From Siphonodentalium dalli (Eukaryota; Mollusca; Scaphopoda; Gadilida; Siphonodentaliidae), in the NCBI GenBank assembly GCA_032622095.1, contig CP136067.1:135473990-135537989 (forward strand): a stretch of DNA of 64,000 nt, given 5' to 3'. A program made the position numbers and the translations under genes. The notes beneath the pieces are model-generated. The model searched no databases, had not been told where the DNA came from, and saw only the letters and a program-made list of their open reading frames with translations. Shown here in pieces: positions 1 through 64,000 of this stretch. The first letter of the stretch is position 1; the number at the start of each line of letters is the position of its first letter.

Positions 1-147
1 TTTATCTTCTGCAAATTAGGGGACATAGAAACGGAGCAGAAGGGAAACAGTAAATGTCAGGCAACACTAGTCCAAGGCTTGGTTGGGATTTGACAGGTCT
101 GGTATTGTTGTGAAATTCATTTTAGATTGATTGATTTGCAATACATA

Positions 148-338
148 CAGTAATGCTCTAAATAATCGACTCCTTGACCACAGCAGAATTTGGGCAACTT
201 TTCAGGATTTAGTCGGAAATATGGCTCAGTGAGAGCTTTCCTATGACTGGCAACAAGCCATATTTCCGACTAAATCCTGAAAAGTTACCCATAATTCTGC
301 TGTGGTTAAGGAGTCGATTATTTAGAGCTTTTATACTG
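148..338. mobile_element. Palindromic MITE, CAGTAATGCYCTA family (TA target)
   Basis: A foldback element flanked by TA on both sides, beginning CAGTAATGCTCTAAATAATC and ending with a matching inverted arm. The arms read through 'gactccttgaccacagcag' and 'caggatttagtcggaaatat' and meet at a short centre near 232-247. TA target and CAGT start point to a Tc1/mariner or pogo-like non-autonomous element. Other copies lie at 5399-5573, 24476-24641 (truncated), 47403-47616, 58272-58462 and 63532-63706. It has no coding capacity; the small ORF across it is an artefact of the palindrome. Confidence 0.85.
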
Positions 339-478
339 TATATTGCATTTATTCCAATATCAAACTTATTAGCTACAATCGGAAGCTCTGTGTAACTCAA
401 TGGACATGTGTAAATGGTTCAACACATCCAACATAATGCAATTATCTAAACTGAAATAATACTTAATACAACTGCTTC

Positions 479-897
479 TATGGGAGGCCAAATTCACATT
501 TAATAACCAATTACGCTTAAGCGTAATGCATTATGCTTAACTTAAGCGTAATTTCATTACCCTGAAGCGTAATACCATTACGCATAAGCATAATGCAATT
601 ACGCTTGAGCATAATAGTCTCACTCACAACTCCATTACGATAAGCTTAATAGGTTTTCATAGCCTTACTACCTTACATATAATGGCATCATCTAAGGTAG
701 ATATATATTAAATGTTACTAGCATCAGTAATTGGCTGCATCCATTTCAGATCCAGGGGAGTTTTGAGATATGGAATTTGAATTACGCTTAAGCGTAATGA
801 CATTACGCTTAAGTGTATGGCATTACGCTTAAGCGTAATGGCATTGGAAATACACTTAAGCGTAATTGGTTATTAAATGTGAATTTGGGCTCCCATA
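479..897. mobile_element. TIR element with internal ATTACGCTTAAGCGTAAT palindromes
   Basis: Long terminal inverted repeats begin TATGGGAGGCCAAATTCACA and run about 45 bp. They are flanked by a 6-bp direct repeat TGCTTC (473-478 and 898-903). Immediately inside both ends, and again in the middle, are tandem palindromic units related to ATTACGCTTAAGCGTAAT. Copy B (58606-59004) is 20 bp shorter because one palindrome unit is missing. A detached left end is seen at 35239-35260. Superfamily uncertain; no coding capacity. Confidence 0.8.
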
Positions 898-903
898 TGC
901 TTC

Positions 904-1555
904 AAATGGTGCATAAAGAATCAAGACAATATCTGTGATCTATTATTTTTTATTTATTCTCCTTGAAGCATTTCTTTAAACCTGCAATGGAAAATAAACA
1001 CAGTTGTAGGGTTGTGGGTTTTAAAGTGAGACCTAACAAAATGAAAGTGTCAATGACACAGTAGCTCAACTTAGGGAGTCGTTAATAATTTTATGCTGGC
1101 AGAGCAGTCAATAGAATAAAGATAAAGAAGGTATGTAAAAAGTTTCAGTAAATGGATTGTATTGTGTAAATGATACTAATTTCATTGCCAACATTTATCC
1201 ACTAAATGCGGGCTGCAGATTGTGCCGATGGATTCACAATTTGAAATCCAAAATGGCTGCTGGCTCCCATCTGGAGGTCACCCGAAGATCCATATGAAAT
1301 TTGGTGATGAGGGATGCGGCCTGTAGGGTGAGCCAAGGAAATTGTTGGTGGATGCCAAGCCATGGCAATAGTTCAAAATTTACAAAGTCAAGTTGAGCTA
1401 AAAAGACCATTGCTTCTGCGGACTGATAAAACTAGAGGCGTGACTGTCCAAATGGGAATAAGGATACCCCCCGTGCTTTTAAAACACTAAGATGTTTCAC
1501 ATGTCAGTAAACATTAAGTTAAAATAATAAAATAACAGATTGGTATTGAAGGTGC
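904..1555. other. No recognised feature (within duplicated block)
   Basis: AT-rich sequence without a supported gene, terminal repeats or tandem array that I could recognise. It is duplicated with its surroundings at about 59011-59665. Confidence 0.5.
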
Positions 1556-1559
1556 ACAA

Positions 1560-1960
1560 CCCTAACCCTAATCCTAAACCTATTGACCGAAAAATGTAGG
1601 AATAAAATCTTGGACAAAATTATGCATGTTGAGAAAATGTTCTTAGTCGAAAAAGGGGAATAACTCCACAAAAAAAAGTCGGACAGACATCATAATCACA
1701 GGTTCCCATGCTACTAAATATCTGTGCAAAGTTTCAAAAAAATTTCTATGTCAAAAAAGGGATATAATCAACCAAAAAAAGTCCGACAGACGTCATAATT
1801 GCAGGTGCACATGTTTCCATGGTGATTGATGCCTGTGCCAAGTTTCACGGAAAATGATTAAAAAACGACTGAGAAAAACTCCGGACAAATATCCGTCCAC
1901 GGACGGATAAGCCGATTGCAGTATAGCCCCCCCACAACATTGTTGCAGGCGTATAAATAA
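1560..1960 (+). repeat. Dispersed mollusc-type repeat ending in GGCGTATAAA
   Basis: Two internal units start around 'gtcggacagacatcataat' and 'gtccgacagacgtcataat'. They are followed by a 'ccgtccacggacgga' hairpin and the end 'gttgcaggcgtataaa'. The GGCGTATAA end recurs at about 3165 after a different body, so both belong to one class of dispersed element. No coding potential. Confidence 0.5.
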
Positions 1961-1989
1961 TAGGGTAGCTAGTTAAAACTATATTACAT

Positions 1990-2117
1990 ATTATTAACCA
2001 TTATATTGTGTTCTCTTACACATGTATATAAGAGGCTCACTATGGAGACTCTCATATATGAGAATGCATTGGCACAGGATTTTCGCAAAATTTCAGGAAG
2101 CTCCAGTCGTAGAAGTG
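1990..2117. mobile_element. Relic TTAA element with degenerate hairpin module
   Basis: The segment at 2010-2091 is a diverged form of the 'aatgcattctcttatatat' palindrome found many times at 44-50 kb. It is followed by 'ggaagctccagtc' and TTAA at 2118-2121. That end mirrors the element start at 5602 (CCCTTTCATGACTGGAGC), so this looks like the decayed right end of the same piggyBac-like family. Confidence 0.5.
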
Positions 2118-2204
2118 TTAACTAAGCTAGTTACATGACCCTATTTTAAAGAGTTTATTTATGATGCACCAGTGTAGCTCCTCAGAAGACTTCAACAATA
2201 ACAA

Positions 2205-3170
2205 CAAGAGCTACGCTGGGCGTGCAATATACGCCCTCTCTTGGGTCGGCGGAAACTGATCAAAAAGGGGCATAACTCTGGTAAAAATTGGCGGACGGAA
2301 CTCAAATTTAAACTTGACCTGTGTTTTGGTGGGACAAAGTAATATACCAAATTATCATTGAATCCGATAAGCTCTAGTAAAGTTATCATGCGGACAACAA
2401 ATTTCAGGGATTTTCAACGTCAAATTACGTCAAATAAGGGGCATAACTCCGGTGAAAATTGGCGGACAGAACCCAAATTCGAACTTGAGCTGTCTTTTCT
2501 CCTAATAAACCCACATACCAAATTTGATTGAAATCGGTTCACTCTAACTAAAGTTATCATCCGGACAACAAATTTCAGGGATTTTCTAAGTCAAATTACG
2601 TCAAAAAAGGGGCCATAACTCTCGCAAAAAATATCGGATTAAAACGAAATTCGGACTTGAGCTGTATTTCGATATATGTAATCCACAAAAAAACGGGTTT
2701 TGCGTATAAACATTCCAAAATTCGAGTTATCATCCGGAAACCAAAAAACATAAGAAAAACTGAATTTTCGGAGTCGAAAAAGGGGCATAACTCTGCCAAA
2801 AATGTCGGACAGAACCCATGTTCGAACTTGACCTGTGTTTTGGTGGGCGAAAGTAATATACCAAATTTGGATTCATTCCGATAAACTATACTAAAGTTAT
2901 CATCCGGACAACAAATTTCAAGGATTTTCTAAGTCAAAAAACGTTAAATAAGGGGCATAACTCCGGTGAAAATTGGCGGGCGGAACCCAAATTCGAACTT
3001 GAACTTACTTTTCGGCTAATAAACCCACATACCAAATTTTACTAATTTTGGTTCACTCTAACTAAAGTTATCATCCGGACAACAGGTTAACGGATGGACG
3101 GACGCCCGCCCGCCCGGACGGACAGACCAATACTATAATACGGCCTTTTTTTCAAAAGGGCGTATAAAAA
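2205..3170 (+). repeat. 'Cataactccgg' dispersed tandem repeat element
   Basis: It starts with 'gggcgtgcaatatacgccc' and ends with 'caaaagggcgtataaa', so the ends carry a short inverted TATACGCCC. Between them lie about five diverged units. Each contains 'ggggcataactccggtgaaa', 'cccaaattcgaacttgacct' and 'aaagttatcatccggacaac', followed by a 'gacggacgcccgcccg' run. Small ORFs on both strands are frames through the repeat and are not genes. Confidence 0.7.
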
Positions 3171-4350
3171 CAAGGGGTAAGCATCTAAGATGCTTTTGTC
3201 GAGTTTTTTTGGCAGTCGAACCAAACTTCTGCCAATAAGGTGCACAACTCCGGGAAAAAGTCGGACGGTGGTATATTATTGCAATAGACCTATATACCAA
3301 ATATCAATTGAATCCGTTAATATTTCATTGAGTTATCACACTAACTGTGATAAAATTGTTATTAAAATAGACAAACTAAGACCCATAACTCCGGAATATT
3401 TTTTCCGACAAACCTGGTTTTCCAACTGGTCCGAGATATTGTTGCAAGAGACTCATATACCAAATATTGTTTAAATCGGTTAATATTTCATTGAGTTATC
3501 GCGCTAACGGTGATAACATTGCTGACAAGGGGTACGCATCTAAGATGCTATGTCAAGTTTATTGGCAGTCGAAAAAAACTTCTGCCAATAACTTTGGCCC
3601 AAAAATTCGGACAAACCTGGTTTTCAAACTCGTCCGAGATATTGTTGCAAGAGACTCATATATCAAATATGGTTTGAATCAGTTAATATTTGATTCAGTT
3701 ATCGCGCAAACGGTGAAAAAAATGCTAAAAATAGACAAACTAAGGCCCATAACTCCGGGGAAAAAATTCGGACAAACCTGGTTTTCGAACTCGTCCGAGA
3801 TATTGTTGCAAGAGACTCATATATCAAATATGGTTCGAATCAGTTAATATTTGATTCAGTTATCGCGCTAACGGTGAAAATGAGTTTTTTGGCAGTCGAA
3901 CCAAACTTCTGCCAATAAGGTGCACAACTCCGTTAATATTTCATAGAGTTATCGCACTAACGGTGATAAAATTGTTATTAAAATAGACAAACTAAGACCC
4001 ATAACTCCGGGAAAATTTTTCGGACAAACCAGGTTTTCGAACTCGTCCGAGATATTGTTGCAAGAGTCTCATATACCAAATATTGTTGAAATTGGTTAAT
4101 ATTTGCGGGAGTTATCACGCTTACGGTGAAAAACAAAACAAAAAAGTAAACAAAGATGGATAACTCTTGTCAAAAAGTTCGGACGTGACCCATTTTCTAC
4201 AGGCAGTAAACAGTCATTGGGAGCAACTCATACCAAATTTTTTTGGAATCCGTTCACAAATGTCAAAGTTACAAGGCATTCTTTAGGTCCGCCCGCCACC
4301 CCTCGTCAAACCAAAAATCGAGTTTTTGAAAAACTCGACTAAAAAAAAGA
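3171..4350 (+). repeat. ~161-bp tandem array with Helitron-like end
   Basis: The motif 'gagatattgttgcaagag' recurs at 3433, 3636, 3797 and 4049. The tightest spacing is 161 bp; the others differ by insertions. The right end is a hairpin, 'tcgagtttttgaaaaactcg', followed by aCTAA. A hairpin followed by CTRR is the usual 3' mark of Helitrons. The layout of a ~160-bp tandem core within a mobile unit is also known for bivalve pearl/HINE-type elements. That assignment is inference. An inverted relative lies at 38218-39110. Confidence 0.65.
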
Positions 4351-4421
4351 GTTGGTAGGTCTTGTTAGTGGAAACAAAGCTCTCTTTTTATTTTAGGCCC
4401 AAATTTTAACATAGTCATGGC

Positions 4422-5353
4422 TAGGGTTGAAACGATTAATCGACTAGTCGTAGACGACGTTGAAATGTCAGAACGTCGACTCTGAATTTTGCCGTCGACT
4501 AGTCGGAATATAGTGTATTAGTTTCATGTATAACGTTTTCAATATCGATTCCGGCATAAACGGTGTTAACTGCGCGTAAGTTATGGTCAGTATAACGTTT
4601 GGTGGCACCTGGAATTGGCAGTGTTACTAGTATAGACACACACGGACCGGTAACCCGACTATTAATTGGACGAATGAAATTGACAACACAATGTCTCACT
4701 CGTCGTTTGAGGTCAAAGACATGATGGCAATGATTGACGCGGCTTTGTAGTTTGTCCGAGACCGCTTTGATACAGACACTGTGTATATTTCCATTGATCT
4801 CGCACCGTCGGATTATGATACGACGCTGGGTGAAGGACACTTAAGGTGACGTCATTTGTGCTACCGTATATAAATGATACTGACATTAAGAACTGGATAT
4901 CGTATTCTACAACGTAGCCTATACAGTTACTATAGGGCATATTTAGTCGGAACATTAACATTTTATAGTGACACCGCTCGGCACCGGTTTATTGGTGATC
5001 ACGTGACTAAACGAAATAATCTCGAACGCTGATATTAAATTTAAAACCTGTATAAATGATCGTGTATCTAATCATTATCCACCACATGTCTAATTATATA
5101 ATTGCATTCAGTGTGTTGGATAAATATCAAGATGTTTACAGTATTATTTCCCAAATATATTGGTGTGTATGCAGGGAAATGCGCAATGCAATAGACCGTC
5201 ATTGCATCAGTCATCAGTGTGCGCCATGTACGATGAATTTACCGTACAATGGTATGTTTGAAAGTTTTGATATCGGGTACCGACTAGTCGACGCAACGCG
5301 AATTTTGGGCCTCGACTAGTCGACTCTGAAATTCACTAATCGTTTCAACACTA
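4422..5353. mobile_element. Non-autonomous hAT, TAGGGTTGAAACG family, copy 1
   Basis: The left end is TAGGGTTGAAACGATTAATC and the right end is its near inverted repeat. Both are rich in GACTAGTCGA subterminal motifs. An 8-bp target duplication GTCATGGC flanks it (4414-4421 and 5354-5361), diagnostic of hAT elements. I see no intact transposase. Other copies are at 14105-14569, 18980-21133 and 62548-63486; a relic end is near 10200-10260. Confidence 0.92.
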
Positions 5354-5398
5354 GTCATGGCTAACTTTCCAAAACTAAATCATCCAGAAATATAGCTA

Positions 5399-5573
5399 CA
5401 GTAATGCCCTAAGTAATCGACTCCTTAAACACAGCAGAATTATGAGTAACTTTTCAGGATTTAGTCGGAACTATGGCTCGTTGAATGGCAACAAGCCATA
5501 TTTCCGACTAAATCCTGAAAAGTTAACCATAATTCTGCTGTGTTTAAGGAGTCGATTACATAGGGCATTACTG
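5399..5573. mobile_element. Palindromic MITE, CAGTAATGCCCTA family
   Basis: Same family as 148-338. It is flanked by TA, starts CAGTAATGCCCTAAGTAATC and ends with the reverse complement. The loop is shorter here because part of the central arm is missing. Confidence 0.85.
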
Positions 5574-5601
5574 TACATCTTCAAACTGATTGATTCCTTA
5601 A

Positions 5602-5867
5602 CCCTTTCATGACTGGAGCTTCCTGAAACTTTGTGAAAACCCTGTGCCAATGCATTCTCTTATATATGCGAGTCTCACATATACAAGAGAATGCACTGGC
5701 TTACAAGGTCAAGGTAAATATTGTTACGTCAATGCATTCTCTTATATATACGAGACTGCCAAAGGGAGATAGTTACAATACCATGTCATTACACATGAAA
5801 GATGTTTGTTTACATTTTGTGATGACGCGTGCTGGCGAACTTCAGTTCAAACCAGGCAGCAACATAT
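5602..5867 (+). mobile_element. TTAA element left end (CCCTTTCATGACTGG) with hairpin module
   Basis: TTAA at 5598-5601 is followed by CCCTTTCATGACTGGAGCTT. A short version (5646-5700) of the recurrent palindrome that begins gccaatgcattctctta follows, with a half copy at 5733-5765. No matching right end is seen before 6020, so it is truncated or its end lies elsewhere. The end of the duplicated block visible in this window falls at 5867. Confidence 0.5.
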
Positions 5868-6020
5868 GTGGAATTAGAGAGATGAAGAAAAAAAATATAT
5901 TTCAAAAATCTAATAACTCTGTTGAAAGGTGGGTTCCTCGACTAATTTTTTCACACACGAAGGCTGACGAAGCCAAGAAATGGTAATTTAGGGTGTAAAA
6001 TCAGAAGGGTAACTTTAATA
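5868..6020. other. Flank downstream of the RPL12 stop
   Basis: This is the expected 3' UTR side of RPL12, which is on the minus strand. A minus-strand ATTAAA (complement of 6014-6019) lies a few bases past the stop codon and could serve as a polyadenylation signal. It is very close to the stop, so this is weak. Nothing else is recognised. Confidence 0.3.
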
Positions 6021-6127
6021 TCATAGTACACTCACATCAGGAATATCAAGTTCGCCGTTGCTTATTTGGTCGATCACGTCATGTGGCGGCTGGCGGTCAA
6101 TAGTACAACCAACAGATTGGGCTGTGC
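6021..6127 (-). CDS. RPL12: RPL12 exon 5 (C-terminus and stop)
   Basis: The acceptor is 'gtttttgttacag'. It encodes [17 protein letters not shown], then [13 protein letters not shown], the normal end of L12. Reading on gives VSVL and TGA at 6023-6021, a tail about three residues longer than usual. A good donor sequence GTGAGT directly follows the codons for IPD (GT at complement 6035-6034). An alternative is splicing there to a small unseen last exon. I favour the simple read-through. Confidence 0.88.
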
Positions 6128-9100
6128 CTGTAACAAAAACACCAGTCACACAACATGCATATAAGAGGTACTAATTGTAATTATAACTGGTCTGTATGTT
6201 ATTTATTTGCACGAGGCTCAGGGTTGCCAAAGTACTGACGGTACCACAACTTTCGGTACCGGTTCCGCACTGATGTTCAGTACCGCAAACTAGAGGTGCC
6301 ACGATTATTGATTTTGATAATCGATAATCGGTCGTCAATAATCGACTATAATCGATTAATCGTACCTTATATTAATAAATAACATCAGCGGAAGTTATAT
6401 AATAGCGTAATATGGCCTATTGGCTGGGTGCTAGTTAACTGCACTGTCACTGGTTGTTTTAGGCATCTGCTGATGTAATTTTTACGTTAATAAAGTGCGT
6501 CATAATTACTATTAATACTAATGAGCATAATGTATTGAATACCAGCACAGTTCTCAGCGATGTTATGGTTATAATATTTGTGAGTTCATAGTGCCACCTT
6601 TCAAGTATAAATATACAATGATGTCGCCATGACCCGACGAGAAACCATGTCACATCATCAAATGAACTGCCGACTGTTTGCTACATATATTAAATTTAGT
6701 CAGTACTCATGCTATTGGAATCTCTTTGATACACATTCAAAGGATGTTAACCCCTCGGTTGTAGATTAAACGGTAGAACAAATACCATATTCAGTAATAC
6801 ATGTCATTTTCTGACGTCCGAAATAAATAACTTAGATTAATCGACGATGTAAATTGTAATCGATTATCGGCTTTATCAACGGTTCATCGATTATACGATT
6901 AATCGTGGCACCCCTGAGGCGGTTTTCAGCAAGTCGCAAATGGAGGATTTTTTAAAAGACAGAATACAGAGTGGAACGAATGTAGACATGTATATATCTA
7001 ACATTGTTGGCTTGTATGGATACACGGTACACCATATTATTTGTGTGGTAATTAGAGAACTCACTAATCGTCCATTTTACTCGCATGTTGTAATTTCATA
7101 AATGATGTCACCCAATGAAACCAAAGTCGTTTCCAGTAAGCCTAGTTGTAGTTGGCTAGTTCGAAAATTTGGAATAGATTTTGAGAGAAAATACTGCCGC
7201 ATACACAATGCATGCATTCTGTCAATTTCGTGACAAGTTGTCATAGTGCGGCATACTGTGCCTTTGATGTTTGAATGTGCATTGTGCTGACGATATGTTG
7301 AGCTTCTTAATTAACCCTTTATATTCGTTAAGATGTACATTAATAGAAATCAACAATCAATACCGATAACCATTGGTAATCGACATCAGAACCGGTACCG
7401 ATTTAATTCCTGATTACCGCCGGTTCCGGTACCGGTACCAGTTGGCAACCCCGACGAGGCTTTAAATTAGTCTGCACCTTTATTTAATTTTTTGTATTGT
7501 ACTACTGGTTAGTAATTTTGGAAGACAGTTAGGTCTTGACAGGCCAATTTTGACAGAGTTGTTAACAAAATCCTGTAAGTGTCAATATACTTAACAAATT
7601 GTTGACCGGGAGTCGCATGTGTCTCGAGACTTCCGAAACACCGGTCACCGGTGGGAACATGGATTTAAAATATGATAACCACATGCTGCTTAATGATGTA
7701 TAAATATATCTATATTATTTTATCCAGCAAATATAAATACTACGGTAAATAATTTTAGAGCTCATCTGTGGAAACAAACATGATTATTTTAGCATTAACA
7801 TGTCGGTTTTAGAACATCCACCTTCAGATCTACAGAACATGGCTTTTCAAGCTACATGTAGGTATTACTAGCACTTGTTACTACAACTGAAATTATTTCT
7901 GCTGTTGTCGCATTGATGTAAACATGAAACTTGATGGAATCTTGTTGCAAACTTGTTATATACATGGTGCATACCAAATAATTTTACATGGTACTTATCA
8001 ATATAGGCTACACAAGTACACTTGTGTTTACTTCTAAAATACACGGCAGTCAGCGGACACTTCTTTCGTAAGTAGGTCAAGTTAATTGTGCATGTACATT
8101 TCATTTGAAGACTTCTGCAATTTTCAATGCCTATCAAGTGATTAATCGTATAATCAATGAACCGTTGATAAAGTCGATAATCGATTACCATTTCCATCGT
8201 CGATTAATCTGCATTATTTATTTTGATATCGGAAAATGACGGGTATTATTGAAAACCGTGTTTGTTTTACACAGTTTAATCTACAACCGATGGGTTTATA
8301 ACAACCTTTGATCGCATATCAAAGAGAATCCGACAACATGAGTACAGTCCTGTAAAAGCCAGCTTTGGTCACTAGGACGTAACAACTACAGATACAGATA
8401 CTAACTTATGTTGCAAACAGTCGGCAGATCATTTGATGATGCGACATGGTTACTCTTCGGGTCGTTGTATATTCTACAAATTGGCGGCACTGCAGCTTTG
8501 AACTTATGGCGACGTCGTTGTATATTTATACTTGAAAGGCGGCAATACATCTTTGAAATGTGCCGACTGTCACCGTGTTCAATGAATGCACTTGCCCTTG
8601 AATCTGATTAAACCAATGGGAGTTGATTGACATTCGAGAGAGCTCTGGAAACCAGGGAACCTATGGCATTTTAATCAGCGATGTTCTCTGCGACGTCATT
8701 TGCGAGTATACTTTGTTTGCATAAGTATACTTAGATGTTACTAGTACAGGCTATTGCGTATCATGCTGAATGAAACTCGATATTATAAAATACTTAACTT
8801 GTGGAGTTGTGGGTGGGGGCACACCTTTGTGATTGTTATCCATACTCTCTAAGTTTGATGAAACTTATAGTTTCCATTATTTAGGAACCGTCGGCCATCC
8901 GTTGTGCATTCCTACTTCTATATTGTTTATATGTTTGGCTATTATTAACACTGAAATTAATAGTACGTTCGTTCTAATAAGCTCACAAATATTATAACCA
9001 TAACATCACGGAGAATTGTGCTGGTATTGAATACATTGTGTTCACTGGTCATCAACAGTGGTTAATTATTAACGTAAAAATTACATCAGCCGATGCCTCA

Positions 9101-12100
9101 AACAACCAGCGACAGTGCAGTTAACCAGCACCCAGCCAATAGGCCATATTACGGAATACTTCCACTGATGTTATTAGGTATGATTAATCGATTATTGACG
9201 ACCGATTATCGAAATCAATAATCATGGCACCTTTAGTATGCATGATGACAGGGTCGTTTAACTACATGGAAGTGGCAACCTGGGGTGTCTTTTGGGGTCA
9301 ATACTTCAGTTATTAATTTGATAAAAGCATGCTTGTCTTTGCAGAATTTCTTGACTGGCTAAATGTGACGAACTTATGATATATGGACGCTCTACTAGTA
9401 TATACGATCCTTGATTCGCTGCACTTAGCTTACCCAAGGAAGATATGTGGTCTGCTCGTATGAAAACCAACTAAGATATTGAGATAGCAAAATGCTATTT
9501 TTAGTACGAGACCTGTTTATTGTCGCAATTGTGATATTTGATAACATTTATTTGTGGTTTTATGTGAGCTGGTCACTAAAGTGTAAACCATGTCATACAA
9601 ATGGTGACAGGGTCAGCGCCCGCGCTGGACCAAAATTTACTTTTGCAAATAATTTGCCAACCTGATAGATTAATTTTATGCAACATTGAGTCTTATTTTG
9701 TGGTTTATTATACAACATTAAACCAATCACCGAACATTAAAATTGTAGAAGGCTTGCTTCATCAGAAGGGCACATTACAAGAGGATTAGCTATGTCAACG
9801 CCACCACCACACTAAATACCTTATTTTTGCCATTGGCAAATTTGGCAAGTGGCAGCGCGAACCCTGGACAGGGTGGTCTTGGATGAAAAACAGCATTTCG
9901 CTATCATAATATCTTAGCTGTTTTTCGTACGAGCAGACTTGGACTAAGCTGAACAATGACAATTAGATTGTTCCAATGAGACAGGTCGCCATCTCTGGAT
10001 TGAAGACAGACTATTGGGATTTGCGGCTTGCTTTTATAATACCGCAATCGTGACCAGGCAGTTGTATTTACGGTCCACAGCAATACTAGTAGTCTGCTTT
10101 ATACATACGGGCGAAGATAAATATGGAAGTATATTGCATACAGCAATGATTGTTACCAATGAAACTTTTACCTATACCTTTCTGGGAAAAATGGCACTTA
10201 GTCGATTGCTATTAGATTGCAAAAATTCTAGTCGACAACGACTAATCGTTTCAATACATGACATTGAAGAGATAAGGAATGCAACGAGTTAAAATACTTA
10301 AGCAAAAGCAAAGGTCAACATAAATAGCCATACAAATTTTGGGTTTTTATTTTTTAATATCGAGTTTTAGGGTCACGCAGATTGGCGGTTATTTTTAGGG
10401 TCGGTTGATGTGCTGAAACATACAATCTATTTTTATTGGCATAAGCAATAATAATTTTATATGACAGCAGAGATTTGGTGTACCAATCCTTGCTAAGTAT
10501 GAAGTTGACACAGTATGACAATACATACCTAAGACTTCTTTGACGGTACCAGCTAATGTCTTGGCCATACTTCTATCTCTGAGCTGTCGGGCAATGCTGA
10601 GAATCTCTTCAAATGGGATGCTCCCACTGTGTTTAACTGAAAATAGTTTAGAATAACTCAACAAATCAATCAGTCAACTCACTTGATATCTAGGGGGCAG
10701 GGTTCATACTCTTGAAACACTTTTTGAAGAGACTGGGTTGAGATTTTAAGGACGATTTTACTATCTTAACGATAACGTTTTGCGGAGGAGAGAAATCCTG
10801 ATAATTATTTATAGTATTGGCTGAATGATATCGCGGCTTCGAGTTTTTGCTCGAGATTTCCAATACATTTACCCATGCAAACCATTTTATGCAAGTACTT
10901 TTTCAAGGATAGTGGTGGATTATTAAGTACTTCCATTTAAGCACTAAGGAGTGGGTCAAAATTTAAACACCTTTCATTTTGCATACAACCCTGGGCCTTG
11001 CAAATTGGCAATAAACCATGTCAACATTTTATAACGAGAGGCCGATCGTGGCAGATATTTAACCCATACCTTGGCGATAGTGATAAGCTATTTTCAGCTA
11101 GGAATCTAAAAATACAATGTTAATCTTCAAAGATAAGAACAATTTTTTTTTTAAATAGGCCCATAACTCTTATAAAAATCGGATCAAACCCATCTTCAAA
11201 TTTTATCTGTATTTTGGGCTGAGAAACTCACATGCCAAATTTGATTTCAGATATCTTTTTTTTTAGTTATTGCAGCATGCGTGAAATCTAAGTTGAAGGG
11301 CCATAACTCCATAAAAAAAAACTTGGATCAAACCCATATTTTAACTCTATCTGTATTTTGTTAGATTTACAAAATTTGGTTCCGATCAAATAATAAAAGA
11401 GTTATAGCACCATGCACTATGGTATGGGTAAAAATAAAAATAAATTAATCAATAGGAGCAAAGAGTGTGTCAAAATAAACCAATATAAAATGAGACATAT
11501 CAGATGAAAGTATCAGGAATGTTGAGAAGTGTTAATTTTTAACTACAGAAATCCATGCAAGTGAATGAGGAGAAACCTGGAGATATAATAGAAGAATGAT
11601 TAATTGAAAAATATAATGAGAACATCCCTACAAATGAACAATAGACTTTTCCAATATAAAACTTTAGAACTGAATGGGAGAGTCCACTGAATCATGAATG
11701 GGTTACAGCTTCACTGCTATGTGGTATATATGTGGCTAAAAATAACTCGAATTCAATAAGACATCATTTTCGCTGGTCTCTCTATTGCAGTTAAGCTTGT
11801 ATTACTGGTAATTAATAGTAAGCTACTTGGGTTATTATCAAACCTCAAATCTGTTCAATCCTTAGTTGAATAAAAGGTCGGCCGACCACAGTGTCCCCCG
11901 ACAACGTGGCAAGTCGATGTCGCTTTGTTAAAGAAATTAAAAAAATGTTGAAATGTTCCAAGTCGAAAGGGTTAATAATTCCATAAAAAAAAAAAAAATT
12001 CCGTCATCTATATACATGTTGCACATCTCCAATATGTGGGTAAAAATACTCTGAAGTTACAAATATCTACGAGCAAAACTGTAGGAGGAGTTGATTACAC

Positions 12101-15100
12101 CATGAAGGTACCCTCATATAGAAAATTTAAAAAAATGTTTTTCAAAGTCGAAAGGCCCATAACTCTGGGAAAAATCATTGGATCAAACTCAAATTCGAAC
12201 TTGACCTGTATTTTGATATGAACAACCCACAAAAAAACAGAATTTCCAATTAAACAATCCAAACTTGAGTTATCATCCGGAAACCAAAGAAAAAAGAAGT
12301 AAAATTAAATTTTCTAAGTCGAAAAAAGTCCATAACTCTAGGAAAAATCAACGGTATTTGCAATTAAAGTGATGTGAAACACTCGGGTAGGGTGATCAAA
12401 TAGAAATGTAGATTAATCTTTTTCAAAGTAGGTATTTTTAGAAATATTATATCCAAATTGACAACAAACACCGTCATTCTTATACATTAATTAAATGCTG
12501 TGACTCTCAATGGCGAAATCATTTTCGTTAGTTTATCGCCGATAGATGAGTCCCGAATCGAGTAGTAAATATTTAGAATTGAGCGTAGTTCAGATGATGT
12601 TTTCTATGGAGTGGTACAGTCTATTTGCTTCTGATTTTCAGCGATGTTAATAGAATGTTACATTCCTCCAGTTGGCATAGCTCCTGAATACTATCTTATC
12701 AGTTTCACGCACCCGAACAAGTACATAGTATGTCTTTAAAGGATCCAAACTTGAGATTCAAGTTATGTGGCTACTAGTAGCCACATAACTTGAATAAAAA
12801 AAAATTGAGAATTAAAAAAAAAGGGTTTTTTGAGGCTCTGAAATCGCCTGCCAGAAGCCACCCAAAAAAATTTGTCCATCAAATTGACCAAAAAAATGGA
12901 CAACCCACCTCCACCATTTCAGTCGAAGCGTTTTTAGTAGGGTTTTGTGTGGCTTTATTTGTGGAGAGGAAGCCCTTGTGTGTCTTTTTTGACTTGTGTG
13001 GTTAGCCACATAACTTGGACAATAATACAAAATTGTGTGTCTACTAGCCGAGTCAATACACAGCCAGATTTGGATAAAAGGCTCACAAATTCATTTTAAA
13101 AACCACACAAAACGCACTGTAATTCATTCATTCAACTATCTATTTGCGAGAACAAAAACTATTTTAAAAAGCCACACAGAACGGACAGTTTACAAAAGCA
13201 CACAACTATATGTTTGCAAGAACAAAAATAAAAGCCACACAAGTAATTTTTTACAGACTCACAAAATTTTAGCCCCACGAATACCATTTCGTAGGTAGTA
13301 CCGCATGGACGGATGGACGGGACGCACGCGGCTGATTACAATAGTCCTCCGAAAATTTAAGGGGACAATACGAGTAGGGGTGGAATAAAAGTACTAGTAG
13401 GGGTGTGAAAATATGAAGGATATTCTAAAAACTTCACTCAGATTTTCAGCACAATATCACCGATACAGGTAAACACATACAGCACACTATATGCTTATAC
13501 ATGTAATAACGGTTCAGGCCTTAAAATCAATCAAATTTTGCGAGAATCAAAACATAGCATTACAGGGAATCAAAAGGCTTTTTACGAGAATTAAAATGAG
13601 AATCATGATTCTGATTCTCATCAGATTTTAAGGCCTGTGATTAGAATATAACCATAAAATTGAAATGATGTACACAATTGGAAATGAATCCCTTTCAATA
13701 TGATAAGAGGCAATTTAATTTTCATATGAAATTGGTTCACAGGCGGCGGGTGAATTACAAAATTGCCAAATTCCTCCATAATTCCCAAGCAGAGTACTGT
13801 AAGAAGTGGGATAACTCTTGAATGGAAAATGTGAACAATGTCAATGAACCATCTTCTGAAAGCCAATGCCAAACCTGCATACCAAATTTCATCGAGATCC
13901 GATAACCCATGGTTGAGATATAGGAGCAGACAGAATGACGCATGTAATCCAGTATATGGGGATATAAATATAGGGACAAGTGGCCCATTTTAGGAAGATG
14001 TCTATAACCGGCCTCCAGGCTGGTCCCGGAATGTAACAATAAGACAATCGGGGTAAAGGCCTATTCAAGTGAAAAAAAAGAGAAAGGGTGTCAAAACAAT
14101 AGAATAGGGTTGAAACGATTAATCGACTAGCTGTAGTCGACTCTGAAGAAATGTCGGAACGTCGACTCTGAATTTTGCCGTCGACTAGTCGGAACATAGT
14201 GTATTAGTTAAATGTACAACATTTTCAAGATCGATGATACTGACAGCGCTTGATCGGCACTCTGGCAATTTTCACATCATTATCCACCACATGTCTAATT
14301 ATATAATTACATTCAGTGTGTTGGATAAATATCAAGATGTTTACCATATTATTTTCCAAATAATTTTTTGGTGTCTATGCAGGGAAATGCGCTACGCAAT
14401 AGACCGCCATTGACTCATTGCATCAGTCATCAGCGTATGACATGTACGCTGAATTTTCCGTACCATGTTATGTTTGAAAGTTTTGATATCGGGCACCGAC
14501 TAGTCGACGCAACGCGACTTTTGGGCCTCGACTAGTCGACTTTGAAATTCACTAGTCGTTTCAACACTACAATAGAATTATGACAAAGTATTGACACATA
14601 TCATATCTGCATGTCATACAAAGCTTCAAAGTTTAATGACATTCTATCTCTTCTGATAAAACAAGTTTTATATAGTTTCCTGGGTATAATATAATAAATA
14701 TGAATTGAAGACCACTGTCTGGAAATGCTTCTATCAACTAATATTGATTATATTTCAAATTTTCTGGTGTAGTACATACTCAATTTTGAATGGAAACGTA
14801 GCAAGCGGGAGAAATCAATCTCTATCTGAGATCGCCTGAAAGTTGCATGACAGTCTGTTCTAAACATAGTGTCGAAGATATGTCCCAATTGATTATCACA
14901 TTATTAGGGCCCTGAGAATCGATTCGATTCAGAATCTTTCGTCTGATTCGATTTGATTCAAAATTGGCTGTCCTGATTCGCATTGTATCGAATCTTTTGC
15001 ACCAGTTGCATTCTCAACTGACACCTTTGCTTTTTCGCGGAGATAGATTATGATACAAACGAAAGACCACATTCACAAACACTGTTGTAGACTGAGCTAT

Positions 15101-18100
15101 TATTCTATGTAGACCACCGAAGCATTGCACGACTAATGTAACTGAATAAAAATTCATATACCGTACTGACCCGGTTCAAAGCCCATGCCCGTGTTTAAGC
15201 CCACCCATATATTTTGGCCAAATTCCATGCACAGGGGTATATTTGTGTTTAAGCCCACCCCAAATTTTGTTCAATTTCAGCAGTGGTAAGTAAGTATTTG
15301 TTAATGATACTCCCCAAATAAATAATTCCAAGATTATTCACAAACGATCGGTGACGACGAGAATGCCACGAAAAATGGAAAGTTATAATTCGTAGGTAAG
15401 TGATAATATTAAATGAAATAAAATAAAGTGAATCTTAAATTCACATTTCTTTATTCAATTATACTTCCCTGGGGAAACCAAACGTTTAACAGACATAAAA
15501 TACAATAGAACCCACTTGCTAACAGCGTGCAATACTTTTAAGTTTAATCAAAGCGCACCTGTTCCAACTACAGTACCGGTACTGTAAAAACATATTTTTC
15601 GTGTTCAGTGACAACGTAGACCTATGTGTTCCTACATGTGGCCAAACACAAAGAACTGGCCTCTTGGTTATGTAAACACACAGTGGGTATCATAATGGAG
15701 CAGAAGGGGGAACTTGTCAATTAACAAAAATGTCTTCCAAACTGCGTCAACTTTATTCACTCGAAACCAAAATATTCAAACACGTGCTATTGTATACGTT
15801 TTTTATACGTTTTCGCATTCGGCAAAGCTCGTCAGATTCCGTCACCGTTTGCCCCCAGAGGTCATAGGTCGAGGAGTTCAGAATGCCGTTTTAGTAGAAA
15901 TACAACTGCCTTGTCAGTGCTGTTAAATAATTACACTCACTGGCTTTTGTTAAACATGCAATTAGTCGCCATGTATGTAGACAATGGATGACGAATAAAG
16001 CGCCGGGCATATTGTTTTCCTAATCAGTCCTAATCGGATTAAATCGGAACATTGATATAAACTATAGTCAGACTATAGATAACCCACATTGCCACTTACA
16101 TAATAACCAGGGCATTCCTGACTCCAAGCATACACTTTGGGAACAAGACGGCTGTCAGTCAAGACTACATGTACTTACATAATAGTGTCATTTTAACATG
16201 GGAATGTTGTCCAATAAAACTACAAGACTTAAAGTGTTATTATAATATTTTAATATTCACATTTAATTGAAAAAATTCCCAAATAATCGGCGTCAGATCG
16301 GCTTTCATTGGTTTTACTGTCCCGATTTCTTAGGATTTTTGGTTTGCATTTTTGCAAAGGGCCATATCCGAGTTTAAGCCCACTTGGATTTTTGAGCTCA
16401 AATAAAACAAAGGCCCCCTGGGCCTAAACGCGGGTCAGTACGGTATGTCAAACTTCAGCTGTGAGAATGTGATTGCTTACTGACTTCATTATTGCTTAAG
16501 ATACTGTTTCATTATTTTATAGCAGAGATGGACACAACAAATACACACTTAATTGGTTAAATGCAATTTGATCCATTTATGGATAATATTTACATTATAT
16601 ACTCTAGTGATCCGAATAACCGTACCCGTACGATTGTTAATTTTGGAGAAACAATCCACCCCCTACGATTCTTATTCAAGCCCCTACGATTATTTAATTT
16701 TGATCACCCATACTCCATGAATGATCGCATTATTCGTAGTTTTTAATCAAATGGCATGCATGAAACGGAATACGTTCAAAGAATTCGCGCAACCGTCTGG
16801 CATCGCAATATAATCAATGATTTGATCCATGGGAAGTAACTCCATCCTCGCACGTGTCGCTATTTTGCAATTCGTGCGACCCTATTGCAATAGACAGACC
16901 CCCCTCTGCGGGTATTGTTTATCGTTCAGTGAGGCGAACAAAGGTGACAACGCGTTATGTCTGTTTTTTTTTACATTTGACGCATTATTAACTAAGAAGT
17001 TAATCAACGTCTGGGGCTCACGTTTGAAAGTTTCTTTAATTAGAACACAATTGAGTAGTTGGTGGACCGATTCCGACCAAAGAAATGAAAATTTGTATAA
17101 AAGTGTTGACGCAGTGTTCTCCGTTCAAATCAATGACATTGAAAAGGTTCTGCAAGAACCAGACGTTGTCCGTGCTGGGTCGAGGAGTGTTTATTATAAG
17201 TTTTTGTTTGATAATTAAATCAGTGTTCTTCAATGATCTCCTTTTTCATTGACATTTCCACCCCCTACTATTATTCCGACCCCTACTATTATTAAAATTT
17301 GGCAAATTTTCCACCCCCTACTATTATTCGGATCACTAGAGTACAGACGATCACTTATCGTTGTTACCAAGTGAGCAAATTGATACTGGTATGGCCACTA
17401 AGACCAGTGATATCTATATCTTCACTGCCGATACCACTGATGCAATGAATGGATTCGATATTTGATTCGATTCGTAATCACCTGGCCGACTCAATTCGAG
17501 ATTCGATTCGAAATGAAAATGCCTCATTCACAGGGCCCTACACATTATATAAGGCAATATTGATATAAAGTCAATATTAATTGATAGAAGCATTTCCGGA
17601 CAAGTATCTTTGACTCATATTTAGATCCCAGAAACTATATAAAATGTATAGAAGAGAAGAGATAATACATCCTTACTAAAATTAATAGGGCATGGGTTGG
17701 AGTAGACTACTCAACTTTAGTCGATTGATGTAGTTCCCCGACGAATTTATGTAGTGTCCCCCCCCCCCCCCCCCCCCCCCCCCCCGATGAAACGAAGATG
17801 ATCGAGCTTCGTCCAATCAAAAGACAATATGATGGACTCTGTGTGAACTCTACGTATATTACAAGTTATAACAGAATATGATGACTTACTGTTCTTGACC
17901 TTCTTCCTGTCCCGTGGTGGCTCTTTAAGAGCTTTTATAATCAGGGAGGCGGCACTGGGTACCACCGATATGGTTGCCTGCCTGTTCTGCACGGTCAGCT
18001 TGACAGTGATTTTCAACCCTTTCCATGCCACTGTGTTCTTCATGATGTCATCTCCAATCTTCTTTGGGGACTGAAATTAACAAACAACAATATCATCATT

Positions 18101-21100
18101 TGAAGTTATCATCTTTTAAGAAGATCTATGTATTCCCAAACAGTGTAAACAAGTTTTATATAGTTTCCAGTAATAAATACGAGTCGAAGACACCAAGATC
18201 CGGAAACGCATCTATCGATTAATATCAATTTTATATCGATATTTTCTTATATACTAGTAATGTGATAAGCAATTGCAACATTTTTTCCTTGCTATTTTCA
18301 GAACAGACCGGCAGCCAATCTCAGATAGAGTTCTCCTGCTTGCCATGCTCTGCGAGCCATAATATGATTATATGTCCCAAATTTGTTTTACATACTAGAA
18401 AATTTGAAATAAAATCAATATTAATCGATAGAAGAGTTTCCGGTCAGGAGTCTCGACTCAACATGTTTATGAAGAGATAGGCCATCTTTAATGAGTACTC
18501 AATTTTATACTTGTACTACAACACTCATTATTGGAATTTTACTTAAAATATCTGTCATAAAGTTAGAAATGTTGCCATTGTACCGTTATCACTCTAATTC
18601 ATACAATAGGCAATTTTCTAAAATTCAAGTGAGATAATATACTAGTAGTTCATTATGCATAATATATTGTTATCCATCATCCCATTGTCCTCTCTTCTGA
18701 TTGGCCGAGGGTGGGTCACATGGCGAGCCGCAAATCACTTGTTACCCTCGAGGGTAACATTTCAACAGTTGTTGACCGCTCAGCGATTACCAGTAAACAT
18801 AGAACTACGAAGAACTCAACGTGCAGAGATCCCCTCACAGCTATCTAATAATTTCCGAAAACAACTCTTTTTATAAACACCACTGTTTCACAACAACCGC
18901 GAACTGTGGTGTTTGCTAATTTGCATAATTGTTTTTAATTTTTAAATTAATACACGCTATGCATAAATGGTGTTATCATTTGGGTTGAAACGATTAATCG
19001 ACTAGCTGTAGTCGGCGCTGAAATGTCAGAACGTTGACTCTGAATTTTGCCGTCGACTAGTCTGAACATAGTGTATTAGTTACATGTACAACGTTTTCAA
19101 GATTGATTCAGGCATAAACGGTGTTAACTGCGCGTAAGTTACGGTAAGTATAACGTTTGGTGGCACCCGGAATTGACAGTTTTACTAGTATAGACACACA
19201 AGGTGACCCGACTATTAGTATTAATTGAAAGAATGAAATTGACAACACTCGTCGTTTGAGGTCAAAGACATCACTGCGACATGATGGCAATGATTGACGA
19301 ATTTGACGCAGCTTTATCGTTTGTCAGAGACCGCTTTGATCTAGACACTGTGTATATTTAGATTGGTCTTACACCGTCGGGTTATGATGCGACGCTGTGT
19401 GAAGGTTGCTTAAGGTGATGTCATTGTTGCTACCGTATATAAATGATACTGACATTAAGAACTGGCTATCGTATTCTACAACGTAGCCTATACTATAGGG
19501 CGTATTTAGTCGGAACATTAACATTTTATAGTGACCCCCGCTCGGCACCAGTTTATTGGTGATCGCGTGACTAATCTTGAACGCTGATATTAAATTTAAA
19601 ACCTTTATTAAAGATCGTGTTTCTAATCATTATCCACCACATGTCTAATTATATAATTACATTCAGTGTGTTGGATAAATATGAAGATGTTTACTGTATT
19701 ATTTCCTAGAGCTGGGACGGTTATGCGGTTAACCACCAACTATGGCCGTGACCGGTCACGGATTTGCCGTGGTCGGTTAACCGTAACATCACTATTATAG
19801 TGTATGATCACTGTGATGGTCAGCTATAACTGGTTATAAGAGGGTTAATCTGTCTCCGTCAATTAAAATGAATCCGAGATTGACGGAACAACATCAAACG
19901 CGGTGTGTCGGCTCTTTGAAGGCTAAATTTGGGTGTGAACTCATTACACAACTATTGTGTTTTCAAATTGATCCCAAGAAAATATAAATTGAGCCCAATA
20001 ATTTCCACAAGCAGTCCTGCTTTCTATGATATACTTTTAAAAGTTGCCACGTTCTCTGGTGTTAATTCGTTTACAATCTTTGTGGCTCAATTGCCGTTAA
20101 TTAATCTTGGATTATTTCATTTTAACATGAGGCAATATATATATCAGAGCAGCTAATATTTATATTAAATCATTTTTGAACCATTACATTTAAAATAGTA
20201 TCAGATAATGAGTTTTTCCATTCGAATATTAATCCACCTCGAATTTATAGAGTTATTGTTCTTGTTGCAGAACGTACATAATACGTTTCGTCGATTACCG
20301 CGAAATTCATAATTTTTTCCTTCTTCGAGGAAGATTCTGACGACGACCTGGAGTTCGATGGTTTCGACGACGATGGACTTGTCGTCTTCTGAACTTTGTG
20401 CTATTTATGTGCGCTATTAACCGTACCATACGCATGTTTACAACGTATAAATTGTATTTTTTGTTTTACCTGTCGACATCTGTATCTTGTTATTATTATA
20501 TGATTTTATCTTAATAAAACGCATCATTCTCTTTATATAACGCAACTACTCTTGGTATCAGTATCTTGGTAAACCAGCATCTCAAGGCTAACTGAGATTT
20601 TGCACGGGGGGATCCCAGTGAGTAAGCCCATGCAGTACCCACTTTTTGGACAAAAACTTGCACGTGCCCCCTGGGCTTACTGACGGGGTGTATACAGTAA
20701 TTAATTAGATATGTGATTATGTGTGTCATGGGTGACAACTTCTTTGTATAATGGGCAGGAGCCGTTCTCAAACTTACCATGTCAGTGAGCATCACAATCA
20801 TCGCCGTTCTGCATACTGGGCTTACCCACCCATAATAGTACCTATAATATGTGGTTAACCGGTTAATCGCGGGTTTTTGCCGTTCATAACCGGTCACGAA
20901 AAACCCATAACCGTCCCAGCTCTATTATTTCCCAAATAAATTGGTGTCTATGCAGGGAAATGCGCTACGCAAGAGACGTCATTGCATCAGGCATCAGTGT
21001 ACGCCATGTACGATGAATTTTCCGTACCATGTTATGTTTGAAAGTTTTGATATCGGGTACCGACTAGTCGACGCAACGCGACTTTTTGGCCTCGACTAGT

Positions 21101-24100
21101 CGACTTTGAAATTCACTAATCGTTTCAACACTAGTTATCATGGACATAAATCCGTTATAAGGTGTAATGTTCCTATTGGATCCTTTTATATCAATAATAA
21201 ATACTGTGGAACAAATAGTTAAACTTTATTATGCAGTTGGTATTTACTGCAGATAATTGCACACACAATGCACATACGTTTCTGTACTGAGCTCTAAAGA
21301 TCAAATAGCCACTCTTTACTATTTATCAATTCACAATTTCCTTTCGGCTATACATTTTTCAGACTTCATAAGAATACCATTATGTTGCGTAACAGTTGTC
21401 AATTTCTGTTTGCAGAACTACAACATGTTAGTTTCACATTTTAGCGTTCTCGAAATCAACACGTCTACCCGAGTCTTTACCTCATTTAAAACTAAACGAA
21501 ACATGTCGCTGCATGGCTACTCTACTTCGAAATTGCTTTAATCCTCTTTCCGTGAATCAATTCCCACCATACGCCTAGCAAACTGACCGGACAATAGCTG
21601 CGCAAATTATGGGGGTGTTAATTGATCCAAACTGTGAATCTTTTATTTTCTAAAAGCAAGAATTCCAAATTAACTCTTCGAACAGGATTAAAGAATATAC
21701 GCGCGCACTTAGGCCTGCCATCAAGGAGGTTCGTGTGTACTAGTACTCCTTTGTCAGATAATAAAACAGTTGTCACCCTTGTTTTCGTGAGACACAGGGA
21801 TTTGTCGCCGCACTCGACCTGGAATGTCACCCTCGGGCCTGGTGGCCGTCAGGTGACATTCCAGGTCTCGAGCGGGCGACAAATCCCTGTGTCTTACTCA
21901 ATCGCGGGCGATAACTGTATACTAGTAGTGCAGAAACAATGTCTATTAAGTTAGTAATTACAACCTGTATTTGTACTAATCTCTTAATTATTCATTTGGT
22001 ATTATGAGATCCCACCTGATAACCAGGTTGATTTGTTCAAATTGTCACTGTTCCTGTACTGTATTGTGTAATTTCACTTGAATTTGATTGAAATCCTGAA
22101 GTCTGAATGATAACAAACATGTACTCAAAACTATTAGAAGTTTTCACAGATGAAAGCTAGATAAAGCCAAACAAAGTTTACAGTATGATTTCAACTGTTA
22201 AACTAAAATCTTTTTGTAAACTTAAATGTCTTGTGTCAATATATAGAAATATAATGGGGACCTGAATTGAAAAAAAAAAAAAACTTGAGCGCCCAACGGT
22301 ATGAAAACTGGCCTGGATATGTCCCTGATTGGTGAGGCCTAATTTGCATACGAGTCTAAAATTAGGGGTGATTGAATACATACCAGACCAAGAGGACCAA
22401 TCTTGGGAGCGAGAGATGAGGTGGCTGGGACTTCTCCTCCAACAGCCTTCACACACACTGCAAGTAAAACATAAGTGCTAGACACATAATAGATGCACTG
22501 TGTTAGCGAATAACTTCAAGTAACAAATTTCTTTATATTCTTTAGATGAAGTTATGAACACAAATAATCCTTAGTGTGATTCTCGTAAAAGCAGCTGACT
22601 CGCTGTAGAAATGCTATCTTGATTCTCATATTAAAAATGTTATGGATTTTAAGGCCTGTAAATAACTATTGTAATATCATAATAGTCAACAGTGATGATC
22701 ATTGATACAAAATATGTTTAGTTTATATTTATTCAGAGGAAAGAGCAAAAATTTTAACACAATTTCAGCTACATTTTTAGTACCGACTTTATTTATTGTC
22801 ATGTACATATATTCTTGTTGTGTCAATTGTGACATTTTTTTTTCCAGAGAAAATGAGTGAAAAACAAAGTTTCATTATGTTTGTAAAGAGTTTATCTGTA
22901 TGTCGTTTTGGCATATTCAGCGTTTAATAGGAGTATAAATAATAGCACAGCAAACAAATTTTGTGTTCCGTGATCTAGAATAGTTCTAGAATAGTTCTTC
23001 GACACATTTTTCACAATTATGATCCACAAATAGGCTAAAATTACACATATATAGATGTTGATCGGGGGAATTAGCATGACATCTCGGTAGATCATGCAAT
23101 GTATCTCTCCTCTAGCATCGCCTGTAGAGAGCATACTACACCAGTTGAAAACCAGGAAACTGTTTTATGCTGTGACAGGGAAATTTATAACACTGAAAAA
23201 CAGTGCAGGTAAAATATTTCTTAGTTGATACCTGTTAATTAATAATGCATTTTGCTGTAGGTGAAGCTTCCAAACTTAAAATTGCACGATTTAAGTGACT
23301 GATTTCAAATTGCTTCGATTACTGGTACAATCATAGAATTAATTCAATGTTTATTGCGATATCGGCTCACAAAAAAACACGCAATATTGAGCTGGGACCA
23401 CCACCTGCTGTGAAGTAGACTGAGGAAGTACTAACAAAGAAATACATCCCTGCCTTGTTTGTTCAATGTTTTAAAGTTCCCGGGCAGAACACCAAAAAGT
23501 TCCCACGTTTTGTACTGGTGGAATATGATCTCTACGGGCATAGCTAGAGCACAGGATGATAGTAAATAAAAAATATAAGAGATATATAGATATATATAGA
23601 TATATAAGTAATAAATAAAGAATAGGGGCGCAACTAGGGGATTAGCGATTGACGTCATTTTTTAAAATTTTTAGTATCACGAAAATTAGAAACATGAAAA
23701 AAACGTTTCGCTCGTGGCGCTCTCCATATTCATTGCCATTATGACTGTTATACATCAATGTGATCACTGTGATTTACATTTAGCATGGCATTGGCAATAT
23801 CACCTTATGTTCTCTTTATATCACTGCAACGCCAGGTTCATTTTCGAACCGTCCGCTGATTTCGTGGACACGCGACCATGTACATCCGTTGTAATTAGTT
23901 GGCGGTGTCGGGCAAAAATGTACACATATAATAAAAGGGCAGAGGAATCTGTGCCGTTTGCATCATGCTGTCCGAATATTTCCGGGGCATGTAACGATGT
24001 AACATTTAAAAGATTTAGGTCGAAATATTCGGACCACTGCTGCAAACGACTTCGTCCAAGAGTGGATCAAGTTTTACAGGACACCGTACCCAGCAGCATG

Positions 24101-27100
24101 TCACCGAGGGCAGCCAACGCTTCGAAAATGAAACTTGCCGTTGCGGTGATTTAAAGAGAAAATAGGTGATGTAGTCAATGCGAAGTTAAATTTCAGCCAC
24201 ATGCGGTCATATTGATGTATAATATTTCTAAGAGCAATCTGTCTGAAGATCGCTACAATCGATAACTTTTTGGCTTTCCTATTTTCGAGGCAAAAAAATT
24301 ATAAATAAACATTTGTAGGTCAAATCACTAATCCCCTTGATTCATTCCTATACTCTTATTACTATTTATTATTACTACTATTTATTATTATTTGTATATA
24401 TGTATTATTATTATTATTTATTATCATTCTGACAAACTCCTGTGGCTAGAGTAGATTCGTGGTTTACTCTAGGTACAGTAATGCCCTAAATAATTGACTC
24501 GTTAACCACATCAGAATTATGGGTAATATTTTAGGATTTAGCCGGAAATATGGCTTGTTGCCATTCATTGGAAAGCTCTCATTGAGAGCTTTCCAATGAA
24601 TGGCAACAAGCCATATTTCGGACTAAATCCTGAAAAATAACTAATTGGATTTAAAATTAAATGGCATTTGGTAGAAATAGAAAATTTCATACCAAAAGTT
24701 GTGAAAACCTGTCAACCATGTAGCTCGATTTGCACATTAATATGTGAAAATCAGACTCTTTTTGGTCAGATTTGACCATGAGCCAGACCTGTACAGTAGT
24801 CAGTTCTGCAAGTCATGAGCCAGGCCTTATTATTGCCATGCTGGTTTGCCACTGAATCCATTCATAGTGTTCTAACCACCAGAGCATGTCTTAGTAGTCT
24901 ACAATTTGCCAACACTTAAGAACTCAGATTTGACTTAACTTACTGCAGTAAGTATAAATAATACTGCCACACTACTGAGCCAATGACCTTGGCATTGATG
25001 AATATGCAAGGTCAAGCTTTTCTCAAAACATCAGTTCTTCTTTTGGTTTGAAAATGCTATTCTGTTGTGAAAACTGTTCAAAGAGCGTTTATGTTTCCAG
25101 GCTTGGGAACTGGTAGTAAGAATCAGTTTCAAGATGCACAATCTGAATTAACGCTCCCAAATTACTATTGCTTTGGCTTCGGGAGTAAAAAATATTTGAT
25201 ACCCCTAGGCAAAATTTTCGTCCTAGGCAGTTTTGAAAAAGCTTTAAAATAATGTTAGTTACATCGTGAGCAGGTGAATATCTTGAGGACACTCCACTAC
25301 CCACAGTACACAGCAAACTGCATACATTTATGATAATTGAATGTATAACTTGTCAATTTGTCTAACATATGATACTATGTTTGATTATTTACATGCATTT
25401 TAAAATGTTATATACTTGAGTTGACTTGTATCATGATTCATCACACCCACATGATCCCACATGAACATAATCCCATTTAATGCTTTCATTGTTTTTATTT
25501 CTTGTAAATTATGTTCACATTTCTTTAATCTTTAATATTAAGGACAAAACTGATGCCATTGTGAAAACATCCAGACGATATCGCGAATCGAGATCGATAA
25601 ATTCAGCGCCCAAAGAAAGTACAAACATGTACTACTAAAAGCGTGTACCGCCAAACATCCGGTCATTAGAAACGTACTATTAATCCGTGTACAGTTTTCG
25701 CTGATTCGTGGTATTGACGATCGGTGATTTTTTCCGGCAGGTCAATAAAATGTTTAGGGTCGCATGCAAAAAATAGGGTCGATCGGGAAACCCAAACCAA
25801 AAGACTTTTTTCTTTGGCCTGATAAGAAATGTCGACACTTACAGTACCTCAAAAGTTGGAAACTTCTCCCTCGGCAAAAAAAATGCCGACGCAAAATCGT
25901 AATCTCCTCGGCAGTGCCGAATGCCGAGGGCTAATTAAAAGGACTGCAAAGCTCAGAGTGATCAGATATTGATTTTTTAAATTTGTTATTCCTCGAAATG
26001 TACAACTATTTGTGGCCAAGAAAAAGTCACCAAACCCACGCCAGTCTAGGACAAAATTGCATGGATGGATCTCTAAAATCAAGTGGCAATACGGCGAATA
26101 CATGTACGCCCATATTTCATTGAACCTCATGTTGATAAATAACGTTTTGGAAAATTTTTATACCATAGTTGAAGGCGGTTAACATTATTTTGTTGTAATT
26201 AATCGATTCTGATAACAAAAGCAGATTTTGAAGAAATGTTGTTGTCTTAAATTGATGATATGGGGACCATCAGATTGGATCGAGTACCTTTAAAAAAAAT
26301 ATATGAATCGGCTCTCTATTAAATTCACACAGAAAATCAGTTTGGGTCCCGTATATCATAGAGCTGAAACGGTTGACCCATTCTTCTAACCGGTTAACCA
26401 TCGGGGTTAACCCGGATTTCAACCGGTTAACCGCTAAATATCTAGCGGACTTCTCTCACACTAATTATGTCGACATTATGCCATGCTCCAGGGACAAACC
26501 TAGGTGAGAAGTAGTAGCTGAAATAAAGACCTTATTCACAGCATTTAACGATATTCAAAAACACGCATTCCTTGTTCTTTTGCTGGCTCTCGTGATGGGG
26601 AATGAGCAAGTGAAATTTGTGAATGGCAGGAGAGATCGCTTATTTGCCGTGATCAGCATACGTTTGGGCATTTGTAAAACGAGTAAAATAGTATGGGTAT
26701 TGGTAAAACGAGTAACAAAACTATATATTAAAGATCTGTAATATATCATTATCATCATTGGTATATCCTCCAATGCATTATATATAAAGACAAGAAAGTA
26801 ATAACTAGAGAACAAAAAGGAAGGTCAGTTAGGTCAGACTCGCAGTCCTATTCAGTATTCGAGCTATTCGTCGGTATCATGATAGCGGACACAAGTGTTG
26901 GGAGGTTATATAATTTACATTTACGTTTCAGTATGCAATCACTTAACATATAGCAATTACTGCCAAATTGAGTGTTAATTAGTCCCACAGGCACAACCAG
27001 TTACAGAGTAGCATAGAGCATCAATTTCCTTGATAAAAGGGAAGATTATTGAAGAAGTTTTGGGTTGCTTCAACTACGATGTCTGTTTGAGTCACTCAAT

Positions 27101-30100
27101 TGAATTGATCATATTAAATCACAACACGGAGGAAGAACGGAAAGAGTGAAGACATTGTGCAGCTGATCTCAATCTTCAAACTTTGTCGACTTACATAGTT
27201 TTTATAAACCCCACTGTAAAACAGTTTCATATATAGTATGTCGTGGTGTGGTTCCAATTTGAATCCATGTTGCTTCGTGCAGTATTAACTATTAAGTTAC
27301 GAAAGCACGCATTGCCACACAACGTCACTTTTACGTTGTCACTTCCTTGTGTGCATTCAGAATTGATACACAGTGACTGCACACGTGCTTTTGTCGGAAG
27401 AAAACTTCAAAGGGTCGGAATTGATTGAAGGTCGCCGACACTTCCAGGCAGTTTGAGAATTGCTACTAAGTATCTGATACTATCGCGTGTACCAATTAAT
27501 GCTTGCATTGCACTCTACTATCGGTGACACGGGATTTAGTATTAGTTTTGCATCATTTAACCTAATATTTTGAGGATTATTCACGTTCACATTCAACTGA
27601 CAACGGGATGCGGTTACGTCCGGTTCATTTTTTTCTAACCGGTTACGTCGCTAACCGGATGCTAACCGTCTAACCGTTTCAGCTCTAGTATATCAAAGTG
27701 TTTACAATTGCCTACTCAGTTTTCAACTTTTCATGTTGAACTAGGAATAGGATAGGAACCATGTCACAACAATTCTATAAACTTTATAACTGACAAAACG
27801 CTCTTTTTTTGGGTAGGGCCTATCACTATTAACCAAATACATGATAGAGATGGGCGGTTAACCGTGGAATCAGTTCGGTTTCGGTTGTCGGGAAAAACTC
27901 GGAAATGACAACCGTGGTAAGTTGGGAAAACCCGTGGTTTCGGTTGTCACAACTTCCTGTAATCATGGCAGAACACGACGAACAAACGAGTCCTGTGTGG
28001 AAATATTTTTCAAAGAAAGATAAGAAATCTAAGTGTGCCGCCTGTAATATATGCAGAAAGGAGTTCGCATGGTGAAATCGCGCGACGAATTAATTACGTT
28101 GCTTCCGTGTACACCTATTTTCGCCGTAGTAAACACAACACAACTTGTCACAAGTCAGTTTATTTCTCATGTTATTTTAATCATTAAGGCCGTACAAATA
28201 CTCTAAAAGGTGAATTTGATAACGAGGATACGATATGAAAAGGTATCAATGATTGTTACCCCGCATTCCCTATTAGTTTTTATCACTGTTTGGATGTTAA
28301 ATCGTCAAATATATTTGTGCGCCGTTGATTAAAAATGTTATGCCGGAATCGGAGCCGGAATGAATTATACCGTTTGTCGGTAAACTGTTGAGAAATAGCA
28401 CTCATTCAGGTGACTTGTGATGCATGTATACTGTATAGTGTGTACAATATTATGTTCCCTAAATATGGCAATAGGCATATAGCCAGATAATGTGATTCTA
28501 GTCATGTTTTATTTTCATTTTGTTTATTTCAAATTTTATTTTTCAAATCATAACTATACACATATACCTAGTCACACACATTAGTTTTATGCCAATATAA
28601 ATGATCATTATATTATTTCACACTTATGATCATATGATGCTGAATTGCAGTCATACACAATACACACTCACTTGCATTCTAGCACTGCCACTCGACATGG
28701 ACATTGGCATTAACAATATACATGTAATAGTAACAACATGATACATAATTTAATATTATAAAAGGACATGTACCTCACAAGTTATGGTGATACAATTGGT
28801 GTGTTTTCTTTGTAATATATTGAAGCATAATTAGATTTTGTTCACATTAGTAATTTTTATTAATAAAAACCGAAACCGAAACCGAGACTCAACTCTTTTT
28901 CCACAACCGAAACCGAAACAGAGGCAAAATTTCACAACCGCCCATCTCTAATACAAGATAACATATAATTAAGTCATAAAATTAATGCTCTTTATTGAGT
29001 GGGTGTCAGTTTATTAATATGGCTACTGATATAAAAGCTAAATATTAAAAGATAATAAAATAACCGAATAGATTTATGATTCACAAAGATATTATAAAAT
29101 AGTAAACGCACTTTATTGTAGACATTAGTGTAGTTGATATCCTGCACACATACATATAGGCTAATCCAATACTGAGACACTCTTTATTGGACGACAAATT
29201 TGTCGACAATGAGATTCACCAAAATAGCTCAAAATACATATAGGTTTTTATCACATAATTAGCCTATAAACCTGGCCTAATATTTTTTTAGCACAGTGAC
29301 GCAAGAACTTAGCGCAATTATGTTGATGTAAATGCCAGTACTTTATTATATTAATTAGAAAATAATTATGATATTCGATTTGTGTTGGGTTCATACTTTT
29401 AATATTTACTATTGACTGAGATAAACATGGCCATGGGTGACAAGGGTGGGTGAACAATTTTGTAAACATGAAAAGACACATTTAAAATGGAACTACATTT
29501 TTTCTTGAAGGTGTCTTTACTTGCTCTTTGGTTACGATATTTACTAGTAGCAAATAATATTTTTCTTTAACTGCAGAGTTTCGAGATAATTTTTCCTTAA
29601 TTAATATGTGATAAAATGGATCTCAAATTAGTCGCAATTCTTTCCAAATTTATTAACCTCCTCCACTAAATTTGATTCAAACGTCGCTAAAGCTTGGCTT
29701 GAACCAAATTTAGTGAACTCGGTTATTAAATTTTGTATAGCAATTGCAACTAATTACAGATCCTCTATGTTGCACAAAGAAATTTAGAGTCAACGCTCTT
29801 TAAGATGAAAAAAAATTGGTAACCAATTACAAATGCTTAGGATTACACGCTTGTTCCCAGAAGTAGTGTTATTGCTGTTCCATATTTACAAATATGTATG
29901 GAACGTATGTTCCATATGACATTCACCTCAACCATGAAACCGGAACTATAAAATAAAAGCATCATCACACATGAAAAAACACGCCCTCTATGTGCCTAAA
30001 TAAACCTTCTAAGGCTGTATTTTAATGCACGGATTCTAGGAGACACGAAGCGTGTAATAAACACAGAACGACACGATGTGTAAATGGGTTTGTCGATACG

Positions 30101-30830
30101 GCACTCATGCTGTCGCGGAAGGATAGAACTCGAGATGCAAGCGCCTCTCGTTCTATCCTTCCGCGACAGCATGAGTGCCGTATCGACAAACCCATTTACA
30201 CATCGTGTCGTTCTGTGTATTTTCTGTAGTGGGTACAGTGCAGTAACTAAATCTGGTTTTAGGCGCAATTATCTCAATTAACCTCGTTGCCATCTCCGTT
30301 TTAATAACTTTTCATATATGACTATGAGCGCAGTTTGCGAAGTATTCAGTCTCAGAACGAAATATTTGTCCACAATGCCCAAGTCTGTAGAAGAGCAGGC
30401 GAGCTCCCTCTATCAAGGACAAGGTCGTTCGCACAGTATTACCGCAGTATTGATACCGTACTTATTACAACACTTACTACTAGTCCTAATGAGTAATATT
30501 AGTAGTCTACTACTAACTTCTAAGTCTAGTGTAGTAGTGAAGACTGAAGTTACAGTGTATACAACATGGGCATGGTTGGCCATGAAGGTGGGGGGGGGTG
30601 TTTGGACAAAGTCAATTTGGAACTATCTCACCTTGAGACGCAAAAGACCTGGTGCATGTTTTGACACTACCACCCACTAGAATTGAGAATTTATTTCACG
30701 AGACTGTATACAGTATAGCAATGTGGCACATGCCTTGGCATTGTGACGCACGCCCATTTCATATTTAAAATTACACCAAAAATAAGGACTAACCAATGGT
30801 AATCGCGGCTGGATCAAATTTAGGAGGCAT
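6021..30830 (-). CDS. RPL12: 60S ribosomal protein L12 (uL11), five coding exons
   Basis: RPL12 is a conserved cytosolic protein of the large ribosomal subunit. It binds 28S rRNA at the base of the P-stalk (GTPase-associated centre), where elongation factors act. Exons on the minus strand are 30830-30794, 22457-22384, 18070-17890, 10636-10529 and 6127-6021 (37, 74, 181, 108 and 107 nt). They join in frame to 168 codons plus TGA; the family is usually about 165 residues. Recognisable family blocks in order are MPPKFDP at the N-terminus, [45 protein letters not shown] and GTAQSVGC near the C-terminus. All introns are GT-AG. Residues 8-16 (AAITIVCVK) differ from the commoner N-E-[IV]-K form. Introns total about 24 kb and hold stacked transposons, unusual for a ribosomal protein gene. 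The frame is intact, so I regard it as functional and not a pseudogene. Confidence 0.96.
6219..7453. mobile_element. hAT element, CAGGGTTGCCAA ends, in RPL12 intron 4
   Basis: The ends are CAGGGTTGCCAA and its complement (…TTGGCAACCCCG), flanked by an exact 8-bp duplication ACGAGGCT (6211-6218 and 7454-7461). Subterminal GGTACCGGT motifs are frequent at both ends. It begins only about 90 bp inside intron 4, downstream of the exon 5 acceptor on the genomic map. It contains the second hAT-like element 6291-6916. No transposase frame remains. Confidence 0.92.
6291..6916 (+). mobile_element. Nested hAT-like element, TAGAGGTGCCACGATTA ends
   Basis: Left end TAGAGGTGCCACGATTATTG and right end CGTGGCACCCCTG form inverted repeats with alternating ATCGATTATCG motifs inside. 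I find no clean 8-bp duplication, so the ends may have been altered. A larger reverse-orientation relative is at 8135-9236. Confidence 0.75.
7462..8134. other. RPL12 intron 4 segment, nothing recognised
   Basis: AT-rich intronic sequence between two hAT-like elements. I see no exon-like block, terminal repeats or array. Confidence 0.5.
8135..9236 (-). mobile_element. Reverse-orientation relative of the GTGCCACGATTA hAT
   Basis: The left 80 bp are the complement of 6841-6905. The right end 'aataatcatggcaccttta' is the complement of 6291-6315. It is about 480 bp longer than the nested copy, keeping more of the internal sequence. Its ends are diverged and the target duplication is not clear. 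Small ORFs inside it show no transposase motif. Confidence 0.7.
9448..9946. mobile_element. TIR element of the TAGTCCAAGTCTGCTCG family, degenerate
   Basis: The right end (about 9900-9946) reads 'atatcttagctgtttttcgt' then 'acgagcagacttggacta'. The left side carries the inverted, more damaged match 'tctgctcgtatgaaaacc' with 'aactaagatatt'. Related elements are at 31075-31184 and 39953-40825; the internal 'tattgtcgcaattgtgatat' is shared with the latter. Confidence 0.65.
9947..10528. other. RPL12 intron 4 remainder with hAT relic end
   Basis: Around 10200-10260 the sequence 'agtcgacaacgactaatcgtttca' degenerately matches the right end of the TAGGGTTGAAACG hAT family. The rest, up to exon 4, shows nothing else I can support. 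Confidence 0.4.
10529..10636 (-). CDS. RPL12: RPL12 exon 4 (C-terminal rRNA-binding domain)
   Basis: The acceptor is 'ctattttcag' and the donor GTATGT. It completes the Ile codon and then encodes [30 protein letters not shown] and VKEVL, corresponding to the conserved IKHSG..F/DEI..IARQ block. It ends in phase 1 at the Gly codon of GTAQSVGC. Confidence 0.97.
11140..11425 (+). repeat. Dispersed 'ccataactc' repeat units in intron 3
   Basis: Two diverged units carry 'gcccataactcttataaaaa', 'ggatcaaacccat' and 'tgtattttg'. They are relatives of the array at 2205-3170 and of similar units at 12130-12350 and 56450-56560. The sequence from 10637 to 11140 before it has no recognised feature. Confidence 0.55.
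11430..12120. other. RPL12 intron 3 segment, nothing recognised
   Basis: AT-rich sequence without supported genes or element ends. A short 'ccataaaaaaaaaaaaattcc' tract at about 11978-12002 continues the dispersed repeat theme. Confidence 0.4.
12120..12360 (+). repeat. Dispersed 'cccataactctggg' repeat units
   Basis: Two further units of the family at 2205-3170, with 'aaattcgaacttgacctgta' and 'gagttatcatccggaaacca'. No coding signal. The following 12361-12755 shows no recognised feature. Confidence 0.55.
12756..12795. repeat. 40-bp perfect palindrome, ATTCAAGTTATGTGGCTACT
   Basis: The half-site ATTCAAGTTATGTGGCTACT is followed immediately by its reverse complement with no loop. A third arm 'agccacataacttgg' sits at about 13004-13018. 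The span 12756-13020 may therefore be a small element with terminal inverted repeats whose left end has been doubled. Confidence 0.75.
13070..13300 (+). repeat. Short tandem 'aaaagccacacaa' units
   Basis: Three loose units carry 'ttttaaaaaccacacaaaac' type cores plus 'tttgcgagaacaaaaa', at about 13091, 13170 and 13230. They are followed by a 'ggacggatggacgggacgc' run near 13306. This looks like a dispersed repeat end. The ORF across it is not gene-like. Confidence 0.45.
13516..13635. mobile_element. Small TIR element, CAGGCCTTAAAATC ends
   Basis: It begins CAGGCCTTAAAATCAATC and ends GATTTTAAGGCCTG. Inside are repeated 'gagaatca' words in both orientations. A single end of the same type is seen at about 22645-22660 in intron 2's flank. 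No convincing target duplication. Confidence 0.55.
13640..14096. other. RPL12 intron 3 segment, dispersed repeat-like
   Basis: This stretch contains 'gtgggataactcttgaatgg' and 'ataccaaatttcatcgagat', which look like units of mollusc dispersed repeats. I see no exons or element ends. Overlapping minus-strand ORFs show no family motif. Confidence 0.4.
14105..14569. mobile_element. Non-autonomous hAT, TAGGGTTGAAACG family, copy 2
   Basis: The terminal repeats are the same as at 4422-5353, with an exact 8-bp duplication CAATAGAA (14097-14104 and 14570-14577). At 465 bp it is an internally deleted version of the ~930-bp copies. The missing part is the centre that contains 'acaccgtcggattatgata' in copy 1. 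Confidence 0.93.
15161..16443. mobile_element. TA-target element, CCGTACTGACCCG ends
   Basis: The perfect terminal inverted repeat CCGTACTGACCCG is flanked by TA on both sides, as in Tc1/mariner-class insertions. Just inside the ends are 'gcccatgcccgtgtttaag' on the left and an inverted 'aggccccctgggcctaaac' with 'gagtttaagcccactt' on the right. The 70-codon ORF in the middle has no transposase motif. Confidence 0.85.
16602..17341. mobile_element. TA-target element, CTCTAGTGATCCGAATAA ends
   Basis: The left end CTCTAGTGATCCGAATAA is matched by the inverted right end, and TA flanks both. Subterminal 'caccccctacgattatt' units repeat inside both ends. An ORF of 129 codons (16829-17218) is the longest inside; I do not recognise it. 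A detached fragment with 'agtaggggtggaata' is at about 13373-13410. Confidence 0.85.
16829..17218 (+). CDS. Unrecognised 129-codon ORF inside TA-target element
   Basis: It spans more than half of the element at 16602-17341 and ends shortly before the right subterminal repeats. I see no zinc finger, helix-turn-helix signature, DD[D/E] spacing, signal peptide or membrane segment. It could be an old internal exon of an element protein or chance. It is kept because it is one of the longest frames here and is bounded by an otherwise well-defined element. Confidence 0.2.
   Translation: MGSNSILARVAILQFVRPYCNRQTPLCGYCLSFSEANKGDNALCLFFFTFDALLTKKLINVWGSRLKVSLIRTQLSSWWTDSDQRNENLYKSVDAVFSVQINDIEKVLQEPDVVRAGSRSVYYKFLFDN
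17758..17785 (+). repeat. Poly-C tract of 28 bases in RPL12 intron 3
   Basis: An uninterrupted run of C lies about 105 bp from the exon 3 donor. On the transcribed strand it is poly-G. Similar runs at 54676-54696 and 55202-55223 sit in a dispersed repeat. Confidence 0.95.
17890..18070 (-). CDS. RPL12: RPL12 exon 3 (core of N- and C-terminal domains)
   Basis: The acceptor is 'ttaatttcag' and the donor GTAAGT. Sixty codons and one base encode [39 protein letters not shown] and [12 protein letters not shown], matching L12 without gaps. A 28-base poly-C run lies about 105 bp past its donor, inside intron 3. Confidence 0.97.
18148..18478. mobile_element. Foldback MITE, intact relative of 14650-17648
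   Basis: It starts 'acaagttttatatagtttcc'. The arms meet around a centre with 'gaacagaccggcagcc', and the right arm carries 'aatcgatagaagagtttccg', the complement of the left arm. It sits just upstream of the exon 3 acceptor, within 80 bp of the splice site in intron 2. Confidence 0.7.
18480..18970. other. RPL12 intron 2 segment with small palindromes
   Basis: It holds a perfect 18-bp palindrome 'gttaccctcgagggtaac' near 18740. A looser hairpin 'aacaccactg' … 'tgtggtgttt' lies at about 18876-18915. No gene signal. Confidence 0.4.
19707..20924. mobile_element. Nested hAT, TAGAGCTGGGACGGTTA ends
   Basis: The perfect terminal inverted repeat TAGAGCTGGGACGGTTA is flanked by the exact 8-bp duplication TTATTTCC (19699-19706 and 20925-20932). 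Subterminal 'ggttaacc' and 'accggtcacg' motifs repeat at both ends. A possible relic transposase tail is at 20326-20391. Confidence 0.94.
20326..20391 (+). pseudogene. Possible acidic C-terminal relic of a transposase
   Basis: Within the nested hAT a short frame reads [17 protein letters not shown] then LVVF and a stop. An AATAAA-type signal lies about 120 bp further on ('cttaataaaacg'). An acidic tail before a stop and polyadenylation signal is plausible for a transposase last exon. It is too short to assign and may be chance. Confidence 0.25.
21788..21900. mobile_element. Long hairpin (113 bp) in RPL12 intron 2
   Basis: The left arm begins 'tgagacacagggatttgtcg' and the right arm ends 'cgacaaatccctgtgtctta'. 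Arms of about 45 bp pair with few mismatches around 'gggcctggtggcc'. It looks like a small palindromic MITE. The surrounding 21142-21787 and 21901-22383 have no recognised feature apart from this. Confidence 0.75.
22384..22457 (-). CDS. RPL12: RPL12 exon 2 (rRNA-binding N-terminal domain)
   Basis: The acceptor is 'ttttacttgcag' and the donor GTATGT. It encodes [14 protein letters not shown] and then the signature [10 protein letters not shown] of the uL11 N-terminal domain. It ends in phase 0 directly before the SPKK of exon 3. The region on the minus strand just upstream holds no other coding exon. Confidence 0.95.
22458..23630. other. RPL12 intron 1 segment, nothing recognised
   Basis: AT-rich sequence with a single CAGGCCTTAAAATC-type end (about 22645-22660) and an 'atatatagatatatatag' microsatellite near 23582-23605. 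No exon-like block. Confidence 0.45.
23634..24342. mobile_element. TIR element, AGGGGATTAGYGATTTGAC ends
   Basis: Left 'aggggattagcgattgacgt' and right '…gtcaaatcactaatcccct' are imperfect inverted repeats. I cannot find a clean target duplication. It encloses a 146-codon plus-strand frame (23714-24154) overlapping a minus-strand frame; neither shows a transposase or host-protein motif. Confidence 0.6.
24476..24641. mobile_element. Palindromic MITE, CAGTAATGCCCTA family, right end lost
   Basis: It starts CAGTAATGCCCTAAATAATT after TA and folds around 'gagagctttccaatgaatgg'. It breaks off at 'ctaaatcctgaaaaata', lacking the last ~45 bp of the right arm. Confidence 0.8.
24645..26350. other. 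RPL12 intron 1 segment, nothing recognised
   Basis: No supported genes or complete elements. Around 25855-25930 there is a short run of 'ctcggca' and 'tgccga' words in both orientations, suggesting a degenerate element end. Confidence 0.4.
26359..27687. mobile_element. hAT, TAGAGCTGAAACGGTT ends
   Basis: The perfect terminal inverted repeat TAGAGCTGAAACGGTT is flanked by the exact 8-bp duplication GTATATCA (26351-26358 and 27688-27695). Subterminal 'aaccggttaacc' motifs are abundant. The ends resemble those of the nested hAT at 19707 (TAGAGCTGGGACGGTTA), so the two may be sister families. No transposase recognised. Confidence 0.94.
27845..28950 (+). mobile_element. hAT with transposase start, TAGAGATGGGCGGTT ends
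   Basis: TAGAGATGGGCGGTT at the left is matched by the inverted right end '…aaccgcccatctcta'. The 8-bp flanks are ATACATGA and ATACAAGA, one mismatch. Subterminal 'ggtttcggttgt' and 'aaccgaaaccgaaac' runs lie at opposite ends. It keeps the first exon of a BED zinc-finger transposase (27965-28075); the rest of the gene is deleted. Confidence 0.92.
27965..28075 (+). pseudogene. N-terminal BED zinc finger of a hAT transposase, truncated
   Basis: A 36-codon frame starts [15 protein letters not shown], continues with lysine-rich residues and [11 protein letters not shown], and ends at TGA. The pattern of S-x-V-W-x-[YF]-F, then a lysine stretch, then C-x2-C-x2-C-x3-F is the first half of a zf-BED domain. 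BED fingers mediate DNA binding in hAT transposases and domesticated ZBED proteins. The distal His/Cys ligands and the RNase H-like catalytic domain are absent, so this is a remnant. The downstream ~870 bp are AT-rich filler before the right terminal repeat. Confidence 0.8.
28951..30060. other. RPL12 intron 1 segment, nothing recognised
   Basis: AT-rich. Only minor features are seen, such as a weak inverted pair 'ccactaaatttgattcaa' / 'ttgaaccaaatttagtg' at 29664-29717. Confidence 0.45.
30061..30218. repeat. 158-bp hairpin with 69-bp perfect arms
   Basis: Arms 30061-30129 and 30150-30218 are exact reverse complements, beginning 'acacagaacgacacgatgtg', with a 20-base spacer. It lies in RPL12 intron 1, about 580 bp into the intron. 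Transcribed, it would give a very stable RNA stem. No target duplication or family relative is visible in the window. Confidence 0.95.
30219..30793. other. Start of RPL12 intron 1
   Basis: From the donor at 30793 to the hairpin. It contains 'ggtgggggggggtgtt' at about 30588-30603. The plus-strand 120-codon frame 30318-30680 has no recognisable motif. A regulatory role is possible from position only. Confidence 0.3.
30794..30830 (-). CDS. RPL12: RPL12 exon 1 (start codon, MPPKFDP)
   Basis: Reading the complement from 30830 gives ATG CCT CCT AAA TTT GAT CCA, then codons for AAITI plus one base. It is followed by the donor GTTAGT. The exon ends in phase 1 (one base of a Val codon), and exon 2 begins with the two bases that complete it. 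MPPKFDP is the canonical start of eukaryotic L12, which fixes the initiation codon. A pyrimidine tract CTTTT on the minus strand about 35 bases upstream (near 30867) could be the 5' TOP start of the transcript; this is only a guess. Confidence 0.93.
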
Positions 30831-31074
30831 TGTTTTATCTTTATTTTGACTTTTTGTTATTTAAAAGACAACGTTCGGTGTTGGATGACCCCAATTAGGA
30901 GACGACCAAAAAATGTTGCACCAGTGTCTTTCAATGGAAACCGGAAAAGGAAATATTGGTGCACTCGATTTCTTAATTCGGATCGTATAAAGTAATTTCG
31001 CCCGCGGTATATTTCGTCCTGATCTGTTGAGATTGATTTTTCCAAACTCCAGGCAAAGGTATCTCATCAGCATC

Positions 31075-31184
31075 TAGTCCAAGTCTTCTCGTACTAAAAC
31101 CGGCTAAGATATTGGGATGGAGGTGCCGGTCTTTAAAGACCGGCACCTCCATCCCAATATCTTAGCCGGAGAAGACTTGGACTA
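31075..31184. mobile_element. Palindromic MITE with 9-bp target duplication
   Basis: TAGTCCAAGTCTTCTCGTAC opens the left arm. The arms meet around 'gccggtctttaaagaccggc', and the right arm ends '…gaagacttggacta'. The exact direct repeat ATCAGCATC (31066-31074 and 31185-31193) is 9 bp, the length produced by Mutator-like transposition. It sits about 245 bp upstream of the RPL12 start codon, at the edge of the likely promoter. Confidence 0.85.
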
Positions 31185-31193
31185 ATCAGCATC

Positions 31194-31990
31194 ATCAATG
31201 TTTGGGGAGTAAGTCGCCATGACTTTTACCCCGACTTTTGCACAGCATCAACAAACCGATGTGGCGGTTTTAGACTTTTCAAAGGCATTTGATAAAGTTG
31301 ACCATCAACTACTCATCCTAAAACTGAAAAGAGTGCAGGCATATAGGTAACACCACAGTAAATTGTATAACACAATTCCTCTCCAACAGAACACAGAAAG
31401 TCCTTGTTGACTCGGATGGTTCTGAATCAGAATCCTGTCCTGTATATTTTCAGGTGTCCCTCATGCAGGGCTATGCCCTTGGGTCCTGACTCCTGCCTCT
31501 TCCTGATCTACATCAATGATATTCCCACATCCCTGAAATGCCACACACGACTCTTCGCAGATGACACTATCGTCTACTGTACCATCTCACCCCACTGACT
31601 GTAAGGTTCCACGCATCTCCAACAAGATTTAAATCAACTTGAAAAATGGGGAAAAGAATGCGGAATGGGCCATATCTTTCAACACCAACACATGTGAAAT
31701 AATTACAATAACTAGGAAAAAGGAACCAATAACAAACAACTATCTACTTCATGGCGCTATATTGAAAAACACCACTGCAACAAAGTAACTCGGCCTAACC
31801 ATCACAAACAAGCTTGAATGGAAACCTCGCATTAACAACATAGTGAATAAAACAACGAAGTGGCTAAAGAACGGTATACCGCTCTCTATAGTACCACAGG
31901 GGCATGTGACGCGATCCGCTGTCCGCCCCCATTTTGCGCTGCCCACATACACCGCTTCTATATACGCGCCTGATTCACGTTAATGGTAGG
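31194..31990 (+). pseudogene. Non-LTR retrotransposon (LINE) reverse transcriptase fragment
   Basis: Three frame segments carry reverse transcriptase motifs in the right order. DVAVLDFSKAFDKVDH (about 31256-31305) is followed by FLIYINDIPTSL and LFADDT (about 31500-31567), the last being the catalytic [FY]xDD box. Next comes 'YLLHGAIL…LGLTITNKLEW' (about 31740-31820) from the thumb region. Frameshifts and stops separate them, and both the 5' end (endonuclease) and 3' end are missing. Clade is probably Jockey/CR1/L2-like, but I cannot fix it. It lies divergently from RPL12 just beyond its start. Confidence 0.9.
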
Positions 31991-32423
31991 ATAATATACA
32001 CAAGGGGAACTGTATAAATTCACCTTTTTACCATCCCTCGGCAATTGGACAAATTTAGGCCATTCACACCAGTAATGTTAACGATATAGCCACGGATGTG
32101 TCGGCGAATAATTCATCTTTCAATCAATACCACAAACTCCAATCAAAACCATTCATATATACATAGCATTTGATAAATTGTTAACCACCGAATATTGTCT
32201 CCGAAGACCGTAAATTTTCGGATTGATCCGGCTCAAAAAATACAATGGACGATATCTTCCTCTAACTTCACCTCCGCACGGCTTACTATAATTAAAAATC
32301 GGTCAAACGATCAACTCAACAACTAGCGTTCAGGGACTTCTTGTCGGCTAATAATTTATTTACTCATACAAATCAACAGATCGTCAGTAAATAATTTCTA
32401 TAGAGGAGAAATCTGTCGATAAT
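31991..32423. other. Intergenic, possibly LINE-derived, unrecognised
   Basis: Sequence following the reverse transcriptase fragment. It has no readable frame and no terminal repeats. Confidence 0.35.
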
Positions 32424-32619
32424 TCCAACTTTTTTTTCATTTTTTCTTTACGAATCACGCAGCGCCTCATTTTAATATTCATTATGACCTGACCTCTATT
32501 CTAATACTGAGCGGTGATTGGCTGTTTCTACTATTGCAGTCATGGAAAGGTCAGGTCATAATGAATATTAAAATGAGGCGCTGCGTGATTCGTAAAGAAA
32601 AAATGAAAAAAAAGTTGGA
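32424..32619. repeat. 196-bp inverted repeat with 72-bp perfect arms
   Basis: Arms 32424-32495 and 32548-32619 are exact reverse complements, starting 'tccaacttttttttcatttt', with a 52-base spacer 'ctattctaatactgagcggt…'. It is located about 1.6 kb upstream of RPL12. Perfect arms imply recent formation or insertion. The family is unknown. Confidence 0.95.
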
Positions 32620-35238
32620 TCTAGCTTCCTAAGATACCTATATTAATGCAACACTATTCAAATTTTATCACAACTTACTTCAATTTGAAACGAAATGTCC
32701 GACATCACACAACTTTGTGGAATGTGGAATGCTTATTCTCACTAGCCATTGTTTATTTTGTCACCATATTGAGCCATATTCTTCCACTGTCAACATTTGT
32801 CAGATGTTGGGTTCATCATTTACAATGCGAGTCCGGAATTATGCCGATAAAAACAGAATTAAAAACAAAATACCGCGTTAAAAAAAAATTACCCGTCGCC
32901 GGCTATGTTGCCCGCAGCGGTGTATTACTGGGCATTTGCCAGCAGCGGGGATTATAGGATGATCACAGTGCTCTCTACCTCCATCTCTATCTCTCATCTC
33001 CTGTTATCTTACTAGTATCTCAAGATTAAGCAACTTGACAGTCCTGTTGATGGAGGAGGGTGGGATAGCACGGTTTGATTATCATGTTTCTATATACGGT
33101 ATGAGTATTTTAACTGTCAAGCTGCATTCCTTTATATATCTATATTTGTTTATCTCTATTATATATGAATGTAACACTCTGTATTTTGTCTGTTGTATTT
33201 GAGCTTATGCTCACCTGTCAACTTGTTATGCATCTATTAGTCATTACAAATTATATATCTATCTCGTCGGAATGTCATATCACGACAGCAGCAACTATTT
33301 ATCGGCCACAATAAGTCCAATACTTGCAAACTCTGAGTACCTTTAGCACTACACCACACGAGGGAGGACAAACTGTACTACTAGATGATCAATATAAACG
33401 TCTGAGACAACGGTGTTCATAGTGTGGCATGAACCGGTAAACCCAGTACGTCTGGTGGGGAATTAGTCAGTCCTCTTGCAGCCGATTCGCAACGGAAGTT
33501 GGGTCGAGTTTTCTGCGGGCGAAATTACCCAGAGCATCTGTTTTGATTGAAGGGAAATAACTCTATAACCGACAGCTAATTTATGTCTGCTACTCCGACC
33601 ATAAAATAGGAAAATGTAACTTTTTACCTTTCTATCACGCAACATGTGTTGTTATCCATTGTCTTATGTACATGTAGATTGTGAAATATAAATTTAAATA
33701 CATGCTTTGAAAATAACGACAGTGGATGGTGTATGGACTGTCACTATGGAGCAGTATGGTCTTTGATGTAAAAGTTAAAAAAAAATTATTTTCATTCTCA
33801 ATCAGCTGTCAATTTCTGAATTTGAATTTCTCATTTGTCAACTACTGTATAGGCTACTATAGCAGTATGTAGTACTGCATCAGGAGTCGATATACTGTTT
33901 TAAATTTGTATAGCATTTTGCAGCACTGTGTAGAATTTGTATAGCATTCCCTACCAATACATGTCTTTGATTGATTGATTGATTTATTTTTTATATAATT
34001 TATAAAGACATGCACGTATATTGTTTTAACAGGTTACAAATATAATAAATTACAAGCAAATAAAAAGGAGTTTTTAACATAATTTCAGTTGTTAGGCTAT
34101 ATAAGAAATCGCAAATTTTGAAACAAAAATGAGGCTGTAAAGAAGTCAAAGTGAATACCATTACTAGTACCAATGGTATGAATCTACTATGAATCTATGA
34201 TGGCTGAAATTTAGAAAAAAATCGTAGAGTACATGTACGGCTAGATATCGGGGATGGCACAAAAAACACTCGAAGGCTTAATTCCATTGTGGTCCCCTGA
34301 TATGCTACCGGCCACGAGGCAGACAATATAGTTACCACAAAATTCTCCATTTTGATACTAAAAAATAATGGTAATGACATCAATGTTAATATATTGATAT
34401 TTTACATTGATAATCATAAAGCCATCATCAATGTGGATAAAATAATTTATCATCATAAGTGCTACATTTACAAGTAATCTTATGATTGTGAATATGTTTA
34501 TTTTAAAAGAAATGATCTTTTCACCGACCAGGTGGATGAGACGCCTGGCAGATCCATTTAACATAACAAGTCTGACACTCGTCTCATTCACCGGGTCTAT
34601 GAATACTGACCGATATAATATTATATTAATATTAGTAATATTAGTGCTGCTGCAAGAGGTGCCTGTGGGATCTGTGTCGGTTCGGTGACTTTGTAAATGA
34701 TGGATACGCACCACTGCATATACGCACCACTGCCATGTATGGCCGGTTTTGGACTGGTCTGTCCATGACAGAAAGATGGAAAGGGCACTTTTCCGCAAAA
34801 AGGGCATTTTCTCCGCAAACTCGGGAAAATAACCATAAATTCATTGTGGCAAAAATCCCTATTTTAATGGTATTTGTCGGATTTATGGCCGTTTTGTGAT
34901 AAAATTGACAAAAAATTAATATTCCTTGTGAAATTGGTGGTATTTGGAACAAAAAAGTCACATTTTGCTATAAAAACACGAGATTAAACACACAAAAAGC
35001 ATTTTCTGTCTCCAGAAAAAGGGCAAGTCCTGCCCCCGCTCGCCCCCCTTGGTCAAGGGCAGGGGGGTCAGCTGCCCCCTCTGCCCCCCCTCTTCCGGCG
35101 CCCCTGTGGAAACCCGAAATACAGGCAGCAGTTTCAATTTCATTGTAATGTAATGTAAATTGGTTAGCAAAAATTGGAAATCGCATGCATCGCAAAATTT
35201 AAAATGGAGCCTTGCAATGTATGTATCGTCGTAATTTG
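32620..35238. other. Intergenic, mostly unrecognised
   Basis: It contains an incomplete microsatellite 'tgattgattgattga' near 33970. A G/C-rich stretch at 35020-35105 with 'cttccggcgcccctgtgg' looks like a dispersed repeat. Overlapping ORFs at 34358-34961 on the minus strand have no family motif and uneven composition. Confidence 0.4.
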
Positions 35239-35433
35239 TATGGGAGGCCAAATTCACATTAATAATTGGGCTTCTAGACGATTGGTACTTGGACGTTTGG
35301 TACCTGGACGTTTCGTACCATGTGGACGATTGCTACCATTTCAGTGATTGATGATTGGTACCATATAAAATTGTGTTGGCTTATATTTAAAGTTACTTGT
35401 AATAGTGTTTTACAGTTTTATTGGAATATATCA

Positions 35434-36560
35434 TACTAGCAGATTAGCCCGCCACTGGCGGGATTGGTCCCATGGCTTGGGTCAATCCATTAAATATTTT
35501 TTTAAATATTTTTTTTCAAGGTAACCCCGTACAGGCACGCCGACAGCATGCTATCATTTGCCGGTACCCGTTTCAAGGTCATGTTGGATGGACAAAATAA
35601 CCCAACAAAAATATTCCCCATCCCGAGTTGACCATACATAAAAATTTTCACGTCGATGTCACCGCTGACGACCGAGATATCGCCCAATGTCATTTGTGGG
35701 TACCTGTTTCAAGGTGAAGGTCACCTCAGGCGAACAAACTGACCTGATGAAAATCTCCCCCATCCCTGGAAGCCCTAAGTAGGAAATTTCGTCTCGTTAT
35801 CCCCAGTTTCCGAGACGATCGATTGAGCCATATTTATACTCGTGTATATAAACGCTCTTTAACAACGACACCGCAGATACGAAAGCTCTTTAATCATTAA
35901 CCCATCAATCCCCATTACGGTGGCAGTTGAAGGGTGAAGGAGTGGTCACACGGGCTCGCGATTGGCCCGATTGCACTGCCTGTGGGTTTTGACCCTTACA
36001 CAGCAAGTTTAGGTTTAATCGGCCCAGCAGTTCTCGAGTCTATAGCGCACATATATACGGAAGTCTCAAAATATATAGTAGACTAGCCGATGAGCCCGAC
36101 ATTGTCCGGGCTATTCAAAAACAAAATTTCAAGTCGATAGCTCCACCCGTTTCCGAGATCTGGTCTGCGCATGCGCGAAGCTGGCGTCGCACGGGCTCGG
36201 CGACCCGATACAATTCGTATCGGGGCAAGATACATTCACATACCAAATTTCAAGTCGATAGCTCCACCCGTTTCCGAGATCTGGTCTGCGCATGCGCGAA
36301 GCTGGCGTCGCACAGGCTCGGCGACCCGATAAAATTCGTATCCGGGGCAAGATACATTCACATAGCAAATTTCAAGTCGATAGCTCCACCCGTTTCCGAG
36401 ATCTGGTCTGCGCATGCGCGAAGCGGGCGCCGCACGGGCTCACCAATACGACAGCGTCGACCGCCTGGTCAAACTACACACACGTACCAAGTTTCGTCCC
36501 AATTGGTCGAGAATCGTAGATTTGTATAAATGACAAACAGACAGACAGAGGTCTTCAAAA
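35434..36560 (+). repeat. Dispersed repeat headed by ACTAGC + GC-rich stem
   Basis: It starts 'actagcagattagcccgcca' with the stem GCCCGCC/GGCGGGA. It continues with units containing 'gtacccgtttcaaggt' and 'cgatgtcaccgctgac', and ends in 'acagacagacagag' near 36545. A second start of the same form is embedded at 36082. The same head-and-tail layout is seen at 41285-42432. Confidence 0.55.
36082..36440 (+). repeat. Three ~121-bp tandem units after a hairpin
   Basis: 'aaatttcaagtcgatagctc' recurs at 36124, 36245 and 36367, spaced 121 and 122 bp. Each unit carries 'ccgtttccgagatctggtct' and 'gcgcatgcgcgaagc'. A hairpin head 'gcccgacattgtccgggc' precedes them (36093-36110). ORFs on both strands here are frames through the repeat. 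Confidence 0.9.
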
Positions 36561-37654
36561 TATATATGAGATATATCATATACACTGACGATAAATACCA
36601 ACAAATCAAGTAAAAACAAAAGAAAACAATATATATAGTAGCACACTGCAATTAAATTACGATCTATCAATCTAATTTAAGAGAGTTGTCGATATAGTAC
36701 AGTACTATGATATACCCTTAGACAACAATATTAAAAGAAAACAAGCACAACGAGAGAACACTTAGATATCAATTCATGACAACATATACATGTACAGCTG
36801 TCGAGGTCTCACTTCTGCATAACACGAGATACAGGATATGTCGTCGGATAGTGAGTCTGACATAATGAACAAATGATTGATAATGAGGTACCACTCTAGA
36901 ATTATCCGCCAATTTATATATTTATCACAACAATGATAATCGCACCCGTGGTTGTTTTTATTGTGAGTTATCATTGTGAAAACATTTTAATTTTGATTTA
37001 TCGCAAGGTAAAACAAACAAGCGCTGTGTCATCAGACCAAACAATTCACCGCATCATAAAGAAAAGATATTGGGCCTGTATACGTTGCTACATGCTAAAG
37101 TTACAAATATTGACATTAAAGACTCACCAAAGAGATAAATAAATAAACTAAGATTAATAAAATATTCACTCATTCATTTTATGTAGATGTGTTTGAGGCC
37201 AATTTATATTATAATCATAATTATCTAAGGCTATTTTTCTCTTAAATCTGCTGCAAAAATGACCTTATAAGGTCAAATTGTCTACAGTAAGTCAAACTAC
37301 TGATATAACACCATAATATATACATATATATTCGTAAAACATTAAATAAATTATCTGGTACCAATCGTCTTCACTGACTTGGTACCAACCGTCCAATCCA
37401 GACTGGTACCAATCGTCCCGTGGGTACGAAACGTTCAGGTACCAATCGTCCAAGGTACCAATCGTCTTGTTTCCAATAATTGTCCTGAGCTTCAATTTGA
37501 AGCTCAATCCAATTGCACTGACTCAAGTCAAATTGAATTGCGCTGAAGCAAATTCACTGAGTAAATTGTAATTTAATCGGGCTTAAATTGGTGCAAACTA
37601 TAGATAGTTATACCGTAAAAACTAAATTGGGTGATTTCGGACACTTTTATTGGT

Positions 37655-38040
37655 TTTTAACTCACCTGAGACAAAGTCTCCGGTGGAGCTATATAGTCAT
37701 CACTCCTCATCCGTCGTCCATCCATCCGTCCATCAAGAATCATGTTCTCTAGAACCGTAAGACCGAAATTGGTCTGATTGGGTTCATATTTGGTATGGAT
37801 GTTCCCTAGGTGACTCACATTTAGTTGCGAATTCTTAAAACGATTTCTTCTCAAGTTCCATTGGGCCGAATGGGTTAATTCATATTTGGTATAAAGGTTC
37901 CATGGGTGACTGTGATTCAGATTTGTTCAAATAAGTGCCGAATGTGGGCGGAGCCAGTGACATAACTAAAAAAAATGGGTTGAATGTGGCAATATGTGGG
38001 CGGAGCCAGTGACATAACTCAACAACAAAAAAAACAAAAA
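37655..38040 (-). repeat. Dispersed repeat with Helitron-like hairpin end, minus strand
   Basis: Read on the minus strand it ends 'gatgactatatagctccacc', then the hairpin 'GGAGACTTTGTCTC' and 'aggtgagttaa'. The same end on the plus strand at 57177-57225 finishes with a hairpin and CTAA. The body carries 'ccaaatatgaacccaat' and 'gttatgtcactggctccgcc' units. Confidence 0.65.
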
Positions 38041-38217
38041 AATCAGATTGAACTTGCTCAATTTAACATTAATTTATTCTTACTTTTTAAACATGTTATA
38101 AAATTTGAAAAACTAACACCATTATAACATCTGCAGAGTTATGAAACTTTAATCTTTAATGAGCGTGCGTGGTTGTTTATACCTCAGGCGCAGGTGAATG
38201 ACCTCATATAATTTTAG

Positions 38218-39110
38218 TCAAGTTTTTCAAAAACTAGACTTATGGTTTGACGAGGGACGGTTGGCGGGCGGGCGGGCGGACCTAAAGAATGCCTTATAAC
38301 TTTGACATTTGTGAACGGATTCAAAAACATTTAGGTATGTGAGTTGCTCCCAATGACTTTTTATTGCCTGTAGAAAATGGGTCACGTCCGAACTTTTTGA
38401 CAAGAGTTATCCATCTTTGATGACTTTTTTGCAATTTTATCACCTGTTAGCACGATAACTCAATCAAATATTAACTGATTACAACCATATTTATGATATA
38501 TGAGTCTCTTGCAACAATATCTCGGACGAGTTCGAAAACCAGGTTTGTCCGAATTTTTTCCCCAGAGTTATGGGCCTTAGTTTGTATATTTTTAGCATTT
38601 TTTTTTCACCGTTAGCATGATAACTGAATCAAATATTAACTGATTCAAACCATATTTGATATATGAGTCTCTTGCAACAATATCTCGGACGAGTTCGAAA
38701 ACCAGGTTTGTCAAAATTTCCCCCCCGGATTTAGGGACCTTAGTTTGTCTATTTTTAGCATGTTTTTCACTGTTAGCGTGATAACTCAATTAAATATTAA
38801 CTGATTCAAACCATATTTGATATATGAGTCTCTTGCAACAATATCTCAGACGAGTTTGAAAACCAGGTTTGTCCAAATTTTTCCCCTGAAGTTATGGAAC
38901 TTAGTTTGTCTATTGTTAGCATGTTTTTCACTGTTAGTGCGATAAGTTCGATAACTCAATTAAATATTAACTGATTCAAACCATATTTGATATATGAGTC
39001 TCTTGCAACAATATCTCGGAAGAGTTCGAAAACCAGGTTTGTCCGACTTTTTGGGCCTTGTGTGGGCCTTATTGCCAAGTTATTGGCAAAAGTTTTCTTC
39101 GACTGCCAAT
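38218..39110 (-). repeat. ~161-bp tandem array, inverted relative of 3171-4350
   Basis: On the plus strand 'gcaacaatatctcggacgag' or close variants start at 38511, 38674, 38835 and 39005 (spacing 163, 161 and 170). The left edge 'tagtcaagtttttcaaaaac' is the complement of the hairpin end seen at about 4320. It is thus a second, more diverged copy in reverse orientation. Confidence 0.85.
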
Positions 39111-39700
39111 AAACTCGTTTCTATTTCCATCAGTGATTTTTCAAAGATCGCGGGTATGGATTTTGGAGAAATTATCACATGCTTCCAGTTAGCAACTGTT
39201 TGGAGATTGTCAAAGCGCGGATTCGGAAATGGACCACCACAATGAAAATGAAATTAGCTATACTTCACAACTTACGAAGAATTCCCATGTGATTTTAGGC
39301 CTATTAGTTTCATTTAGACCAATTTTGTTGGTTGGCTTAATGTAAAAAAACATAGACGTCATGACACGGTTTCTGACGTCATTTTGGATTTGCGGGCCAG
39401 ATCCAGACAAGATTTCACAATCCACTACAAGTCCTGTCATGTCGTCTGTCGGGACCACTGCATGATGTCACTTAAATTATTCTTAGCGTTATGTCAGCGA
39501 TAATGGCAAATTTGAGGCACAGCATGTGTGGTTGCCCCACTTCATGTCTTGTACAACTCATATTATCTCTGCCAGAAGACTCAGTCAATGTTATTAGCTT
39601 CAGACAGAGACACATGTCATTAATTGAGATTAGAATAATAGATGTTATCTGACAGGCTGGTGTAAACAATTGCATAGCACTGGTGTTTGTTGTCATTGTC
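39111..39700. other. Intergenic, nothing recognised
   Basis: No supported gene or repeat. The frame 38994-39245 runs out of the tandem array into unique sequence and has no motif. Confidence 0.4.
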
Positions 39701-39950
39701 AAATTAAAACTGCTGATCCCAAGCCTGAATTTAGTGGTGCTACCATGTACAGCGGGTTAGCTTCACCAAATACACCTGGGGTTCTTATTCTGCTTAGGCC
39801 TCATCTTCTGGGAAGTATCTAGAGTATCAAATTGACATTTTTTTGTTACTTTTTCCATTCTGTTCAGTTTCTATATCCCCTAATTTGCAGAAGATAAAAT
39901 GCATAATCGAGGTGACCAATGGGTGCACATCACCAACTGCAATAGTCCAA
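39701..39950 (-). repeat. Dispersed repeat, 'aggcctaagcagaat' family, minus strand
   Basis: It carries complements of 'ttggtgatgctagc', 'aggcctaagcagaataag' and 'ttatcttctgcaaattaggg'. These words recur at 54890-56240, 57970-58150 and at the very start of the window. A further piece, 40840-41010, contains 'gacctcattctgcaaatgtc'. Confidence 0.65.
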
Positions 39951-39952
39951 GT

Positions 39953-40825
39953 CTTCTTGTACTAAAACCAGCTAAGATATTGGTATGGCGAGATGCTGGT
40001 GTTTAGTCCAAGCCCGCCTGCATAGCATTCCTATGACACGACTTACGCCCCGGATCTGTGGTGGGAATTTGTGGTGTATTTTACTCGATTTACCTAACAA
40101 ATCAATACATGATGCTATATACATCGGAAAGAGTTACATCTTATGGTCATAATGGTGTATAATAATCGAACTTTCATGTTAAATTACGCATATAATATTC
40201 CGGTTGATTGTCACCGACATCGCTGTTTTTATATTTTGTTTACGTTTTAACTTAAACCCGAAGAGTTACGAAGAACCTCGGCATAGTCCGGAGTTTGTTT
40301 TGGGCGAGATGAATTTATATACAAACAAAATGGCAACCCCCGTATTATTCTAATGCTTGTTGTGTTTACACTGTTTTAAACTGTCAGATGGTTGTAATTC
40401 CCGTAATTTATTTAATGTATTACATTTATTTCTTCAATATTTACTTAATCTATGTATTTATTTATTATTGACACGTATAATAACGATTACAATGGAGGAT
40501 TCATCGTGCGTGGTTGATCGAAAATCTACGGAATATTCGCGAGGTCAACTGAGTTCGCATACTTTTAAAAATTTGTAAACACTGTGGCAAATGTCTCTTT
40601 TCACATTAAATTACCGCTTTCAATTCACAACTGATGTGGGTTTCAGATCAAATAGCATGTCTTCTGAGGAAAATATCCGTTTATTGTCGCAATTGTGATA
40701 TTTTATTTCATATAATTGTGGTTTTATTTGAGCGGGTCACTAACGCTTAAGTCGTGTTATAAGAAGCCTATGCAGGCGGGCTTGGACTAAACACCAGCAT
40801 CTCACCATACCAATATCTTAGCTGG
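39953..40825. mobile_element. TIR element, TAGTCCAAGTCTTCTTG family, right tip lost
   Basis: The left arm reads TAGTCCAAGTCTTCTTGTAC, then 'gctaagatattggtatgg' and 'tagtccaagcccgcctgcat'. The right arm inverts all of this except the last ~20 bp. The full arm is therefore about 75 bp and itself contains a doubled terminal motif. It appears to be inserted in the 'aggcctaagcagaat' repeat, whose parts lie on both sides. Confidence 0.75.
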
Positions 40826-41099
40826 TTTTAGCCTTGCGGAATAGCATAATTAAATTCACCCTTTGGGGACCTCATTCTGCAAATGTCAGACACACTAAAT
40901 ACAGACTTGGCTTTTCCCATATTATTTTCTTAACTACCATTATCCAGGTGAAATCATACCCTGATTTTTCAAAGAAAAATTGTGGATATCTTGGATTGAA
41001 TTTGTCTGTCTGTCAGGCTGTCCTTCCATCAGTCTGTCTGTCTGTCGGGATGTCTATTCATCTGTCCATCAACAATTGTTTTCTTCTCCAGATCCATAT

Positions 41100-41284
41100 T
41101 ATAGACCGAATGGGTTTATATATTTTGGTGTGGATGTTCCCTAGGCGACTCATAATCAGATTTGTTCAAATAAGTTCATCAGATCAATAGGTGCGAAGCC
41201 AGGGCCATAACTCTTTCCCACAATAGTAATTCTTAAAACAATTTCTTCTCAAGAACCGTTGGACCTATTTAGCTTATATTTTGT
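41100..41284 (+). repeat. Fragment of the 'gccataactctttcc' dispersed repeat
   Basis: Contains 'gaatgggtttatatattttg', 'ggatgttccctagg' and 'agccagggccataactcttt', the same phrases as at 53700-54150 and 56650-57200. Confidence 0.6.
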
Positions 41285-42432
41285 ACTAGCAGGGTTACCC
41301 GGCGTTGCCCAGGTTAATGCGATGTGAAACCATCTGTATGCTGTGGATATTTGTTGGGAATAGAGAACACTCTTGTTCAAAGTGTTATACGTTTTCTCAT
41401 AAATTGTATATTCAAATAACATCACAAAACATGATTATTACAGTCATGGAATATAAGAAGTGGCCCACCTTGTCAATTGTCATTCTGTTTATCGCGATTA
41501 ATCCGTTCCACCAATAATGAAGTATTTATTTATTTACAACTGCGTATACGTCAGACGTTATAATATGATACATGGACATCATAAAGACATTAGTTCGCAT
41601 AAATAAAAGATGACAATTGGGTTTTACATATTGAGATGTATCAATCAATCTAGTGGGTTGGACTAAGATCTCGAGGATACCTGGCTATCATATCTCCATG
41701 AAGATACAGATGTTTCAAAGAAATTTCCAGGTGCTCCTCTGTTCATGGTGCTATATATTGGCTAAATATTCTCAGTTTCAACGAAATGTTGCTGCGCGTG
41801 CATATCAGCTACATTTGCCAGACACAGAGCGAGATTTTGAGTTGTTTATGTCAGTCGATGAGTCTGTTCTAAACCCCTTGTCAGATGTCAGTATTGGGAG
41901 GTGGGAGGATCCTGAAAAGTCATGTGCTACTAACTGCATTTTATTGTATATCAGAAGAAACTATATGACTGCACACTGTGACCACTATTGTTGAACAGGC
42001 CTTCCATATATCCTGACAAATTGTAACTTTTTTTGTGGAAACTGTATTGAATGGAACAGACTCAATTTTGTTATAATATATATGCAATCCTCTGACGGTT
42101 CGAGGTCTCTCAGTTTGCACGAATATTGCCATCCCCATTTAATATGACAATTAAGAAGATATAATTGTTCAAGTGACTTATAAGTGGGTTACCATTTGTC
42201 GGGATTGTGAAATGTAAACGCCCAAATCTCCTTAAAATGATATGGAGATGGCCTGGTTGACTATATATAACTTATATGTGGATATCGGCGAATAGCAATT
42301 TTATCTATGATAGTGCATATCCACTCGCCATCCGTGACGCAAACGACACTAAATGTGATTTAATTCATGGTATATCATTAGATAAAAACATGTATGAATT
42401 GATATATAGAACACACAGACAGACAGACAGCA
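41285..42432 (+). repeat. Dispersed repeat headed by ACTAGC + stem, tail ACAGACAGAC
   Basis: It starts 'actagcagggttacccggcg' (stem ACCCGGC/GCCCAGGT) and ends with 'gaacacacagacagacagac' at about 42409-42431. An ORF of 113 codons (41653-41994) inside shows no motif. The hairpin head and CAGA-rich tail match 35434-36560, suggesting one mobile family. Confidence 0.55.
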
Positions 42433-42599
42433 CAATTTGATTTCTTGTATCATTTGAGAAGAACGTGTCTGAATTTGATGGTAATTGGTACTAAAAATAT
42501 TTTGTATCAGTTTTTGGTGACCCTCCCGTCCCTATTTCGGACTCAAGCTGCACATACTAAGACTCATTAGAGATTAGAGATGCATATATATGAAATTGG

Positions 42600-43790
42600 T
42601 GAAAATTGGCGAGTATACAAATTCGTATCAAATTGAAGGTCCCCATATCTCTCACCCATAGGGCACCAATTTGTTGTGTCTAAACCACACGATAAGATTC
42701 CTCGTATCACGGAGAAGAATATGTATCAATCTGGTGGAAATCGGCACTAAACATATAGATATAATGTCCTTCTCATCTCTATACACCACTGACTCGAATG
42801 GCCCCCCTTGTGACATCCTTAAACCACACAATTACACTCCTGATATCATGGAGATGATTGTTTATAAGTTTGGTGATAATCGGCGACTAAACAATGTTTT
42901 TTTTTATCAAATTTGGTGCCAATCCCTCCCTCCCCATCTCTCACATAAACAGCACCACTATGGCGTCTTTAAATCACACGATCAGATCCTTGTATCATGG
43001 ATAAGAACGTGTATCAATTTGGTGGAAATTGGCGCCAAAAACATTGTGCATCAATTTTGGTGCCCCTATCCCTTTCAATACACCCCTGACTCGAATGAGG
43101 CCACACTTGACAGATATAAGCCACACCATTAGACTCCTCATACCATGGGGATGCTTTTGTATAAGTGTGGTGGCAATCGGCGACTAAACCAATTATTATC
43201 AAATTTAGTGCCCACCCCCTCCCAATCTTTCATCCAAACGACAACAATTTGGCGTTGTTAAATCGCACAATTAGATTCCTTGTATCATGAAGAGGAATAT
43301 ATATCAATTTGGTGGAAATCGGTGCTAAAATTAGTTTTATCAATTTTGGTGCCCCTCTCCCCTTTCGTGCAAATCTGACTTGAACGACGCCACTTTTGAC
43401 ATATTTAAACCACACCGTTGGATTCTTCATATCATGGGGATGATTATATGTAAGTTTCGTGGCAATCGCCGACAATTTTTTTTCTGCCCCTCCCCCTTCC
43501 GGGCACCCCTGACGCGAACGGCGCGACTTTTGCCATATTTAAAACACACCATTAGATTCCTCATATTATGGGGATGATTATAAATAAGTTTCGTGGCAAT
43601 CGCCGACAATTGTTTTTTCTGCCCCTCCCCCTTTTCTGCCCCTGACAACAACGGCGTCACTTTAGAAAATTTTAACCCCGACCATTATCTTTCTCGTAAA
43701 AAGTTACTCCTTTGGTATCATCTAGATGGTCCCCTGTGAATTTCTATAGAACACAGACAGACAGACAGACATTCGCAAATATAGATATAG
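42600..43790 (+). repeat. ~145-bp tandem array of alternating A/B units, CAGA tail
   Basis: Seven units centre on 'tatcatgg' variants at about 42700, 42848, 42999, 43145, 43285, 43434 and 43568. Type A has 'tatcaatttggtggaaatcg' and type B 'ataagtttggtggcaatcgg'. They alternate A-B-A-B-A-B and end with a second B. The array closes with 'acacagacagacagacagac'. The 153-codon frame 42671-43132 is a frame through the array. Confidence 0.85.
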
Positions 43791-43794
43791 ATGG

Positions 43795-44214
43795 AGGTCC
43801 TTGGGTGACCAGGTTCAGATTTGTTCAAATGGGATCATTTTTTAGGAAACCTTTGAGGGAAATCAATTCACTTCAACTCTTAAATCTACCCTTTGAAATT
43901 ACAAGATGAATGTAGCTCATAGATGGGGATTCACATTTGTTCAAATAGGGGCAACACTAAGAGATTTAACTCTCCCCACCCACCGTACCTGTAACTATGC
44001 TGTTTGAGGCACTGGGGAGGGAGTGTAGAGCGGGTGGAGTTTTGATCCCCTACTTTGATCAAATTTTCAACAGTTGAAAATTTTATGCCTGATAAAACAT
44101 TGTTGTAGATTAGATTTTCACAGAAAAAATAGGTTAGAATTGTTCTCATAGTTTGATATGATTTTCCATCTACAATGTAGTATGTTTTTAAACCAACAAT
44201 CAATATGTTCCTAC
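43795..44214. other. Intergenic, nothing recognised
   Basis: Short relics of mollusc dispersed repeats ('aggttcagatttgttcaaat') and AT-rich sequence. No gene. Confidence 0.4.
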
Positions 44215-44244
44215 TTAACCCTTTACCCAACAGAACGGCCCTGT

Positions 44245-44313
44245 GCCAATGCATTCTCTTATATATGCGAGTCGACCATAGGTCGCCTCGCATATATAAG
44301 AGAATGCATTGGC
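44245..44313. repeat. 69-bp palindrome module, copy 1
   Basis: The arms 'gccaatgcattctcttatat' + 'atgcgag' face each other around 'tcgaccataggtcgcc'. Identical or near-identical copies are at 45753-45821, 46436-46504, 46584-46653, 49579-49647, 50108-50176 and 50257-50325. Short relatives are at 5646-5700 and about 2010-2091. Copies come in both loop orientations. Confidence 0.95.
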
Positions 44314-44324
44314 TTAACACATAT

Positions 44325-45612
44325 TAGAGCACAATCCCATTGTTGCAATCGTTCCCTGATTTTTGGTAAAGCACACCGATTCCCAAGGCTGGCGAAGGAA
44401 TAGTTCAATGATTACCCCATTGTTAGGCACACGCAACTCACAACAGACAAATAGCACGGGCGCTTCGAAGTAGCTTCAATTACCAGAGGCCACAGGGGCA
44501 CGAACAGCGCTCTGCTTCCCCCAAACACACTGCCATTATACGCCGTTACTATTTATGCACCTCTAATATACTAAGCAGGCACATATATAGGGACGGCGTA
44601 TAAGGGGAGTGCGGGTGGGGGATGCATGTCCTCTTGTATAATAACTGAAGCTACATTGAAACGACCGCGCGATTTGTTTGTTAAGAGTGGCGCGTGTCGA
44701 ACAATGGGATATCACTGAAATATTAGTTTGCCAGCCTTGGGAATTGGGTGTGATTTACCAAAATTACAATATCTATATATATAATACATCAACAGGGCGA
44801 ACGGGGGGCGGGGGTGGCAATAGTAACATATGCATTGGTTGAATTATTTATTAACTGGTAGCATAATTACATTTATTATAATTATTCCACAAAACTAATC
44901 CAGTTCCGAAAATATTCTCAGGACCACTAATCCAACGATGAAACTAAACGAATTAACATTTACATTTAGAACCACTAAATATAGTGATAGATCCAATGAT
45001 CCAACAGAATCACTACTTCACAATATAGCGCTCCACATATCCGATATAACTAACAACAGAACTTGTATCTGGAGAATCTGGAGGAACCAATGGACTATTA
45101 TGGTAGTAATTTCGAAACAGTTTCTTGAAAAGCATTACCTTTGGCAAAAGTAGTTGGTTGTTGGTTACAGGTCAAATTCCATGTCATCATTCTGGCAGAC
45201 AGACTTCTTCGGAATTTATGATCCACTTATACAATGTATTTAATAATAGTAAGACACAATCATGCGACTTCCACATTTGACTTTCCAAACACATCTGCGA
45301 GTGACTTGGTTTGTGAAAACGGGTCACACGTTAATCCGTGTCGTTTCGGACATATTTATTCACATTCAACGGCGATCACTGCATGGGTAATCACGATGAT
45401 TGGTGTGGCTAACGGGTAATTGCGTTCATCTCGGCCAGCGCACGGATTGTACGTCGTGTTCAACGCACGATCAATTTCGCATTTCGAGATGATCGCATTA
45501 TGTGCGGTCAATTGTGCTCTAAGTCGGTCAGAGCACGCGAATAGTTCTTTACCAGAATAAATCTCGTCTCCGACTCGATTTATTCTGGTAAAGAACTATT
45601 CTTGTGCTCTAA
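44325..45612. mobile_element. Insertion inside the TTAA MITE, AGAGCACAA ends
   Basis: It begins 'agagcacaatcccattgttg' and ends 'cttgtgctcta'. Near its right end is a hairpin 45529-45611 with arms 'aatagttctttaccagaata'. A separate inner pair, 'ttttggtaaagcacaccgat' (44362) and its complement at about 44730-44765, marks another nested element. Boundaries and target duplication are uncertain. Confidence 0.55.
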
Positions 45613-45752
45613 CCATTACTTAAAAATGAAAAATTGTCAAAGAATGTAGAAAAATATTATAAAAATTGTTAAAAAATGTAAGAAAAAATTATAAAATTGT
45701 TAAAGAAAGTAAGAAAAAATGGTAAAAAGTGTTAAAAAAAGTTTTTTTTTAG

Positions 45753-45821
45753 GCCAATGCATTCTCTTATATATGCGAGGCGACCTATGGTCGACTCGCA
45801 TATATAAGAGAATGCATTGGC
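45753..45821. repeat. 69-bp palindrome module, copy 2 (loop reversed)
   Basis: Same arms as 44245-44313, with the loop reading 'gcgacctatggtcga', the reverse complement of copy 1. Confidence 0.95.
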
Positions 45822-46316
45822 ACAGGGCATAACTGTAACCATCACAATGTGGTCAATGAACTGGTTCCAATGATATCCATATTTGTATGGTGTTATTGAG
45901 ACAGACCGATGATATTTTAGGCTGTTGAAGCTTTATTTGGGCGTTTTTGGCCGTTTTGTTGGGTAAAGGGTTAAGTACAAGTTCAGGTTAAACTGTTGGA
46001 CCGAAATGGCCACAAATTTTAACTTTATGGGGGATGTCAGGTTGGAAATTCTCAAGTTTGAGAGCTTCAAGTACCGGTACCAGTTGTAAAAGATGAATGT
46101 GCAAAAGGAATTTTGTGAACTTAGTACTGTGGTCTGGTCGTCTTGTTTAAAAAGGGGTAAGGGGTTGGACGTTTGTTAGTGGTGTGCAATTATAAATTTC
46201 AAGATGAAGAGCCCTGCATGCTCATCTGAGAACCTCCAGCTATGTCCGTATTTAGAACTACTTGTCTGGGTTGGGGTGAATTCGGACACTTATATAGAAC
46301 TTGAAATTGAACTCCA

Positions 46317-46396
46317 AACTATACAGAGGAACCAGACTAAAAGCATGTGGATTATAAACTATACAGAGGAACCAGACTAAAAGCATGTGGATTATG
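46317..46396 (+). repeat. 40-bp direct repeat, two units
   Basis: The unit 'atacagaggaaccagactaa' plus 'aagcatgtggattat' is repeated exactly at 46321 and 46361, next to the TTAA MITE. Confidence 0.95.
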
Positions 46397-46409
46397 ATTT
46401 TTTTTTTAA

Positions 46410-46802
46410 CCCTTTACCCAACAGAAGGGCCCTGTGCCAATGCATTCTCTTATATATGCGAGTCGACCATAGGTCGCCTCGCATATATAAGAGAATGCAT
46501 TGGCTTAACACATTAAAAATTATAAAATTGTTAAAGAATGTAAGAAAAAATGGTAAAAAGTGTTAAAAAAAGATTTTTTTTAGGCCAATTGCATTCTCTT
46601 ATATATGCGAGGCGACCTATGGTCGACTCGCATATATAAGAGAATGCATTGGCACAGGGCATAACTGTAACTATCACAATGTGGTCAAGGAGCCGGTTCC
46701 AATGATATTCATATTTGTATGGTTCTATTGAGACAGACCGAAGATATTTTAGGCTGTTGAAGCTTTATTTGGCCGGTTTTGGCCGTTTTGTTGGGTAAAG
46801 GG
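46410..46802 (+). mobile_element. Intact piggyBac-like MITE, CCCTTTACCCAAC ends, 393 bp
   Basis: TTAA flanks it (46406-46409 and 46803-46806). The ends are CCCTTTACCCAACAGAAGGG and '…gttgggtaaaggg'. It contains two palindrome modules in opposite loop orientation (46436-46504 and 46584-46653) with an A/T-rich 'gttaaagaatgtaagaaa' spacer. The right half has 'gaagctttatttggccgg'. TTAA targets and CCC tips are the hallmark of piggyBac. The reverse-orientation copy at 49959-50351 has the same length. Confidence 0.92.
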
Positions 46803-47313
46803 TTAAGTCAAAATGTTTCACTAATAAAGCATAGGCGATTAGTATAGCTGCCCAGTCGCTATTATAGCTATACTTATATATATAGGTATACCCTGCCACT
46901 GAGATGCACCAACTCGCAATTCTAACAGATCGTACCTTAATTTTTGCTGCGGTTAAAAAAAATTTCAACTGCATGTGGAAAATCATCCGTCTATACCGTC
47001 AGTGTGTGAAGAATTAAGTATGTCATAACCCATGCAGAAGGCCTACATTGAAATTAACAGGAATGCAAATGCAACGGTAACCTAAAATTCAGGACCCATT
47101 TCAGGATGCAGGGATATGCTGACATGGTGATATTCACATGCTTTGGTCAGTTATGTGTGAATAAATGTGTGGAAATTATGCAGTATATTGATAGGAAATA
47201 TTCCGACCTATACACTCTTCACATATGTAGGGCCTACACATATTTCGTTATGACATAAGATTTAATGAAGAGAGCCACCCTATTCCCATGTACTTCATAT
47301 TCACACTGTTGAT

Positions 47314-47684
47314 GGGGGTGATTTCGGACACCACCTAAGGGGTAACAAAAACAAATATCACATCATCTCTATTGTGGGTTTAAGAATGATAAAGATTGTA
47401 TACAGTACTGCCCTAAATAATCGACTCCTCAACCACAGCAGAATTATGGGTAATTTTTCAGGATTTAGTCGGAAATATGGCTTGTTGCCATTCATCGGAA
47501 AGCTCTCTAGTGAGAGCTTGCCGATGAATGGCAACAAGCCATATTTCCGACTAAATCCTGAAAAATTACCGATAATTCTGCTGTGGTTAAGGAGTCGATT
47601 ATATAGGACATTACTGTACTTTCTTTAGTTTTATTAGCAGTCGTGGCGGAAGATGCCTTCCCTGGGCTAGTGTCCGAAATCACC
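47314..47684. mobile_element. Inverted GGTGATTTCGGACAC pair enclosing a MITE
   Basis: 'gggggtgatttcggacacca' at the left and 'tagtgtccgaaatcaccaca' at the right are inverted. Single copies of the word also lie at 37626, 46275 and, inverted, at 48050-48080. A small TIR family is likely. It contains the CAGTAATGCCCTA MITE. Confidence 0.5.
47403..47616. mobile_element. Palindromic MITE, CAGTAATGCCCTA family, complete
   Basis: Starts CAGTACTGCCCTAAATAATC and is flanked by TA. Long arms fold around 'tcggaaagctctctagtgag'. It is the most complete copy in the window at 214 bp. Confidence 0.9.
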
Positions 47685-49531
47685 ACAAAGGAATTTGTAG
47701 GGCCCACACAAGGGTGTTTCCAATATGACAAATCAAAAAGGTTGAGTTTTGTTTATATATCTCATTCTAAACCACATAATTGAACATTCATGTTTATCGG
47801 TCATGATTTGGTTTCAATATGTAATTCAATGCTATTATCAGGGCGTATAAAGTTTTGACGTACATTAACAAACCGAGAAGAACTTTCAACTGCATTAAAG
47901 AGCATTCCTGATAATATCTCAAATGTATTCGAGCTCAAACAACATTTAACATGAAGGTCAGGGTTGGTTGATAAGTAAAACACAAGCGGATTTATAAAAG
48001 CATGTGTCATAAGAAAGCTTTATATGTTTGTACCTTTAGTGATTCATACTGTCCGAAGTCACCTCACTGTCCAAAGTCACCCTATTTTATGGTACATGTA
48101 GTTTATACCAAACTATTGGTGTGTTATTCGACCATAGCCAGAAGGGTTATTTCAATATTAGTATATTATTCGGAAAGGGTTAAAGATACAGGCAGCGTTG
48201 GCCGTGGGTATGCTGTTAAAATATTCACCTCCGCCATAAACAGAAAGAATAGTAAAATATAGACAGCTTTTTTTTTATACCAATCAGAAATATGGCATAA
48301 ACAGTATGTTATTGTCAATTGTTTTCCCTTTGTTGTGTAAACAAAAGCAAAAAAACGTTATGTTACCTGACTTTTGTTTAGATCCGGATATGGTAAACAT
48401 AAAGAGCGTTATTTGTTACTGTTTTCCTGATATGGAAATAATAAAGAGCGTTTATATCATTTTTGTGTGGTTAACCAATATAATTGCGCTGAGTTATGTA
48501 AACAGAAGCACAACTTCTGTAACACGAACAGGCTCTGGACGACAATATACTATTTACGTGCTGATTATGTTTGGAATATGAACAAAACTATATATATTTT
48601 AATATGTCTTCTGTTGATGGCGATTTGAACAAATATGAATATTTCTGCAATGAACACCCGTGCCTTTAATACCCATTACTGGTGTTAGCACTACAATTTT
48701 ACATGCATCAATAATTACACTGAAACACAATTCAAATGTGCGCCCAACAACCACAGCGCTGTATCCCCCAATAACACACACCCACTACATTCATTTCTTA
48801 AATTTTCATAGCATTTTGATTTATTCCCATAAAAAAGCTGTGTGTATCAGTGTGTATTCTTATATCTTAAAATTTGGCGAGAATTTGAGATTATAGTCCA
48901 CGCAGCACATTAAGTCAGCCCAATATAAGATTTCCAGGATGCTTACTTAGCAACAATAACGTGATCGATATTAATCATATAACTGGCTTCAGACGCAATT
49001 CAGCTGAACTTTGAAAAGCATGCCCTGACCGCTTTTAGTGATTAGGTCAACAATATTTTACGTTGTGTTTGTGTTACGTTCTGTGTGTTATTCCCATATT
49101 TATCAAGTTCGATTTGATTCGAAATGTTCACAAAGATTCGATAAATTATTGTACCCTCCCACACCGGGAGACTCCTGCGAACTTTTCTGAAATATTATCG
49201 AATAAGTCCTCAAAACTTGGATATATCTCGTTTAACACACACAGAATGGAGATCACGATAACCGCATAACTATGTAGCAATCATTATGGTAAACGCCATT
49301 CGAGACTCCTAGACCCTTGACCTCTTGGTCAGTGTACTCACTGTATTGAGTAAGTTGTAACTGAGCGGATTTAGGTTTCTCACAGTTGTGTCACCACCCG
49401 ATAGTCATCATTCCGTGCAAGATAATCCTTTCAGAAGCATTGTTATTTTGTAACTTTTTCAATAGAATTATTTGTTGCATAATAATATCCTTACTGACCA
49501 TCCCAAAACAGGATGCAAATGACGTCTTTAA

Positions 49532-49774
49532 CCCTTTGAGTGCCAGGTCCGATTTTTGTATCAACCCATATACCCTGTGCCAATGCATTCTCTTATATAT
49601 GCGAGTCGACCATAGGTCGCCTCGCATATATAAGAGAATGCATTGGCCTAACAATTTTTTTTTTCATTTTTTTTTTCACAATTTTTTACAATTTTAATAT
49701 ATTTTATTATATTCTTTAACAGACTTATTGTGTAGGTTTAGGGCCGATTAGATCGGCCCCTGGCACTCAAAGGG
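49532..49774. mobile_element. TTAA MITE of a different family, CCCTTTGAGTGCCAG ends
   Basis: TTAA at 49528-49531 and 49775-49778. The ends are CCCTTTGAGTGCCAGG and '…ctggcactcaaaggg'. The termini differ from the CCCTTTACCCAAC family, yet it carries the same 69-bp palindrome module at 49579-49647. The interior is otherwise poly-T and A-rich. Confidence 0.9.
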
Positions 49775-49958
49775 TTAAATGTTACAACACTCACAATCGC
49801 AATGATTATTGAATGATTTCTGACAAGTACCACCAGATATACATCTGGAAATTGAATACTTCCCTTTGAACTGGAGCTCACGTGGAACACATTGGATTAC
49901 TCCACATGCACCGATGTACATTTATGATCGATGCCATGTGATAAACATCACGTTTTAA

Positions 49959-50351
49959 CCCTTTACCCAACAAACCGGCCAAAACCGGCCAAATAAAGCT
50001 TCAACAGCCTAACATATCTTCGGTCTGTCTCAATAGAACCATACAAATATGGATATCATTGGAACCGGCTCCTTGACCACATTGTGATAGCTACAGTTAT
50101 GCCCTGTGCCAATGCATTCTCTTATATATGCGAGTCGACCATAGGTTGCCTCGCATATATAAGAGAATGCATTGGCCTAAAAAAAATCTTTTTTTTAACA
50201 CTTTTTACCATTTTTTCTTACATTCTTTAACAATTTTATAATTTTTAATGTGTTAAGCCAATGCATTCTCTTATATATGCGAGGCGACCTATGGTCGACT
50301 CGCATATATAAGATAATGCATTGGCACAGGGCCCTTCTGTTGGGTAAAGGG
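49959..50351 (-). mobile_element. Intact piggyBac-like MITE, CCCTTTACCCAAC ends, inverted
   Basis: It is the reverse complement of the 46410-46802 type, with the same 393-bp length. TTAA flanks it at 49955-49958 and 50352-50355. Palindrome modules are at 50108-50176 and 50257-50325. One base of the second module's arm is changed (ataagataatg). Confidence 0.92.
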
Positions 50352-50782
50352 TTAATTTTTAAAAATTATTTTCTTTTTAGTTTTCACAGGACAAATGTAC
50401 CTCCATCTAGTCTGATTTCATTTATCAATTTAATTCTCCAGTATAATCAGCCAAAATATTACTGTGTAGGGCCATGATGAATTGTTCGTCATGTTTTCTA
50501 TATAATCGCTATGACGAAAACATCGTGATTCGCAGGAGCCTATACCGGTGGTCAACCTTGTTAAAGGCATGGGTGGCGTTCAGTGCGGAAATATTCATAT
50601 GTGTTCAAATCGCCATCAACAGAAGGAATATTAAAATATATATAGTTTTGCTTATATGCCAATCATAATCAGTGCATAAATAGTATATTGTCGTCAAGAC
50701 GTACGATTGTGTACGTAAACAAGAACCTGCTCTTGTTACAGAAGTTTTGCTTCTGTTTACATAACACAGCGCAATTCTATTG

Positions 50783-50882
50783 NNNNNNNNNNNNNNNNNN
50801 NNNNNNNNNNNNNNNNNNNNNNNNNNNNNNNNNNNNNNNNNNNNNNNNNNNNNNNNNNNNNNNNNNNNNNNNNNNNNNNNNN
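50783..50882. other. Assembly gap of exactly 100 N
   Basis: A run of 100 N, the usual placeholder for a gap of unknown size. It interrupts the right arm of the inverted pair at 48460/50588. Order and distance across it are scaffolding inference. Confidence 1.
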
Positions 50883-51059
50883 GCGAGTGGCTATATGACC
50901 ATGGATGATGTGCATATGCGCACATGGATTGACTATACTGACATGGCTGGGGTGTATTAGTATATATTGAGTGGCTATTCGGCTATGGTGTGACAAATAG
51001 GGATACAGTGAGTGACATGGCCAATGGCGAGGTGAATATGTATACCATACACATTACCC

Positions 51060-51770
51060 GTAGCCAAAAAACCACTCACTATTTATCCACACACCCCATC
51101 CGTGATCATACAGAAACACATGTACATCCCACCCATGACCATGTAGCTATATCCATACACCACATCAATGTCCACACAGGCACACTGGGTGCACCCGTAC
51201 AGTATACACACAACCATACCCCGCTGGACAAAACAAGTGTCCACTTAACCATGGTGCGGTTAGCGTTGCCACCGCGGCCGAAATGCAACAACACTGCGGC
51301 TCCACCGGCTAACTACAGTTGGGCCGCAGTGTACTTGCCACTCGGTCATGGTGTAGTTGCTGCGGTGTACGTTCATTAAACTGAAAAAAGATGATACAAA
51401 CCAGAAATCTAACCACGGTGCACATGCCATTCGGCCGCGTTGTAGTTGCCTTTCGGCCATGGCGTACTTGTCGTTCGGCCGCAGTGTACTTGCTTTCGGT
51501 CGCAGTTACAAACGCTGACACCGCGGCCGAACGGCAAATACACCGCGGTGCCAATGGACACTTGTTTTGTCGAGCGGGGTACACCATACGTCAACTCCAT
51601 TCATACCGATTCACCACACACCTGACCATGACCTCTCCCTGTATACATATACATCTAACTATGGACAACACACTCATAGTATACATATTCACATCATTCA
51701 TGACACACACCAACTCCCATGTATACCTATTCACCTCACCTATGATCATAGAGTAGCTACCTGGCTACCA
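51060..51770. repeat. CA-rich region with a 22-bp minisatellite
   Basis: 51425-51510 holds four tandem 22-bp units of the form TGCCNTTCGGCCGCNGTGTACT, and looser units lie at 51240-51370 and 51510-51560 in the opposite sense. Around it are 'atccatacaccacatcaa' style CA-rich repeats. The cluster of overlapping ORFs on both strands, rich in His, Thr and Arg, results from this composition. Confidence 0.7.
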
Positions 51771-52497
51771 TCTTGGCATCCATCCTGTATCCAGTTGATA
51801 TTTGTTTATCATAATGGACCAGAAGAGTCACATATTATGGTTCATCTCAGTTCCGTCTCAAAGTTCTGCCCATTTCCTTCCAATAATATGGTCAGAATCA
51901 CAAAAGAAGTTCTCTGCAAAATTCCATAATTTAAAATGAATTTGTCATGCCCTATACGGAACTGGCACAGCCATAATTGTCAGTTAATTAACTAACACAT
52001 ATAATAACCAAATGGGTCACAATTTGCTACATTTTCGGATAACGCAAAGAATAATTATATATATATGTTATATGTAAAAAAAATAAATTGTTACCAATTT
52101 GAGCAATTTGGTCTATAAACACCGTAGTGTGACACATTTAAGATAGACCAATACAATACACACCTTTCAATTCAAAGATAGTTACAATATTACTAGAAAA
52201 AATTGTCCAAACCCGAAACGTTATTTTTTGCCGATATTTATGTCAAGTTTTTGTGAGAAAAGTCCAATATTTTTGGTGATGACAACAGTAACAATTAACC
52301 ATGGTGCAGCAGACATATTAGTATTCAAAGTATAGAAGGCATAATAGCCAATTTTGTACACCAACCACAACTTGTAAGCGATTGCAGGACACCCTAGGGC
52401 AATATTCACCATTTTCCATATTTTGAGCCAAAGTAAGAATTTTGGTTTCACTTAGTTGGAATATTCATAGGGAATAGTATGCCTCACTTAAAGGGGT
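51771..52497. other. Intergenic, nothing recognised
   Basis: AT-rich sequence with no supported gene or element end. Confidence 0.45.
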
Positions 52498-52501
52498 ACT
52501 G

Positions 52502-53135
52502 TACACTAAGATAGGCGATTTTTTTATTTACTCCCATTGAAATAACTTTCAAGTTAGATTGTGTTCGTGCTATATGAGTTTCGTATAAACCTAATTTAGC
52601 GAAGAAAATATTGATCTTTGAAACAAAAATATTACGATTTCAAACTACGCGCCATGTTTTTGACCTTCACCGGAGAAGACGCAGGTTGCAGGAAGAACCG
52701 GAAGTTCATTGCTCACAGCTTCGATTGATGCATTCAATCTCTTCCATCGAACAATCTCACTCCCTATAAAATACTTGACGCTTTATGACTCTTGTTTCTT
52801 TGTCCCTTTTCCCCGAATCGGTTATAACGGGCCTTCTTTTGCAGGTAACATGTTTTGTTTGCAACTCAATAATGTTCGCGAATGGCCGTCGATAAAAGAC
52901 ACGCAACATATGCGATTTCAAGAACGGTAACTCGTAATGCCATAATTCTCCATTTTATGACTCCAGCCATAAATGAATTTATATTAAATAATTCAATTTT
53001 ACTTTTACGATAGCCTGTTAACCGGAACGTTTTCAGTAGACATCGTCGACTCAAATTAGTTATTTTATAATATAATATTCATATTAGATCGCTATTGTCA
53101 CTGGGAATTTATTGAAATTGGGGTACAGTACCCCT
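52502..53135. mobile_element. TTAA-flanked element, AGGGGTACTGTAC ends, 634 bp
   Basis: TTAA at 52498-52501 and 53136-53139 flanks AGGGGTACTGTACAC and the inverted '…ggggtacagtacccct'. It is a piggyBac-type insertion of a third terminal family and lacks the 69-bp palindrome. The internal 73-codon frame has no motif. Confidence 0.88.
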
Positions 53136-53139
53136 TTAA

Positions 53140-53690
53140 TTGCAACCTTCTGTTCATTTCTTTTTGAAATATGACTAGAATCCCAGTTGTGATTTTTTGT
53201 GAAATTTTATACCGCGTTCTGTAAAATCGAGTTTTTGAGGGATCACAAGTGGATAGGACCCCAATAATTGCTCCAATGGTCAGTTAATATACAAAATACA
53301 GTCATATTACTCAACCAGTTCCAAACAGCAAGAACCGATCTAGAAGATATTTGTGAAAAAATGCCATATTTTCAACTTCCGGCGGCCATCTTGGATGGTG
53401 AGTTTCAATTTTGGCCCAAAATAGTGTCATGTCTTAGCTTCATGAAAATATATATATTTTACTAGATTAGTCATGTGAATTTGCAACAAATTCCAAGTAA
53501 CTGGTTTTACGTCTGGGAAAAAATGGGGGGGGGGGTATACTTTTTAGGGCGCTAAAAAAAACAAGACAGTCAATGACTGTAGGGTCGCTCACCAGACTGC
53601 AAAGACTGGGACTCTGGAGACCACAACAGTCAGAACTTTTCATAATCACTTTAAAAGAAGTAGATATCTCAAGAGTTAAATCTAAAACAA
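53140..53690. other. Intergenic, nothing recognised
   Basis: Apart from a 'gggggggggg' run near 53525 I see nothing to annotate. Confidence 0.4.
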
Positions 53691-54200
53691 AAAATTTGGA
53701 GTTATGTCCCTGGCCCCGCCCACATTTGACCCAGTGACCTGATTTGAACAAATCTGAACCCCAGGATCCTTCATACCAAATATGAACCCATATAGCCTGA
53801 TGGTATTTGAGAAGAAGTCACTTTAAGAATACTATGGAGGGAAAGAGTTATGGCCCTGGCTTCGCAACTATTTCAAGTGAACTCATCTGAATGTGATTCA
53901 CCTAGGGAACATCCACACCAAATATGAAACAATTCGGTCTTATTGTTCTGAAGATGTTTAAAAGAATTACTATGGTGGGAAAGAGTTATGGCCCTGGCTT
54001 CGCAACTATTTGACCCAGTGACCGCATTTGAACAAATCTGAATGAGAATCACCTAGGGAACATCCACACCAAATATGAACCCATTTGGTCTTATGGTTCC
54101 AGAGAAGAAGATGTTCAAATAATTGTTGTCGGACGGATGGACGGACAGACTATGGACGGACGAGGAGTGATGACTATAGCTCCACCGGAGCACAGGTAGG
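53690..54200 (+). repeat. Dispersed 'gagttatggccctggcttcg' repeat, plus strand
   Basis: Tandem-like units carry 'tttgaacaaatctgaa', 'accaaatatgaac' and 'agagttatggccctggcttc'. The end is 'gatgactatagctccaccgg', a degraded version of the hairpin end at 57177-57225. Additional units follow at 54230-54600. Confidence 0.7.
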
Positions 54201-54675
54201 GTGGCTGGTTGATAATTAAATCTCTTATCTCCGCCCCTATTTGAACAAACGTGAATACCAATCTATGAGATCCATTCATTTGGTAATTTCAGACATTAGA
54301 TTTTAAGAGTTGAACTGAACTGATTTTCCTAAAATGACCCCAAATCTGAAAAAAATCTAAACACCAGTCATCGAAGGACCCTCCATACCAAACATAATCT
54401 AAATAGTCCAGATGGTTCCTGAGAAGAAATTGTTTTAAGAATTACTATGGAAGGAAAGAGTTATGGCCCCGACTTCTCACCTATTTGACCTGATGAACTC
54501 ATTTGAACAAATCTGAATGCGAGTCACCTGGGGGACATCCACACCTTAATATATAAACCCATTTGGTCTTTAATATGTATCTGGAGAAGAAAACAATTGA
54601 TGGACGGATAGAGACATGACAGATGGGTGGATGGGAGAACAGTCTGACAGAGACTGACAAATTCAATCCAATATA

Positions 54676-54696
54676 CCCCCCCCCCCCCCCCCCCCC
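54676..54696 (+). repeat. Poly-C tract (21) in dispersed repeat
   Basis: Context 'ttcaatccaatata' before and 'aagttttctttgcaaaatca' after. A sister at 55202-55223 sits in the same context. A third relative in reverse orientation at 40965-41010 has normal sequence in place of the C run. Confidence 0.9.
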
Positions 54697-54699
54697 AAG

Positions 54700-56240
54700 T
54701 TTTCTTTGCAAAATCAGGGTATGAGTTCCAACTGGATACTGGTGGTTAAGAAAATAATATTCGAACAGACAAGCCTGAACATAGTGTCTGACATTTGCAG
54801 AATGAGGTCCCCAAAGGGTGAATTTAATGACAATCCTGCAATGCGGGCTAGCATCACCAAATTTACCCTCTGTCCCTCATTCTGTGTAGGCCTCAACTTC
54901 TATGGGAGACATAGCATTAGATTGAATTTCTCCAGTTAAAGTTGGTGATGTGCACCTCAATTATGCATTTTATATTCACAAATTAGGGGATATAGAAACT
55001 AAACAGAAGGGCTAAAGTAAGTAAAAATGTCAATTTAAGTGCCTATATACTTCCCAGAAGATGAGGCCTAAGCAGAATGAGGACCCTGGCTAGTGTATTT
55101 GGTGATGCTAGACTGTTGTGCAGGGTAGCATAACTAAATTCACCCTCTGGGGACCTCATTCTGCAAATGCCAGATAGAAGACAAATTTAATCCAATATAT
55201 ACCCCCCCCCCCCCCCCCCCCCCATTTTTCTTTGAATATTAGTCGTATGATTTCATCTGGATAAGTGGTGATTAAAACAATAATATGAAATGGCCAAACC
55301 TGAATTTAGTATGTCTGACATTTGCAGAATTAGGTCCCAAAAATGTGGATTTAATGACAATAATCTGTAAGGCAGGCTAGCATCAACAAATTCATCCTCA
55401 ATCTGATTAGGCCTCAATTGCCAATAAAACCAAGGAACAGATTGAAGTCATACAGTTGAAGTTGGTGATACACACCCATTGAGCACCTCAATTATGCATT
55501 TTATCTTCTGCAAATTAGGGAGACATTGAAAAAAGTGACTAAATCAAACTGTCAATTTGATACTTAGGATACTTCCCAGAAGATGAGGACTAAGCAGAAT
55601 TAGGTCCCTGTCGGGTGTATTTGGTGATGCTAGCATGATGTATGGGGTAGCAACACTAAATTCACCATCTGGGGACCTCACTATGTAAATGTCAGACACA
55701 CTATTTCCAGACTTGAAGAAATCAAAGCCATTCACAGTATCATTGAATGTCAGTCATCACCAAAAAATGGAAGCACCAGTTTGTTGTTAAATTGCTACAG
55801 ATATGTTTAGATTAGAATAATACATGTCATCTGGCCAGTTTATGTAATTAATGACCTGTACCTTTACAGATATATATGCCTCTGTGGTGAGAAGAGGTAT
55901 TAAATTGAGAGGTGATATTGCTTGGAAGGGATGTTGGTTGATGGCATGGTTGGGCCTGTGCCATGTGGGTGGGGGGAGGGTGGAATGTTTCCATAATTTC
56001 ATTAAAGAGTAAAGTTTCATAACTCTGCAGATGTTATATATAATGGTGTCACTTTTTTTTCAAATTTTAAAACATGTTAAAAAAAAAGATGAGGCCTAAG
56101 CAGAATAATGTAATTGAGGGTGTATTTGGTGATGCTAGCCTGCTGTATGGGGTAGCAACACTAAATTCACCATCTGGGGACTTCATTCTGCAAATGTCAG
56201 ACACACTATGTCCAGGCTTGGAGAAATGAACAATGGACTA
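54700..56240. repeat. Clustered 'aggcctaagcagaat' dispersed repeats
   Basis: Several overlapping copies carry 'ctgacatttgcagaatgagg', 'tttggtgatgctagc', 'ctaaattcaccctctgggga' and 'tatcttctgcaaattaggg'. The duplicated block boundary at 58125 falls inside one such copy. A poly-C run is at 55202-55223. No coding signal. Confidence 0.65.
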
Positions 56241-56650
56241 TTCCTTGTAGACTCTGGTAGAATAGTTGTTTAGCTAATGTCATGTCTTGTAATGATTATG
56301 ATAGATGGTAAACTGGTCTGAAGCAAGCAATCTTCAGCAAGAGTATCAGGTGACCACACTATGATAAATTGGCTTTTTCAATAATACAGGCTTCAGTGTT
56401 CTCTTAAAAATAATAGTGCATAGCAAAGAGGTGTGAATTATAAAGGGCCATAACTCTGTTAAAATATATCGGATCAAACCCATATTTTAACTTGATCTAC
56501 TTGATCTGTATATAAGTGTCAAAAATTCATATACCAAATTTGGATGAATTATATATCAAAACAAGAGTGGAAGGGGTTAAATAAACAATACCAAAATCCA
56601 TACAGATGAAGAACATGCTAAGAAAAATCTAGGTAAGAAATATGAGGCTG
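56241..56650. repeat. Unrecognised sequence with one 'gccataactctg' unit
   Basis: 56450-56530 carries 'ggatcaaacccatattttaa', matching the unit at 11300 in RPL12 intron 3. The rest is unrecognised. Confidence 0.4.
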
Positions 56651-57225
56651 TGATGTGTCCTAAACAAAAATTAAAGGTCAAAATGCAAAAATTAAATTTT
56701 TTGTTTTTAAAGTTATGTCCCTGGCTCTGCCCCTATTTGACCCAGTGACCCCATTTGAACAAATCTGAACCCCAGTCACCCAAGGTATCTCTGTACCAAA
56801 TATAAGCTAAATCGGCCAAATATTTTTTTAGAAGAAGTCATTGTAAGAATTACTATGAGTTATGGCCCTGGTTTCTCAACTAATTGACAGGGTGACCTCA
56901 TTTGAACAAATCTGAACACCAGTGACCCAAGGACCCTCCATACCAAATATTAGCTAAATCGGCCCAATGGTTCTTAACAAGAAGTCGTAAGAATTACTAT
57001 GAAGGAATAGAGTTATGGCCCTGGCTTCGCAACTATTTGACCCAGTGACCTCATTTGAACAAATCTGAATGAGAGTCACCTAGGGAACATCCACACCAAA
57101 TATGAACCAATTCGGTATGATGGTTTCAGAGGAGATGTTTTTAAAAAAGTTGACGGACGGCCAGACGGACGCACGAGGAGTGATGACTATAGCTCCACCT
57201 GAGACTTCGTCTAAGGTGAGCTAAA
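56650..57225 (+). repeat. Dispersed repeat with hairpin + CTAA end
   Basis: Three units of the 'gttatggccctgg' family are followed by 'gacggacggccagacggacg' and 'gatgactatagctccacctg'. The end is a hairpin of CACCT-GAGAC / GTCTA-AGGTG and then agCTAA. A hairpin immediately before CTAA resembles a Helitron 3' end. The inverted copy at 37655 shares it. Confidence 0.7.
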
Positions 57226-57448
57226 AATTGCTCAAGGCTGACAGATGGCCAGCCGATAAAATCTTGATGTCGGATACCTGAATTTACAAAATCCGCAGAG
57301 AAAAAAACTTTCTACGCCAAAACACGCATCCGTGACCTGGCGGCCGGACTTATTTGTGTTGTATACGTTAATGCACCCAATTGAGATTTTATTTTCAAAG
57401 AAATGCAAGTCCCAGCTCATACCTTATATGGAATGGAAGCATAGGCAT

Positions 57449-57849
57449 TAGGCCAAAAAAAAAAAACGTCTTTGTTTCCGATACCCTGGCTGGCTGAGAT
57501 TTTCTTGCCAGCCTCAATTTTTTTTTAATTTTCTCCAGAAAGCTAGTCTATATTGTTACCTGTTAGAGTGTCAATGTGATTATTTATCGTTTTCCCCCCC
57601 AATCCCACCAAAAGCATAAATAACCAGGTTATTAAGCTCAACATTGGTAGAGATCTTACTGCAGAGTGAATGAACAAGGGACAACATGTTTTTATCAAAG
57701 GTTTAACAAAAAAAAAATCCCTGCCTGCCTGTCTAAAATTTTCCCAACATGTTTTTATCAAAGGTTTAACAAAAAAAAATCCCTGCCTGCCTGTCTGCAA
57801 AATTTTCCCAATGTTATCGGAAACGGAGAAGATTTTTGTTTTGGCCTTA
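57449..57849. mobile_element. TIR element, AGGCCAAAA…TTTCCGATA ends
   Basis: Left 'taggccaaaaaaaaaaaacg' with 'tttgtttccgatacc'; right inverted 'tatcggaaacggagaag' with 'tttttgttttggcctta'. Inside, a 62-bp unit ('caacatgtttttatcaaagg' … 'ccctgcctgcctgtct') is tandemly doubled at 57683 and 57745. The two ORFs repeating CFYQRFNKKK reflect that duplication. Confidence 0.7.
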
Positions 57850-58124
57850 ATGAAGCCAAGTGGTGGCTCTAGTTTTCAATCGATCAAAGATGACAGCTCA
57901 AGACTGAAGCAAAGGATAACTGTCATGTATTTTTCGAGAAAAAGATTTAGCTGTTTGGATCAAGTCTGGATAGTGAGTCGGCTATTTGCAGAATGAGGTC
58001 TGCAAAGGGTGAATTTAGTGATGCTATCACGCCGGCTCTGGGAACCTTATCAGTCCTAGGATCAGATTGAAGTCCCCCAGTTGAAGTTGGTGATGTTCAG
58101 CCATTAGTCACCTTGATAATGCAT
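57850..58124. repeat. Flank left of copy B, dispersed repeat
   Basis: 57975-58124 contains 'tttgcagaatgaggtctgca' and 'ttgaagttggtgatgttc', part of the 'aggcctaagcagaat' family. The copy A counterpart, if present, lies before the window. Confidence 0.5.
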
Positions 58125-61100
58125 TTTATCTTCTGCAAATTAGGGGACATAGAAACGGAGCAGAAGGGAAACAGTAAATGTCAGGCAACACTAGTCCAAG
58201 GCTTGGTTGGGATTTGACAGGTCTGGTATTGTTGTGAAATTCATTTTAGATTGATTGATTTGCAATACATACAGTAATGCTCTAAATAATCGACTCCTTG
58301 ACCACAGCAGAATTTGGGCAACTTTTCAGGATTTAGTCGGAAATATGGCTCAGTGAGAGCTTTCCTATGACTGGCAACAAGCCATATTTCCGACTAAATC
58401 CTGAAAAGTTACCCATAATTCTGCTGTGGTTAAGGAGTCGATTATTTAGAGCTTTTATACTGTATATTGCATTTATTCCAATATCAAACTTATCAGCTAC
58501 AATCGGAAGCTCTGTGTTATAACTCAATGGACATGTGTAAATGGTTCAACACATCCAACATAATGCAATTATCTAAACTGAAATAATACTTAATACAACT
58601 GCTTCTATGGGAGGCCAAATTCACATTTAATAACCAATTACGCTTAAGCGTAATGCATTATGCTTAACTTAAGCGTAATTTCATTACCCTGAAGCGTAAT
58701 ACCATTACGCATAAGCATAATGCAATTACGCTTGAGCATAATAGTCTCACTCACAACTCCATTACGATAAGCTTAATAGGTTTTCATAGCCTTACTACCT
58801 TACATATAATGGCATCATCTAAGGTAGATATATATTAAATGTTACTAGCATCAGTAATTGGCTGCATCCATTTCAGATCCAGGGGAGTTTTGAGATATGG
58901 AATTTGAATTACGCTTAAGCGTAATGACATTACGCTTAAGCGTAATGGCATTGGAAATACACTTAAGCGTAATTGGTTATTAAATGTGAATTTGGGCTCC
59001 CATATGCTTCAAATGGTGCATAAAGAATCGAGACAATATCTGTGATCTATTATTTTTTATTTATTCTCCTTGAAGCATTTCTTTAAACCTGCAATGGAAA
59101 ATAAACACAGTTGTAGGGTTGTGGGTTTTAAAGTGAGACCTAACAAAATGAAAGTGTCAATGACACAGTAGCTCAACTTGGGGAGTCGTTAATAATTTTA
59201 TGCTGGCAGAGCAGTCAATAGAATAAAGATAAAGAAGGTATGTAAAAAGTTTCAGTAAATGGATTGTATTGTGTAAATGATACTAATTTCATTGCCAACA
59301 TTTATCCACTAAATGCGGGCTGCAGATTGTGCCGATGGATTCACAATTTGAAATCCAAAATGGCTGCTGGCTCCCATCTGGAGGTCACCCGAAGATCCAT
59401 ATGAAATTTGGCGATGAGGGATGCGGCCTGTAGGGTGAGCCAAGGAAATTGTTGGTGGATGCCAAGCCATGGCAATAGTTCAAAATTTACAAAGTCAAGT
59501 TGAGCTAAAAAGACCATTGCTTCTGCGGACTGATAAAACTAGAGGCGTGACTGTCCAAATGGGAATAAGGATACCCCCCGTGCTTTTAAAACACTAAGAT
59601 GTTTCACATGTCAGTAAACATTAAGTTAAAATAATAAAATAACAGATTGGTATTGAAGGTGCACAACCCTAACCCTAATCCTAAACCTATTGACCGAAAA
59701 ATGTAGGAATAAAATCTTGGACAAAATTATGCATGTTGAGAAAATGTTCTTAGTCGAAAAAGGGGAATAACTCCACAAAAAAAAGTCGGACAGACATCAT
59801 AATCACAGGTGCACAGGTTCCCATGCTACTAAATATCTGTGCAAAGTTTCAAAAAAATTTCTATGTCAAAAAAGGGATATAATCAACCAAAAAAAGTCCG
59901 ACAGACGTCATAATTGCAGGTGCACATGTTTCCATGGTGATTGATGCCTGTGCCAAGTTTCACGGAAAATGATTAAAAAACGACTGAGAAAAACTCCGGA
60001 CAAATATCCGTCCACGGACGGATAAGCCGATTGCAGTATAGCCCCCCCACAACATTGTTGCAGGCGTATAAATAATAGGGTAGCTAGTTAAAACTATATT
60101 ACATATTATTAACCATTATATTGTGTTCTCTTACACATGTATATAAGAGGCTCACTATGGAGACTCTCATATATGAGAATGCATTGGCACAGGATTTTCG
60201 CAAAATTTCAGGAAGCTCCAGTCGTAGAAGTGTTAACTAAGCTAGTTACATGACCCTATTTTAAAGAGTTTATTTATGATGCACCAGTGTAGCTCCTCAG
60301 AAGACTTCAACAATAACAACAAGAGCTACGCTGGGCGTGCAATATACGCCCTCTCTTGGGTCGGCGGAAACTGATCAAAAAGGGGCATAACTCTGGTAAA
60401 AATTGGCGGACGGAACTCAAATTTAAACTTGACCTGTGTTTTGGTGGGACAAAGTAATATACCAAATTATCATTGAATCCGATAAGCTCTAGTAAAGTTA
60501 TCATGCGGACAACAAATTTCAGGGATTTTCAACGTCAAATTACGTCAAATAAGGGGCATAACTCCGGTGAAAATTGGCGGACGGAACCCAAATTCGAACT
60601 TGAGCTGTCTTTTCTCCTAATAAACCCACATACCAAATTTGATTGAAATCGGTTCACTCTAACTAAAGTTATCATCCGGACAACAAATTTCAGGGATTTT
60701 CTAAGTCAAATTACGTCAAAAAAGGGGCCATAACTCTCGCAAAAAATATCGGATTAAAACGAAATTCGGACTTGAGCTGTATTTCGATATATGTAATCCA
60801 CAAAAAAACGGGTTTTGCGTATAAACATTCCAAAATTCGAGTTATCATCCGGAAACCAAAAAACATAAGAAAAACTGAATTTTCGGAGTCGAAAAAGGGG
60901 CATAACTCTGCCAAAAATGTCGGGACAGAACCCATGTTCGAACTTGACCTGTGTTTTGGTGGGCGAAAGTAATATACCAAATTTGGATTCATTCCGATAA
61001 ACTATACTAAAGTTATCATCCGGACAACAAATTTGAAGGATTTTCTAAGTCAAAAAACGTTAAATAAGGGGCATAACTCCGGTGAAAATTGGCGGGCGGA

Positions 61101-64000
61101 ACCCAAATTCGAACTTGAACTTACTTTTCGGCTAATAAACCCACATACCAAATTTTACTAATTTTGGTTCACTCTAACTAAAGTTATCATCCGGACAACA
61201 GGTTAACGGACGGACGGACGCCCGCCCGCCCGCCCGGACGGACAGACCAATACTATAATACGGCCTTTTTTTCAAAAGGGCGTATAAAAACAAGGGGTAA
61301 GCATCTAAGATGCTTTTGTCGAGTTTTTTGGCAGTCGAACCAAACTTCTGCCAATAAGGTGCACAACTCCGGGAAAAAGTCGGACGGTGGTATATTATTG
61401 CAATAGACCTATATACCAAATATCAATTGAATCCGTTAATATTTCATTGAGTTATCACACTAACTGTGATAAAATTGTTATTAAAATAGACAAACTAAGA
61501 CCCATAACTCCGGAATATTTTTTCCGACAAACCTGGTTTTCGAACTGGTCCGAGATATTGTTGCAAGAGACTCATATACCAAATATTGTTTAAATCGGTT
61601 AATATTTCATTGAGTTATCGCGCTAACGGTGATAACATTGCTGACAAGGGGTACGCATCTAAGATGCTATGTCAAGTTTATTGGCAGTCGAAAAAAACTT
61701 CTGCCAATAACTTTGCAACAAGGCCCAAAAATTCGGACAAACCTGGTTTTCAAACTCGTCCGAGATATTGTTGCAAGAGACTCATATATCAAATATGGTT
61801 TGAATCAGTTAATATTTGATTCAGTTATCGCGCAAAGGTGAAAAAAATGCTAAAAATAGACAAACTAAGGCCCATAACTCCGGGGAAAAAATTCGGACAA
61901 ACCTGGTTTTCGAACTCGTCCGAGATATTGTTGCAAGAGACTCATATATCAAATATGGTTCGAATCAGTTAATATTTGATTCAGTTATCGCGCTAACGGT
62001 GAAAATGAGTTTTTTTGGCAGTCGAACCAAACTTCTGCCAATAAGGTGCACAACTCCGTTAATATTTCATAGAGTTATCGCACTAACGGTGATAAAATTG
62101 TTATTAAAATAGACAAACTAAGACCCATAACTCCGGGAAAAAAATTCGGACAAACCAGGTTTTCGAACTCGTCCGAGATATTGTTGCAAGAGTCTCATAT
62201 ACCAAATATTGTTGAAATTGGTTAATATTTGCGGGAGTTATCACGCTTACGGTGAAAAACAAAACAAAAAAGTAAACAAAGATGGATAACTCTTGTCAAA
62301 AAGTTCGGACGTGACCCATTTTCTACAGGCAGTAAACAGTCATTGGGAGCAACTCATACCAAATTTTTTTGGAATCCGTTCACAAATGTCAAAGTTACAA
62401 GGCATTCTTTAGGTCTGCCCGCCACCCCTCGTCAAACCAAAAATCGAGTTTTTGAAAAACTCGACTAAAAAAAAGAGTTGGTAGGTCTTGTTAGTGGAAA
62501 CAAAGCTCTCTTTTTATTTTAGGCCCAAATTTTAACATAGTCATGGCTAGGGTTGAAACGATTAATCGACTAGTCGTAGACGACGTTGAAATGTCAGAAC
62601 GTCGACTCTGAATTTTGCCGTCGACTAGTCGGAATATAGTGTATTAGTTTCATGTATAACGTTTTCATTTTTCAATATCGATTCCGGCATAAACGGTGTT
62701 AACTGCGCGTAAGTTATGGTCAGTATAACGTTTGGTGGCACCTGGAATTGGCAGTGTTACTAGTATAGACACACACGGACCGGTAACCCGACTATTAATT
62801 GGACGAATGAAATTGACAACACAATGTCTCACTCGTCGTTTGAGGTCAAAGACATGATGGCAATGATTGACGCGGCTTTGTAGTTTGTCCGAGACCGCTT
62901 TGATACAGACACTGTGTATATTTCCATTGATCTCGCCCCGTCGGATTATGATACGACGCTGGGTGAAGGACACTTAAGGTGACGTCATTTGTGCTACCGT
63001 ATATAAATGATACTGACATTAAGAACTGGATATCGTATTCTACAACGTAGCCTATACAGTTACTATAGGGCGTATTTAGTCGGAACATTAACATTTTATA
63101 GTGACACCGCTCGGCACCGGTTTATTGGTGATCACGTGACTAAACGAAATAATCTCGAACGCTGATATTAAATTTAAAACCTGTATAAATGATCGTGTAT
63201 CTAATCATTATCCACCACATGTCTAATTATATAATTGCATTCAGTGTGTTGGATAAATATCAAGATGTTTACAGTATTATTTCCCAAATATATTGGTGTG
63301 TATGCAGGGAAATGCGCAACGCAATAGACCGTCATTGCATCAGTCATCAGTGTGCGCCATGTACGATGAATTTACCGTACAATGGTATGTTTGAAAGTTT
63401 TGATATCGGGTACCGACTAGTCGACGCAACGCGAATTTTGGGCCTCGACTAGTCGACTCTGAAATTCACTAATCGTTTCAACACTAGTCATGGCTAACTT
63501 TCCAAAACTAAATCATCCAGAAATATAGCTACAGTAATGCCCTAAGTAATCGACTCCTTAAACACAGCAGAATTATGAGTAACTTTTCAGGATTTAGTCG
63601 GAACTATGGCTCGTTGAATGGCAACAAGCCATATTTCCGACTAAATCCTGAAAAGTTAACCATAATTCTGCTGTGTTTAAGGAGTCGATTACTTAGGGCA
63701 TTACTGTACATCTTCAAACTGATTGATTCCTTAACCCTTTCATGACTGGAGCTTCCTGAAACTTTGTGAAAACCCTGTGCCAATGCATTCTCTTATATAT
63801 GCGAGTCTCACATATACAAGAGAATGCACTGGCTTACAAGGTCAAGGTAAATATTGTTAGGTCAATGCATTCTCTTATATATACGAGACTGCCAAAGGGA
63901 GATAGTTACAATACCATGTCATTACACATGAAAGATGTTTGTTTACATTTTGTGATGACGCGTGCTGGCGAACTTCAGTTCAAACCAGGCAGCAACATAT
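58125..64000. repeat. Long direct repeat, right copy (copy B)
   Basis: It is collinear with 1-5867. It repeats the MITE (58272-58462), the TATGGGAG element (58606-59004, one palindrome unit fewer), the TTAA relic (about 60114-60240), the 'cataactcc' element (about 60320-61290) and the ~161-bp array (about 61291-62480). The hAT follows at 62548-63486, then the second MITE (63532-63706) and the TTAA element start (from about 63735). Small differences include an 8-bp gain near 59808, a 7-bp gain near 61717 and a 7-bp gain near 62669. The repeat continues to the last base shown. Confidence 0.97.
62548..63486. mobile_element. hAT, TAGGGTTGAAACG family, copy 4 (duplicate of copy 1)
   Basis: It has the same 8-bp flanks GTCATGGC as copy 1, so it arose by duplication of the block and not by a new insertion. 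It is seven bases longer owing to an added 'ttttcat' near 62669. Confidence 0.92.

Follow-up and report, generated by a model that had tools for sequence, protein, structure and literature searches.

The stretch of DNA analyzed here, referred to as the window, comprises 64,000 nucleotides of the scaphopod Siphonodentalium dalli and corresponds to C7:135473990-135537989, where C7 is a scaffold of 211.8 Mb in an assembly of nine scaffolds and 2.23 Gb. RPL12 is located on the minus strand at 6039..22458. It was recognized by tblastn with a human RPL12 query, as four stretches at 22384-22458, 17870-18070, 10527-10649 and 6039-6134, the limits of which are alignment limits and not exon borders. Three open reading frames of at least 130 amino acids were listed, and Rfam gave no match within the window at gathering thresholds. 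A tandem repeat with a period of about 171 bp lies at 2262-3084 and again at 60377-61200, and a query that covered its first part (2203-2600) returned dozens of matches with 96-99% identity, distributed over all nine scaffolds. The sole run of N in the window is a 100-N assembly gap at 50783..50882, which separates the contig on its left, designated contig A, from the contig on its right, designated contig B.

The two ends of the window are near-identical direct repeats. BLASTN of the window against itself aligned 1..5867 with 58125..64000, both on the plus strand, over 5,898 columns with 98.8% identity, 17 mismatches, 10 gap openings and 53 gap bases. A separate alignment gave figures that agreed with those of BLASTN, and the individual gaps ranged from 1 to 20 bases. 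The match scored 10,455 bits, compared to a top score of 32.5 bits in 20 shuffled controls. The first-pass annotation had counted about 20 substitutions and ten small indels between the ends, and this count was accurate; the 100-N gap does not figure in that finding. Its description of the repeats as bracketing the window did not hold, since the match ends only where the window itself ends and the homology runs on in the scaffold; the appearance of bracketing is due to where the window was cut. The left repeat is part of a longer unit, copy A, with its partner visible inside the window, and the right repeat is the corresponding part of copy B.

Extension of the scaffold on both sides followed by self-alignment had been proposed as a check in the same annotation and was carried out: with 10 kb added per side, homology continued outward in both directions, and both of its limits were reached when the left side was extended by 30 kb and the right side by 60 kb. 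In window coordinates carried beyond the edges (negative numbers lie to the left of the window and numbers above 64000 to the right), the homology pairs -13679 to 50782 with 50883 to 110636. Copy A is thus 64,462 bp long, starts outside the window and occupies 1..50782 (plus strand) within it as the end of contig A. Copy B is 59,754 bp long, occupies 50883..64000 (plus strand) as the start of contig B, and runs out of the window to 110636. The first block pairs 50883-52491 with -13679..-12071 at 99.4% identity, and 50883 is the first base past the gap. The last block pairs 49769-50782 with 109623-110636, and 50782 is the final base ahead of the gap. This flush homology is directly visible in the letters on either side of the gap. 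Because the homology is flush with both sides of the gap, these results indicated that the end of contig A and the start of contig B are one locus in two versions. A circular or terminally redundant molecule such as a virus, organelle or plasmid, previously offered as a less likely source, would give direct repeats at the two window ends, but the homology continues past both ends and the window is an internal part of a 211.8-Mb scaffold (135.47-135.54 Mb), which excludes such a source.

The arrangement suggests that the duplication is false and probably represents an unpurged heterozygous overlap of two haplotypes at an assembly gap, a reading to which we assign a probability of about 96% from the letters of the assembly. 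In a diploid animal with two haplotypes that differ here by about 0.6% in substitutions and by many insertions, contigs A and B would each have been built from a different haplotype, or with switching between haplotypes. The two contigs would overlap by about 60 kb of one locus, and this overlap would have been neither merged nor purged. Scaffolding would then have placed one contig after the other, separated by a 100-N gap, and the locus, including RPL12, would have been written twice.

A real tandem duplication of about 60 kb that arose recently and doubled RPL12, either segregating or fixed, with the contig broken at the junction between the units, would also produce this geometry. The order and orientation of unit, junction and unit are those expected, the junction between copies A and B is the 100-N gap itself, and homology would be flush with the gap if the break fell at the junction; an assembler can also interrupt a contig where the units of a real tandem repeat meet, which leaves a gap there. 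The units would later have diverged by 0.6% and gained different insertions. The gap must, however, fall on the junction to the base, and on both of its sides. Further, no shared sequence that could have driven unequal exchange was found at the two ends of the unit: matches between the outer flanks and the opposite copy (at least 95% identity), and between the two outer flanks (at least 90%), were 224 bp or shorter among the best 12 rows of each search, and these two comparisons gave no match at the unit ends at E 1e-5. Unequal exchange between repeats at the unit ends was consequently rejected as a route; other routes of duplication need no shared sequence.

The divergence between the copies was assessed over their full length. 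The chain of copy A against copy B consists of 25 collinear blocks, all in one orientation. It covers 47,127 aligned bases, a total in which overlaps between blocks are counted twice, and contains 281 substitutions (0.6%) as well as 115 small gap openings. At 21 of the 24 block junctions the copies differ in length by more than 50 bp. These copy-specific insertions run both ways, some being present only in A and others only in B; an A-only sequence of 5,516 bp was placed by self-alignment at 24747..30262. The edges of 11 larger insertions were inspected, five in B and six in A. Five of the 11 look like clean transposon insertions: their target sites match on the two sides, their ends are inverted, and the empty site is preserved intact in the opposite copy. 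The target sites are TTAA, AATTAATA and CATGT in copy B, and TA and TAC in copy A, the last of which can also be read as TA. They include a B-only insertion of 644 bp with TTAA on both sides (52492..53135) and A-only insertions of 1,283 bp with TA on both sides (15161..16443) and of 739 bp with TAC on both sides (16603..17341). The B insertion flanked by AATTAATA is 782 bp long and is one member of a family of which at least 39 further copies, at 95-99% identity, match over about 730 bp, as judged from 40 scored candidates of 1,328. The remaining six insertions were less clear, and in three of those in copy A the flanking bases matched imperfectly.

Both the 0.6% substitutions and the copy-specific insertions with matching target sites exceed what sequencing error would produce. 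These data bear on a further explanation, in which the same haplotype was assembled twice as a result of sequencing errors and the overlap was left unmerged. Such "homotype" duplication is a class described in PMC9516828, and it would give the same geometry, but kilobase-size insertions with matching target sites are present in A and in B, and because insertions of this kind are not sequencing errors we rejected this explanation as the least probable of those that still fit the geometry. Insertions in both directions have the appearance of two haplotypes, although two diverged duplicates would fit them as well.

Two smaller differences between the copies were also observed. An additional head-to-tail unit of a stretch of about 350 bp is present in copy B (65054-65754), where copy A has this stretch once (6928-7287); this is a minor difference in tandem length. 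Further along copy B, 73619-76485 is about 94-96% similar to -11650..-6192, near the start of copy A, and does not contain a 2.7-kb insert that is present in that region of copy A.

Near-identical local pairs were also found elsewhere in the assembly. A search for the RRM domain gave 97 matches, with 150 of 314 candidates scored, from which pairs were chosen by eye whose members lie on the same scaffold and have identical scores and profile segments; there were three such pairs and all were compared. The members of the pair on C2 are 782 kb apart and share collinear blocks of 93-99% identity up to about position 8,780 of the 10-kb stretches compared, and those of the pair on C8 are 2.7 Mb apart and share blocks of 94-99% up to about position 7,270. 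In both pairs, unmatched sequence lies between the blocks and at the far end. The members of the third pair, on C9, are 448 kb apart and match at 98.3-99.1% over nearly 10 kb in opposite orientation, and since this pair is inverted it goes beyond what tandem duplication alone gives. The inverted stretches, C9:53680100-53690099 and C9:54127974-54137973, may reflect a haplotype contig that was placed in reverse. A pair of RRM matches with unequal scores at C7:87.28 and 87.35 Mb was rejected as a case of the same phenomenon, as the 10-kb stretches shared only two short blocks of about 90%.

A search for the chaperonin family PF00118 gave 53 matches, with 87 of 99 candidates scored, which fell into nine multi-exon loci and a further two that are long and single-frame. 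Profile segments were repeated on the same strand at distances of 37-169 kb in four of the nine multi-exon loci (C7:133.4, C8:26.6, C1:54 and C1:68). At the two loci on C1, 54.09-54.28 Mb and 68.37-68.56 Mb, the repeated segments lie 162-169 kb apart on the same strand. The full interval between the copies was read for two of the four pairs, C7:133.4 and C8:26.6. At C7:133.4, three chaperonin-family segments are present twice and the later ones are present in the second copy only; a contig end between the copies was therefore predicted beforehand. This prediction was borne out by a 100-N gap at 133441996-133442095. Contig B is flush with this gap, its first base matching 133379498 (0 bp from the gap), and the tail of contig A matches copy B up to 133440255, which is 1,740 bp short of the gap. 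These last 1,740 bp of contig A had no match in the 10 kb of copy B that were compared, and nothing longer than 47 bp was found elsewhere in the tail; about 1,185 of the 1,740 unmatched bases match a genome-wide repeat. At C8:26.6, a gap likewise lies between the copies (26637267-26637366). The match between the tail of contig A and copy B stops 15 bp short of this gap, and the head of contig B matches copy A from 633 bp past it, with no match in copy A to the first 633 bp of contig B among those listed. Unlike the gap in the window, these two gaps are not flush on all four edges.

In total, three N runs were present in 340,871 letters (the window and 28 loci), all of them between near-identical copies; the sample is biased, as it was drawn from stretches lying at suspected copies or between them. 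A search for the proteasome family gave 20 matches at 14 loci and identified no such local pair in any of the 14, which indicates that the artefact is not everywhere in the assembly. Two of the proteasome-family matches on C7 have similar profile segments and different scores. Separately, a repeat of about 730 bp was observed on the minus strand at C7:20.4-24.0 Mb, in eight places 0.2-0.7 Mb apart with 1187 bits each; this series may represent a large amplified segment.

The pairs elsewhere also bear on the tandem duplication. Near-identical copies are separated by a gap at two unrelated loci as well (C7:133.4 and C8:26.6), the first copy at C7:133.4 lacks the later gene segments, and the C9 pair is inverted; in addition, RPL12 is usually single-copy in animals. 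Given the base-exact fit, the gaps at the two unrelated pairs and the inverted pair, we consider a real tandem duplication very unlikely, if somewhat less so than the assembly of one haplotype twice, an estimate that is a matter of judgment and was not computed. A recent tandem duplication of more than 58 kb had been one of the possibilities raised by the first-pass annotation; the repeat pair it relied on is real, but a duplication is not needed to account for it and the overlap of haplotypes is supported. The alternative raised alongside it, that the assembly had joined two haplotypes, agrees with the homology flush with the gap and with the similar near-identical pairs at other loci. We infer, accordingly with the reading preferred above, that copies A and B are probably alleles and that the assembly steps proposed may account for their presence side by side.

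Unpurged heterozygous contig overlap is a well-described assembly artefact. Retained heterozygous overlaps, which scaffolders do not handle, are described in PMC7203741. The overlap class of purge_dups, as presented there, resembles the present case in that the end of one contig equals the start of the next and is retained before scaffolding: the duplicated stretch described here is the end of contig A and the start of contig B. That class is called from alignment and read depth, whereas the call made here is from alignment. False heterotype duplication, as set out in PMC9516828, is similar to the present case in that two versions of one locus are neighbors on the same scaffold, a gap separates them, and a gene is falsely doubled. 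Of the four signs given in that source, one is a gap, and a 100-N gap does lie between the duplicated copies A and B on one scaffold; the other three (depth, linked reads and k-mers) are read-based. The divergence of 0.6% between the copies stands beside heterozygosities of almost 1% to 4.12% in chitons, which are other molluscs, and high heterozygosity is described as very common in molluscs, both according to PMC12005716.

The second copy of RPL12 lies outside the window at 64172-86825, within copy B, and has its four stretches in the same order as the first. Over these stretches the twins differ by one nucleotide and by no amino acid. A genome search with the L11 N-terminal family gave matches at both RPL12 places and one on C6, and the L11 C-terminal family matched only on C6 and missed both RPL12 copies. 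No further RPL12 gene was found by these L11-family searches, which are too insensitive to exclude one, since the C-terminal search missed both copies. A 928-bp query around one RPL12 stretch gave two full-length matches, copy A and its twin, among 40 scored candidates of 3,284; the other matches listed fell on a repeat about 200 bp long or were short and inside the two RPL12 places. RPL12 appears twice because it lies within the contig overlap. The first-pass annotation had suggested that RPL12 might exist in more than one copy if the duplication were real; the apparent second copy in the assembly is most likely due to the artefact. No extra RPL12 gene should be claimed on the basis of this duplication.

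As biology these findings are ordinary. They are a caution to users of the assembly, in which some gene copy numbers are inflated, and any claim of a recent local gene gain in this genome should be checked against read depth. Provided that the copies are alleles, the overlaps would provide aligned pairs of haplotypes, from which insertion polymorphism could be read directly.
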